Positions 1-64,000 of a stretch of DNA of 64,000 nt are shown piece by piece (within the stretch, counting starts at the first letter, position 1; each line of letters begins with the position of its first letter). The DNA is from Tribonema minus (lineage: Eukaryota > Sar > Xanthophyceae > Tribonematales > Tribonemataceae): the NCBI GenBank assembly GCA_017506865.1, contig JAFCMP010000525.1, forward strand, positions 496,001 through 560,000, written 5' to 3'. The notes below the pieces were generated by a model. It was given only the letters and a program-made list of their open reading frames with translations, had not been told where the DNA came from and ran no database searches. Both the position numbers and the translations under genes were made by a program.

Positions 1-402
1 GGCTTAATATTGGAGCTGCTGCTCATCCGCAGCAAACCGGCATAGGTGACATTGAGCTCAGCACAACTGCGACACTAAAAAGAACATGTGAGGAGCAGCT
101 GTTACAACTGTGCACATGACGCACATTGGTGATTTTTCAAGGCCATACATACATTACAGCAACAGCCCAGACATCTGGGTTCCATGTATATACAGCACTT
201 TATAAATTAGGTGCATGGTGCAGCTCAAGTCATTTGTACTTGCCAAGTGCTCAGCTACTGCCTGTTGCTGTGCGTGTTCATTGCGGGTTTTCACGTGTGT
301 GCCCAGTTTGCAGCATGCAGCGTGTGTTGTCCGCGAGCTTCGGGGGCAGAATAAAGTATGTTTACTTCAAATGTCAAGCCGTACCCAATATATCTCAAGA
401 AG
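1..402 (+). repeat. 3' part of a 1.9-kb repeated unit (cut by window start)
   Basis: This stretch matches the inverted segment at about 14970-15460 and the second copy at about 1780-2090: the same order of a GCTGCTGCTCATCCGCAGC block, a GACATTGAGCTCAGCA block, a GGTGCATGGTGCAGCTC block and an AATAAA near 350. It is the tail of one unit; the next unit's exon 1 starts at 403. The AATAAA could serve as a polyadenylation signal. Confidence 0.75.
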
Positions 403-1225
403 CATGAGTGGGTGTGCTTTCGCTGATGACCCAGTGTTTGCCAGGCAGGTGGCGTACAAATGGAACCTGCGCGGCTTATATTACAAGCAGGTAGATATTC
501 TACGTCCGCTGCTGCTACCAGAGGGCGACGATGTTGCGAAGGCACTAGCTTCGGAGAGAGCAGACACCATGAGGGACGAGATAAAGTGGCGGAAGCAGCT
601 CCTGGTAGCTTGCAGGCCTTGTGCGCCGGTCACGGAAAGTGAGGACAGTGTTCTTATGAGCGGTGAGTGCATTGCACTGTGCGCTGGCACAACACAGAAT
701 GCCATGCGCTGCGTACAAGGCTGCAAGTGGTTGGCGGTTTCACCCATTGTGCTAGTGATTTGACCAGAAGTTCTCTTGCTGAACACATGTTAGGAAACAT
801 TATGCTTCCTCTCGGTGCACTAAACTTTGCGCTCCACGCGTTGTCGACCCTCGCAGCCTCGCAGGAGTGGCTGCTTGCAAAAGTGCCACGTTTGGACCAC
901 GCTGCTCAAAGGCTTTTTTGGGTATGCACGGAGCCGGACCTTTGGCGTTTCTTCAACACATATCTTGCATATCACGGCGTTACCACATGGCAAACTGCCA
1001 GAGCACTGCATCGCAGATCGGCAACCCTGAGGATATGCCAAACGCGCTGATCACGCGCCTTCTGCATTTAATACAGGAGATAGAGCGCCTCTTTGGCTCA
1101 GGTGAGCAGTTTTGCCTGTTGAGCGTATCCTTGTGGTTTTATGCACAGGTCAACCTTTGGTAGCCGTGCACTGGTTTCATGTGGGGGGTCTGACTCTGTT
1201 ACCTCTTTCATCAACAGCCCTATGA
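403..1225 (+). pseudogene. Repeated-family gene, copy A (frameshifted)
   Basis: Exon 1 (403-662) starts MSGCAFADDP and ends at a GTGAGT donor. Exon 2 (about 768-1101) holds a helical segment with motifs EPDLWRFFNTYLAY and ALHRRSATLR. A 47-bp GT-AG intron (1102-1148) leads to exon 3, which stops at 1223-1225. Copies B and C on the other strand share the plan. Against copy B, copy A lacks one G near 1028 (CTGAGGATATGCC versus CTGAGGGATATGCC), which shifts exon 2 after the SATLR motif, so this copy looks inactive. The apparent exon 1/exon 2 junction is off by one base in phase in both A and B, so the true first splice site may differ or exon 2 may start its own frame. No family recognised. Confidence 0.6.
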
Positions 1226-1439
1226 CAGAGACCGGCACACTTTTGGAGATTTGTACAGCATGCCCACTTTTGCTTTTCACGTACGCGGACGGGCCTTTGA
1301 AGCCGCGTTGAAGCTCAAACTTTGATAATTCATTGTGACCATTATGTGCTTTGGCGCACTCTTGTAGAGGTGCTATGGTCAGCCTGAGGCTCGCTTTTTT
1401 GTCGATGCACATTTGAGAAAGAATGGCTGAGTCCTGGCA

Positions 1440-2075
1440 CTTGCAGAGTCATGCCATTTAAGTCTCAAATGAAACAATGCCACCGCCCTGCTCAAATTCT
1501 GGTCCGCATGGTGATTGTGCTGCTGTTGGTACCATTGTCACTCATGCTTGCGGTTCATTGCGCTGGGGCAAGCACTCATTCACTCTTCCTGTTGCTGATG
1601 CCGCGTTCACTATTGCTTGCAGAGCCCACAGCCATGGCGCCACCTTCTCGCCCTGCCCACCACCCTGCTACTACGACTACTACTACAACCACCACTACTA
1701 CTACTGCTACTACTGCTACGCAAAGCAGCTGCAACTTCTCGTGGGTGCCAGCAGCACTTCACTGGATAGGGAAAGAGTTCCGTGGGCTGAATGTTGGAGC
1801 TGCTGCTCATCCGCAGCAAACCTGCGTCGGCATAGGTGACATTGAGCTCAGCAAAAATGCGACGCAGAAAAAAATGTGTGAGACGCAGCTTTCACAACTG
1901 CGCACAGAAGAATGCACATTGGCGGGCTACTGAGGCCAGTATACATCTATAGCAACAGCTGGCACACAACTGGGTTCTATGTACAGCATTTTTCATGGTG
2001 CATGGTGCAGCTCGCGAGTTATTCATTCTTGCTCAGCTGCTGTGCGTGTTCCTTCAAGTTGCGGATTCTCACATG
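1440..2075 (+). other. Downstream module of copy A with a Thr/Tyr-tract reading frame
   Basis: A segment conserved in all three units follows the gene. Two overlapping frames stay open in each copy. One (1451-1933) gives a hydrophobic start, a poly-Thr run from the ACT repeat, then QSSCNFSW. The other (1477-1839) gives GKHSFTLPVADAAF, a Pro/Cys patch and a poly-Tyr run, then AKQLQLLVGASSTSL. The second keeps its non-repeat residues slightly better between copies, so it is the better candidate for a coding frame. No domain recognised. Confidence 0.4.
1668..1718. repeat. Imperfect (CTA)n microsatellite
   Basis: Run of CTA/ACC/ACT triplets. The same microsatellite lies at the matching place in the inverted units (about 13665-13725 and 15525-15585), with different lengths and interruptions. 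Confidence 0.85.
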
Positions 2076-2089
2076 ACACTGTAAAGAGC

Positions 2090-2904
2090 CAGTCATACCC
2101 TCTGGGATTCTGCAGCAGCAGCAGTTGGGCCAGGTTGATCAAGCCTGACACCAACAAAACTACTGCTGAGCTATGCTAACACCCCAAGCAGCAAAAGCAG
2201 AAGGCAGAGCTTGTCGTTAACCTGTAACACTGTGTGTCCATTCACCCGATGCTCCCAGCACCACTAGACTGAGATCAATATCAACTGCAAAAAGCTACTT
2301 TAGGGCCTTCTGGAAGCAAGAAGAACTTCTCCACCAATTGCAATCAACAGACACTAAGCAGTTACTGCTGACACCTGTGTAACTGCCAAGCACCCTGCAA
2401 GGCAGCTACACTAACTCATAGAATGACAAGGAGCATTGCAAGCAAAATGCACACTCCCATGGGCACAGTCGCCCCCGATGCCCCGCTTGTGTCCCTACAA
2501 GCAGGGAGCAAGAAGGACTCCCACGAAAGAATTTGCACATACATACTACCCCCCCCCTCACCCTGTACATTGTCAAGACAGTCGTGTATGTGCCACGCAC
2601 ACTACCCCCCATTGACCATCTTGCCCCATGTTTTCAATTGCTCCTCACCCCCGATGAGAAACCACCAGTCCTTTGGGTGCAGCAAACTCATTGCTGTCCA
2701 AATACATACTGGTCCAACAACAACGGCGTTTCGCGCGCGCGCAGATCGCCGAACCAATAAATGTTCAGCGTGCTACCCCGTGCACGCCTACTCTGAGCGC
2801 CGCTGCTCTTGCGTAGTGTAGATACGCCCCTGCGCACGACCCCCTCGCACCACTGCAGCCGCTCCCCCTCTGGCAGCTCCGGGAAGTGCCACCGCATTAA
2901 TACC
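2090..2904. other. No recognised gene
   Basis: Short open stretches only, without coding-like composition. Contains a C-run near 2551 and a CG-alternating patch near 2733. It may include the long terminal repeat of the adjoining retroelement, but I cannot define LTR ends. Confidence 0.4.
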
Positions 2905-3086
2905 CTAGGCCCATGATTTCAGGGCCAGAAAGCAACTCTGCAGTGGGTACCCCCCTAAACCGCCGAACCCCCTGTGGCAATTGTATTTGCCCCCCGCAAG
3001 CCTAACCGTAGGCCCGCCGCCATTGGCGCGCTGCCGCGCCTGCCGTAAGCGCCCCTGCACAACCGATGTCCCGCCGTCGGCAAGCG

Positions 3087-3659
3087 CTACTCCTCCAGCG
3101 TTCGCGGTGTTCCAGTACTCTGACTTGCGAGCTCGCACGCGTCGAGGAGACTGGCCGCCTCCCAGGTATCTGCCACGTGCGCCCCCTCCCAGCCGCTGTG
3201 CACCAGATCATCCTGTAATTCCCCTGGTCTCCCCCTGCGGTCGCGCACAACCCTGTGCCCCACAACCGCTTCTACCCCATGCCGATCCGACGTCCACGTG
3301 AGGTTGTCCTCCCTGACCAATCGCGGCGCCGGCGCCGCGAGCAAGTTGCTGCTGAGCAAGTAGCGCGCGTAGCCCTCAGGACACCCCACAGGCTTGCCGC
3401 TCACTCCGCTAGGGTCGCGACACAGCTTGATGCGCCACATTGCGACCCGAGTTGGACCACCGTCCATCTCCGGCAGCACCACTGGTGGCACGTTTGACTG
3501 TACCAGCATATCCCCGTGATACACTGGCCGCACCTCTATAACCCTGTAAGGTGCCCCACTCACTGATCTAGCATCTTCCTGCTGAGCACTGCGCGCCACG
3601 TGTCGCCATGCTCCGTGCTGGAAATCGCCGTGTGCGGGAGGGGCTTGGAGTGCACCCAC
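3087..3659 (-). pseudogene. Integrase C-terminus with chromodomain-like tail
   Basis: About 190 codons follow the integrase core in another frame. After a basic region, the segment HSGWEGAHVADTWEAASLL matches the core of retrotransposon chromodomains, whose usual form is a Y-x-V-x-W-x-G-Y stretch followed by a TWEP-like motif. Chromodomains at the integrase tail define chromoviruses and direct insertion toward marked chromatin. The aromatic cage cannot be judged complete from this copy. Confidence 0.7.
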
Positions 3660-3830
3660 ACAACTTGAAGGTCGCCCCGCTCCGGCTCGCTACGCAAGTT
3701 GAATGCGCGCGCAAGCGCCGCGTTGCCGCGCATGATGCGCTCGCGCTCAAGTTCCGCGCGCCTGTGCAGCATTGCCATGGCAGATGACTGCCGCTCCCGC
3801 ATTGCTGCGAAGATCGCGCAGGTGCTGTCG

Positions 3831-4280
3831 CTAGCGCGCCGCTCCTCCCCCTCGCAAAATGGTGTGGAGCGCCACTCGCGGCTCCCTCCCCATCACCAGC
3901 AAGAACGGCGAGCAGCCGCGCTCGCGGTTCAAGCGTGAGTTGTGCGCGAAGGCGACGTGGTTGATCCACCGATCCCAGTCACTCTGAGCGCTGCTCACCG
4001 CCATTGCCAGCATCTGCGCGAGCGACTTCATGAAGCGCTTCGCATGGCCGTTCGCCTGCGGGTGGTTTGCCGTTGTGTATAGTTTCCGCACCCCCATGAG
4101 TGCGTACACCTCGCGCGCCACCTCCGCCATGTACTGCGACCCCCGGTCGCTGAGCAGTGTGACACTGTGGGGCATGCCGTAGAGCGGGCTGTACTCGTCC
4201 ACCAGCAGCTTGGCCGCCCTCACCGCCGTGTTCTCCCCCTCGTGCACTGCGTACACTACGACGTGTGCGTCAGCAGGCAC
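3831..4280 (-). pseudogene. Integrase catalytic core (rve), catalytic Glu replaced
   Basis: About 149 codons of DDE integrase. The second catalytic Asp is in LLSDRGSQYMAEVA, and the usual NG-x-x-ER block reads ANGHAKRFMKSLA, so the catalytic Glu is Lys. The codon is AAG where GAG is expected, a single transition. The segment ends FLLVMGREPR, the typical end of the integrase core. The first Asp lies upstream in a poorly preserved stretch. This copy should not be active in integration. Confidence 0.85.
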
Positions 4281-4376
4281 ATAAACACGTGCACGTACAT
4301 GTTGCCGCTGGCCGAAACCGGCAGCGGCCCGAAGCAGTCCGTTGACACCGTGTAAAAAGGGTGCGGCGGTAGCTAC

Positions 4377-4860
4377 CTAACTGTAGATGGTGGGCATGCG
4401 TGCGCGCTTGCCGCTCCCCTTGCGCGCCTGGCACGGCCAGCAGTGCTCAACCCAGTGATCACTCGAGTGATCGAGACGCTCCACCTCGGCCACCACCCAT
4501 GGCGCTGTACCAGATCAATGGTCCTCCTGACCCCCTGTCAGTGATCATGATGCCCCGCCCACACCTCCTTGTGCAAGCAGTGTAGCAGCTTGTCGCGCAG
4601 CGCGCGCGGTATGACCAGCACAGCGCCGCTGAGTTCACCGTCAGGCCCGCACGCGCGCCGGCACAGTCGCCTCACTCCCCCAGCCCACTCCATGCAGCAC
4701 GCCTCTCCATGCTTCCTGACAAGAGCTTGCAGCTCCTTGTCGCTGGGGAAAGCAGTAGAGTCGCCGCAGTTGGAGATCATGGTGCTGCTGAACGGATCTG
4801 CATCTTGGGCTGCGCGCCAGTTCGCCGCCGTCATCATGATAGTGCCGAGCGTGCGCGAAT
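4377..4860 (-). pseudogene. Integrase N-terminal HHCC zinc-binding region
   Basis: The minus strand reads LLHCLHKEVWAGHHDH, giving the His pair, and after a frame break WVEHCWPCQARKG, giving the Cys-x2-Cys pair, ending at a stop at 4377-4379. This is the HHCC finger that precedes the integrase core of Ty3/gypsy elements. The frame break and stop separate it from the core. Confidence 0.72.
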
Positions 4861-5392
4861 GACCGCTCAGCGCCGCGTTGGCGCCTGCTGACTGTTCAGC
4901 GGCGTGCCGGTGCGTGGCCGCCACACCCGCCGCAGCTACCTTGGCCGCCGCAGCATCGCCAGCGCTCAAACTCAATGGCTCAGGCGCAGGTGGCCGCCGT
5001 GTCGGAGAAGGAATCGCCTCCTCCCCGCCGCGCGCCCCCCTAAAACCCCCCCGCCGTGGCGGAGAAGGAGCCGCCTTTCCGCACCGCGCGCGCCCCTCGC
5101 GGCAGCACCGCCATAGTCTGCGGTAGCGGCCGCGCCGCGCTGCTCGGCAGCGGCAGCAGCGCTGCTGCGCCCTGCCATCGCGGCAGCGCCGCGTTCGGCA
5201 GCAGTGGCGGCGCCGCGCCGCCCGGCAGCGGCAGCAGCCACCACGCCCCGCAATCGAGCTCCCCGCAACCGCTGTTGTATCAGTGACGGGCAGTGGCGCT
5301 GCCCCGGTAGCGCCGCTCTGCCCGCCCATGTTAGCCCCATAACCATCCTCCGCGCCATGATGGCTCGTCGCCCCCCATCGCCGCGGCGCCCG

Positions 5393-5500
5393 CTACGCCG
5401 TAGTCTCTCGCAGCTCCGCTACTGCCCGCAGCGCCCCGTGGCCGCCGCCAGCGTTGGCTCCAGTGCTGCGCCGCTCAGCAGCGGCGCCGCTGCGTCCAGC

Positions 5501-5532
<32 letters not shown>

Positions 5533-6145
5533 CGCTGCCGCGCGCCGTCGCCGCGCCGGCGCATGGTGGGCGCTGCTCGATCATCTGCTGCAACGGGCAG
5601 GCGGAGCTGCAGGACTGGGAATGCGGACTCGCGCCGGCGCTGCGCTCTGCCCCGCCATGCCTCGCAGCTTGCGCCGCAGCGGCTGCCGCCGCAGCCGCCC
5701 GTGAGGCTGCGCGCGACGCCGCGCACGTGCGCTCAAGCTCCAGCGCGTGGACACGCGTTGCGCCCGCGCCCGCCGAACGCGCGTCCGTCCAAGACCAATC
5801 TCCCAGAGTAGCCCCCCCGCGCCCGCATGGACTATCGCCGTCGCCCTCCCCGACGGCCTCCAGCGCGCAATGAATGCGCGCGCACAAGTCTTTGATCGTT
5901 GCGGCAGCGCCGCGCGCCGCGCGATCAGAGGACCCCGGCGCCACCGCCGCGGCGTCAGCCGTGTAATACGCCTCCACCAGTTTATCAGCCGCCTCCTCTG
6001 CTGCATCTGCTGCCGTCGCTGGTATGGGGTTGCGGCTAAAGCCGTCCGTACGGTTGCTGTTCCGCATGCCCTCCTTATATCGTATGGTATGTTGCAATGC
6101 CCCCCAACAACTTGGCGGGGTCAGGCCGGATGCCGCCAACTTCAA
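5393..6145 (-). pseudogene. RNase H end plus Ala-rich linker of the retroelement
   Basis: Near its start the frame reads RYKEGMRNSNRTDGFSRNP, matching the conserved GKxNxxADALSR end of the Ty3/gypsy RNase H region. A long Ala/Arg-rich linker follows, with a poly-Ala run encoded by a GCT/GCA tract (about 5500-5533). The RNase H catalytic part is deleted. Confidence 0.65.
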
Positions 6146-6272
6146 CTATGTGCCCCAGGAACTTGATGCGCGTGCAGCCAATGTGCATCTTCGCTGGCGC
6201 CAGCTTGATGCCGTGCTCCCGCATGCGCAGCATGAGCGCATGTAGGTCGTCGAGGTGCGGGGACCCGACTAT
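6075..6272 (-). pseudogene. Reverse transcriptase thumb fragment
   Basis: The minus strand encodes HLDDLHALMLRMREHGIKL and then KFLGHIVEVGGIRPDP, the HLxHLxxVxxRLRExGLKL and FLGHxVSxxGIxPDP blocks found just after the catalytic palm in Ty3/gypsy RT. A TAA stop at 6075-6077 follows. The palm with its YxDD motif is absent, lost at the 6272 boundary. Confidence 0.85.
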
Positions 6273-6869
6273 CTTTTTATTGATTGTTTATTAATATATT
6301 ATAAATTGATGAATAAATTCAATCCCACAGAGCGGTGTGGGTTCGGGGCTCTAGCAGCTGGTGGGAGCTGAACTGCACATTGCTGTGTTTGTCATGTTCT
6401 GTTGACATACGCTTACTTGCAAGCCGTGCGTCAAATCATGATTGCTATTTACGGCCGTCAGGAGATGTAAGCTGCGCTCAAGGCATTGTCCTCGTCCCAG
6501 GCGTCCAATCACTGCCTGTGATGAACTGCTGATCCAGTTTGCCTGCATGATCTCATCTATCATCTACGAACGGTCCTCACATCAAAAATTAAAAAAAGAA
6601 AGGTGCAAACCGCCACGAATGAACGTTTTCGAACTCTCGACCTCCGATCAGATACGTGCATGGAGTCCCATTAAACGTGAGCACAGCTTAATTCTCGCCA
6701 GCCACTGCATGGTTGGAGGGTGTTGCGGCAGGGACAGCAGCCGACAACAGCAGCGGTGCTGTTTCAGAAGTTTGACGTTTGGTGGAGCGTCTCTCTGTTG
6801 AAGAACCAGAAGAATAAAAAAATTCAGTGTTGACGTTGACGAAGCAGAACCTGGCAGTGCGTGCTGCAA
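6273..6869. other. AT-rich boundary and 5' flank of the nuclease-like gene
   Basis: Starts with an AT-rich block (about 6270-6320) next to the truncated retroelement. No convincing coding segment. The last 150 bp are the 5' flank of the gene beginning at 6870. Confidence 0.45.
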
Positions 6870-9800
6870 ATGAGGGTGAGGCTGCTAAAGTACGTGGTGT
6901 CTGCGCTCCTCGTGGCTGATGGGCTGGTACTGCCAGTGTGGCGTGGTCGCACTGCTTCTCGTTTGATGGTGGCGACACGTCCCGCAGACGACTGGGGCAT
7001 CAGTCAAGGTAAGGGTTCGGGCTCTAAGTAGCAGCAAAGTGTGCCATGCATGGCTCATTGCACGCGCGAGCACCTACTTCCTGTTGCTCTCCGCTTTGCA
7101 GTGGAAGCGCTGAGGAACGACTCGGAGTGGCGGTGGGTGTTCGAGAAGTTGGACGGGTTTAGTGACAGCGCCATATACTTTATGAGCAAGCTGTGCCTGG
7201 GCGAGGTGTTCGGTGCAACGCGCAAGGAAAACAACTTGATCATGTCATTCTACAACATGATCCATCGAGGTAAGGGCACATCCTGATTTGCCTTACAGTA
7301 GCTAAGGCAATACAGTAATGATTGCATATGACCGCACAAGCTAAGCGGCCGACAAGCTAAGCGGCCCACATGTGTATCTTCTGTAGTCTTGGGCCCGCAC
7401 TCTCTACTGGTAGACGTCATGTGGCGAATGCCCTGCCCCTTTGGCACGCATATGTGCACATGGTGTGTGCACAGTGCTCTCAGAACCGAGCTGAATCAAC
7501 GCCCATTCAAGCGTGTATCAGACCCGCACGTCAATGCAGCGGCGTCAGCGCCCTCGTGAGACCGGTACTGCTGCATACTACTAACATAATTCAGTACAAT
7601 CATGGCCTTGATAAGTACAAGTCCATAAGTGCAATGATGGCATTTGATGCCTTAGTTGCACAGGTGATGTACGCATCGCACCACGTCCACTTATGCACAG
7701 CTATGGATGCAATACCGTCTTGTTTGCAAGAAAGGCCACAGGGCACCATTTACGCAACAGAAGGGTGGACGCAAACAAGTACACGCAATTTGAGATGAGC
7801 TTGAGCTTTTGTTCAAGTAAAGCTGATCAGAGCGCGAGCAGCCAGGACAGCCCAAGATAAATGCCACTTGTGTCGAGGGGTGTGATTCTTCATGTCGGTG
7901 TCCACCTCCACGAGAATCAGGGGGGTACATTTTGCTATACACAAGGTGGTACTGCATGATACATGTATAGCGCTTTCGTATGGCACTTCTACATGAGCAT
8001 CATTTTGACATGTGCTTGAGTAGTGCATGAACATGTTCACATAAACTCGCGACATCTGCTACAAGTGCTCACACTCCAACATAATGAGGGCCTCATCGAT
8101 CACTGTAACATGCACCCCCGATCACATCACCAGGAATTCAGCTGCTCGCTCTGGCTGATTGTAAGCAGTATCTATTTGCAGCAGGTATGTACCTAGGAGC
8201 TCCCCGTATACTGTAGTCCTCCCCCCCCTATCGACACATGTAGTTGAACTCACTCATGGTAGCCATTCTTGTCGCTCTCTTCCTGTGCCATACAACTGTC
8301 GATCACATTGATACCGTGGCATGGTTTTTTCATCCCACTCTTCTGCCAACTCTATGCCACAGCTTCAGTGCCGACCACCAAAGTCTTCACCATACTCTGG
8401 GATGACCCAGATGAACCGCCGAGCACCTACGTCATCAGCTCGGAGAAGGCGTTTACCCAACTTCTGCGGACGACAAGCATGCGTGGGCTCACGTGCCTCG
8501 ATGCAGACGGCATTCTGGCAGGCGCGACCGTATTGGAATGGCAGTACATTGATGATGGGGGCACATACCAGGCTATCAGCCAGCAAAGTACGATTAAGAA
8601 CCTGGGCGGGCGGCTGAAGCATCGGGATGAAGGCATCGAGATGAGGTGGGTGATGTGGACTTGCAATCACACTTTTTTTGCTGATGCACAGCTGCCAAGC
8701 ATATGCTGCATATAGTACTAGCTCCACAATATTATGATGCATTCCACCCTGCTGGCTTGAAGTTTTCTTGCCTGAGCTAGCTACCTAGGTAGAGTGATCT
8801 CCAAAGTACCCAGTCAGCTTGCTGGTAGTTGGCAGTTTGCTGTTGTGGTTCTGCTTTATTACTGAGCTAAATGTGCATTCTGGCCTTCCCTACTGAATGC
8901 ACAATCACAACCCCCCCCCCCCCCCCCCCCCCCCTAACCATCACTAGCCCCTCGGGCCACACATCATGGCGAAACCACATGCGGATTCTACCGCTGCTTT
9001 CAGCAGCAATGCATCCGCCTGCCTTGCAACTGCGGCATTGCTAGTGAACGGTCTTCATACGTGATCATTGCAGATTCACCCACTCTGCACCCTAGTGACA
9101 CCAATGGTGCCTGTATTTCAGGCATTGGCGGCTTGCTTTAAGTATCGTGCGGCAGGCATTTGCTGTGCATCAATACTGGTTCTGCAGGATACAGGAACAT
9201 GCATTTGACTATGCTGGACTTCAGCAGTGCGCTGCCAGTTTTAGAATGGGAGCTGTTTCAACAACTGCCAAGCATGCGCATGATGGGTGTTGGCGACTGA
9301 CGGACTGCATGTGTGCGTGCCATAGGGGTGTGGTGTGCCGCAGGTGAATGTGGCTGTGCAACAGCAATTCACGAGGCTCGTAGAGTATTTCACCGTGGAG
9401 TCGGTGGTGCCGCGAGAGAAGGTCGTCGTCGATCTGGTAAGACCATCGTGTTGTTCGCTGGCTTTTCTGTGGTAGTTTAGTGCTGTCTCCTCTGTGCGTG
9501 GTGGACATGGTAGTGCGTTCGTAGTTGCAAGCGGTAGGCTTAGCTTCAAATGACGCAGGGCTAGCGCCTAAACTAAAGCTTTGTGCCAAACATAGAGCTT
9601 TGCGCCAAACAGGTTGCGCCACTTGATGCGCCAGTTGCGCCAGCTGGCGGCTCAAGTGACTCGTGGCGCAACCGGCGAAACTCGCAAACTCACTCACGAG
9701 TGTTACTCATTACTCGCGAGTTTACTCGTGAGTCTTGCCTAGGGTTAGTGTTTTAACTAGGTTCATCATGTCTGTAACCCTAACGGTTGCCCTTATGTAA

Positions 9801-10119
9801 GCTGTATGGGCCTTAATACGGACTGTAGAAGGACTAGAAGCCTTTATAAAAATTGTGCCAGTTGCGCCATGGCTAAACTAGTTTAGCCGGGGCCCAAAAC
9901 CCAAACTCAGTTGCGCCAAAGCCCGTCTGAGTTTAGGCGTTAGCCCTGCAATGACGAGAAGGCACATCCCATTTGTGGAACATTGATTTGTGGAATTGTA
10001 AGTCCAGAAGGTGATGTCAAAGTGCTGCTGGTGCGTTGAGCACATGCATCGTTTGCTGCTGACGGAGTTTGGTGCACCATTGTGTGCACTCTCTTAGCGG
10101 CTTTCGTGTACAGGCTCGA

Positions 10120-10209
<90 letters not shown>

Positions 10210-11185
10210 GCTCAGCTGCTGCTGCTGCACTCTGTGCTTCTCCTATGCATAGATATGCGTGGTGATTCTGGTTTATCACTGAGCGAAAAAGCTTGTGCAG
10301 CAGTGTAGCGTTCCAGTCCTGAGGTGCAGAATGATGTTGAAGAGTAATGCCCCTACTCAACTGGACTGCACACAATGACATGTGACCTTTATCCTGGTGC
10401 ACAATCACGATGCATTCCACTCCGCAACTGGACAGATCAGATACCGTGCTCATTGGGGATGACGTTTACATGTGAAAGGCTAATGCGCATGCTCTGCACA
10501 GGATACTGTCAAGCCGGAGCTTATCGCCAAGTACGCTAAGGAATTCCCAAAGCTGCAAGGCGCTTATTAAGCACGACGCAGGGGCGAGCGTGCACAGTGA
10601 ACCTTTGAGGCTGGCGAATTTGACGGCATTGTCTATGGCACGAAGGCCATTGTTCTAGCTGAGGCAAAATCGCATGTGACGGTACGTAAAAACTGTTGCA
10701 GTGTTTCTGTCCCATTCAACAGCATGGTGCCCACTGTAAAAAGATGCATATGATGAGCTTGAAGCGTTGTCTGCCCCAATGTAGCAGTATTGCTTGTGCA
10801 AGTACGTGGTTCGTGGTTCAGCATTCACATTGAAAGACACTGTGCATGAGCTATTGCCACACCATGTAGTGATGTTCATGGAGCTCAAGAGAGTCTGCAG
10901 CAGAGGGCGACGACTCACCCTGCTGCTTGCAATGTCGTCACGCAGGCCGATGACATTTTAGTTGCAGTGGACAAGCGTGTGCTGTTTTGCCTCTACCGCG
11001 AGCTGGAAGGCCAGCCATTGCCTGTGCTGCCCGTCCACACAGTTCTCGCGGGAAAGACGTTTCCAGAAATCCGCCAGCAGCAGGCACTCAGGGTTGGCCT
11101 GCTGGTGCTTGCGCCCAGTGGGGGAAACTGGCGTGTGCGGGGAGAAGAGATTCTCAAGTGCGACTCAGGGGCGAGGTGCACTTGA
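6870..11185 (+). CDS. Signal-peptide protein with a PD-(D/E)XK nuclease-like core (seven exons, possibly a recent pseudogene)
   Basis: Model: 6870-7008, 7102-7269, 8363-8645, 9122-9254, 9344-9436, 10502-10681, 10946-11185; every junction but one has a good GT-AG pair and all phases agree (the exon 4 donor at 9255 is weak). The first residues, MRVRLLKYVVSALLVADG, form a signal peptide or anchor. Exons 2-4 encode an unrecognised globular region. Exons 6-7 hold GEFDGIVYGTKAIVLAEAK followed by SHVTADD: the Asp and the Glu-x-Lys spaced as in PD-(D/E)XK nuclease folds. Exon 6 contains TAA (10568-10570) and TGA (10598-10600) in the frame needed before and after; the bases between read sensibly in the next frame, suggesting two compensating indels or sequence errors. 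Substrate unknown. Confidence 0.68.
8911..8934. repeat. Poly-C tract (24 C)
   Basis: Uninterrupted C run inside intron 3 of the nuclease-like gene. Similar runs recur at about 25339, 32510 (as G), 33497 (as G), 50527 and 53347 (as G). Confidence 0.95.
9556..9948. mobile_element. hAT-type MITE with target-site duplication
   Basis: The 393-bp element begins CAGGGCTAGCGCCTAAACT and ends with the inverse AGTTTAGGCGTTAGCCCTG. The flanking octamers are aaatgacg and caatgacg (7/8 identical), and hAT elements make 8-bp duplications with CAGGG-type ends. The interior has many TTGCGCCA repeats and inverted ACTCGCGAGT-like pieces and no coding capacity. It sits in intron 5 of the nuclease-like gene. 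Confidence 0.8.
10122..10228. repeat. (CTG)n trinucleotide tract
   Basis: About 24 nearly perfect CTG repeats, then a few interrupted ones, inside intron 5 of the nuclease-like gene. Confidence 0.95.
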
Positions 11186-11208
11186 GAAAGGCCCATGGGG
11201 CTAGGCGG

Positions 11209-11229
11209 AGGGTTAGGGTTAGGGTTAGA
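11209..11229. repeat. Interstitial TTAGGG-type motif
   Basis: Three tandem copies of the GGGTTA hexamer about 25 bp after the stop of the nuclease-like gene. Too short to be a chromosome end. Confidence 0.8.
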
Positions 11230-13140
11230 GAGGATTGGCATTAAGTCGGACGTGCATCAAAGTGAATTTTTGGCGACAAGGCTAGTGAATCTTTGGCGAC
11301 AAGGCTAGATCATGTGCATTCAAAGGCTGCCACGGCAGATTTGTGTGGGCCATGTCATTGACTGGCTCTAGTGTTCTGGTGTGTGTATGGGCGTAGGTGG
11401 GGCGTCAGTCAACGATTTTGTTGTATGGGATGGCCACACTGCACAGCTGCGGATACCTCTGACTTGCACGTGGCAAAGCACGTAGGACAGCAGGTCCGTG
11501 CTTGACAATTACATACTCCACACACCATTCAATTCCTTCCCAAATGTCGTGTCTGTTTGATTGTTGCTGCTTGTTTTGTTTCCAGCCCCATTGGAGTTGA
11601 GTGTAGCCCCCGTCACTAGACGTGCATATGGTCATATGCTGCAGTTGCACCCTGCAAGCCATCTGGGTCATCGCTGCTGCTCTACTTGTCTTCGTGCATG
11701 CTTTGCCCTGCTACAGATTGCGGCTGCAAAACTTCATGTCATATTTCTACGCAGGCAAAGTGAGGACATATTACTTACGATAGACAACTTCTTCTTGAGC
11801 ACGCTGCTGCAAGCATGCATACGACGTTGTGCAGCAGCATACGGCCTCACATCAGCACCATGTGAGCCAGGCGTTGACCCTGTTGCTTGGTCACAGCTTC
11901 AGCTCCAGCATGCAGTACCTACCAGTGCACGTATGCTCCTCAGCTGCCACTCAAGATCGCAATTAAGGGGCTGCTACTGTACTCGACGTCCGTGCGCGCC
12001 CCACGCGGCTAATACTCCAGAATGTGCTGCAACCTCCGCGCAGTGTCCACAGTGCTGCATTTGACTTCAGCATAGGTCAATGACTTAATGGGCCAAGGGC
12101 AACCGCTGGGACCACCAACACAGACGCTGATGCGGAGATTGGCGTGAGGAAAACTTGCCAGCGCAGTGATAACGAGCACGACAACCAAACATCCACGTCG
12201 TGCGTTCAGCCTAGATCATGAATGTGCCTGTTACAGTACCTGCCATGGCCCGTCGAGGCTCGTCCGTCTGTAAATATATATCATGTATATAACACCGCTT
12301 CATGCGCTGGCTAAGTGCGCGGCGGACGCGGTGGGCGCAGTGCTCACACAGCCCGACGCGGAAGCTGGTTCCGATCAGATTGCGCACTACGGCTCTACGC
12401 ACGTCCTTTCTTTTCTACAGCAAGGCGGTCCCCTGCTGAGGCTACTTGCGGCGCTACTGTGAGGGACTCCTCAGGCTGGACCCACAGCTCGAAGCCATAA
12501 TGGTTGTCAAGGCACTCCATTGCACACAGACTGGGGGGGGGGGTCTAAGGTAATAACAGGGGGAGGAAGCCGTGAGGGAGAAATGTGACAAAGGCACGTG
12601 CCACAGTGAGGCCTTTCGTAAACAACGCTCAAGCAGGCCAAAGGCGCAAAGAGCATAATACGGCAGCAGGCGGACCTCGGGGACACCATTCGGGCAGTCC
12701 GCGTCTGCGGGCACGTCCTTGTATGCTTTCAGATTCTACGAGTTCAACTCAGCACGTCTCAGAAACTGGGGACGTAAGGACTTGGCAAGGTCTCCGCGTG
12801 CTGCAGGACGAGGTCTCAGCATGCTGGAACAACGTTTCAACAGGACACATGGCGTCTCCCGCTGCAAGCTGCAAAGTGGGCACAGTGTCACGTGACAGAT
12901 CGCAAATGTTGTGAGTCGGCCCTAGGGTTAGAGGGGGCTATTTAGCCATATTCTGCCACACAGGCCTGCCGGCTTTATGCCATATTCTGCCACAGCAGGC
13001 TATCATGCTAATCAATCGACACCTGTAAAACCATGCTATAAGCCTTACTGCAGCGCCTTGCTCTGCCTGTACTTGCCAACCATGGTGGCCTACTTGGGCT
13101 AGTGTGGGAGTCAGGGGACACACCTTTTCTCACGGCATCA
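11230..13140. other. No recognised gene
   Basis: The longest open stretch (11561-12064, plus) has Cys/His/Leu-rich low-information composition, no domain and no splice context, so I do not call it. Short G/C runs occur at 12532. Nothing else supportable. Confidence 0.35.
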
Positions 13141-13502
13141 CGGGTCATTGCTGGGTCGAGGTAGGAGCGGTCGGGTAGTTGACAGCGACTTGAGGAGCCA
13201 CACACACATGGCACACACGCAACAGGAGACTGGCGCACCCCAGTCCCCACATTAGCAACCAAGACAGCTGTCCTAGGACTACCGAGATGCGTTGTATCAA
13301 CAACACCTGGGCGCACACACTGACGCCCAGCACCAGGCAGCAGCTGAACAACTTGAAGAATAAATGACTCGCGACCTGCACCATGCACCATGAAAAAATG
13401 CTGTACATAGAACCCAGTTGTGCGCCAGCTGTTGCTATAGATGCATACTGGCCTCAATGGCCCGCCAATGTGCGTTATGTGCACTGTTGTGAGAGTTGCG
13501 TC

Positions 13503-14966
13503 TCACATGATTTTTTTCAGCATCGCAATTTCGCTGAGCTCAATGTCACCTATGCCGACGCCGGTTTGCTGCGAATGAGCAGCAGCTCCAATATTCCGTC
13601 TACGGAATTTTTCCCTACCCAGTGACGTGCTGCTGACACCCACGAGAACCTGTAGCTGCTTTGTGTAGCAGTAATAGTAATAGTAGCAGCAGTAGTAATA
13701 GTAGTAGTAGTAGTCGTAGTAGCAGGGTGGCGGGCAGGGCGAGAAGGTGGTGCCATGGCTGCGGGCTCTGCAAGCAACAGTGAACGCGGCATCAGCAACA
13801 GGAAGAGTGAATGAGTGCCTGCCCCAACACACTGCAAGCATGAGTGACGACGGTGCCAACAGCAGCACAACCACATGCCGTACAAGAGGTGAGCGGGGCG
13901 GTGACATTGTTCCGTTTTAAACTCGGACGGCATGGCTTTGCAAGTGCCAGGATTCAGCCATTCTTTCTCAAATGTGCATCGACAAAAAGGGCAAGCCTCA
14001 GGCTGATCATAGCACCTCTACAAGAGTGCGCCAAAGCACATGATGGTCACGGTGAATCCTGAGTCATCAAAAGTTTGAGCTTCAACGCAGCTTCAAAGCC
14101 CTTCAGATTTCATGAAAAGTACAATTGCGCATGCTGTACAAATCTTCAAAAATGTGTCGGTCTCTCTCATGAGGCTGTGGATGGCAGAAGTTATCGAGTC
14201 AACCCCCAAACCAGTGCGCACTGCTACCAGAGGCTGACCCGTGCATTAAACCGCATGAATATGCTCAACAGGCCAAAATGCATACCTGAGCCAAAGCACC
14301 GCTCTATCTGCTGTATTAAATGCAGAAGGCGCGTGATCAGCGCGTCTGGCATATCCCTCAGGGATGCCGATCTGCGATGCAGTGCTTTGACAGTTTGCCA
14401 TGTGCTGACGCCGTGATATGCAAGATAAGTGTTGAAGAAGCGGTAGAGGTCCGGCTCCGTGCAGCATGCATAGAAAAGAATTCTAGTCGTGCGCTCCAAA
14501 CGGGGATTCTTTGCAAGCAGCCACTTCTGCGAGGCTGCGAGGTGGCGCAAAAGATTAGTGCAACGAGAGGACGCATTCAGTATTGATATTATCAAGAGGA
14601 CTTGTAGTCATATCACTAGCAAATGCGTGCAACCGCTAACCACAGTGCCTGATGCAACCCGCTTCGCGTGGCATTTTATGTGTTGTGCCAGCGCACAGGA
14701 TGCAATGCACTCACCGCTCATAAGAACGCTATCCTCAGTTTCCGTGACCGGCACACAGGGCCTGCAAGCTATCATGAGCTGCTCCCGCCACTCGATCTCA
14801 TCCTTCATGGTCTCTGCTTTCTCTGAGGCTAGTGCCTTCGCAGCATCGTCGCCCTCTGGTAGCAGCAGCGGACATAGAAAACTACCTGCTCGAAATATAA
14901 TTCGCGCAGGTTCCATTTGTACGTCACCTGCCGGGCAAACTTTGGGTCATCAGCACACTTACTCAT
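13503..14966 (-). pseudogene. Repeated-family gene, copy C (degenerate)
   Basis: Starts MSKCADDPKFARQVTYKW at 14966, then changes frame within exon 1 near 14905 relative to the other copies. The middle exon (14595-14224) is intact in sequence: LAASQKWLLAKNPRL and ALHRRSASLRDMPDALIT. The acceptor of the 47-bp intron reads ACGG where copies A and B have ACAG, so the AG is lost and splicing to exon 3 should fail. The microsatellite module (13933-13503) follows. Probably inactive. Confidence 0.6.
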
Positions 14967-15359
14967 GCTTCTTGCTTTGATTTTTGATGCCGACTTGACA
15001 ACTTGAAGTATATATACTTTATTCTGTCCCCGAAGCCAGCTCGCGGTTGTCCCCAAGGACTCTCCCCTTCATTCCTCCCAAGGGTCAAATAGGGGGGAGG
15101 GGAGGGGCCCAGGGGACAAAGCTCGCGGACACACACACATGCATGCTGCAAAGTGGGCACACACGTGAAAACCCGCAAGAACACGCACAGCAGCAGGCAG
15201 CAGCTGAGCACTTGGCAAGAATAAATGACTCGCGAGCTGCACCATGCACCATGAGAAATGCTGTACATGGAACCCAGATGTCTGCCAATTGCTATAGATG
15301 TATACTGGCCTTACAAGCCCGCCAATGTGCGTCATGTGCACAGTTGTAGCAGCTGCTCC

Positions 15360-15777
15360 TCACATGTTCTTTTTAAGTGTCGCAGTTGTGCTGAGCTCAA
15401 TGTCACCTATACCGATGCCGGTTTGCTCCGGATGAGCTGCAGCTCCAATATTAAGACCAGAAAATTTCCTGCCTATCCAGTGAAGTACTGCTGGCACCCA
15501 CGAGAAGTTGTAGCTGCTTTGCGTAGCAGTAATAGTAATAGTAGCAGCAGTAGTAATAGTAGCAGTAGTGGTCGTAGTAGCAGGGTGGCGGGCAGGGTGA
15601 GAAGGTGGCGCCATGGCTGCGGGCTCTGCAAGCAAAAGTGAACGCACCATCAGCAACAGGAAGAGTGAATGAGTGCTTGCCCCCTCGCAATGAACCGCAA
15701 GCATGAGTGACAATGGTACCAACAGCAGCACAACCACCATCCGACCAACATTTGAGCAGGGCGGTGTCACTGTTCAA
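15360..15777 (-). other. Downstream module of copy B
   Basis: Counterpart of the module at 1440-1933. The 15777-15451 frame reads GKHSFTLPVADGAF, a Pro/Cys patch and a Tyr run; the overlapping 15770-15360 frame gives the Thr run version. Relative to the plus-strand copy, substitutions spare the non-repeat residues of the first frame. No domain recognised. Confidence 0.4.
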
Positions 15778-16037
15778 TCTGATACCTGGACGGCGTGGCT
15801 TTGCGAGCGCTAAGGTTCACCATTATTTGTGCAATGTGCAACGACAGAAAGGCGAGCCTGATTATAGCACCTTCACAAGAGTGAGCAGAACTTGATTTAG
15901 TCATCCACGTTGCAATGCAGCTTCAAAGGCCTTTCAGTCACATCAAAAGCACAAGTGTGGGGCGTGCCGTGCTAGTCTCCAAGAATGTGTCGGGCTCTCT
16001 CGTGGCCCCGGGGCTGTTGATGACGGAGGTAATTGAG

Positions 16038-16824
16038 TCAACGCCCAAACCAATGCACGGCTACCAGATGCTGACCTGTGCATAAAACCGCATGGATACA
16101 CTCAACAGGCAAAACTGCTAACCTGAGCCAAAGCGCCGCTCTACCTTCTGTATTAAATGCAGGAGGTGCGTGATCAGCGCGTCTGGCATATCCCTCAGGG
16201 TTGCCGATCTGCGATGCAGTGCTTTGGCACTTTGCCATGTGGTGACGCCGCGATATGCAAGGTAAGAGTTGAAGAAACGCCAGAGGTCCGGCTCCGTGAC
16301 GCAGGCACGAAAAAGCCTTCTAGTCTTGATGCTCAAACGCGGCACTCTATCAAGCAGCCACTCCTGCGAGGCTGCGAGGTCGCAAAAAAGATGGTGTAAC
16401 GAGAGGAAGAATTCAGTATAGAAAATCTTATCAAGAGGACTTCTAGTCATATCACTAGCAAATGTGTGCAACCGCTAAACCCTGACAGCGCCTGATGCAA
16501 CAGCCCGCTTCGCGCGTGGCATTTGAACGTGTTGTGCCGGTGCAGACTGGGTGCAATGCACTCACCGCTCGTAAGGACGCTGACCTCACGTTCCGTGACC
16601 GGCACACAGGGCCTGCAAGCTACCATGAGCTGCTCCCGCCACTCGATCCCATCCCTCATGGTCTCTGCTCTCTCTGAGGCCAGTGCCTTCGCAACATCGT
16701 CGCCCTCTGGTAGCAGCAACGGACGTAGAATATCATCCTGCTTGAAAAATAAGCCGCGCAGGTTCCATTTGTACGCCACGTGCCTGGCAAACACTGGGTC
16801 ATCAGCGAGAGCACACCCACTCAT
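16038..16824 (-). CDS. Repeated-family gene, copy B (best preserved)
   Basis: Exon 1 16824-16566 (starts MSGCALADDPVFARHVAY; includes LRPLLLPEGDDVAKALASE), a 123-bp GT-AG intron, exon 2 16442-16123 (LAASQEWLLDRVPRL, EPDLWRFFNSYLAY, ALHRRSATLRDMPDALIT), a 47-bp intron with GTTAGC donor and ACAG acceptor, exon 3 16075-16038. The exon 2/3 junction is in phase and its intron length equals copy A's, which supports real splicing. The exon 1/2 junction is one base out of phase as drawn. The protein would be about 200 residues, helical, with the two helical blocks around the EPDLW motif loosely like a leucine/charged repeat. No family recognised; an upstream in-frame extension to 16872 is possible. 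Confidence 0.55.
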
Positions 16825-16885
16825 GCTTCTCTTTGGGCCAGGGGTTCTCACGTTATGTACCTTTGACAACACAACTTGAAGTATT

Positions 16886-17899
16886 ACTTTATTCTGCCGA
16901 ATCAGCTCCGGCTCAACACGTCCATGCGTCTAAGCAGAACAAGCGGAGGGCTGACACCCATCATTCGCTTCCTCGATGCTCTCATTCTGCGCACTCCTTT
17001 TCCTGTCAGCTGCAAGAGGAGTGGTGTGGGGCAAGTTCCAGTTTGCTGCTACATCCAACCACGCGATGGCCACAGCCAGGACAGCTGCCAGCTCATAGAC
17101 ACAGGACAGGACAGCTGCGAGCTCATAGACAACAAGACGGCACCATAAGCTTTGCGAACCTAGCAGGCAGTGCAGGATGCGATCCATTGGTGGCACTCTG
17201 TACAGCTGGCCGAAGCTCCCCGAACAACGCAAGGGGAAGAAGCGGCATTCAATCAAATAGGAGCACATGTTAGCAGCATCGCTCGGCCAAGCCCAAAAAG
17301 CTCGCAGGAGAGGGTTCGGAAAGGTTGACTATAGAGCTGGCGGAGGCAGCCAGGCGTACTACGAGGCAGAAAGTCCCCCCTCCCCTGCACCCCCACGCAT
17401 GCGCTTCTTCGAGCACAACAAGCCTTGAAGCCTTGCGAGTTGCCACGCTACACACTTCTTGAGCAGCTAGCACATTACACCATGCACAGGAGCCGCCAAG
17501 AGTTACTGCACCGTGCTTGCGGTGTGCGCCTTGGGTACAGGCAGTCCAAAACGGGTGAACAACAGCTGGTTTATTGGGGCAGCCGTCTGCTAGCCGGTGT
17601 GGCCAAGCCGACCTGGCCCCCTTTGCCAGAAAAGCCGATGAGGCATTGGCTGACACCTCTAGACATGGCCGGCCGCAACAACCAGACATTGCAGTGTGCA
17701 CATGCTTCAAAAGAACACAAGCGGGCTTACAGAGCAAAAACATTGACATTGATGGCCAAAGCGGCGAGGCGGGCCAAGAGTACATGTAGTACCAACATGC
17801 CATCTGACAAAATTGGCAGCAGCTCTACAACTTCAACATAGGTTCAATACCTTGGCGCTCCCTTGTTGCCAGGATGGTGCAACGAGCGGGTAATGCAGC
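16886..17899. other. Unassigned segment with a direct repeat
   Basis: Two overlapping plus-strand frames (17425-17841 and 17574-17789) are open but unrecognised. A block near 17260-17310 (GGAGCACATGTTAGCAGC then CGCTCGGCC) recurs at about 19060-19105 (GGAGCACATGTTACCACC), giving direct repeats 1.8 kb apart around the minus-strand open segment at 17900-18706. That could reflect an insertion or duplication. Confidence 0.35.
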
Positions 17900-18706
17900 T
17901 CAACTGGGCGGACAGACGACCTTCGCTGAAGCCACATTATAGACATCAAACTTTTCATGGTAAGCAGCACCCCCGCCCGCGCCCTCCTTGTCATTGCTGC
18001 TGCCGCTGTTTTCTGACGGGCCAGTGCAGCAGCCATGACGAGCGGCTCCGCGCTTCCGGCGCCACTCAGCCTCCTCAGTCAGCCTTTGCGCCTCCTGCTC
18101 TGCCTCCGCTCCGCTGCGCCACAAGCTCTCCAGCTGTACTCCCTCCCCCCAGTTCTTCTCATCAGAGCCGGCGTGATTCACGACCGCGAACACCGAGTCG
18201 CCCACGTGGCTCGCGCGCAGGCTGCTGTTGGCGTGCAGGGCAGTGGCGGCGTCGCGCGATGCGCCTGCGACCACGTGCAGCGCGCGCGCAGTGGCGACGT
18301 CGAGGGGAGCGGCGCAGGGGATGCTGCCGTGCAGCCGCTCCTTTGTCGCAATGAACAGCATAACATCGCCTCCGCCGGGGTTGATTAGGGCGAGGCAGCC
18401 ATCGCTGTCAAAGCGGTGTGTGTAGCGAGGCAGCAGCTCCTTGTACAGGTCGTCATCGTCTTCGAGCCCCATAGAATTCCCCATCAGCAAGGCGTCATTG
18501 CCGGCCTGTGCAGTCATATAGAAACTATCCACCCCACCGACAGCAAAGCCCACGCCCGTGCCAAATAGAGGGTACACGTGCTCCGCTGCAGACTCTTCAA
18601 GGCATCGCTCTGGGCCTGCACGCAGCGTCTGTTCCAGGCGACCAGCACTTGCAGAGCTCGAACAGTACTGCTGCCAGAAGCTGCCCGGAACGAAGAAGAG
18701 CTGCAC
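17900..18706 (-). CDS. Uncharacterised open segment, probably an exon
   Basis: A 268-codon frame with normal protein composition: FGTGVGFAVGGVDSFYMTA, an acidic LEDDDDLYKELLPRY, DVMLFIATKERLHGS, and a charged helical stretch EAEQEAQRLTEEAEWRRKR near the end. No ATG opens it; it follows a TAG and a CTAGGTGCAG that could be a splice acceptor (exon from about 18701). The end is not defined; GC-rich Gly/Ala codons near 17960 suggest exon closure there. I do not recognise the domain. Bounded by direct repeats at 17.26 and 19.06 kb, so it could belong to a mobile element. Confidence 0.45.
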   Translation of the reverse strand: MQLFFVPGSFWQQYCSSSASAGRLEQTLRAGPERCLEESAAEHVYPLFGTGVGFAVGGVDSFYMTAQAGNDALLMGNSMGLEDDDDLYKELLPRYTHRFDSDGCLALINPGGGDVMLFIATKERLHGSIPCAAPLDVATARALHVVAGASRDAATALHANSSLRASHVGDSVFAVVNHAGSDEKNWGEGVQLESLWRSGAEAEQEAQRLTEEAEWRRKRGAARHGCCTGPSENSGSSNDKEGAGGGAAYHEKFDVYNVASAKVVCPPS

Positions 18707-20780
18707 CTAGCCGAGGTCAAGCTTTCCGAGCCGTCGTTGCGAGCAACTTTGGGCATGGCCGGGCTCATCAAAGGAAGGCCAGCAAAATGCTGGTGGTGGC
18801 GAAGCCCCAGAGCCCAGGTGGCAAGGATCGTGCGGCAGCTGTGATCTTGCGCCACTGCCTGGAATCAGATGCGCCTCTTCCCTGTGTGGCTCCCCTTAGC
18901 TTGGGCTTCGAACTTTTTTTCTCTGAAGTTGGAGGGGAGAGTCACCGCACGAAAGTCAAAAGCGCACAGGACGCAACCAGTGCTGGCACGTTGTTAGCTG
19001 GCCCCCGAAGCGACTTTTCTGTCAAGAAAGCATCTTTCGCCGGTGCATTAATTCAGGAGCACATGTTACCACCGCTCGGCCGAGCTAAACAGCTCGCAGG
19101 AACGGCTCGATGCTTATGCTTTGTAGAAAGCTTGGACGGTTGGTGCACCATTACGAGCTATGCTCATGCTGAAGTGGCAGGTATATGGCTGCACAGGACG
19201 GCAATGACGCCTTGCTGGTGGCACGCAGCGACGCCTGATACTTGAAGCCCACTGTGGCAAACTTTCAATGTTATTTATCCCGCATATTGAGTTGTTGGTT
19301 TGATGCGTGATTCTACATGGCTCAGTGCACGCAGTCCCTTGGCTTGTCTTCTTTTTCAAAAGAGGGTGTTCAGTAGTGAACTCGGGGTCAGCTATCTGCA
19401 TAGCCACATTGCTTCATGCTCCGCCCACCTATGTAGCGACGCAGGTGCTTCTCGTCGTTTCTTGTGATAGAGAGCCGAGCGTCTGGTGTATGTTTGACGA
19501 TTTTGATACAAAACAACCATCTACTCCGCAACGACTCAACCTGCGCAATCGGCATGTGTGCACTGTGGCATGTCGCCGGCGCGCAGTCATGCAGCACGCA
19601 GACAGCCATCACCGCAAACCTGCAGATTTGAATAGCAGGGCACCTGGGGCAACAAGCACCCGAGTCATTGTTTGTGGTGTGTATAGATGTAAATGTGGAG
19701 TCATCCGTGCAGGACAGCCCATCTCGTATCCTCAGTCGCCGCACTGCTGCATGCACACTTATTTGCTGCAGGCGCGCACAGCATTGCATGCTGTGCCGCA
19801 TACATGTGCAACTACTTTGGAAAAAAACGACCTGGGATTACCACAATATACATGTGATCGGCGCCAGACTCACACTACAGTCGATGTGGCACGAGCAGCG
19901 CGTGTTGCAGCGGTGCACGCGCGCAGCTCGAGCGAAGCCGCTGTGTAAGGTGGCCAGCTGTACAGAGAGGACCGCAGCGGCTGCAGCAGCAGCAGCCCTC
20001 ATAAACCGTCGGTGCCCTCGGTCCCGTGTGATAAACCAGAACTGATGCTGGGCAGAAGAAGGGCCTCTCGAGCGAGAGGTGGGCGTACGCGTGCTATTGA
20101 GTGAAGCCCCGTGGGGCACAGTTGAGCACTGCTGCTGGCAGGCAGCAATTGACGCCGTACCCTGCAAGAGGGCGCAGCGTGTCATTGGCAGCGCGTGCCA
20201 GCGCTGTCGCGCGTCCATCTGTGTTTTTGTGTGCTTTGGTTTGTAGAGCTGCTGCTGGGAGTCTCAGCTGCTGGGCCGTGCTGCAGCAGCAGCAGCGCTC
20301 AATCAGCGCGCCGTCACCGCGACGGGCGCCCGCCGCCGATCGAACCGGGAGCCTCTGCTGCCGTCGCTGCTGCTGCCGCTGCTGCTGCTGCTGCGCTCGA
20401 ACCGTACGTCTTCCAGGCTGAGCACGTCCGCTGCAGTCGTGCCGTTGCTGCTGGCAAGTGCGCTCGCGTCCTGCGGAACAACACAGATTCCAGGGCAGCG
20501 CAGCGCTCAGCAAACAACGCAGGCTCGCACGCCTCACAAAAAGCACATGTGGATGAACTGCAGCCGCGCAGTTGATTGGCCCACTGTGGCAAAACTGCTG
20601 CGAGAGAGTGCTTTGACAGCATGCACGCAAAGAGTTTAGTGCACACATAAAACCACCATGGCAAGCCACCACTAACTGTCCTATGGCATCCCAGGCGTAC
20701 TTGCAGCTACCCACGGACCAGATAGTAATGTTGCAAGCACACTTGTGTGCATTTGTGCGCTGTGCCTCTGGCGGTGGCTC
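18707..20780. other. No recognised gene
   Basis: Several overlapping open frames on both strands (for example 18508-19245 and 19307-19948, plus) have no domain or consistent splice context. Includes short GCA/GCT tracts at about 19983 and 20375. Confidence 0.35.
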
Positions 20781-20789
20781 CAAGCGCTG

Positions 20790-21080
20790 GCAGTGCGGCG
20801 CGGCACGAGCGAGTGCTGCCACGGTGTCGACGTGGTACAGTGCAGCTTAGCAGTCGCCATTCACGGCGCTAGCGCGCAAGCATCACGAGAAGCGCAGTTG
20901 GCCGCAGTCCTCAGTAATGCAGTTGGGTGCCATGGCAGCATCTACGCACTGCACACAGAGGAGCATCCGCGCTGCGCAACCTCGCGCGGCGGCTCCACGA
21001 GCGGGTAGTGCGACACGGCCAGTGCGAGCACTGCCGCGGTGACGACATGGACAGGGCAGCGCTCAGCGATCGCCACTTGT
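20790..21080 (-). repeat. Degenerate copies of the last ABCG exon
   Basis: Segments at about 20985-21075 and 20795-20850 resemble the end of ABCG exon 16. The nearer one reads HVVTAAVLALAVSHYPLVEP where the gene reads HVITVTALALAKPHYQLMEP. They lie just downstream of the gene in the same orientation, which suggests the GAG/GTGCGC at 21327 is a donor-like junction that was copied downstream. Confidence 0.7.
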
Positions 21081-21287
21081 GCAGAAGCGCGCAATCACCA
21101 CGGCAAGCACGCTTGGACCGGGCCGCAGTCAAGCGGACGCTCTGCCATGGCAGTGTACACGTTCATTGAAACGATTCAAAAGATCGTTCTTAGAGCTCCG
21201 GGTGACAAGGTGTGGATAGAGGTCTCAGGGCCTTCCACCAGTAACCGTGGTCGCCGCTGCTGCAGCAATTGGCCACGAGTCAAATAG

Positions 21288-24200
21288 TCATACTTCAGAA
21301 GTATTAGTTCGTGATCGTTGGCGCACCTCGGGTAGTGGCTCCATGAGCTGGTAGTGCGGCTTGGCCAGGGCGAGCGCTGTCACGGTGATGACGTGGTACG
21401 CGCACGCGAGGCCTGCAAGCCACGTGGCGGGGCGCTGCAGGCCCCCGTCCGCTGGGTAGCCCAGCTTTTCTAGAATCTGCAGACACAGCGGCCACAGATG
21501 GGGAGGGTCTCAGTGCCGTTGGTTGTTTTGCGATGGGTAGCCTAGCTGTCTAGAATATGCAGGCACGGCAACCGCGTGATAGGGTGGGTTCAGTGGCGTT
21601 AATTGTCATGAGACAAGTAGCCCAGCTTTTCTAGACTTTGCAAACACAGCGGCCGCACGATGGGGTGGGGTCAGTAGCGTTGATGATTGTGCGATGGGTA
21701 GCCTAGCTTTCCTAGAATCCTAGCTGTTCTAGACTCTGCAGGCACAGCAGCCGCAGGATGGGGTAGGTTCAGTGGCGCTCATTATGGCGCAATGCGTAGC
21801 CTAGCTTTTCTAGAATCTGCAGACCCGGCGGCTGTGGGTTCAGTGGTGTTGATTGTCGTGCGATGGGTTTTCTATAATCTGCAGACACAGCGGTGGCCGG
21901 ATAGAGCAGGTGCAGTGGTGTTATGAATGTACTCAATGAGCGATCACAATGTGCATGCACGGCAGCCCAGCTCTCCAGAGGTATAGTGTTTAGAACAAGT
22001 GCCTTGGAATGTTCTGCGTCAAGTTTCATTCATACTTCTACAAAGTAACGCATTCATTCAAGCATGCTGATCTTCGCACTGTTCGCCGGTTGCTCTTGGT
22101 GCGTCAGCGGTTTGCCGGCCACTCGCACTACAGCAGAACCTGCCCTGAATTCGAGGTCTCAAAACTTCGCAGACGTCATCCATGCAGTCTGTTGCCGCAT
22201 ATACACTGCGAATGGCTAGAACCAGAGGCAGCTTTGGAGTACCACAGGTGCATGTTAGGTTCATTCACACGCCCTCTGAAATGCAACTTTGTGCAAATGC
22301 TTCAACAGCATGCATGTGTTCGCGCAGTCACGGCGCCGCTGTCACCTGTTCCCCCTTGATCACGACGGGCCTGGGGGACACGCGCATGAACAAGCGCCCC
22401 CACCACCCCGGCCCGTGCTGAGCGCCGCCCCCGCCGCCCCCCATGAGCGACGTCGTTGCGGACGCGCTGGACGGCACAAACGTCGACTCCAGGCGGGCCC
22501 CTTGTAACTGCGAGGGCACGAGGGCGTGGCGCAGTATAAATCACGCGTCGTTGAGAAAAGACGTGGGACGAGCGGCAGCGAAGCGCAGCTGCGCGAGCAC
22601 TGTGGGAACGAGAGAAGCTGTTGGACGGACGGAACGAACGTCGACTCCAAGGCGGGCGCCTTGTAACTGCGAGGGCACGAGGGTGTTGCGCAGTGAAGGT
22701 CTTGTCTTTGTGTGTTGGGAAAGGCTTGGAGCGAGCACAATGTACACACGAGAGGAGTTGGGCAGCGCAGATGAACATCGACTCCACGCGGGCCCCTTGT
22801 AACTGCGAGGGCACGAGGGCATGGCACATTGAAGTGTGTCTTTGAGAAAAGACCCAAAGGCATGACTTGGGACAAGCAGCAGCGAAGCGCAAGCGCTGTG
22901 GTAAGAGGAGAGTTGGCAGCTAGGATGGATGTAAACTCGAGGCGGGCCCCTTGTGTCTCCAAAGGCACAAGGGCGTGGCGCAGTGAAATGTGTCCTTGAT
23001 GAAAGACTTGGGAGGAGCAGCAGCGAAGCGCAGCTGTGCGAGCACTGTGGGAACGAGAGAAGCATTGGCCGGCGAGGGCAAAAGTCGACTGGAGGCGGGC
23101 CCCTTGTCAGTGCGAGGGCATACCGGCATTGCGCGGTGAACATCTTGTGTTTCGTTTTGAAAGGCTCGGGATGAGCAGCACAGCTGCGCTATGTAGCACA
23201 GGGGGAACAAGAGTCAGGCAGTATAAGAATAAACATTGACTCGAGGCGCGCCCCCTCGTAATTGCGAGGGCACAAGGGGCACAAGTGACTGGTTTCATGT
23301 TCTTCTGTTAGGGGGGAGACCTGGGACAAGTAGCAGCGGAGCACGAGTACGAGGGCACATGGGGTGCGCGCCGTAGGCAGTTGAGATTAAATTAATTGCG
23401 TCGTGTGCGCAAAGTGGTACCTGCCGCCGTACCAAGCCCAACACCAACTCAAGCATGGTCAACTTCAACATCTGTACACGCCTAGCTCCCCTAGACGCGC
23501 GTGTTCAGCAACAGTTTGTGGTACTGCCACGATAACTACTGCAAATTGCAAGCCGGTCAGAAATGCCAAAAATGGTGAACTCAATGGCAGATGTTCTGCT
23601 TTGGCTTACATTTCTACATTAGCTGCCTGCCCGCATTCCCTGTAGTCAACAGAATTGGCTGACGGGACATCCTGCGACATGTACCTACCATTCATGAAAA
23701 TAGCTTAGATGCCCTGACGAGTAATGCTTACTCTTGAGCACGCGTGGAGGTAATGCTTGTTGTGAAGTGGCGTGTGAAAGTGATTGTACAATAAATTGCC
23801 TTGGACAAAGTCTTCAGTACATGATTTGACTGGTACACTGTAAGTTTTGCGGTATGCCTAAGCCCACAGATACCGTAGGTATAACAGCAGTGGGCAGTGG
23901 TGGTGGCAAACACCAACAATGAACGCAAGCACAGAGCGCTAATAATTTGGCGCTCTCACCTCCGAACGCCTGTTGTGTCACAATGCCCAATGTGAAAAGT
24001 GGTATGCGTTGAAGCTGATTGTCCACTCAACATGTAAACACTTCAAACCAGGTGTTGCAGACATGCAGTGTGTGCAATGGTAATTGAGAACTTCAACAGT
24101 TGAAGCACATGCGGAGCGTCACCTCTGTTCTGATGACCCCCTCCACCCCCCACTTCATTGTCGACAGCCACTCCATCTTCTTCAGAAACTCGGGCATTTC

Positions 24201-25357
24201 GCCGTGCACTGCAGAGGAGAGGGGCGGGGGGGCAAGGGGGGGCAGGCCAAGCGCGGCGCACACGCTCTTCTGAGTCAACACGATCTACTGAATCACTGCG
24301 GGGGCATAGCTAAGAGGCACATGGTCACGTGCGCCTTTGACAAAAATGACTTCGAATTGTGAGGCCAGTGAGGGCCTCTACCCAGCCTAGCTGTCACCTA
24401 TCACATGTCAAAAGGGCCCAAGGTTTTTACCGTGCTGTGCACTGCGCCTGCACTCTCCGAGCTACGGCGCTCAGACCGCACACAAAGACTGGATCCATGA
24501 TCCTCGCCAGAAAATGCACGACTTCTCTCCGCTCGGCGAGAAGACACGTTCATCGCACAGCCAGTGCTGCGCGATCCGGCGAACCCGCTGTAACCGCTGT
24601 AACCTCCGTACCAGCGGCTACGTGCTCGTTTAACTGATTTAGCTAATTGACGTTGTTGTTTTAATGTTACACTAATACGTCTACGACGCAATTGATTTTC
24701 CCTGATTGTTAAATAGGAATGTTATTACAATAAATCAATATTTTTATAATCGATTTTTTCTGTTGGTTTAGAGGGGATACTCTACGTTTTATACATTTTA
24801 ATATTTGACGTAGCTAACTTTGGTAGGCTTCCTTTGGTGATATTTTGATTTTTAAGTCATCCAACTGTAAATGTGCAAACCTTGTCCTGAAAATTAACCC
24901 CTCAATGACAAAATCACACAACAGAAAAGTCTATCGATGCAAGGATCGTAGGTTTTTTACAAAATGCCAGAGAATTCTAAATATGTTCATAAAAATTGTG
25001 CTAAAAGTCTAAATAGGATTTAGCAAAAGTTTATCAGCTTATTCAACACGATGTAAAATCACTTCGTCTGATGAGAAAGAACCACTACAACTAACGAAGG
25101 AAACCACTATGAGTCTTGAACTTGACCCTAAACTTGCAAAAAAGAGCTTAGTCAGCACAAACGCCGCTGACGCTGGCCGAGCATTAGAATGATGGCAGCT
25201 GCCTCAAGCACACATCTCAGTGTGCCGCCGTTTCTCAAGCGCCTGTTGTGCGCTGCGGTCCCTGGGTTGGGATTAGGTTTGATCCCGCTGCACCCTTATT
25301 TTTGGGCACTGCCATATCTATTACACGCATGTATGCTGTACCCCCCCCCCCCCCCCA

Positions 25358-25389
<32 letters not shown>

Positions 25390-28300
25390 AAGGGCAGTGC
25401 TGCTTTGCGTACATCCGCAGTTGAACTACGACTGGAAAACCACAAGCCGCTTGTGACTTTGGTTTTTTTAACTTGAGCTAAGCACAAACAACAAATTCCT
25501 GCCATTCCTTTCAGGAACAGATCACGGTAACTCACCTCCACTCAGCATGAGGAAGATGACGTTGAGCGCTGGCCCCAGCACCATGGCCGTGTCCATGTTG
25601 GGCGACACGCACCCTACCATCAGGCCAAGGGCGGCGCTGCGTGCGTTTGCGAACGAACGTGCATTTTGAGGCGCGCGCATTCACGTACGAGTGCAATCAA
25701 GTAGTTGCTCACTTCAACTTACAGTACAAGCAGAGAAGAGTTGGTCCACCAGCAGCCCCAGGGCGGCGCTGCGCGCATGCGCAAGTAAATGCGCGATTCG
25801 AGGCGAGCGCATTCAGGCATAATGGTAGTTGCCAACCTCATTTTAGAGTACATGCAGAGGAGAGCTAGCAGCCCACCATCAGGCCCAGGGCGGCGCTGCG
25901 CGTGCGCGCGAATTAACGCGCGATTTGAGGCGAGCACATCGAGGTACGCGTGCAATCAGTTAGTTGTTCACTTGGACTCGCAGTACACGCAATGAAGAGG
26001 TATGTAGCAACCCACCATCAGGCCCAGGGCGGCGCTGCGCGCGCGCGCAAATAAACGCGCGAGTTGAGGCGAGCGCATTTGGATAGTGTGCTGGCAACCA
26101 GTTGGTTGTTCACTTGAATTTACAATTCACGCAGAACAGACTAGCTCTGACTTTAAGCCATCCCACCATGTCTCAGTCACACGATGCCTTGTGTGATGCA
26201 CTTGAGTGCACGGTCGAGGGTGGCGGAGACACCGCCACGCCACACACACGCCGGCAAAGCCCTACTCGACTGCGCCAAGCTTGTGACACGCATGCGAGCC
26301 ACTGTGCTGCGCCGCGAGTGAGCATACGCTTGGCTGATGACACGCCGCCAACAACCTGACAATATGTACTTGAAGTATTGTTTAAAGTACATGCGCATTG
26401 AGACACACTTGCAGTTCTCACAGGATACATATAGTAGGTTCCAGGTGGCAGGCTCGAATTGACCATCTGGGCTTTGACGCGCCCTAAGCGAGAATCTACG
26501 AGACGTGCATACATACTTGAAGTATCATTTGAAGTACAAACCTCGCGTGCGTCTGCAGCAGCACCATGCCCACAAACTCCCCGATTCCGCCCAGGAACGT
26601 TCCGTGCCCCAGTCTGGCCATGCCGTGGACCATGGGGGCGAAGCTCAGGGGGAAGAGCACCATCAGGGGGAGTTCTGCAATGAACTGCAGTCAGCAGCGC
26701 GCGAGTTGCACGGCACATATCAGCCCACATCAGCTGCAGGCTGATATTCCCTGATGATGTCAGATGATGACAGTAAACAGTGGGTGCTATGGAGTGATTC
26801 AAGCTTGCAAAGAGGGGGTGGGTAGGTACTTCAGCAATTCGCCCAAATGAGTGCAGAACAACTTATTTGAATCGGCCGTAATGTTGATGTTCGCTGGCTG
26901 CGCTCGGCCTGAATGCCGCACTCTCCAAAGGTCAGCAAGGTGCTGCAGTGGCACAGGCAGCTGCCCGTGACATGCTTCACAGGCGATGGCTTACACACTG
27001 CCGAGCTCTGCAAGCACGAGCAGCGCTGAGCACTGTGCATTGCCTGCTCCTGAGCGCTGCACAGGCACACAGTGCTGAGCACTGTGCATTGCCTGCTCCT
27101 GAGCGCTGTGCATCACATATTCCTGAGCACTGCGCAGGCATCGCGTGTGAGCGTGCTGCTGCGCCGTGCGCGCCGCATTTGAGCCGCTTGATGCAGGCAA
27201 TGCCGCAGCGGGACCATCATCTAGGCTATGGCGAATCGCTGGAAGTCAAGACCTTGAGATTATATGTGCGGATGTCAAGAAAACAGTGCGTGCGCCGCAT
27301 GCAAGACGCTCGATGCAGGCAGTGCCGCAGCGGGACCCATCTAGCTACGGCGCATCGTTGACTTCAACAACTTCGAACTTGTGCGGAAAGTAAGAAAAGA
27401 GCGTGCGCGCCACATGTGAGCCGCTTGATGCAGGCAGCGCCGCAGCAGGCCCTTCATCTAAGCTACGGCACGTCGTTGAACACAAGAAATTTAATTTACT
27501 TCGAAGTATACATATATATGCCACAGCCGGCCAATCATCTAAGCTACGGCGCATCGTTGAATTCAATAACTTCAATGCATATGTGGGTATCAAGGAACAC
27601 AGCGGCGGCGTCTGGTGCTGCAGACCTTTGCAAGGTAGTACACTTCAGTTCATATTTGAGTATCAGGGAAACAGCGGCGGCGTCTAGTGGTGCGCACCTT
27701 TGCAAGGTAGTACGGCAGCGCTCCATAGCCCAGGTGCAGCCGCTCGCGCATCACCACGGGCTTCTCCACCGCCAGCGTCTGCAGCGCGCCAATGCTGCCA
27801 ATCATGGCCTGAAGGGCAGGGGCAACGGAAGTCTTCAGCATTTTGCACAGCAATCGCATGCACGATGATGCAGGTGGCTTGCCCCACCATCTGCGCAAAT
27901 CTCACAGGATAGGCGTCAAGGTGTTTTAGGGGCACATCGAAGGCACTGAGAGGGTGCAAGCTCCTGCGCATAATATATACGTAAGCTTGCCCTTTAATCA
28001 CTCCTACTTCAGCCTTTGCAGGGTTTTGGGAATGCAAATACGTCAGAAAAAATATTCAACCTGTGACAGGCTGCCATCGCGCCAATGTGCAACAAAACAA
28101 AAAGCCGGTAGATGCGGTTGTCGGACGCGGCACACGCTCCGCTGCACCGCACACGCTCCGCTGCGGTGCATCACCCATCTACCATCTGCACACAGCCACT
28201 GATCCGTTACAACCAGCGACAGCAAGTTCAAGAGCCGACGCTCCCTTACTGCTCGTTGGCGCAGCCGCTCGCAGCCAGGGCTAGCTCAGCCACAGCGCAC

Positions 28301-31300
28301 CATCGCAGAGACCGCTACTGTTGCTTTGACTAGTCTGCCTCAAAGCCATCTTCAATAGATGACGCTCCCTGACAGCATTGATGCACACAGGGGCGCTGCT
28401 GCTTCTTGATCGCGCTTCACACCAACTTCAGGAGATGACGCTCCCTCACCGCTTTTGATGCAGATCAACGGCCGGCGAGATGCGGTTGCACGCCGCCCAT
28501 ACTGCGCTCTGCACAACACACAGGGAGACGGTGCTGTCGCTCAAAGATTCGCCCTCAAAGCAACTTCAAGCGATGACGGTCCCTCACCGCATTAATGCAG
28601 ACGTTCACGGCCAGCGAGATGCGGTTGTGCGCAGCGCGCTCCACCCCTGCTGCGGCGCCCGCAGCCCCCCCCATGTCCCAGAAGATGGCCCCGAAGAACC
28701 CCCCCAGCGCGATGCCTGTGCGCAGGGAAGAGTAGAAAAGGCGTCGTGAGCAGCCGGTCTGGTCATGCTGAAGCACACGGGTGCTTTGGAAGCACAGCAT
28801 GCTTGGTCATGAGCGCGGTTGTGCTCTCTTGGGCAGGAGCGCGTTGCGCTGGTGGATTTTAAGCATAGAGTGCTCTATGACTGCTGCTGGCACAGCGTTC
28901 ATGTACCTACCTAGAGACCCAGTGCACTGCATTGCAGATTACACCTTGAGGCGCGACGCCCTTCAGCGTCACCCCGTGGCAGCGCTCCAACGTGCAGGTA
29001 CAAAATATGGAGAAAAAATTGAAAAGAGTATTTTCAAGCATGTGACATCACTCCTTTTCAAGCTGCCGAGGCGCATGCACGTCCTCCTATAAATCAGAAC
29101 TGTCACGTGGATGCGGCCAGCAGGGGCCAGCACAGCACCAGGCGAGCAGCGCACCATGTCTGCACCATGCGGCAGCTCAGCGCGACCGAGGCTCTTGCAA
29201 TGCAGGCCAGTAGACAAGGCGCACACACTAATCCTAACCCTAACCCTAAGTCCACGTCGTCTCCACGCGACGCTGCACGACGGCGCGCGCGCTGCCGTTG
29301 CGCGCGCAAAACGTTACTCTCAAGAGCAGAAGTAATAGCGGGTATGCGGCATGCCTACTTGAGCTTCATCGAGTGCAGCAGCGCTCAGCGATGGCGAGCT
29401 GTGCGACCATGTGGACGTCAAGGCGCGCGCATGACCTGACAAAAAGCGCGTGTATAAACTCAAGGCGTTCTTCAACTTCAACCACAGTGCGCAAAATGCG
29501 TCAGCGCTCACTGGTGGCAAGCCGTGCCAGCACATTTGTGGAGTTGCGCGCGACCTGGCAAGACTTGGAAAAAAGTACTTCAACTTCAATCACAGTGCAG
29601 GATGCGTCAGCGCTCACCGGTTGCGAGCCGTGCCAGCATACTCGTGGAGTTGCGCGCGACCTGGCGATAGCATGTGCTCAACGGTGTTCATTCAAGAAGC
29701 AGTTACGCGACAGCGTTCATCACTGGCGAGCCGCGCCAGCATGAAAAAGCATGTACTCCACTGTGTACTTCAACTTCAATACAGTTTTGTGAAAGCGCTC
29801 ACCGGTGGCGAGCCGTGCCAGCATACTCGTGGAGTTGCGCGCGACCTGGCGCCACGAGCGCACCAGCAGCAGCCTGAACTGCGTCAGCGCGCCGACGCGC
29901 CCCTTGTTGGGGGGGACCTGGGGGGGATCACCGGGGTGCAGTGGGTGCTCAAAGTGAGAATTACTTGAATTGATTTCAGTCGTGGACGTGAATTTTGAAA
30001 GGCCTCAAGGGAGGCCAGGTTTTGATGCATTTCTAGGGTTTACTCCTACGCAGAGACCTAAGCTGCACTGCGCCCCGGGAGCTTGGACACCGGCGCTGCA
30101 GCCCAGTCCAGCGTCCGTGCTCCGCGTGTGTACGCGATACGCCATGCGCTGAGAAGGGAGGACCAGTGCAAGCAAATCCCAAGCGAGATGGCGGAATTTC
30201 GTCAAAGCCGCATGCCCAGAGGTCACGCCAACAATACTCTTGAAGCACTTTTGTAGGTGGGCGAATGCAGGTGACAGTCAAGCTTGGCGGGATGCTGTAT
30301 TAAAGCACACACTATCACCGGATAAGCCATGGCACGCCTCACCGTGACAGCATTGTCGCCGATGCCGTCCGCTGCCGCGGCGGCGGCGGCGGAAGCGCAC
30401 GCGTCGCCGTCGTCGTCGATGTCGGCGGGGCGCTGACGCCACGCCTCGCGCGCCGCCAGCGCAAAGCGCCGCAGGCGGTGCTCTTCGTCCTCCTGGTTGG
30501 CCTCTACGCTCGAAGAAGGAGGTGAAAGGTGTATAGTTACGAAGTGTAAGTGTAAAGATTGAGTGGCAGTATGTGTGGAGAGAGGGCAGCTCGGGCTCAA
30601 AGACGCAGATGCAGAGTACATTTTCAGGTATGAGACTATACATGGGGGCGCAAGATGTGTACTTGCAAGGCGCCGTCTTCCTGGTCAGCCTCTGCGCACA
30701 CAAGAGGCTCAAGGTTCACAGGGCCGCCGAGTGCCTAATGTGACTCGTTGAGCATCGCTACTAGGAGTATGTAGGAAACGCTTTCAGGTGGACCGTCAGA
30801 GTGTATTCGAGGCATTTGAAGGGGAAAAGAAGCGGCAAACATTGCTGGCGCGGCTGGTGCACAGCCAGATGTTTACTTTCCCTTTCATTTCTCTAATACA
30901 TCCACAATCTTCTGTGCAGGTGGATCCTGAACAGCGCCGTTGCGCGCGTGCGCACGCGCATCACTTGCGTTCACTTGCGCCACACTGCGCAGATGACAGC
31001 GCACTGCTACTGCACGCGCCAGGTGAGGCACGAGATATTACCAGGTTTCGCACGACGAGGGTCCAGACGAGGCTGAAATGTGCCTTCACATCAGGCGCGT
31101 GTCGAAATTTACAAGAGTCACAGTTGTGCGGCGAGCACAGCCTTGTTTGCATTGTTTCCGTGTCAAAGGGCTTTAAGCGGTCCTTCCCCCCCCACCCCCT
31201 ACGCGCGTGCAATCACCATCGCGCCACTTTTGAGTTTTGCTGAGACTGTCATTTTTACGACTTGTCGGGACTACAGTAAGGAAGGTCTACAGTTTGGTCA

Positions 31301-34300
31301 GAGTATGCGCTCATTCAATGGTGGTCTGTGCGCAGCCTTGCGCTCACCTGAGCTGCCCTGGCATGCAATCACATCGGGCGCATCTCGATGTTCACAGAAA
31401 CCAAAACCACAGTTGTGCGGCATGCATGGCCTTGTTTGCATTGTTTCCATGTCCACAGGGGCACGCATCTGGCTCTTTCACACCAACTCTGGCCCTATCA
31501 TACCAGCCTGGCACACAGTCCCCCCCCACACACACACACATGCACACCCGTGCGCGCAACACCATCCTGCCGCTAGGCTTCGCCGAGACTGTCGTTTCCA
31601 GGGTTTGTCGAGACTAGGAGTTTGGTTGCAGCATGCACTCATTAGATGGCACTCTGTGAACAGCCCTGCGCTCACCTGAGCTGCCCTGGCTTGCGCCCCC
31701 CCCCCCCTTCCCCTACTCCCCACCGCAATAGCATGCTGTCCCGCCACTTGGTACGCTTTGATGCAAATGTGTGTTGGGGTTTCCTAATCTACTTCAAGTA
31801 GTTGAGAGCTCTACAACCTTTTGATTCGTTTCCATTTGACTATTAGACTGAGCGCTGTGTACGGCCCTGCGTTCACCTGAGCTGCCCTGGCTTGCGCCCC
31901 CCCCCCTACCTCTCCCCCCCACCGCAATAGCATGCTGTCCCGCCACTTGGTACGCTTTGATGCAACTGTGTATTAGGGTCTCCTAGCCTATTTGACCATT
32001 AGATTGAGCGCTATGTGCGGCCCTGCGTTCACCTGAGCTGCCCTGGCTCGCGTAGCCGTGCGCCAGCGCGCCAGGGCTCACCAAGTCCAGGAGAAAGTCC
32101 GCAGGGCTGGGGGGACACGGGACGCAGTACTAGGGTTAGGGGCTGGGTATGAGAGTATTTGATATCACCCTAACGTAGGGGCAGCAGGCGCGTTGAGCGC
32201 TGCTCAACAGGAAGTCCGTTGGGGTGCTGGTAATGGGGGGGGATGCAGTACTCCAAGCAGTATAAGGATAAGAATCCAGGTAATGGCAACTGCCTTACCC
32301 CTGGGACAGATCAGTGAGCGCGCTGAGGTGATGCCCTGGTGTTCGTGACTTCACACTCTGGTGCGGTATGGTGCTGCGACCCACAGTGCAGGTCCGTTCC
32401 AGTGCACCCTCCTCTCAATCTAACCCAACATGCTCCTAAGGCTTGCAGGCACGGTCGCAGTGACGATAGCAGGATGTGATGTGGGGGCTGCAAGAGGAGG
32501 TGGGGCGGGGCGGGGGGGGGGGGGGGAGGGGCTGCAAGCTGCTTCTGCCGTGCTGAGCCGGCTATGCAACCACACTACACTCCGGAAGAGGGGCGGTGGC
32601 AGGGTGTTTGCAACACTGGGTCCAGCGCTATGCAGAGCACGAGTGCGGCACGCACGGTGCATCCTAACGTCGGCAACATACTTTAGGCCCGTGAATAGTG
32701 AGAAGCCTCAGCCAGCATGGCGGGGGGGGGGGGGCAACGCTGGCACTGCCACATCAGCAATGATGAAGTGAAGGGGCCTGTCAAGGCTTCGGACCGACGA
32801 GATACAAAAAAAAAAAATGAGATGCTGCGTGCGCCATCCCGCGGCGCTGCGCCGCTAAAGTTGCTACACAGGCGAGGGCTCTTTCAATGCACGAGGGCGC
32901 GAGCGCACGCATGCTGCAGCGCACTCCACCACTGTTGCAAGGGGATCGGAGGGGGTCTGCGGGGCACGGCTCAGGCGACGCGCCCACTGCACATGCAGAG
33001 GGGTAGGTATGTACGCTAGGCTCACTTGCACTGCGACGGCACCCTGTTGAAAAAGCGTTAGGGCTAGGGTTAGGGTCAGGGTCAAGGCTAGGTTCACTAG
33101 AACTGTGGCGGCACGGTGTTAGGGTTAGGGTTAAGGCTAGGCTCACTCTAACTGCGGCGGCACGGTGTTGGGGTTAGGGCTAGGGTTAAGGCTAGGCTCA
33201 CTTGAACTGCGGCGGCACGCTCTTAGGTCCAGAATTACAGGTAGGGTTAAGGCTAGGCTAAGCTATATTGAACTGCGGCGGCATGCTGTCAGGGTTAGGG
33301 TTAAGGCTAGGCTCACTTGAACTGCGGCGGGACGCTGTAGCCGAGCGCCTGGAAGTGTGGCAGCGCCTGCTCTGCGGGCCCCATGTACATGACTTCGCCC
33401 TGCACAGCGGCGAGCGCGCGCGGAAGAGCGGGGCCGAGCGAGGGGCATGAGCAAACTGTAATCAGCGAACTTGAGTAGTGTGATCAGAGAAGGAGAAGGG
33501 GGGGGGGGGGGGGGAGGGGGGCGGGAGCGATCAAGTGTCAGTGCCAGCCAGATCTCTTCCACACTGAGTGAAGGTTTACAACAGTCAGGGATGCACAGAG
33601 TTAGGGTAAGGGTAAGGATCTCTGAATCATGACAATCGACGTGTTGTTGTCATTTGTCAGCGCAATGCGTGCAGGGCATAACCAGTTCAAAATGTGTGAC
33701 GGTAACGACAGCAGAACAGCTGTACTTGAGCAACGTTGTGTGACGACCAAAATAAGCTCTCTGCAGCAGAAGACTGTCGAGAACCCCCTGCCTGCCACCG
33801 CCAGGATGTGCATCGGAGGTCGTGACCACCAGTAATCATGCCACCAGGGCACACTTCAAGACCCACCATCTTCAATGCCGATTTCCAACGCATCTTCAAT
33901 GGCGATTTCCAGCGAGCACGTTGACACCCACGAAATATCGCGCTTGGGTGCAGCACAATGTGAGCTTGTCAACACACCGCACCTGGCGTCGCACGGACCT
34001 ACTGAGAAACGCTATTTAGCGCCTGTCAACAACGACGTGGGGGGAAATACCGTGCCACAACACGCTGCAAACACTGGGTGCAGAGCTGCCAGGCAACGCT
34101 GCAACTCAGCAAGTTGCACATAATCTGGCCGCATGTCCATGAAGTTGGCTGCATGCACACGCACAGCTGCGGCCGCAAGTGCACAAGATATGGCTGCATG
34201 ATACATTTGTGAAACACACGCGCCGAGCACCCCTTTCCAGGCCTTTCTTATCACAAATCCAGGGGCATGTACTACATATGGCATGCACCGTAATGGTAAC

Positions 34301-37300
34301 AAGCGCGACCTTCACTTGTTGCTTGAGGTCTGGACACCCACATGCGAGGCATGTAATACATGCGCAATGAGGAGGATGCCGTCTAAAAATATGTTCCGGG
34401 CCTTGCCGATCACAAATTTGTAGGCTCGATGTGTACCGAACAGGCGTGTACTTCACATCAAACTTGAGGCGCGGAGCTTGCTATGCATGTACCTGCGCGA
34501 TGAGTAGGACGTCGTCTATGAGGGCAAAGATGGAGCTGCGCGGTTGGTGTATGGTCACCGCCACGGTGTGCCCGTCCTCGCACAGCGCGCGAAGGGCCTC
34601 TATGACCTGTGCGCGGCGCGGGCAGCGGCAGCAGCAGCAGCGGCGGCGGCGGTATTGGAAAAAGCGTCAGCGGCAGTGGTAGCAGCAGCAGCCGCAGCGG
34701 AAGGAGGGCCGAATTTTTATATGTACAATCCTTTTGTTTGTGGTTTGCCATGAAGCACGTTGCGCACCGTGGCACAGTGGAGACAACCTTGTGCTGAGTG
34801 ATTGCAAAAATCTGTGAGGGCAGCAGTTGAACGAGTAAAGGATGCTGCAGTCATGGGTCAACCGCGTATCTCTCCGTCGAATGCAATGTGCAACAGCTGG
34901 CGAGCCGCGTCTATACTGTTGTCGTTGCGAGAAAAACAACATTCTGCATGCCATGCTGAGCGACAGCATTGCCTGGCGATACGAGATTTTGTAGCCCGGG
35001 ACTCAGAGGCAGAGGCACACATGAAAATCGTACTTCAGTAGATGTGCAGATACGTCGATCGAATCAAGAAGAAAGCAAGAGCCGCTGGTACACCGTTTCC
35101 ACACAAGAAGCGGTGTGACCAGCCGATTCTCTTGAACCTGGCTGCAGTAGAGCGACCTGAAAAGCCGCCATAAGTGCTACTGACGCAATAAGTGCACCAC
35201 TGCAGCTCCAGAACAGGCAATCATTTGAGCAGCAAGCCAGCGTTCCGGTCACGAACAGATGGTACAAAGGCCCCGGCGTCTGCGAAACTTGGACTACATG
35301 ACCTTGAATGATCTGCGACGAACGTGACTCACATTTTGTGCCCGCGCAAAGCATCCAGGGTCAAGTCAGCTTTCGGAATCCTCAAAGCTGGGACCAACGG
35401 CCCTGGCGTCCCTGACACCCCAATCGAACCAAATCGACTGCGCAACAGATGAGACTCACCTTTTGTGCCTGTGAAGCATCCAGACCGGAGGTGGGCTCGT
35501 CCACCAATAGCACGCTGCAGGCACAGAACGCACACGAATTTCAGTCCAAGCTAGCCGACTTGCACTTCGCAGGGCTATCACGAGGGTGAAATGTTATCAA
35601 AACAGCATGACTTTCATTAGAATCGGGCGTGCATGCCTCCTCCACGATAAGCGGCGACGCTCGCTAAGTTGGTGATGCGTTAGCCTCCAAAAAAACGTCA
35701 TAATAATGCGACGAGGGTCAGTTATGAGGGAGTCAGCATGAGTTTGATTATCATTGGGTGCGTGTGCCTCAACTTGAGGCGACGATGCTCGCTGTGTTAC
35801 AGATGCTTGAGCGTTTCAAAAACATCTGATTGAAACAAAACAAGTTGTGCAGAGTGTATTGGCCAGATGCGTTTGAAATCATCAAGAGTGTGGCTCCTGA
35901 CGCGTGAGCAAGCAGACACAGGAATGCCTAACAAGTGGCGATGGAACACTTGTGCGAATCACACTGTTTACTCTTAGCATCCTCGAATAATATTTTTTGC
36001 ATTCACCGACACTTAGATGCAGAACAGGACTTTGCAGCCACTATAACACGCCAACATGCATCGGCTGCCGACATGCCAATTCCACAAAGTCGAACATCGC
36101 TAATGGAGGATGGCGCATACTATCCTGACCGCACGCGCAATTCCACCAAGTCAAACATCACTGACAGACATCGCATACTACCCTACCCGTGCCCGTACGC
36201 GATATACTCATCCCGACTACTCTGATTCTTATTGAGGCATGTGTGTGCAGCGAGCTGAAGGCATCGTCAACCAGCGCTTTTATCGATGTGCTGGTCTTGC
36301 TTTATAAATTTCTTGATGTTGTGGAAAGAATGAATAATTGAAATATTCCAATGGATGATTGACATATTCTCAGCCATCAGTGTGCTAGCATGCTCCGCAA
36401 TCGTTTGCCAGGTGAGGTAATGCAGGGGCGACCAACACCAGCTGTACCGACTGTGCTTATCAACATCAATCGTGCCACGACAAGCACACGAACCGGCGTG
36501 TACATGCTACATAGCCATCTTGACCGCCCGCAGCATGGCGCGTTGTATGCAGTCACCTGGGTTTTTCTAGGCCAATGACGCCAAGGCCGAGGGCCAGGCG
36601 CCGCTGCTCGCCGCCGCTGATGCCCGCTGACTTGGTGCGCGTGGGGTCGCCGACCTGAAAACAGTTACGCGACAGTTACACACAGCTCAAAATGCCGTAT
36701 GTACTGGCGATGAAGACTCCGCCATCTAGCTCTCTCCAGGTGAAGACTTGGTGCGCGTGGGGTCGCCGACCGGAAAATAGTTACGCGACAGTTACTTACA
36801 CACAGCTCAAAACGCCGTATGTACTGGCGATGAAGACTCCGCCATCTAGCACTTTCCAGGTGAAGACTTGGTGCGCGTGGGGTCGCCGACCTGACAACAA
36901 TTACGCGACAGTTACACACAGCTCAAAATGCCGTATGTACTGGCGATGAAGACTCCGCCATCTAGCGCTTTCCAGGTGAAGACTAGGTGCGCGTGGGGTC
37001 GCCGACCTGAAAACGATTACACGGCCGTTGCACACAAGTCACCGCTGTGTGTGATGGCTATATGACTCCCCCCCACCTACCAGTTTGCGGGCCGAAAGCA
37101 TCACAGATTTGAAACGGGGGGCGTGTTGCTTGTGCCGTTGACTCCCGGCTTAGCACCTCCCGCGCGAAGCAATGCATCACACGCAGTGAAACGTCATGGA
37201 CATTAATTCGGGGAGTTTCCGCGAGGCAAGCAGAGCATTCACAAGAAATTCACAAGGGTGGCCTTCAGGAAGTTTGTTGAAAACCATCGAGATCTAAAGC

Positions 37301-40300
37301 GAGGCAGCAGTTGTTGAGAAAACCTACTGTGCACTATTGGGAAAGTAGACAGAGCTCCCCGCACATGGCACAAACGTGGCGTTGGCACCAACAACGTTTG
37401 CTGCAACCGACGCATTCCTCGCGGCAAGGGTGAAGATTACTGTTCTGAGTAGGTATGCATTATGTTACAAAGGTATGCACCACCGTGTCGGCGGCATGCT
37501 CTTGGCCCAGGCGCACGAGCCAACATAATCCTCGAGGTGACGGTTATACCTAGTGTCGGAGTAGCTATGTACTGGCGCATTTTCTCAAGGTAAAAGTTTG
37601 GTTTTGCTGTTGGGATAGGTATTACTTTGTTTAAAAGAGTGTGCGCACCAGTGTGTTGGCGGCGTGCTCCATGCCCAGGCGCACGAGCAGCTTGGCGATG
37701 TACTCCTCTACCACATGGCACAGCTTTCAGCCGGTTCAGATAATGCTGGCAACTGACACATCCCTCGAGGTGAGGGTTGGCATTACTGTTGGAGTAAGTT
37801 TATACTTCAAATTCGACGCACCAGCGTGTCGGCGGCGTGCTCCATGCCCAGGCGCACGAGCAGCTTGGCGACGTACTCCTCCTGGCGCACGCGGGAGAAC
37901 GACACGCGGGGCACCGGCGCGGCAGCAGCAAGTGCGTCAGCGCCGCGGGCGCGAGAGAACTGTAGGGTCAGGTTTTGATTACGCCCGCTCCTGCGGTCCA
38001 CATGGCCGCCACCGCTGCGCCACGGCTCAGCGACGCCACGCGCAGCAGCGCTCGCCTTCGCCGCGGCACGCGTCATGCGTACACGTCCGCCGTTGAACAG
38101 CGCCCGATTGCGCATCGTCAGGAGCCACAAGGATGCTGCATCAACGCTCAGCAATGCGACACACGCGCCGCAGCAGCAGCAGCGCGCGCTTCCTCGACAA
38201 CACTCGTCACGCGCACGTGCGCGCCGCGCACGCCGCCAGAACGCGCACTGCCAGGAGCCGCAGCGCCGCTGCATCACCGCTCAGCAACGCCACGCACGCG
38301 CAGCAGCAGCAGCAGCAGCGGCAGCGCTCACCTTCTCCGCCGCGCCCGTGCCGCCCATGCGCATGCCCGCCGTGAACAGCAGCGTCTCGCGCACCGTGAG
38401 GAACGGGTAGAAGGCCTGCTTCTGCGGCACGTACGCCATGCGCGTCGCGACGACATCGTCGTACGGGCCCGGCGCCGCGGCGCACAGCGCGCGCAGCCGC
38501 CCCATGAGGCGCGTCCCGCGCGCGCGCGGCGTCGTGTTCGTGAGCGCGTTGAACACGCTCGTCTTGCCCGCACCGGAAGGTCCCAGTATGGCCTGCGCAG
38601 GGGGGGGGGGGCGGCGGCGGCGGCGAAGAGAGCGTTACTGCCACCAGCTGCGGAGTGGGTATATGTGCACGTGCAGCGCATGGTGCTCTGGAAGGGGGAA
38701 GGGGTTGTTATGTACGCGTGACACGTGCACACGCGGCGTCGTGTGCGTGAGCGCGTTGAACACGCTCGTCTTGCCCGCGCCGGACGGACCCAGTATGGCC
38801 TGCGCCGCGGAGGGCGGCGGCGCGCGGAGGGATTGTCAGCGTGGCGTTCGATACGCTTCAGGGTAGTACTGCGTAGCACACGCCTAGGTCGATGTTGACG
38901 CAGCGCACAATGGTGTATGTAAGTAGAAGGGCTGTTCTGCGCGGCGCGAGTCGCGTGCGCGCGGCGCAGTGTGCATCAGCGCTGTGCCGGCGCCTGACGG
39001 CGACGCGCAACGGGCACCTCCGGAGCAGCGCGGTGTGTGCACACGGGTAGAAGCGGCCCCTACAACCTTCACGGTCCTGGAGACTCCGCTGTGATGCGCC
39101 AAGTCCAAATCGCTGAGACCCGAGTCCAGATCGCTGAGACATGGGGGGCAAGCGCACGGCGCTTTCACGGCGATGCAGCCGTCAGCGCGGCGGCGACGGT
39201 CGTTGCGGCCGCACCTGGGGTTGACATAACAGTACATACACTACACAGCAAACCATCGCAGCGATTTGGTGAGCGCCGGATGCAGCCGTTGCGCTATGTA
39301 CTGGCCCCCGCGCGTCGCGCGCTAACAACGCGGCCACGGCACCGCGCTGGCCGCGACTGAACACCGTCAGCGTGGCGTGCTGATGACCGCGGCGGACGCA
39401 CACGACAAGCCGCAGCGCGAGGCATTTGCAGGCGCGCGCCCCACGCAGCGCGCTCAAGACCCGCGCGCAGCTGCTGCTGCTGGTGCCGCAGACCAGCGGC
39501 AGGGAGCTGAGCGCTGATTGCGGAAAAGGTTCCTGGGTGTTAAAAGCGCGAGGCGGCGACAAAAGCTCTCAGCGCAGGGCGCGAGGGGGGACCGCACGGC
39601 ACGAAGCGATGCGCAGTCCCCGTCCATGCAGCGGCCTTTGCGTCCGCCGAGGGGCAGACGCTCGACGTGGGCAGCGCGCGACGGCGGCACGGCGCGACAC
39701 GCGCAGTTCATGCAGCGCATTGCCTGCTGAAATGAAAAAAACAACGTCTTGCACGGTGTTCAGCAGCAGCGGTACGATAGGAGGCACGTACAGCTGGCAA
39801 CTTCGCCAAATGTCGCCGGCCGATTGCACAAGCGGAACCTGGGTGATTCAACACAAACCGGTGCTTCCTCCATGGCTGATATGGAAAGACTGCGAAAACT
39901 CCATCTATGAACATCTATGAATGCAGATGGGTACCGGTTGCCAATGAATGGCACATCATCTTTGGGCGATTGCCACCACGCCGTGCGTACGCGCAGCATT
40001 GTTGCTTTTTAAACTTTTGTACTTGAAAGTACTGATCAAGTGTGTAGTATATTGGTACAGAGGAAGTACACCAAGTAACCCCTCTGTGTCAACTCAACTA
40101 CTTCCGTCGCTCTTCAAATTGTACTTCAAAAGTACTTTAAGTGTGTCCAATTCATTGGTACAGATGAAGTACACCAAGTACTCCCTCTCTGGTAATTCAA
40201 GTGCTTCCTCTGTGTCAATACATTGGACAGTTCGCTTTGAGCAGTATTGAAGTGGGTCAGTTACAGCAAGGCTTTCTATGCGGGCGCGCTTCTTACCTTC

Positions 40301-41234
40301 TCCGCCACCTATGACAACGCCTTGACATGACAGGCCTCAGACTGCAACGGCATCGCGCAGCCAGCAGCAGCAGGCGCTGCCCACCGGTGCGCCTTAACGC
40401 TACAGGGCTTGCCACCTACTGTGTGCAACCGTCAAAACAGGGAGGTTTAACTTTGCAGCAGCAGTGCCTGCAATGGACCTGCCGTTCCATGCGCCATTAC
40501 ATAAAGCGGGCACACTACCAAAAAATACGTGCCTCGGAAACAGGGACAATATTACAGTCAAAAGAGTAGGACTTCAAGAGTTGCTTTATACGGTGGACAC
40601 AACACCCCACATGAACAGCGGTATAAAAATTTGATTGCAAGTAATAGTTTGATGGTAGCAGCTGATCATTTCTTACAAGCACCTCGCTTTTGATTATGCG
40701 TCCAAAGTGTAGGACTTGAAGTTGCATTTCAGTGAACACAACACGCCAACGTCCTAGCATGAACAACGATACAAAGAGGTCATTGCATGCAATAAGTTGA
40801 TGGCAGCAGCTAATCACTTCTTACACAGGCGCCTCTTTCACCTGCTGCAACTTCAAGCACGACATGATGGATGGAATGAACCCAAACTCACTTCGAGGAC
40901 AGGCCACAAGTGCACTCTTCTTAGGCTCAAATGCGTAACCTTGATACCAAGCTGTAAACGATTGTCTGAATGCAAGACTCACCAGCAGCCTGCCTGGCCT
41001 GGCTTCCCCACTCACGCCTTTAAGAATGTTGATCTTCGTACCATCCGATCTCCTGACCTCCATAGTGACGTCCTCCCAAATTAAGTGTATGCCATTGCTG
41101 TTATTGCTGGCGCTCACATCTGCAGCGGGTTTGTTGCGCTGGAACATCGCAGCCCGAGCTGTCGCCGTGCACAGCAGCACTAACGCCAAATAGAGATTGA
41201 TTACTATCGCTGCCGCTGCAGGCCTCTGTGCCAT
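21288..41234 (-). CDS. ABC transporter, ABCG half-transporter (NBD-TMD), 16 exons
   Basis: Exons: 41234-40983, 38592-38332, 37959-37822, 36654-36557, 35514-35460, 34606-34493, 33399-33317, 32106-32033, 30503-30343, 29917-29803, 28715-28588, 27808-27698, 26684-26542, 25636-25536, 24208-24123, 21476-21288; all phases agree, 702 residues, a normal ABCG size. It begins with a signal-like segment (residues 1-28), then the nucleotide-binding domain: Walker A GPSGAGKTS (Lys94), Q-loop YVPQKQ (Gln141), signature ISGGEQRRL (230-234), Walker B LLVDEPTSGLD (Glu256), H-loop TIHQPRSSIF (His288), NPADFLLDL (334 on). The membrane domain follows from about 413: TM1 IALGGFFGAIFW, VVMRERLHLGYGALPYYLAK, LGLMVGCVSPNMDTAM, and MEWLSTMKWGVEGV near the end. 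Such proteins dimerise to export lipids, sterols or hydrophobic compounds; substrate not predictable. Exon 16 may instead splice out at 21327. Confidence 0.94.
21455..21940 (-). repeat. Acceptor-junction array before ABCG exon 16
   Basis: About six units of roughly 80 bp, each with a variant of TAGCTTTTCTAGAATCTGCAG, the reverse complement of acceptor plus the first 20 bases of exon 16 (real junction 21476/21477). Copies at about 21541, 21620, 21705, 21797 and 21868. Confidence 0.85.
22480..23290. repeat. Minisatellite, about 150-bp unit, six copies
   Basis: Core GGCGGGCCCCTTGTAACTGC followed by a GAGGGCACGAGGGCGTGGC block, with copies near 22490, 22647, 22780, 22933, 23087 and 23238 (spacing 133-157 bp). 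In intron 15 of the ABCG gene. I see no exon piece in the unit, unlike the junction arrays. Confidence 0.85.
24620..25150. other. AT-rich island in ABCG intron 14
   Basis: About 530 bp much richer in A/T than the rest of the window, with sharp edges after GCGGCTACGTGC and before the GCCGCTGACGC stretch. No open frame, no visible terminal repeats. Probably an insertion of different origin. Confidence 0.6.
25339..25390. repeat. Poly-C plus (CA)n tract
   Basis: C run followed by about 12 CA dinucleotides in ABCG intron 14. Confidence 0.9.
25745..26055 (-). repeat. Acceptor-junction array before ABCG exon 14
   Basis: Three units of about 140 bp, each carrying CAGGGCGGCGCTGCGCGC, matching the exon 14 start and acceptor at 25636, then GCGCGATTTGAGGCGAGCGC-type intron sequence. 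Copies near 25755, 25885 and 26025, upstream of the real junction in gene sense. Confidence 0.88.
27160..27660 (-). repeat. Donor-side arrays after ABCG exon 12
   Basis: A donor-junction copy (ACCTTTGCAAGGTAGTAC) lies at about 27623, matching the real one at 27698. Beyond it are four units sharing GCCGCTTGATGCAGGCA and CATCTAGGCTATGGCG-type blocks (about 27180, 27310, 27420 and 27535). Confidence 0.75.
28060..28470 (-). repeat. Donor-junction copies after ABCG exon 11
   Basis: Blocks like ATGACGCTCCCTCACCGC plus GCGAGATGCGGTTG recur near 28435 and, more degenerate, near 28365 and 28105. They match the exon 11 donor region at 28588 and the exon bases upstream of it. Confidence 0.75.
29370..29740 (-). 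repeat. Donor-junction array after ABCG exon 10
   Basis: Four units of about 105 bp carrying GCGCTCACCGGTTGCGAGCC and GGAGTTGCGCGCGACCTGG, the reverse complement of the exon 10 end and its GTGAGC donor (real junction 29803). Copies near 29375, 29498, 29607 and 29712. Each unit keeps up to about 50 bases of exon. Confidence 0.88.
30655..30705 (-). repeat. Single copy of the ABCG exon 9 start
   Basis: CGTCTTCCTGGTCAGCCTCT matches CGTCCTCCTGGTTGGCCTCT at the exon 9 acceptor (30503), about 170 bp upstream in gene sense. Confidence 0.65.
31340..31900 (-). repeat. Donor-junction array after ABCG exon 8
   Basis: CTCACCTGAGCTGCCCTGGC recurs at about 31347, 31672 and 31873, matching the exon 8 end and donor at 32033. 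The last two units are also followed by C-runs and a CACCGCAATAGCATGCTG block. Confidence 0.9.
33020..33290 (-). repeat. Donor-junction array with TTAGGG spacers after ABCG exon 7
   Basis: Five units of about 50-65 bp. Each joins a copy of the exon 7 end and donor (GGCTCACTTGAACTGCGGCG, real junction 33317) to GGGTTAGGGTTAAGGCTAG-type spacer. Copies near 33021, 33090, 33140, 33198 and 33253; some keep the donor, others have it mutated (for example CACTAGAACT). Confidence 0.92.
34340..34385 (-). repeat. Degenerate copy of the ABCG exon 6 end
   Basis: CATGCGCAATGAGGAGGATG followed by CCGTCTA resembles CCTGCGCGATGAGTAGGACG followed by TCGTCTA at the exon 6 donor (34493). Only one clear copy. 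Confidence 0.5.
35333..35362 (-). repeat. Copy of the ABCG exon 5 end
   Basis: CTCACATTTTGTGCCCGCGC then AAAGCATCCAG matches CTCACCTTTTGTGCCTGTG then AAGCATCCAG at the exon 5 donor (35460), about 120 bp downstream in gene sense. Confidence 0.75.
36660..37010 (-). repeat. Acceptor-junction array before ABCG exon 4, nearly identical units
   Basis: Three units of about 113-120 bp, almost identical to each other and to the real junction at 36654. Each contains GGTGCGCGTGGGGTCGCCGA then CCTGAAAAC (reverse complement of acceptor plus 28 exon bases), TTACGCGACAGTTACACAC and TGTACTGGCGATGAAGACTC. The high identity implies recent duplication. Confidence 0.95.
37455..37700 (-). repeat. Donor-junction copies after ABCG exon 3
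   Basis: GCGCACCAGTGTGTTGGCGG then CGTGCTCCATGCCCAGGCG at about 37640, and a shorter CACCGTGTCGGCGGCATGC at about 37480, match the exon 3 end and donor at 37822. The nearer copy keeps about 70 exon bases. Confidence 0.88.
38080..38290 (-). repeat. Partial tandem copies downstream of ABCG exon 2
   Basis: CAGGAGCCACAAGGATGCTG at 38120 and CAGGAGCCGCAGCGCCGCTG at 38252, each followed by CATCA, CGCTCAGCAA and GCAGCAGC tracts, form two units of about 130 bp next to the exon 2 donor at 38332. Confidence 0.6.
38725..38810 (-). repeat. Upstream copy of the ABCG Walker A exon start
   Basis: About 75 bp nearly identical to 38525-38600. It includes the acceptor and the first codons of exon 2, so the copy also encodes ILGPSGAGKTSVFNALT. 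It lies on the intron side, upstream of the real exon 2, and lacks the rest of the exon. Confidence 0.93.
40015..40845. repeat. Two duplicated blocks in ABCG intron 1
   Basis: First, AGTACACCAAGTA blocks repeat about 110 bp apart (40069, 40169) with CAATTCATTGGTACAGATG-type neighbours. Second, a unit of about 140 bp repeats at 40566 and 40708 (GTAGGACTTCAAGAGTTGC versus GTAGGACTTGAAGTTGC; GATGGTAGCAGCTGATCA versus GATGGCAGCAGCTAATCA). Confidence 0.75.
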
Positions 41235-41743
41235 GCTATGCGGTGCAAGCCCTTTGCACTGACGCTCGCATGCGTTTCGAGGACGCCCACTGTCCTTCGC
41301 ACGGGTGGCGTGTGTTGCCTGCCTGCGATCTAGTGAGGATCTACGTGTCCGTCGGTGATTGGTTCGGAATGTTGAAGTGTGGAAATCTGAGGTTGAAGTG
41401 TGACCTGACGTACATATTAGAATTGTAACATCAGCGTATATTCGTACACTTTAAATCTTGGAATTGTTGAGGGCAGACGAGCTTATAGCAGACTGTGAGC
41501 AGTGGGCAGGGCGGTTAAGCGGCGTGGAGAAATACATGACCACCTAAGAGACGAAAGTGCCGCTGATGCTTTGCATGGCGCCAAAGCCATCCACCCTCAA
41601 CAACACCAACTTGACTCAGCAGCACATCTGCAATGATCTTGAACACAACACGCAGCATGCATGAACAGGAGCAACAGCACACCACTCAGCACGTCACGCA
41701 TCGCGAATCTCAGTGTATGTATTGCATCCAATCCCTGCAACCC
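41235..41743. other. Upstream flank of the ABCG gene
   Basis: About 510 bp between the ABCG start codon and the stop of the next minus-strand gene. It should hold the ABCG promoter. I see no TATA box I would defend, and no coding segment. Confidence 0.45.
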
Positions 41744-43610
41744 CTAGCTCAGTCCGCCCCTCGCCTGCTGGTAGTACCGCAGCTTGGCGCTCACGCTCTG
41801 CGCCCCCCCCCTGCCCCCCCTGCCGTACGACGACGCTTCGACGGCCTGTATGTCCGCGAAGAGCCCAACCAGCGACGGTGGCACGTCACCTGCCGCCGCC
41901 GCTGAGCGTTGTGCCAGCAGCTGCGCCTTCGAGTACTGCCTGATGTGCGCGGCGGCAGTGACCCCGGAGTCGCTGCGCGCGTTGGCGCCGTCGCCGCCGT
42001 CTGCATTGCGAGAGGGGGGGGGCAGCGGCGAATGAGATCGCACTTTTGTGGCGTCAGCGGGAGCCTCTTGCAATGCAATTGAAGTTCGTTAGGTGCTGTG
42101 AGCTGCTGTTGAAGTGTGCTAGAAATGTTTCCGTGAGATCCCTGGCGAGGTCTCAAGGCTTTGGAAGATCCTCAGCTCAGGCTGGGATGGTCCAGCTGGC
42201 TCTAGCCTCGTGCATAGAATGCACTGTGTGCGCTCCACGAGTTGTTGACCTCCAGACAATATCCGAAATGGACCAAACCTTTGGAGCAAGCAGAAATTTG
42301 AAATCATGGTTGCAGCCATGGACTTCAGGTGCCGTGAGGATCAGCAGATTGCCCAAGACACTCCCCATGTGGACACCCAGCTGACTCAAACCAGCGTCTG
42401 AGCGTTGCCGGTCACACAGCACCTGCGCCCAGTGCCGCTCACGCCAACGCGCGCCAAATGCCCGTAGCTACTGCGATGCCTTGCATCAGGAACAAAAACT
42501 GTGACCGAGTGGTGAGCCTCACGGCGCATGATACGCAGTCAGCCCGCAAAGCGCCGTCCAGCATGACGTATGCTAGCAGCTGCTCTGCAATGTGGCCGAG
42601 CCGCCCCCTACGCTCTGGAAACATCGTAAAGTGCCTGCATGCAGCACGAGCGACGCGGCTCGTGTCCCAGCAGTAATCCTGCCGCACACACACAAGTGGA
42701 ACCCGCAGATGTGTCGTTGCCATCATAAGCGCCTCTCGCAAGACAATTGAGGGCAGAAGGCACGCACTCGGCACACCCTTGCCTCACACACCACGCACAC
42801 GTCAACTCATCACGCCCGGACACAGCAGCAGCACCTCTGCCTCTCGAGCTCACCTGTCAGCGCGTCGCCCGCAGCAGCTTCAGCTGAGCCGTGCAACAAC
42901 TCCTCCTCCTCCGCGCGCTCCTCGCGGCACGCCTCGCAGTACGCGTGCCCGTCCCGCTCGTCCACCTCCACAGGCACACTGCCGTCGTCGCAGTTGTGGC
43001 ACATCAACGCGAGGCCTCCTGGCTCCGACTGCTGTGCTGCCGTCGAATTTTCATTCAACTCTGCAGTGTCGGTGTCTGCCGGTGTCACTGCTGGCACGTC
43101 GGCGACGGCAGCGCTGTCGGCTGGCGCTGCCGGCGACGCCAGCGGTGGTGGGAAAGGGTGCTCCACGACACGAGTGCCAAAGAGATGCTGGTAGCTGCGG
43201 TGAACATCATCCACCTTAATGACGCTGCTGCCGTACTTTTTGTATAACCTCACCAGGCAGGTGCCAACATGCGCCAGTATGGCCCTGGCTCCGATGTCGC
43301 AGCATCCTCCTCCTCCTTGCTGCAGGATTTCCACTCCAAGGCTCCAGGCTTCGTGCAGGCATGCGAGCGCCGCTTCGCGGTTGTCCGTAGACTTGTTGCT
43401 GTTTGCAACGAGAAGGAGCTGGCCCTTGCGGAGCAGCGCTACGAACCTAGCCGCTGGGTCTTGTTGAGTTTGCAGCAGGGCATCTTGATAGGCATTGATG
43501 CTCCCTGCTACATCCCCGTTCGCTCTGAGGGCTTCTGCCTGTGCAAGCAATTTGCGCGAGTCTCCCCGACCTGCTCCGGCATGCTGCTGGCTGCGCTCTG
43601 GTGGCTCCAT
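41744..43610 (-). CDS. Two-exon helical-repeat protein with a Cys-x2-Cys pair cluster
   Basis: Exon 1 43610-42854 ends at a strong ACAG/GTGAGC donor; exon 2 42000-41744 begins after ATGCAG. Phases match (1 + 2) and give 337 residues. Residues about 15-130 form helices like a tetratricopeptide-type array (LLAQAEALRANGDVAGSINA, AALACLHEAWSLGVEIL, LVRLYKKYG). A Pro/Ala-rich linker leads to CHNC and, 18 residues later, CEAC (about residues 205-230), a likely zinc-binding site of the LIM/treble-clef spacing. The C-terminus holds HIRQYSKAQLLAQRS and ends SVSAKLRYYQQARGGLS. A TPR plus zinc-site plan suggests a protein-interaction or chaperone-like adaptor; that is inference. No named family recognised. 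Confidence 0.72.
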
Positions 43611-44470
43611 GTCACAGAGATGTGATCTTGAAGTGTGTGGAATAGGAGCTTTTGAAGAAGAATAAATCCCCTACACGTACACAACTTTGTCAGCGCTTGT
43701 ATACGATCACGATTTTCATGATGTGAGCACGCAGCTTGGCGCTACAGCGACCTACCATGGCATGGTCCATTGCAGAATATATATGCCAACACTGCAACAA
43801 TGCTCAGCAGACATATTTCACATGGCATAAAAAACCCAGAAACGCCGACGGTACTGTCTGCTCACAAGATTTGCAACAGCAGTAGCCGCCCAACACAAGC
43901 AGCAGACAACAGCAAAGTCGCAGGCCAGGAACGTGAAAACAGGCATGGTATATACGGGTGCAGCTTGTGTATTACTCGCAGGGGAAAGTGTTGCGTAGAC
44001 TGCTCTGTGACAAGTACAGTGTTCACCAAGGGCTTCAAGGCTGCGTGCAGCCACACACCAACTGACGCATGCGCACGCAAGCGGCGTCGACTCCAGCAGT
44101 AAGATGGTCCTCAAGTGCCCACTCTTGTCTGTGCGCCTCGTCCCATGAGGATGCGAGATGTAGGGCCTAATTTGTGTGCCAAATGACGCTGCAATGTGGA
44201 CTCATGAAGTTGAATCATGCACTGCGGTCAGCACCGCGCAGCCGCGACTAGGCGCTGCTCCTCCGCAGCGCCCCGCACGGCGCTGGCTAGCCGCATGTCG
44301 CATCAAAAATAGACACGCCCGCTCCGCTGCGGGCCGTCCCACATGCTTACGCTTAAAAGCAATGATCAACATGTGCTGAGCACACACACACACACCCGCA
44401 GGCGCGTGCATACGCCATCCGCGCGCACGCACACCCATCACGCCGCGAGGGTGCTGCAGCCTAGCCTGCC
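43611..44470. other. No recognised gene
   Basis: Intergenic between two minus-strand genes. Contains a (CA)n run at about 44381-44395 and CG-rich pieces. No supportable coding segment. Confidence 0.45.
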
Positions 44471-45810
44471 TCAGGTGGACTTCTTGGGGGCTGCCGCCGC
44501 CGCGGGCGCGGAGCGCTGCTGCTGCTGCCCCCGCGCCGCGTTAAAAAGCGCGTGCAGCACCGCGAACGCGCACAGCCCCACGGGCCCCGCCATGCAGGTG
44601 AAGAAGAGGACGGGCGCCATGAGCACGAGCGGCACGGTCGCTTCGCCGCGCGACAGGTTGTAGCGGGTGACCATGAGCGCCGTGAAGAGGTCTGCGGCGG
44701 CGGCGGCGGCGGCGGCAGCGGGGAACGCGGCGGTAGTGTGAGTAGGTCGCTAGTGAGCGAGGCGTGAGTGGGGCGGGGGTGGCGTATGAATAAGGCTGGG
44801 GGGGGGGGTGAGGGCTTCATGTGGCATTTATTGTCGCCGGGCAGGGTGATGGGGGGGCTTAATGTATGTGACATGTATTGCCGCGTTTTCACAGCAGCAA
44901 CGTGAAGCCATACTTCACTGTCGCGCTGAGAGTTTCGCAAGCGGGCGAGCGCGGGAGGCCCTGCAAATCCCCGGTCATCGCACACACGACAAGGACGGAC
45001 GCATTGCGGTGCAATGCCCACCACGAACGCTGCTGGGGTACTAATCATGAAGGTCTGTTACGTTGCTTATCCAGCATCAGCACTGGCCAAAGTGCTGACA
45101 GCACAGCCGGACGGCGCCGCTGCCAACGCCCCAGCGCAAGAGGCACTCGCCAAACTACGTGCGTGAGAGGTACGGCCTCCATTCATTGTCTCTGTTTCCG
45201 AACCGATCGAGTCAGATGCGGGGGGTGGTGTGTTCGTGCCGCCACCGCGGCATGTCGGCCCGCGCAATCACGAGCGACACATGCTTGTGCGCCCTCGTCA
45301 GCCGCACCGATGAGCACGTGCCGCCGAGAGCCAACAGTTATTTTTGACATGATCTATTTGCAGAATGTTCTGTTACCCTCTTGCCCACAAAATGTGTGGT
45401 TTCGGATTCATGCTCAAGCTGATCCGGACATTTCAAGTGAGGCAACTCTGACAATCACTGACACAACAGGCACGCGTCACCCCCGCCCTCTGCGCGCGGG
45501 GCGGCGCGCCGAGCGACCCACCGAACGCCAGGTAGTGCACCCACGCCGCGAGCGTGATGTCCGGGTGCACCAGCAGGCCGCGCACGCCCGCCAGCGAGTT
45601 GAAGTCCTCCAACTTCATGCCGCCGCCGGACGTGGTGGCGTGCGCCATGAGCAGCGTGTAGAAGATCGCGTAGAAGCCGATGGTGACGCCGGCGACGGCC
45701 TGAGAGGCCTTGAAGCGCGGCGCCAGGATGAGCAGCGCCCACGCCGGCATTACTAGCTGGCACGCCCCGAAGAGCTGCTCGTCCGAGTACTGGAGTCCCG
45801 GGATGGGCAT
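44471..45810 (-). CDS. ABA4-like (DUF4281) membrane protein
   Basis: Exon 1 45810-45522, exon 2 44691-44471; phases match, 169 residues. Four hydrophobic segments are visible: LFGACQLVMPAWALLILAP, AVAGVTIGFYAIFYTLLMA, ITLAAWVHYLAFDLFTALMV (made by the splice), and VLMAPVLFFTCMAGPVGLC. The pattern DFNSLAGVRGL, then AWVHYLAFDL, then FFTxxAGPVGL is diagnostic of the DUF4281 family. The plant member ABA4 is a plastid membrane protein needed to make neoxanthin from violaxanthin; algal and cyanobacterial members are common. The frame stays open upstream to 45978, and an AG at about 45846 could be an acceptor, so a plastid-targeting leader on an earlier exon is possible. Shares its upstream region with the PhyH gene. 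Confidence 0.88.
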
Positions 45811-46541
45811 GGTGCTGAGGTCTGGTGCGCTGCTGTGCCTGCGGCGGAGACACGTGGTGCGGTGAGGAGAAGTGCGCGAGCTGTTGTGTGTGGTCATGTG
45901 CGTGGGTGTCAGCCCCTGCCTGTGACCGCGTGGATCTGCTGCTGCGATGGCTGTCACTGATTCGCTGTCGACAAACAATGAGAGTCAGAATACCTCTTTT
46001 ACTTAATTACTGGAATCACTAGAGGTGTTCCAGGCCCTCACAAGATGGCATGATTGTATGCACCAAGCAGCGAGCTTGCAGGCATACGCCGATTGTGGCC
46101 TTATGGTTGCTGCCGTGAGGGTCTCTGCATGTGTTACCCGTGAGACGAAACAGGTGCTACTGTGGATCGTGTTCACAGGAGGCGAAGGCTTACTCGGCCA
46201 ATTGCGCGCAAGCAGAGGCAAGCATGGTGTCAATGCCGATGACAGGCCTCTGGCACAAGGGGACTAGTAGTTCGGGGTGCAATGATGGGCCTGCCAGTGC
46301 TGTTGATGAGGTCTGATATCCAGCATGCACATAAAGATCTGGGGGTAGCGTACGCCTCATCGGTGTGAAGGATCACCTGACAGAATCTGTTTCGACGAGT
46401 GGTGACGCTGCGATCGCAAGTGTCTCAGTCCTGATGGCGCCTATCACTTTTCTCTCTTTTTCTCTGTTCTTTCTTTCTTCACGTTGCAGTTGAAGTTCAG
46501 TCCGTGAAGGTGACTTCGGTGCCTGCAGCCTAATACCAGTG
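45811..46541. promoter_or_regulatory. Divergent intergenic region, ABA4-like (-) / PhyH (+)
   Basis: 730 bp separate two start codons facing away from each other, so it should hold both promoters. A pyrimidine-rich stretch (TCTCTTTTTCTCTGTTCTTT, about 46451-46480) lies just upstream of the PhyH start; such tracts occur near transcription starts, but I cannot place a start site. Confidence 0.5.
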
Positions 46542-49500
46542 ATGATGCAGACACGCAGGGATCGACGGAGTGCTCCTGTGCCGGCACGCTCATCAATTAT
46601 TACACTGGTGCTTCTGGCCTCTTGGCGGCAGGCTCATGGCTTCGTCCCAGGTCATGTGCGTAACCACTCGCTTGCTGCAGTGTCTAATGCATATCAGAGA
46701 CAGTTAGACCAGCCTCTTTACTACCAAAGCGGTGATACGTAGGTGTACCGCCCGCGTAAAGTTGATGATCGTAGTTCCTGGTGCAGGGTGGGGACAAGAC
46801 AACAGATAATGGGTCGTTGAAATTTAGAGTTCGGCAGTTAAGCCAGCTTGAAATTTATTTGTGTACTACATTCTAGCACAAGGCAGCATCAAGTGGCAGG
46901 CAAAGCGTGTAAGTTTGCGCCTGCTCTGCCGACCCAAAGCTGCCCACAAGTGGTACTGCAACTCAAACAGCCACCACAAGCAGGCACATGACTTTGGTCA
47001 CTGGGCACCGTTCGCGCTGTTCCCTATCTTGTCATGTTGACAGGCATGCACAGCGGGGAGTCAGCAGCCACACACCAGCGGCAGCCCCCTCACTTGCAGC
47101 AGCAGGCGACAACAACCACTACACATCGCCACCGGCGACGGCGACGGCAGCGCTGCGCTGACAGTCACCCCGGCGGCAGTGGACATGAACTTCCTGAATG
47201 TCGCGCAGCCGGTGACGTGCGCGGAGATGTTGAAGTTTGAGCGGGGGGGCCACCTGCTGACGCGGGGACTGTTCTCGGCGCAGGAGATGGCGCTGCTGTC
47301 GCCGCACATCATGGCGGGCTTCCGTGCGCTGGAGCTGAGCGCGCTGCAGCAGAAGGTCTGTATGTAGGATATGGGGGTTTTGCTCCCCAGCAGTGCTGAA
47401 ATTTAGTCCGGGTGGCAGCAGCCTGGCGCTGATGTCGATGCGGCAGCACACAGAGGCCCTGAGCATGCTACAACAAGAGGGATGGTGATGGCGCATTGTT
47501 TGTATATTGATGCGTGCACATGCGCTGCACTCTTTTTTCAAAACTGGGGGTGGAGCCTCACCCTAACAGGCAACGACCTGAGTGCAGAGGGCGTTACTGT
47601 GCAGCTCGGTAAAAAAAGTCAGTCCGTTCAAACTCAATTTCACTCAAGTGTCGCATGAGTAAAGGCGACCCGAGACGCGAACGCAGCGCTCACACTGCGG
47701 TGCGTCGCTGCATGGAGTGGCTGCAAGTTGAAGGTACCTGATTAATCTGCCACGTTTCGATGGCCGCACGGCCCCCAGCAGCTGCTCGCGATGCGTCCAG
47801 GCGGATTCTGCCTGCCACACTTGTAGTGGCGGGCGTGCTCACGCAGGCGTGACTCTGCAGGAGCTGCATGCCGCGAGCTCTGGCGGGAGGCATGCGTGCA
47901 GGTCTGGGGGCAGCCTAATGACAGCTGAATGACGGTAGCGCGGGCAGCTCACTGAACCGCTGCACGCGAGGCTGGGAAAAATGCATTGCATGGCGGTGCC
48001 CCCTGCCTCCTTGTCTTCCAACAACGCTGGCACGATTTCTGGTATAGGCGCTCATCGTTGGTCGTGCCGGTGCGGCGCACGACATGCCGCACATCGCGCC
48101 GGCGACCACTGAGGCGGCCACGCAGCCCGCTGATTCACACACGCCGCGCTCTCACCCCGACACTGGCTCTTTAGAAGGGCGAGTGAAGGGGCCTGCAGTG
48201 CCACCGCCGCTAACGCTCCCCGCTCTGTCGGGCGGCAGGTGGCAACGCCGACGCGCGACCGCTGCAGCATGCGACGCGCAGCCCTTGTTCGGCTGCGGTG
48301 ATGAGCTCGCCTCAGGCTGGCACAGGTGTCTCCGCCTGCACCCGTCTAATGCATGTCAGTTCTGCTTGGAATTCCTTTACTGAGCAGAATTTTCTATAAT
48401 GAGCAGAATTTTCTTCAACGAGTAGCATTTACTTTCACAAGCAGAATGGTCTTTAATGAGCAGGTGACGGTGCTGCTGGGCGAGGGCGCGGCGCCGCCGG
48501 GCGCGTCCGCGGAGGACCTGCTGGTGCTGCTGCGGCAGCTGCCGCCGGACGAGATACCGTTCCTGCAAGGTGCGCGCGGCCGCAGTGGGTGCTCTGCATC
48601 TGTGGACGCCCGGGAGTAGGCCTGTACGAGTCGCTTCTGTGTGTGTGTATGTGTGTATGTCACTGGTGGGCTGAAGGTGCGCTGGACGTAGCGCCGCCTT
48701 TATAGATGCCACTGGAGGTTTGCGCTTCTTCGACCTGCGATGCTCCCGCGCGGTGCGCCGCCAGCGGCCTGTCACGCGGGGCGGCGCGCATTTATTGTCC
48801 CCCTTCCGTTGACAGGACGTGCGCGATCATCACAGGCGCACCGTGCGCGTGCCACCGACGGGCGCAGGGCGCCAACAGTCGCAGCACTGGGTGCACGGCA
48901 CGGCGTGCAGACAGACAGCAGGGCGCTCGTTCACTCACGCAGCGCGCACGTTCACATCACCGAGGCGGCATGCGCAACGGCACCTCGCGGCGTAACTACA
49001 CCGGTCCAGCCCCCTGCGGACGTGTGCCGCATGCGCGCTCCTCCTGCATCTAAGCTTGGGCGGATGCTGCGCTCGGTTCTCGCTCGGTGGGCATGTGCAG
49101 AGTTGGCCGGCTCTGGCCGAATGTCCAAGTAGGCTGGGGGGTGTCGCTGATGCCAGCAGCATCATTCATGACTCCGGTTGTGATCGGAAGCGCCCGCCCC
49201 GCCGCCGCTGCTGCCGCTGCCGCCACGCGGCGCCCGCGCAATAACGCTGAGGGGCACGGCGAGTGCTGCTTGCTGTGTACGGCCAGTCGCTGGAGCTGCC
49301 GCACTTGCACGCGCTCGCTCACAATCAGGCCTTGAATGCTGTGTCCAGGGGTGGGGTCTGATGCGGTGTTCGACAGCGTGCCCACCTCTTAGCGCCGCTG
49401 TGGCCGTGCGGCCCTAACCCTAGTCAATGACTGTGTCAACGCGCTGCTGCCAACAGTGTTCGACGTGCAGTGCGCGCAAGAGGCGTGCGCCGCCGCCGCC

Positions 49501-52500
49501 GTGACCTAATCCCAACCCCAATCCTCATCAGCTAGTGACTGCGTCGACGTGTTGCTGCCGCAGTGTTCAACATGTGGCGCACGCCGGGGGCGCACGCCGC
49601 CGCCGTGAGCGCGCTCGTGCGCAGCCGGCGCCTCGCGCGCCACGCCGCCGCGCTGCTGGGCTGCCAGGCCGTGCGCGTCTACCAGGTGACCGCATGCCGC
49701 TTTTCGCGCGAAACCACGTGCTTGAAGTAGAATGCCATGACTTCCAGGGTTTTGAAGTGGTGTTGCGCATTGTGCTTTTGCTTGCCACGACATGCGTGTC
49801 TACCAGGTGACCGCATGCCGCTTTTGGCGTGATAAGACACACTTCTGTCGCAAACTAGGGTTACGAAAAATACCACTGGAATGTTTTATAAAATCTACTG
49901 CCTTTTTAATAGCCATACTTCTATATATCTTCACCAATGTTGAAGTACTTGAAGTAGAATACATCCAGGACTGAAGTGGTGTGGATATGCAGATGCGTGT
50001 GCTCCTTCATGTTGACAAATGCTGCCAATCGCACGCAGCAGCTGATGCGCGGGCCCACCACGTGCGCACGCCCATGCGCATTGTGCTTCTATGTACTTGC
50101 CACGCCGTGCGCGTCTACCAGGTGACCGCAACACTAATGGAAAACGATGACGTTTAACTTGACGTCCACTTCGAGTACTATGTAGTAGTTGAACATTTGC
50201 ATCGGCATGCGTTTATTTGACACCGCGCCGTGCATCAGAGGCTGCCCTACGCCCTCATATAAACCCTGGCCCTGCGCCTACCCCCAACCACAACAACAGT
50301 ACCGCTGCGAGAGCGCAGGGGCGCGTTGCGGCGCCCCTCAGCACCTGATGACTAACCCTAACCCCAACCTCACCTAGCACGCCTTACCTTAACCCCCTGA
50401 GCCCTGCTTGCACGCGTCGCCCGCAGGATTCTACCTTTGTAAAGAGAAGCGGCGACGGCCCCACCAACTGGCACAGGTGAGCTGCTGCCGCTCGCAATGC
50501 AGCATTTCATTCGCCTGAGCACTGCTGTAGTGCCCCCCCCCCCCCCCCCCCCCCCCTGCCCCCCTAGCGGCATCAATGCTCAGCTCTGGGCTGCTGCTGC
50601 TGCGCCGCTGCGGAGGCATGAGCGCAACAGGGGGTGATAATGAAGGTTAGGCGCAGCGCGCGCCGCCTTGTGTTTCAGGGCATAAGGATGCTGAGCCAGT
50701 CATCGCCGCGCCTATCGCGCAGAGGTACTACATACTTCAAGAGTGAAGTCCCATCAGGCCATTTCACCTGCGCCCGTCGGTGCACTTGTGTGCCGCTCGC
50801 TGACAGCATGGGAACAAGTTGCGGCGTACTGCCTTCCGCCATTCTGGTACTTAAAGAACGTCAATATCGCTTGAGTAACCTGCTGCCGCTGCCCCCCCCA
50901 AACCCTCACCTCGGCGGCGCCCCCGTGTGCGTTTGAACATGGACTTATATATACAGTAGTGGTTTTCGTTGTTTGCTAGAGGCTTTACGCACATGTACAG
51001 CTTAGCTCCTTACAATCCTGCCAACACTATGCAGGTACATGTACGGGCCTGCTGGAAAATCAATTCTAAAAGATATCGAGGATTTGCAAATCAGGATCAG
51101 GGTCGTTCAAGTGTGGCCAGGGGTGTGGGCACCGCCTTTGAACTGATCTGCTGTTGCAATGATTGATCAACCCATGCAGGTGCAGCACAGCATCGACGAT
51201 GGCAGCCGCTGCCATGAAGTTTCAGTTGCGAATTTTTTCAAGATTTATGTATAAACGCACTTGTTTGACTGACTGCCGCTGCATCTGTGCTGGGTTTTCA
51301 TGGATGCTTTGCAGGGGATCATGTGGCCAAACGGTTTCTGATGCTTGCATGTGCACATTATTGACTCTTTTGATCCAAAAACATGTTGTTCTTCAGCATG
51401 GCGCATTGACTCTTTTGATCCAAAAACATGTTGTTCTTCAACATGGCGCACTCCTCCTCTCAACACTCCTCCTCCCCTCCCAAAGCGACCTCAACATGGC
51501 GCCCTTCGACACCAACGACATGGTGACGGCGTGGCTGCCGCTGACGCACATCGCGGCGTGCGAGGACGGCGGCAGCGGCCTGGTCTTTGCCAGCCGCAGC
51601 CACCGCGACTTTGCGCTCAACTACTGGCAGGACCCGCACGCGCAGGAGGACCTCAGCGAAAGGTGCGCTTGTGTCTGCAGAGTCCGCGCTTCAAGAGTAC
51701 ATGAATGATATATTTTTGAGGGTCTGTCACGCCTTCATTGCGCTGGCGGCACTTCAACTGAAACGCGTCAGCGCGACGCTGGCGCTGGCGCAGCGGGCGC
51801 GACTCGTGTTGCGTGCGCGCGCTTTCCCCGCGCAGCATTGCGACTGCACCTGTTGAGCGTTGTCAGTTTCACGTCTGCACGCATGCAACGGCGCTGCCGT
51901 CTCTGCTACCGCCCAATGCGACACCAATTCCGCGAAACATAACTCCTAGTGCCGTCTCCGGCAATGGCGGATACGACCTTGGTTCTGCATGACATAACTG
52001 AGGAATTGTTTGCAGTGCTCTGGCATCAATTTCCTCATTGCCATGGTTGCATGTGACTTAGGTTCAAAATTGTGGAAGTGCTGTCACTAATTTTGCCGTT
52101 TCACATGACGCAGCCGCAAAGCTGGTTGTACATGGTGCTGTCACTGATTTTGCGTTGATGCTTTTGGAAGCTCACGCAGCGCTGCCGCCGCCGTGTTGTG
52201 ATTGTAGTGCTATCACTAGCTTTGCCGTTTCACATGATACAAGTCCCAAGTGAATGGTACTGCTGTCACTGATTTCTGTTGTGGTGCCTCCTGGAAGCTC
52301 ACGCAGCGCTGCCGCCGCCGTGTCGCGTGTCGCGGCAGGTACGACGAGACGCCGCAGCTGGCCATGGAGCCCGGCGACTGCAGCTGGCACCACGGCTGGG
52401 TGCTGCACAGCGCCAATGGCAATGACGTGAGACGCATGACATATTCTTTGCGGGACCCCCCCCCCCCCTTCCGTTGTGTAGACACCATGGTAGCGGTTGC

Positions 52501-54962
52501 CGTTGCCAATTTGGGTCATAGCAGCGAGCACCACGGCTGGGTGCTGCACAGCGCCAATGGCAATGACGTGAGGCGCATGACGTATTTTCTATGTATGCTT
52601 ACTACCACGGCTGGGTTGCTGCACGGCGCTCACGGCATCGACGTGATGCGCATTACATATGTATCGTATATGCTTCGCCCCCCCCCACACACACACGCCT
52701 TTGTAAGCACAAGATTGCTGTTGCCGTTGCCAATGTGGGTCATGAGGGGAATGTTTGCCTAACCCCCACAGTCAGGATTGGGCCACTGCGCGCCTGCAGC
52801 TGGTACCACAAGTTGGTGTGGCACAGCGCCCACGGCGACGGAGTGAGGCGCATGAGTTGTGCTGCTTGTGAAGACGTATTGGGGCCTGCATGACAATTTT
52901 CATACAGGCACCGAGATGCTTGCAATTTCATTGACGACTCCGGGCGCACATGCGCAGGGGGCCCATCGGGTCCGTGTTGCATTGGGACAACTAAACCGCA
53001 TATTAGGGCTACTCTGAGGGTATTGCTGTTGAGAACACCCCTCTACACATGAACGTGGACGCACGTCAAGAGGGTGGGCCAGGCTACTCGTGGCAGTAAT
53101 CGTTGCGCAAGCTCTGCGGCCGCTTCGGTTGACCTCATCTTTCCGCACATTGCACTCATGCGTGCGACAAGTCCCATGGGCTGTGTAGAGGCGATCGCAG
53201 GTCACATACCGCTCGCCGCAACCGCTGCAGCACTGTGGCTTGGCTGCAGCAATGGGGGGAGACTACACGTACTTTGGGCACGCCCGCAGGAAACAGATGA
53301 TACCCACACCGCCCCTTCTTGCAGTTTCAGGGTCTTGAGGAAGGGGGGGGGGGGGGGGGGGCGGGGGCATTAGTCCCTGTAGTTAAATATAGATTTCCCC
53401 TTTGTCTCAGCATCATGTGAAGGCAGGAAAGGGGCCGTAATCTAATCTGTTCCCTACGGTACTCATGCAATTCGTACCGTGTTTTCGATATCGTCTACAG
53501 ACGCCGGAGACGCGCGTGGCCTTCACCGTCAGTTACATTGCCGACGGGGCGCGTATGCTGGGAGAGGGCGCCGAGCACTATCCCGAGCAGGAGGTGAGCT
53601 TCTTCAATTTTGGTCTTGAAGTTCACATCAAGCGTGACGCTCGCCACTGTTGATGAAGAGACTGCATGCTGCTACAGAAAAGATGCGCTCTTGATTAACC
53701 GTAGGCTTGCGTGAATGTCCGAGGGACATTCGCGCATCGGCCTAATTGTAGACAGACTGACACTTTGCGTACATTGCCGACGGTGCGCGCATGCTGGGGG
53801 AGGGCGCAGATCACTACCCCGATCAGGAGGTGAGCTTGTTCAACTTTGATCTTGAAGTTCATACCGAGCGCGGCGCTAAAAATGGACCTCAAGAGGCTGC
53901 ATGCTACTTTAAATGAAAACGAATCAAAAGATCGTAGAGCTCTAGGTGACAAGGGATGGTTAGCCGCAAGTGCCTTCCACCAATAACCGTGGTCGGCGCT
54001 GCTGCAGCAGTTGCCCACGAGTCAAACAGTACCCACCGTATCCACCAGTCAAAAAGACATTTTGTGTGCAAGCTTAAATACAAGATGCGCTCTCGATGAG
54101 ACGTAAGCTTGCGTGAGCGGCCAAGGCGCAGTTGAGCGCACACCTCGTTAGCATGTTTATGTTTGAGCTACTAGTGCCCGCTGTGCCTGTCACAGAGGAT
54201 GCATCCGCCTGCTGCAGTTGCAGATGATGCAGCATTGTGAAGTTCTCATCGACCGATTTACTCGGAGAATGTGGGATAACCAGCACCACACAAGCAGTGC
54301 TCGAAGCGCGAGCGGTCGGTATGAATGATGTGCTCAGGCAATTGTTGGTGCGAACTGCCAGACGGAGAATCATGTGTGCAGGCTAGCATAGTACAGCGTA
54401 CCAATGCGTATGGCACAGGCGCGAACGGCCGCAGCCGCAGTTGAAGCATATACATGGCGCGGGTACCAGGAAGAGCAATGGAGGAGAAAAATCTAATAAT
54501 ATTACCATCCACAGCAAAGTTATGCGTGCCAGCTGAGGTTTGCTGCTGGGTCACATGAACCAATGATCTGGAGCGCTCGCACACACTGTAACTTCAACAG
54601 TAATCAACCTCAGGTGCACTGTCATGTGCAACTGCTGTGTGCAAACCTAATTGCAGAGCAGCGCCCATCTTGCAACAGCCAGTGACCTCGAGGATTGCAG
54701 CTGTGCACACTACCTATATTAATGCCACTCTCGGACTGGCGCCTGCCTGCATGTATGCGATCACGTGACACAAACACGAGTGCGCGCACCATGTACACTT
54801 CATACATACCTACGGTATGCGTGCCCGCTGCGCGCTCAGGACACGTGGAGCTACAGCGACTGGATCGCGGACACCTGTCCGGGCGAGCCTGCGGACCACC
54901 CGTTTCTGCCCGTGGCGTTCGATTTCGCGGAAGAAGTGGGCCTGGAGGGGCTGCCGTTATGA
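46542..54962 (+). CDS. Phytanoyl-CoA dioxygenase (PhyH) family protein, nine exons, plastid-type leader
   Basis: Exons: 46542-46738, 47100-47355, 48464-48569, 49564-49685, 50427-50476, 51486-51662, 52339-52426, 53501-53593, 54840-54962; phases agree, 403 residues. Fe(II)/2-oxoglutarate oxygenase core: GGHLLTRGLFSAQEMALL, QVFNMWRTPG, DSTFVKRSGDGPTNWHSDLN with His243-x-Asp245, DMVTAWLPL, GWVLHSANGN with His326, and Arg337 eleven residues later for 2-oxoglutarate, as in human PHYH (His264/Arg275). It begins with basic residues, a hydrophobic IITLVLLASW core and AHG/FVPGHVRNHSLAA: a signal peptide followed by an aromatic residue, as in secondary-plastid import. PhyH proteins hydroxylate many substrates, so the substrate is unknown. 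Start at 46542; Met 46545 is also possible. Confidence 0.93.
49800..50130 (+). repeat. Donor-junction copies after PhyH exon 4
   Basis: GTCTACCAGGTGACCGCATG at about 49797 and GCGTCTACCAGGTGACCGCA at about 50110 repeat the exon 4 end and donor (junction 49685/49686). The first copy is also preceded by CTTGCCACGACATGCGT and the second by CTTGCCACGCCGTGCGC, showing a shared unit. Confidence 0.88.
51355..51450 (+). repeat. Acceptor-side duplicate before PhyH exon 6
   Basis: Two tandem 50-bp units (ATTGACTCTTTTGATCCAAA then AACATGTTGTTCTTCA), each ending in AGCATGGCGCA or AACATGGCGCA. These resemble CTCAACATGGCGCC of exon 6 (acceptor 51485/51486). Confidence 0.8.
52525..52860 (+). repeat. Donor-junction copies after PhyH exon 7
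   Basis: Three downstream copies of the exon 7 end and donor (junction 52426/52427): about 52530-52580 (near-identical; re-encodes HHGWVLHSANGND then GTGAGG), about 52600-52650, and about 52795-52850 (more diverged). Confidence 0.92.
53765..53875 (+). repeat. Donor-junction copy after PhyH exon 8
   Basis: ACATTGCCGACGGTGCGCGC to CAGGAGGTGAGCTTGTTCAA repeats 53535-53610, so the copy re-encodes IADGARMLGEGA and keeps the GTGAGC donor. Similarity continues into the intron (GATCTTGAAGTTCATACCGA). Confidence 0.92.
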
Positions 54963-55078
54963 CACAGATTCTTCAATGTACCCTTGTTGCAATGCACACT
55001 TGTTACAAAGGCATTGTTTCAGGTGTAACGTGTCGAATCCTCCTCGTTGAAACATGGTGTAATTCATTGCAGGGTACA

Positions 55079-55178
55079 TGTACCACATGTGTGCACATGA
55101 ACCCTGTGCACGTAATAGATGACACATATACCACATGTGTGCACATGAACCCTGTGCACGTAATAGATGACACATACA
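55079..55178. repeat. Two 50-bp direct repeats in the PhyH 3' flank
   Basis: ACCACATGTGTGCACATGAA then CCCTGTGCACGTAATAGATG occurs twice in tandem with no change (55081 and 55131). Confidence 0.93.
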
Positions 55179-55489
55179 TAGCTTGTGCATCTTGCACAAG
55201 GTGCCTGCATGAGTTATCATGGCGAGCGTTGCACGAACAGCACATGCAAGAACCCCCCGTCGCGCAATATGCTGGCAGCCCCCCCATTACCCTACCCCCC
55301 CCCTTCACACAAGCACTGTGCAGTCCCCCTGCAGCGCTAAAATATGCTACCAGGTTGACTGGGGCCAGTGACAGCTCAGTCGCTTCAACAACACTGACGC
55401 ACCACATTCGCGCTGGCACTGCTACTTTTTTGAAATCAACAAATCACGAGTATAGTTCGCTGTGCGCTCTCAGAGATGCCCCGTCAACT

Positions 55490-56730
55490 GGTAGCACCGG
55501 TACGTACCAGTTTTTGTACCAGTTTTGACCGGTAACTATGTGCCGCTCACTAACCGGTGCGGGTAACTGGCCGCGTGAGGCAACCCGTAACACATACCGA
55601 TGCCGTAGCTGATGACCGGCGCCACCAGTTAGATTGCAAGTAGACCGTTTTTTTAGCGAGTTTATTCTTTTCGTGCCTTGAAGTTAGTCCGCACAGACCC
55701 ACGACCGACAGGTGTAATGGACGGTGTATACTGGCAGATATGGTCGTGAGTCGACCTACTGATGCTGCTGTTGACATATTGGTCCGGCTAGTGATGGCAT
55801 GCAAGCGGTCCATGTGGCGCCAAAATCCCCGATTGATGATGCGCGACTGATTGATGTCGCTGGATGCACCAGCAGCTTCTGCAGGCTGAGATAGCAGGTT
55901 GAATGTAAGCATAAGCATCCATCAACCGACGTGGGACGCGATGCATTCATTTGCGGAACGCAACTCCGGATCGGATTGTTTCCGCTTCTGATGCGCTGTT
56001 ACAGCCAACGAAGAGCAAGCTTCAGCTGCTGAACATGAAAATCTGGTTTTCACATATGATAGAGGTTGTTTGCTGATCCACAAGTGCAAGGGTGCCAATT
56101 GCAGAGCGAAAGTCGAAACAGGTGGCAGCAGGCAGAATGATATATGAGCATGCTGCCCATCCTTTTGCTGGCTGCATGCTGCACACACTGACTGCCTTTG
56201 CATCGTGGCGGGTGCACTTTGAATGTCACTTACAGGAGCAAATTCTGATTAATATGCTGTGGGTAAGGCCTTGAGCTGCGCACTATACACTTGGGTCCAT
56301 TCGGCTGCATAACCTAGAATCCTCGAGCTCCTGACAAGCTTATTCCTGAAGCCTTTGTAGTTGTATGTACTGATCGCACGGTATACTACGTATGCTATGC
56401 ATATAAGAAAAGCACTGGCATTACTAGTAAAAAACTGGTACCACAGGTGAAAACCGGTCAGACCAGTTTTTACCGGTTTCACCAGTATACTGGTACCGGT
56501 TGTCACAGCGCACCAGTCAAACTGGTACGGGTAGCTGCTGGTACTTTTTATTAATTCTCGCTCAGGGCGCGAAAAAGCCCAGATGATGGTCTAACTTGAT
56601 GCTGCTGCACGGAATCTGCATGTCGTGTGACTTCTGAAAGTGTCTCAACGACAACCACTCAAACGCCGCCGCCGCCACTGGTACCAGTTATTGAGTACTG
56701 GTACCGGTACCGGTTAAAATTTTTCTCGCG
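55490..56730. repeat. Region bounded by ACCGGT/GGTACC-rich clusters
   Basis: Two clusters (about 55490-55640 and 56425-56725) are packed with GGTACCGGTT, ACTGGTACC, AAACCGGTC and CCAGTTTT words in both orientations. Between them, minus-strand open pieces (55918-55550, 56203-55922) are unrecognised. The layout could be a decayed transposon with subterminal repeats, but I cannot place exact ends or a target duplication. Confidence 0.45.
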
Positions 56731-56932
56731 CTACGCGCGACTGGTGCGATGATGGCAGTACGGGGCATCTCTGGCGCATCTGCTACTTTCACCTCGAGTC
56801 GGGGCCCGCAGCGTTTGGTGCTGCAGCATCCAAGATGCGAATAGGATGCGCATTGATTGGCAGCCACAAATATTGCACGCAAGATGTACACTCTGCTGAT
56901 GGTATATTATCATTCACATTGACAACAACATG

Positions 56933-59573
56933 CTACGTTTTTGTATAGCATGTCACCACCAGTGGCACTTGCCATGCCAGCCTGTGAGGCACATTTGCTG
57001 GTGTCACCGTGCGCAATGGCACGCGCACCTGCACAATTACACTTGAAGCAATGCGGAAGGATACATACATAGCTCTCCTTTCTCAGAACCTCACTTAATC
57101 TTGGTTTGTCCTAGTAGCAGCGCGCCCTGTGAGCGAGCCACAATGCTGCTGCTGCATTGCAAGTGCCAGGGCACCAGCTGCGGTGCAGTGAGATATGGGG
57201 CATTAATGTTCATAAATGGGCATGTGCATAAGTTAAAAAGGTGTCATCACCGGAATAGCAGGGTGATTCGGGACCGCCATCCCCCAGGCGATGTCACATC
57301 TTGAATGGCGGGTAGCGGTAGACTCCCTTGCGGCCGTGTCCACCGCCGATACCGTGCTCTCAGCAGCGCCTGCTTCGCATGGTACTCGAGCACTCGCTCA
57401 AATGGATTGAGCTTGTTCGTACTGCTAGTGCGAGCGACCCTCGATGTTGCCGAATGTCGTGTCACCCAGCCTGGAGGCCACAAAGTCTTGATGGCGCTTT
57501 CCTGCGCACAGATGCAAAAAGAAAAGGGAAGGCAAGAAGAGGATCGTAAGATGGACTTTCAGCTGATGAATAAATCTGCTGGCATCTGCTTTGTCCAATA
57601 AATGTCCTCCGGCCCCTCCCCCTTTCCTTTTCGCCCCTGGGGGGTATGTAAGGGGGGCTGCCAGGGGACAAGTCCCCAAAACGTGGCCACCGCAGTGAAC
57701 CATGGTGTGCAACAGATGTAGCTGCCAAAGTCCGCAGATGATTGCAGAGAGAGATTAAGTGCGAGGTTTGCATGTATGCGATTACAAATGGACACGAAGC
57801 ACCAGACGCACTTGCGCACATGTGACATAGCTAAAGCCAGCCAATCCAAGATGCACTTGTCCAACACTTTCCAAAGCACTCGTAAGTGATGGAACAATGG
57901 CGTTGATCGCCTTTTGATGTGCGATTCAGCACATGTGAAAATGAGCATGCGCGCCTTCACTGGCCGCTAATGGTACTTCAACCAGTATTGTCTCACCTCT
58001 GGTGTGTTTGTCGGCAGGGTGTCTACCAGTATCTCGTTCCACAGCGTGCCATCCAGCACATATGCCACGCAATGGCCCCACTCGCAGTCCCAAATGAAGC
58101 ACAGCTGCGAGTGGTGAAATGCGCGCTTGAGCGGCTTGAAGAGAAGCAGACCATTGCGGACATCATCAATGTCCTCGATGCCCAGGCGATGGGCGGTACT
58201 GCAAGCAGGGGGAGCAGGTGAAGCAATGCGTTGCTAGTAACTTCAAGGCCTGGTTTGAACAGAAACAGCCATTGCCGGCATGAACACAATGGGCGTGCAA
58301 ATCATGCAGCAGCATTCTGCAGATGCTCAGGCCGTAGCAGTGCTTCGATGCCTCAAAAGGTCGTTGGATGCGCAAGGGCATTTACCACTTGGCCAATGTC
58401 AGACTCTATATGCTGTGACGTATCTGCCTGCGCAACTAGCAACTAGGCTCCACGACTCATCACGGCAAACAACACATTCACCGAAATAACATATTCTGCA
58501 CCTGACAGATTTATGGCAAATGCACCTTGGCTGCCAAAAAAGATGTCAAAACAAAACACATTTTAAGGATGGCTTTCAAAAACCCGCAACACACACTCTG
58601 TGGCCCTCACACAGCACATATGGTGCGCTGCTTCAGCTGGCGAACACACAACGCAATATTGCACATCGACGCCAAATACCATCACAAAATTTGCAGTGGC
58701 ATTGAAGAGGAAGGTGTACACACCTGTGCGACCGCCTCGGAAAAAGACGCGCGGCCGTGATGGTCGATATTGGCAGCTGCTGCAGTAGCATGCAAAATAC
58801 CAGTTGTTTGTGGCCATCCATCCGCCTCACGTTGCTGTAGGCATCTATGAGGGAGGCCTTGAGTGCTTCATTGTATGGCGCAGATGACGCCTCCTCTGAA
58901 AAGTCCCAAGAGTCCAATACTCGAGACTTGAGCTGCTCAATTTCCCTCTCCCGCTCTGCAGTTGCCCTCTTCCGCTCTGCAATTTCCCTCTCCTGCTCTG
59001 CACCCCGTTGGCGCAGCTGCCGAAGCTCCTCCTCCTGCTCTGCATTGCGTTGCCGCAGCTGGTCGTTCTGTTGCTGAAGGTGTTGCTGCTCTGTAGCCTC
59101 AGGAGAAGCTGGAGAGGCCTGCGTCACAGATGAGGCTGCGGCAAAGAATGCAGTGGATAAGCTTGCAGCTAGATGTGGCGCATGAGAGCTGCAACTTGTC
59201 AGTGAGCAGCAAATGGTAGATGCAGCCTCTGCAACATACTTATATGTTGCATGCATCAAGGCCAAACCGCCAGCTGAATGCAAGGGCTTGAGCGGCATAT
59301 GCCAATGAAACACATTTTGAGTACAACACTAATACACTTTCTACAACCCCATCGCCCCTGCTGATTCAGATATGTGGCAATTTCATGGGAGCTGACAGAC
59401 TGTGTGCAGCAACAATCTGATACTCTTACCCTTGCACCACCAATGACAGCTGTGTCGCAGCCTGACTGTGATGTCATACCAGGAGGGCCTGGCCCTACAG
59501 CTTGTCGCACAAAGCATAAGCCAGTAGCAAGTATTGCTGCCCAGCCTTCAATCAAAACCGAGGTAGCTTTCAT
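56933..59573 (-). CDS. Probable four-exon coiled-coil protein
   Basis: Exon 1 59573-59430 (starts MKATSVLIEGWAAILATGLC, a hydrophobic leader; AGG/GTAAGA donor), exon 2 59238-58801, exon 3 57501-57298, exon 4 57028-56933 (stop). All junctions are phase 0; total 293 residues. Exon 2 holds a strong coiled coil (QQNDQLRQRNAEQEEELRQL through EREREIEQLKSR) then YNEALKASLIDAYSNVRRMD. Exon 3 encodes LNPFERVLEYHAKQALLRAR, and exon 4 VRVPLRTVTPANVPHRLAWQ. The exon 2 acceptor (ATATAAG) is weak, and an alternative AG lies near 59275. A membrane- or organelle-associated structural protein is possible; no family recognised. An opposite-strand open segment sits in its second intron. Confidence 0.52.
58018..58217 (+). 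CDS. Unassigned plus-strand exon-like segment
   Basis: An open 66-codon segment bounded by a good acceptor (TTTGTCGGCAG) and donor (GCAG/GTGAAG), with helical composition: IQHICHAMAPLAVPNEAQL, LERLEEKQTIADIINVLDAQ. The pattern is loosely like an armadillo-type helix pair. A second plus-strand open piece at 58280-58489 (MNTMGVQIMQQHSADAQAVA) is similar in style but its phase does not fit any acceptor I can find. It lies within an intron of the minus-strand coiled-coil model, so one of the two may be wrong. Confidence 0.4.
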
Positions 59574-61781
59574 GCTCCATTAACGTACATCGCTTCATTG
59601 CCCACCACCACAAGGTGCATACCCACCTTATGCGCTGTGCATTGTTGACATCGTTGACATCGGTGCGCCAGCTGCTGCTGCAGAGAGGTTCGAATGAGGG
59701 CGCAAGAGCGATTGGTAGTCTAAAGAACTGGTGGCTGCTGCTGATGTGAGACAAGATTGTGCAGCGTTTACTGAGCGTCACGCTAATGCTGCTAAGGCTG
59801 CCGGCTGGTACGCTAATGACGGCATGGGCTCGAGAATAAATAGGGCGAGAGAGAGGGGCAACGCTTCGGTGACACCGTGACGCTGAACAAAGAAACGTGC
59901 TCACGCTGCACTTCATCCTCCGCAACTTGGCGCCGCTGATTTTGTCTGTTCTTCCTGTTCTTCTTTCGGCCCATGATGAGGCAAGCGCGGCTGTCAACAG
60001 GAAATCAAAGTTGGAGGTAGGAGAGTCACCTGCTGCTGTTCAGTGGCGCGCCACAGACTGGCGTCGCTGGCGGTGGCAGCGGATGACGTGAAACCTTGAG
60101 AAAAAATTGGCGGGGCAGGCGGAAGTAGGAGAGTCACCTGCTGCTGCTGCAGTTCGCTGCGTGGTTTTTTTTTTTCACTCACTCTTCGAGTTTTTGCAGT
60201 GGCCTGCCACAGAAGACTCTATTCTTGAGCTTTCATTCATCATGGGTGAGGAAAGAGGCATTACAGGTCGAAAACAAGCTGGCGCATCTGTGGCTGCCCC
60301 GCAGATCTCGCGCCACACTTTGCCTGCTTGAAGCAGGCATCAGAAAAGAAGCTGTCATGCAGCGACGCGCAGAGCCTGGCCTCCGTACTTTAGTTGTTTC
60401 CTTACATGGAGGACGGGCTGCACGTGCCAAAGGACAAGGGCTGTGCCGGTGGTCGGCAGCTGCTGCTCAGTACGAGCTGCTGCGTGCCAAGCCCAGACAC
60501 ATCCCTGCGCGCACGCGAACGACGCCCCGCACAGACACGTGCGGGAGGTCTTAAATAACGTACCTTCCTCAGTGGCGCGCCACAGAGTGGCGTCGCTGGC
60601 GGCGGCAGCGAATGACTTGGGCGCGCATGCGCCGCGTACTCTAACCGCGTCGCGTCGAGCAGGCAGCACCGCTCAGCGCTGCTCGTGCGGGGCGGCCTCA
60701 GGGCTCCAGTGTAATGAGTGCTGACGCTCACTCATGCAGAGAGATAATGATGATGATGGTGTGCCAGCAGCAGCGCTGAGCAAGCTGCTTTGGCAGCCTC
60801 AGTGCTCAGGCTGCAGAGCCGAGCCGCTCTTCACATGACATCGGCAGCAGTGGTACTGACCCAGAACGCAAGTCTCAAACTGTTCAAGTGAGCGCTACGC
60901 TTGTTAGCAGTCACGCTGCACTTGGAAATGTGCGCTTGACATTGAAGTTTGCCCGAGATCCATTTGAGATCAGGTTGAGACCTTTTGCATGGCTGGCTCA
61001 GCACCTGAGCAGGAAAGCCCAGGCTTGCTGTGCTTTCGTGATATCACTTCCTTCACTACACACAAGGGCGTGTGTGTTACTTGTTGCTGTCATGGCTCAA
61101 GCTCAGGTTCCTGTGCAAAGTAATCTGCACGATGTTTTTAAAATGCAACGAACGCAAAAATTGAAAGAAGTGCGAATCAACGAACACACGACTTGCAATA
61201 CAGGAGCAAATGAGGTCAATGACGCAAGGCGAGCAGGATGCATACCGCTTGCTTGATGCACAAGCGCCTGTGTGTAGTACAGTGTGTATTAGATGGTGTC
61301 AGCGCCAATGTGATCAGCGCCTGCTTGACAGCACTTGTGCTTTGGAACCATGACCTGCCTCCGCAAGAGCATGCGCCGGCGTTGCTTGGCACCCCAACAG
61401 GAGAGGCATGCATTTGCAAGCGTAGCAGAGGCATTACGCTGCATGTCATCTGCGTCATGAGCTGTTCTTGTCCTCATAGCAATGAACCTTGCAACAAGGC
61501 TGTCTGCCGCAATCACCCCTGCAAAGCTTGCCTTGCATTTGATCCCAGGTAGCGTGTTGCGCCTGCTGCCTCTTGAGATCTGATGCCAACGTGGCAGCAT
61601 GCAAGCTGCGCCGCAAAGGAGATCTTCTGAGTGTGCAAGCCCAGGGCACATTGGCTGCTGTTGATGGTATGAAGCTCCCGCCGATGCATTCGTGCAACAG
61701 CGAGGGACTCACGTGTTCGACGGCCTGTGCACGCGAAGCGATTTGGCATACCACAAGAAAGTGTTGCTTCTCGCCCTGCCC
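59574..61781. other. No recognised gene; small repeated blocks
   Basis: GTAGGAGAGTCACCTGCTGC occurs at about 60018 and 60125; CAGTGGCGCGCCACAGACTG then GCGTCGCTGGCG at about 60039 recurs at about 60570. A plus-strand stretch at 61090-61550 is partly open and ends in a Cys-rich run (CSCPHSNEPCNKAVC, HPCKAC), possibly a transposase or zinc-site remnant; stops interrupt it. I call no gene here. Confidence 0.35.
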
Positions 61782-62192
61782 TCACGCTTCTGGCTGAGCT
61801 TTCCGCTTCTTGCCCGCTGCTGCATCCGTGGTCCAGCTCTGCACGTCCTCCGTGGATATGTTCGCTCTGCCCTTCTTAACGTGGGCAGGCACGAGCATGC
61901 CCTTGCCGGATGCAGTTGTTGCTGCAGACACAGCTTTTGGCTTCGTTGTGTTGTTGGCCGCTGGTGGAGGTCGTGGCACAGTCATCACTATAGCTGGCCT
62001 CGCCTGTGCGGCTCCGGCTGGTTCAATGCCCTCGCCTAACATCTCGAGTGCTGACGGCAGAGAGATCTGCGATGCTGGTGGTGATGCTGCTGGCTGGGTG
62101 TCAGAATCGCTCGACGGTATTTCCTGAGTCTGCGGCTGGGTCTCATCCTGCTCGTCGCCGGAGCTGCCGTAATCCAGCAAGCCTTCCATCAC
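61782..62192 (-). CDS. Small acidic/basic low-complexity protein, single exon
   Basis: 136 residues. Starts MMEGLLDYGSSGDEQDETQ, an acidic LLxYxSSxDE leader like those of several nuclear proteins, then a Pro/Ser/Ala-rich middle. It ends with MLVPAHVKKGRANISTEDVQ and a GKKRK basic patch suited to nuclear import. The VPxxVxxGRxNxxTED block resembles a conserved C-terminal motif of small uncharacterised plant and algal proteins; I give this from memory of the pattern. Its start codon faces the kinase gene's with 311 bp between, so the two may share a promoter. Confidence 0.72.
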   Translation of the reverse strand: MMEGLLDYGSSGDEQDETQPQTQEIPSSDSDTQPAASPPASQISLPSALEMLGEGIEPAGAAQARPAIVMTVPRPPPAANNTTKPKAVSAATTASGKGMLVPAHVKKGRANISTEDVQSWTTDAAAGKKRKAQPEA

Positions 62193-62503
62193 GCACTTCT
62201 GCTCGGCAGCCTCACTACTTCAAGAGTTTCTGTAACTGCCACTTTTCTGTTCTGCGGTTCAGGCTGATGAGCATGCAAGAGCAGCACTAGGGTGTACATA
62301 GGGGTGAGGCTGGGCGGACGATACAGCGACGACTTGTGATCGAGTATTACAAGCCACAGCTCAGGAGCTGCGTTTGCTTGTCAAGCATCAGAGCGTTCTA
62401 GAGCTACTGGTGATCTGCGATAGCAGTGCTTTAGTGATCATGACCGTAGCATTCCCTTGTTGATACCCCCAGACTTTGTTTCTTGCTATCGTTGCATCCC
62501 TTC
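62193..62503. promoter_or_regulatory. Divergent intergenic region, small acidic protein (-) / kinase (+)
   Basis: 311 bp between two outward-facing start codons, so both promoters should lie here. No specific element identified. Confidence 0.5.
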
Positions 62504-63238
62504 ATGGAGATTCAGAGTCAAAGCCAGCAGCAGGATCAGCTGCGGCAGCCGAGAGCAGCCATGCAAAAGTCACCAGCGAGGTCGGCAGCGTCCCCCCGGC
62601 TCATGAAGAGTGGTCTGAAACTGAACTTGGGGCTCACGCAGCTGAGAGTCAGCTCGGGGCGCTGCGGTGAACTGGTGGCGGGCATGAGCTGCGAGCCCAT
62701 AGCGGAGAACAGCGCCGCTCACCACAACACACGGCCGAGCGCCTGCCCTCCATGGAACCCCCACGCCATGGGGGATCTGGGAGCCGGCCTCGCAATCAGC
62801 ACCACAGCTCATCAGCACCAGCACAACAGCAGGCTGTCGTACCGCTATACGGACAGAGGGTCGCTGCTGCTGCAGCGCTCGGGGGTGCGCATAGGGCGCA
62901 GCGGCCTGCGCACGGCGGCAGGCGGAGGCGGCGGCAGCAGCGGCAGTGGCGGCGGCCGCGCGTCCCTTGCCGCCGCCGCCGCCGCGCTGCCGCCGCCGCG
63001 TGCCGACGAGGTCATGTCCGGCAACATCGTGCGGCTCGGGGACCTCGGGCACGGCGCGTCCGGCGCCGTCTACAAGGGCGTCCACGCGTGCACGCTGCGC
63101 CTGCTCGCCGTCAAGGAGGTCCCCGTGCGCGACAAGGGGCAGCGGCAGCAGATCGGCGCGGAGATCCGTGCGCTGAGCTCGCACGCCGCCGCCGCCGCCG
63201 GCGCCGCCGCTGGCGATGGCGCCGCCGCCGCCGCCGCC

Positions 63239-63269
<31 letters not shown>

Positions 63270-64000
63270 GCGTCGTCGCCTTCCACGACGCCTTCACGTC
63301 CGCGGACGGCGGCGCCGTGTCGATCGTCATGGAGTACTGCGCGGGCGGGTCGCTGCAGGACGTCGCCGCCGCGGCGGGCGCGCTCGACGCGGCGACGCTC
63401 GCGTCCGTCGCGCGCGACGCGCTGCGCGGCCTCGCCTCCATCCACCGCCTCGGCCTCCTCCACCGCGACATCAAACCGTCCAACATGCTCCTCGACGCGC
63501 GCGGCGCCGTCAAGCTCGCGGACTTCGGGCTCGTGCGCGAGGTCGCGGCGGCGGCGCCGCGGGCGGCGGGCGGCGCGGCGGCGGCGGCGGCGGCGGCGGA
63601 GGCGGCGGCGGCGGACCTCGAGGCGGCGACCGCGCACACGTTCGTCGGCACGGCCGTGTACATGTCGCCGGAGCGGCTGCGCGGCGAGGAGTACTCGTTC
63701 AGCAGCGACGTGTGGAGCCTCGGGCTGTCGCTGCTGACGCTCGCGCTCGGGCGCTTCCCCCTCAACGTCCCCAAGAGCAACCTGTACTGGCACCTCATGA
63801 AGGCGCTGTGCCTGCCCGACGCGCAGCCCGCGGCGCGCGGCGGCGGCAGCAGCGGCGGCGGCGGCGGCGGCGAAGCTGGCGGAGAACCCAGTGGCGGCAG
63901 CGGCGGCGGCGGTGGCGCCGAGAGCGCGACAGGTGGCGAGACCGCCGCTGCTTCCGCGCCAACAGACGCTGCAGACCTGTTCCTGAGCCCGGAAAATGCG
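62504..64000 (+). CDS. MAPK kinase (STE7/MKK)-like protein kinase, 3' end beyond the window
   Basis: Open from ATG 62504 to the window end, at least 499 residues, no intron seen. A 170-residue Gly/Ser/His-rich N-terminal extension precedes the catalytic domain: Gly-loop LGHGASGAVYKG (181-192), LLAVKEV with Lys204, helix-C Glu220 in QIGAEIRAL, MEYCAGGSLQDV, HRDIKPSNMLL (catalytic Asp322), DFGLVRE (Asp340), TFVGTAVYMSPERL (Glu390) and SSDVWSLGLSLL. QI-x-x-EI, HRDIKPSN and FVGT-x-x-YMSPER are MAPKK hallmarks. Ala/Pro tracts from GCC repeats interrupt the N-lobe (about 227-258) and an Ala-rich insert enlarges the activation segment (about 345-373). After the P+1 region the sequence turns Gly-rich at about 446. 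MAPKKs phosphorylate MAPKs on Thr-x-Tyr. Confidence 0.9.

Follow-up and report, generated by a model that had tools for sequence, protein, structure and literature searches.

Exon-intron junctions of the xanthophyte alga Tribonema minus are repeatedly copied into the introns beside them, and the copies include both an exon edge and its splice site. In two curated genes, a significant direct copy of the exon edge and splice site was identified in the adjacent intron at 19 of 48 junctions, compared with about 0.2 expected. We consider it probable that these arrays are exon-edge minisatellites, of the type described as "mirages" or "exon stuttering", which were born by recurrent tandem duplication across the junctions and reflect a mutational bias at exon edges. 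The analysis covered the window, i.e., the whole stretch of 64,000 nucleotides, and 264 kb around it.

The two genes encode an ABCG half-transporter (18 exons) and a PhyH-like dioxygenase (8 exons). Exons were fixed by hand using reading frame, GT/AG sites and phase for ABCG exons E1 to E17 and for all eight PhyH exons, the latter being named P1, P2 and P4 to P9 because a P3 candidate was discarded, and a gene finder supplied the E17 donor (21327) and the last ABCG exon, E18. Both models are phase-consistent, and from E2 onward they match public T. minus proteins wherever the two can be compared; the PhyH-like protein was aligned to P0001 and P0002, and its public relatives have a longer N-terminus. 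Outside the two curated genes, exons were taken from a self-trained gene finder, which reproduced 21 of 25 curated exons exactly in its first pass and 19 of 25 in its last. The two genes are as follows.

20318-41234, minus strand: ABCG half-transporter gene, with 17 coding exons built by hand and a last one (20318-20470) from the gene finder; public T. minus protein P0054 served for comparison
47185-54962, plus strand: PhyH-like dioxygenase gene, 8 coding exons; aligned with P0001 and P0002

Each junction was represented by a probe of up to 60 exonic and 30 intronic nt, which was matched to the adjacent intron over at most 1000 nt and evaluated against 300 shuffles. A junction was counted only if its match beat every shuffle (p ≤ 0.0033) and contained exonic sequence; the E13 donor and the P2 and P7 acceptors reached the same p with intron-only matches and were left out of the 19. 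The copied junctions in ABCG were the donors of E2, E3, E5, E6, E7, E8, E10, E11, E12 and E17 and the acceptors of E2, E4, E14, E16 and E17, and in PhyH the donors of P4, P7 and P8 and the acceptor of P4, such that at least one edge was copied for 13 of 18 ABCG exons and 3 of 8 PhyH exons. All of the features below are supported by the junction-probe test, the E2 donor-side array by the array scan as well.

20765-21399, minus strand: E17 donor junction, belonging to exon 21327-21476, followed downstream by two copies
21450-21930, minus strand: array at the E17 acceptor junction with units of about 81-98 bp
22469-23278, minus strand: array at the E16 acceptor junction with a unit of about 157 bp; genome search finds its own place only
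25609-26135, minus strand: array at the E14 acceptor junction with a unit of about 130 bp; genome search finds its own place only
27569-27713, minus strand: E12 donor junction duplication, unit 73 bp, beside a purely intronic array at 27165-27573
28338-28635, minus strand: E11 donor junction copies
29467-29851, minus strand: E10 donor junction array
31291-32052, minus strand: E8 donor junction array
33015-33338, minus strand: E7 donor junction array, which includes telomere-like GGGTTA words
34343-34606, minus strand: E6 plus donor; a short, decayed copy with 26 exonic and 14 intronic nt lies at 34343-34385 (score 36 against a null maximum of 27)
35326-35514, minus strand: E5 plus donor; a short, decayed copy with 24 exonic and 7 intronic nt lies at 35326-35358 (score 40 against a null maximum of 30)
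36629-37072, minus strand: array at the E4 acceptor junction, with about 3.5 copies of a 116-bp unit and 91% matches; genome search finds its own place only
37399-37881, minus strand: E3 (a 60-bp exon) and its donor, with copies at 37644-37708 (95%) and within 37399-37520 (74-75%)
38012-38402, minus strand: E2 donor-side array
38509-38830, minus strand: E2 acceptor copy (85%)
49428-49605, plus strand: PhyH P4 acceptor copy
49662-50130, plus strand: PhyH P4 donor copies
52374-52855, plus strand: PhyH P7 donor array, nearest copy 94%
53534-53877, plus strand: PhyH P8 donor copy (86%); genome search finds its own place only

A first-pass annotation of this DNA had named 16 such junctions, without coordinates. 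On the assumption that its exon numbering is the same as ours, 14 of them were confirmed, the ABCG exon 9 acceptor (p = 0.017) and the PhyH exon 6 acceptor (p = 0.013) were not, and five copied junctions absent from it were added (the E17 acceptor and donor, the E2 donor, the E6 donor and the P4 acceptor). Its description of the real exon as remaining at the edge of the array is supported. That copies sit in introns is in part a necessity, since a copy within an exon would break that exon. By eye, the word ACTTCAA/TTGAAGT is frequent in the introns.

Arrays were then called over the 264 kb, leaving out simple repeats, pairs shorter than 20 bp and pairs more than 1 kb apart. Predicted exons inside arrays were removed for the tests of array edges, intron copies, coverage, GC and G4, frame, nearest versus farthest copies and one pair per junction, and were retained for the counts of anchored arrays and copied junctions and for the 102-pair divergence set; introns shorter than 150 or longer than 5000 nt were left out of the intron-copy, coverage, GC/G4 and cross-match tests. 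Seventy-two of 100 arrays were anchored at a predicted junction, compared with 19.3 under the null (maximum 32 of 1000 rotations), and the number stayed at 69-72 across three exon-score cut-offs and two model settings. Without the ABCG-PhyH interval, 56 of 77 arrays were anchored (null 14.5, maximum 27 of 500), one of the 100 arrays having been dropped from this block-wise count as it spanned a block border. When exons were masked, 27 of 80 arrays still ended no more than 5 bp from an exon edge, against 1.6 under the null (maximum 7 of 2000). The proposal of the first-pass annotation that local tandem duplication across splice junctions is recurrent and concentrated at intron ends is thus upheld, both by the 19 curated junctions and by the 72 anchored arrays. 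Among the predicted junctions, 74 of 404 were copied (38 donors and 36 acceptors), and affected junctions were found in 60 of 137 predicted introns. The upstream exon end was copied within the first 400 nt of 45 of the 137 introns and the downstream exon start within the last 400 nt of 29; copying is direct, inverted copies of the same edges being detected in 0 and 2 of the 137, respectively. A smaller sample from other contigs pointed in the same direction, with a weak excess: 12 of its 31 arrays were anchored, against a null mean of 5.4 (maximum 12 of 200).

A selection sieve on its own, in which duplications fall evenly and are tolerated just in introns or across one junction, would account for the intron-side copies and for the low number of arrays inside exons (2 of the 28 unanchored arrays, i.e., 2 of 100, against a rotation mean of 4.2). 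We consider this explanation unlikely. Intergenic DNA, which is presumably as free to retain duplications or freer, had a local-copy coverage of 2.7% compared with 18.9% for predicted introns, and the difference holds in GC-matched 100-nt windows (intron 13-19%, intergenic 0-3.4%). In addition, array ends coincide with exon edges much more frequently than if the arrays were placed at random within that interval, also when exons are masked, and array density in the predicted genes is unequal at junctions, intron interiors and intergenic DNA. The first-pass annotation had held that equal numbers of copies in intron interiors and intergenic DNA would speak against its proposal; over the 264 kb they are not equal, although mid-introns have some (70-mers with local copies in 18 of 137 introns).

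It is also rather doubtful that exons themselves, through their composition, transcription, methylation or the GC step at their borders, start duplications of which the survivors are those reaching non-coding DNA. Such a hot spot with a sieve would fit the concentration of arrays at exon edges and the larger exon-intron GC step at array junctions (0.113 versus 0.068, p = 0.004; intron GC is 0.57 at array junctions versus 0.62), from which it follows that border base composition may play a role. However, by the same measure applied to all predicted edges, splice edges were covered in 133 of 395 cases and start or stop codon edges in 0 of 38, predicted gene ends being unreliable, and the short exon part of the copies is not predicted. 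Exon GC was 0.688 both with and without arrays, and a G4 motif occurred in 12.7% and 13.3%, respectively. Neither feature is associated with arrays, and high GC or G4 as the driver was rejected. The concentration of arrays at junctions inside genes, which is not explained by high GC, G4 or exon conservation, leads us to infer a mutational bias at the exon edges of spliced genes.

The exon part of the copies had a median of 47 nt (5-95% range 16-88), the exon side being limited to about 85 nt. Over 102 pairs, divergence was 9.1% in the exon part and 15.6% in the intron part, with values of 8.1, 5.9 and 13.4% at the three codon positions, and splice sites were retained in 44 of 52 copies for GT and 44 of 50 for AG. 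Using one pair per junction (55 junctions), the corresponding values were 8.9% and 14.8%, with 8.3, 6.3 and 12.2% by codon position, and GT and AG were retained in 27 of 30 and 21 of 25. Judged from these patterns, the intron-side copies decay as neutral sequence would. The nearest copy was more exon-like than the farthest in 30 cases and less so in 15 (of 46, p = 0.025), a weak age gradient of copies from the intron ends inward.

Retention of copies had been attributed to preservation of the reading frame by the outermost or strongest site, and neither a strongest site nor the reading frame was supported as the reason: GT and AG were kept at about the rate of neutral decay, and the distances from junction to copy showed no multiple-of-3 bias (23/19/19). 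An apparent multiple-of-3 excess (34/18/22) was gone after the splice sites of the copies were mapped and predicted exons inside arrays removed, and frame selection on the copies was rejected. The same results make it highly improbable that the copies are functional alternative exons or redundant splice sites under selection, even though most retain GT or AG and some serve as exons in public gene models. The public ABCG model takes one of the two E17 donor copies as an exon, includes one E3 donor copy and treats the E2 acceptor copy as coding sequence, and part of the P8 donor copy (GADHYPDQE) is in the public PhyH model. These extra segments are missing from the relatives compared, i.e., P0055 and P0057 for E2 and E3, and P0001, which is transcript-derived, for P8.

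We also assessed whether the introns could themselves be duplicated exon sequence, born from an exonic AGGT segment as in the Rogers model. Tandem duplication involving AG/GT is common to both cases, one potato example is described as spanning an exon border (PMC4974935), and the first and last 150 nt matched in 10 of 137 introns, which is above the null, although these windows overlap in short introns. This origin predicts the upstream exon end near the 3' end of the intron and the downstream exon start near the 5' end, but only 3 and 1 of 137 introns showed these arrangements, against expectations of about 0.8 and 0.6. In introns of at least 500 nt, such cross-matches numbered 3 and 0 of 105 (0.6 and 0.4 expected), and intron start matched intron end in 1 of 105 (0.6 expected). 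With cross-match counts near the null, birth from AGGT segments was rejected and is very improbable here. More generally, tandem-duplication intron gain resembles the Tribonema case in local tandem duplication and reuse of splice signals, but it creates a new intron, whereas here existing introns are lengthened.

Insertion of introner-like or other mobile elements at splice sites would explain why repeats adjoin splice sites in many genes. Introners (the subject of PMC9860276) likewise bear on intron evolution at genome scale, and they are dispersed mobile families. By contrast, each of the four complete arrays that were searched against the 158 Mb assembly was found at its own locus and nowhere else, by a search that ignores very common words, and the array units carry local exon sequence. 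Given that these four arrays had no similar copies at unlinked genes, introner elements were rejected, and we assign them next to no probability.

The structure of junction arrays, which the first-pass annotation had thought unknown, is already in print. According to the relevant sections of PMC3087553 and PMC3902484, amphioxus "mirage" minisatellites in the Adh3, globin, TnC and PGBD5 genes are tandem copies over the exon-intron border at either exon end, with globin units of 150-160 bp; many copies retain AG/GT, and normal splicing is reported to be undisturbed. Mirages and the Tribonema arrays have in common direct junction-spanning copies, both exon ends and local origin (the last for all four Tribonema arrays searched). 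The former were described gene by gene in those sections, with length instability shown (somatic at Adh3), whereas the latter, over 264 kb of one assembly, affect 60 of 137 predicted introns. On chicken dot chromosomes, the portions of Hron et al. 2026 (PMC12954441) that treat "sequence stuttering" or "exon stuttering" report local copying of a lateral exon part plus donor or acceptor through the adjacent intron, with an exon part of 20-187 bp (median 36, compared with our 47). There, 190 of 5,572 dot-chromosome introns were affected, a rate not directly comparable with ours because the screens differ. Intergenic DNA was affected too, and GC, G4 or meiotic events were suggested as the cause; in Tribonema, arrays are mostly exon-anchored, intergenic coverage is low, and high GC and G4 are not associated. 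The Tribonema case is therefore a dense example, from a distant lineage, of a known structure, and it shows no link to high GC or G4.

Under the explanation that we favor, local tandem duplications of about 80-320 bp arise repeatedly across exon-intron junctions, the duplicated segment mostly comprising no more than about 85 nt of exon together with the splice site and some 100 nt of intron. The intron-side copies then decay neutrally, as their divergence indicates. They are most likely silent, based on those divergence patterns and on the absence of one copy from the transcript-derived protein of a relative; the likely reason is that splicing is exon-defined, in that the true donor and acceptor give the shortest exon and a copy carries only one of these sites. 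With duplications at the junctions and silent, decaying copies, introns would tend to grow longer from both ends towards the middle. This explanation does not cover the limit of about 85 nt on the exon side. A broader and decidedly tentative proposal would make the exon edges of spliced genes a specific hot spot of mutation, where splicing-tied or co-transcriptional duplication with an exon breakpoint within about 85 nt of the splice site could have independently shaped alga, amphioxus and bird introns, as a general route of intron lengthening.

There is a practical cost to these arrays, in that public models of both genes took junction copies as exons, and predicted proteins contain false internal repeats as a result. 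If exon edges are indeed hot spots in chordates and stramenopiles alike, this would point to a mutational process at splice junctions and to one more way in which introns lengthen, and Tribonema, with 60 of 137 sampled introns affected, would make that process testable.

Edges of exons, together with the adjoining splice sites, are duplicated into the neighbouring introns of both the ABCG and the PhyH gene, as the first-pass annotation had claimed: in per-junction tests against shuffled sequence, 19 of the 48 junctions of the two genes had a significant exon-containing copy, and three further junctions had matches of intron sequence only. When the window was compared with itself for copies no more than 1 kb apart, local direct repeats made up 29% of the sequence across ABCG and 15% across PhyH, and 0.7%, 0% and 5% of the three remaining parts. 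Beyond that distance lies a tandem duplication of ~1.7 kb at 13323-16835 (period ~1.86 kb, 82% identity). The stretch 41235-46500 held no local copies in the self-comparison and is the site of one open frame:

45433-45984, minus strand: ABA4-like open frame (PF14108, E 1.9e-13)

Telomere-like words (CCCTAA/GGGTTA) occur in introns at 29230-29250, 33055-33330 and 50350-50370, one set being inside the donor array of ABCG exon E7, and by eye the word ACTTCAA/TTGAAGT seems to recur near intronic copies between 20000 and 55000.

The exon models for ABCG E1-E17 and the eight PhyH exons were built from frame, GT/AG and phase, with all phases consistent, and a gene finder later supplied two ABCG features:

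21327, minus strand: donor of exon E17
20318-20470, minus strand: last exon, matching the end of the public protein

The PhyH translation matched the Tribonema minus protein JKP88DRAFT_346961 at 91% identity with 100% query coverage, and the ABCG translation matched JKP88DRAFT_346958, also of T. minus, at 97% identity with 88% coverage.

The junction arrays extend past these two genes. The window (C522:496001-560000) was widened by 100 kb on each side, to C522:396001-660000, and exons were predicted with a small gene finder, for which the training set was at first the curated exons and later its own predictions; it recovered 21 of 25 curated exons exactly at the first pass and 19 at the last. 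Arrays were defined as copies within 1 kb after removal of simple repeats, and were counted as anchored if one array edge lay inside a predicted exon, with at least 15 bp of the exon running outside and the splice site inside the array. By this logic 72 of 100 arrays were anchored on predicted junctions, against a null mean of 19.3 and maximum of 32 in 1000 rotations; two lay inside exons and 26 elsewhere. The count stayed at 69-72 (null means 17.4-19.5) whichever of two model settings and three cut-offs for exon score was used, and the excess persisted when the interval of the original finding was left out (56/77; null 14.5, maximum 27 in 500 rotations). Per block, covering 99 of the 100 arrays, 9/18, 18/24, 28/38 and 16/19 were anchored against null means of 2.3, 3.1, 9.1 and 4.8, the 9 of the first block being equal to its largest null value. 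A constrained exon keeps its half of a copy for longer, which raises a concern of ascertainment. With exons masked, such that matches were possible in non-coding sequence only, 80 arrays were left. In 27 of these an array end fell no more than 5 bp from an exon edge (null 1.6 for the same interval, maximum 7 of 2000), and in 37 no more than 30 bp from one (null 8.4, maximum 18). Because the excess at exon edges persists under masking, anchoring is not merely an effect of exon conservation.

Local duplicates equally common in intron interiors and intergenic DNA were to count against the initial claim, and this was not the outcome: they covered 18.9% of predicted introns (n = 137, 150-5000 nt, 139 kb) and 2.7% of intergenic DNA (16 intervals >600 bp, 78 kb). 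In introns of at least 1200 nt, coverage was ~27% next to the junction and, at 600-800 nt from it, 8% on the donor side and 16% on the acceptor side, where a minimum of 8% was reached at 500-600 nt. A junction-spanning array was present in 60 of the 137 introns (donor 42, acceptor 29). The junction contrast is smaller against a mid-intron control, local copies being found for 45/137 donor edges, 29/137 acceptor edges and 18/137 mid-intron 70-mers, a comparison in which conservation favours the exon edges. On one and the same measure, 0 of 38 predicted start and stop edges were covered versus 133 of 395 predicted splice edges, although the prediction of gene ends is unreliable and the splice edges include some that are themselves copies.

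Elsewhere in the genome, arrays judged by eye touched predicted exon edges in six of eight ABC-domain loci, two of which (L001 and L003) overlap, and in the other two, L002 and L008, no such array was seen. A further sample, made up of 40 kb from two other contigs and of eight loci, in part overlapping, that contain chaperonin exons, pointed weakly in the same direction (12 of 31 arrays anchored; null mean 5.4, maximum 12 of 200); its loci are truncated, and one stretch carries a satellite-like array. At C223:607722-611400 (L029-L030) a satellite-like array has a period of ~420 bp, and the gene finder calls repeated 39-nt exons there. Six-frame Pfam matches were also scanned (chaperonin, 56; ABC membrane, 54; kinesin, at least 132, with 122 of 191 candidates scored; ABC ATPase, at least 22, with 19 of 203 scored). 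Among the matches listed, five exons, picked out by eye, had a neighbouring match within 600 bp whose profile range fell inside that of the exon, with a tolerance of one position. Downstream copies kept the exon's end (C511, C246 and C5) and upstream copies its start (C51 and C135), so that all five follow the junction rule. In a search of the 158 Mb assembly that omits very common words, the complete arrays of ABCG E4, E14 and E16 and PhyH P8 each matched their own locus and no other.

A spanning copy was present at 74 of 404 predicted junctions (38 donors, 36 acceptors), with a median period of 154 bp (5-95% range 81-325 bp) and a median exon part of 47 nt (16-88 nt). The exon part was below 90 nt at 59 of the 61 junctions whose exons extend past the copied part. 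For exons of at least 200 nt it exceeded 90 nt at 1 of 25 junctions, where uniform breakpoints predict 10.3 and none of 20,000 simulations gave so small a count. At 16 of the same 25 junctions, by contrast, the unit had an intron part of more than 90 nt. The exon part is thus limited to about 85 nt and the intron part is not, possibly through selection against long exon-like copies. That a selection sieve alone underlies the arrays is improbable, and a hot spot at exons combined with such a sieve, though somewhat more credible, is still unlikely. On balance we favour exon-edge minisatellites of the 'mirage' or 'exon stuttering' type, that is, local tandem duplications across junctions, as the best explanation. 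Junctions carried 1 to 7 copies (79 junctions), and among 46 with at least two, the nearest copy resembled the exon more closely than the farthest did in 30, as against 15 (p = 0.025), a weak sign that arrays grow at the exon edge. Intron birth by duplication of exonic AGGT was rejected: the exon matches that it predicts at opposite intron ends occurred in just 3 and 1 of 137 introns, and in 3 and 0 of the 105 introns of at least 500 nt, where about 0.6 and 0.4 were expected. Inverted copies were at background (0 and 2 of 137 introns).

High GC fails to explain the arrays, since 100-nt windows of equal GC were 13-19% covered in introns (bins of more than one window) and 0-3.4% covered between genes, and neither exon GC nor G4 motifs differed between 71 junctions with arrays and 203 without. 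Border composition may contribute, because at the array junctions intron GC was lower (0.57 versus 0.62, p = 5e-5; 71 of 274 predicted junctions) and the exon-intron GC step larger (0.113 versus 0.068, p = 0.004); the GC difference could be either cause or consequence. Introns with arrays were also longer (970 versus 817 nt, p = 0.005), and array frequency varied among genes (p = 0.008).

Copies on the intron side look neutral. Across 102 junction-spanning pairs, in which a junction may recur, divergence was 9.1% in the exon part and 15.6% in the intron part, with mismatches of 8.1%, 5.9% and 13.4% at codon positions 1, 2 and 3. When predicted exons lying within arrays were taken out and one nearest pair was kept for each of the 55 junctions left, the values were 8.9% and 14.8%, and 8.3/6.3/12.2%. 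This fits a copy that is free to change (~7%) beside a constrained exon, with divergence doubled only in parts whose source is unconstrained as well. It had been proposed that copies persist because the outermost or strongest site preserves the reading frame. Neither retention by the strongest site nor retention by reading frame found support: GT was retained in 44/52 and AG in 44/50 copies (27/30 and 21/25 in the reduced set), near the roughly 86% that we reckon for one-sided decay of 7% per site (63% by the script's two-sided estimate from intron identity), and distances between true and copied sites had no excess of multiples of three (23/19/19). Most copies thus retain usable dinucleotides, and the copies appear to be selected neither for nor against. 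Exon definition would account for this most simply: the shortest exon is the one bounded by the two true sites, and a copy carries a donor or an acceptor but not both.

Junction arrays, at first thought undescribed, have precedents and are a known but little-known kind of structure. The 'mirages' of amphioxus genes are intron-exon borders duplicated in the manner of minisatellites (PMC3087553, PMC3902484), with units of 150-160 bp in the globins, many having AG/GT; mirages are reported to be unstable in length and to leave splicing undisturbed (PMC3087553). In bird 'exon stuttering', a lateral exon part with its donor or acceptor is copied into adjacent introns, mostly in dot-chromosome genes; its authors also name gerbil genes, with data not shown (PMC12954441). 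For the birds they suggest stress from GC or G4, or events in meiosis, unlike T. minus, where we found no link to high GC. Within the open PMC literature that was searched, 'sequence stuttering', 'exon stuttering' and 'stuttering introns' are used only by PMC12954441, and no report of junction arrays from an alga was found. As far as that literature shows, what is new is the lineage (T. minus is a xanthophyte stramenopile), the density, the anchoring and neutrality tests, the lack of a high-GC link and the exon-side limit.

The copies also bear on the public gene models. The ABCG protein P0054 has extra segments that are copies of the start of E2, of E3 and of E17, and the PhyH protein P0002 has the segment GADHYPDQE, a copy of P8, and another that is not a junction copy. 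The P8 copy is absent from P0001, a transcript-derived protein of a relative that is 98% identical, and the E2 and E3 copies are absent from P0055 and P0057, which are homologues at a greater distance. Since the relatives lack them, annotation appears to have mistaken some copies for exons, giving false internal repeats in P0054 and P0002, and this may be a wider problem of annotation.
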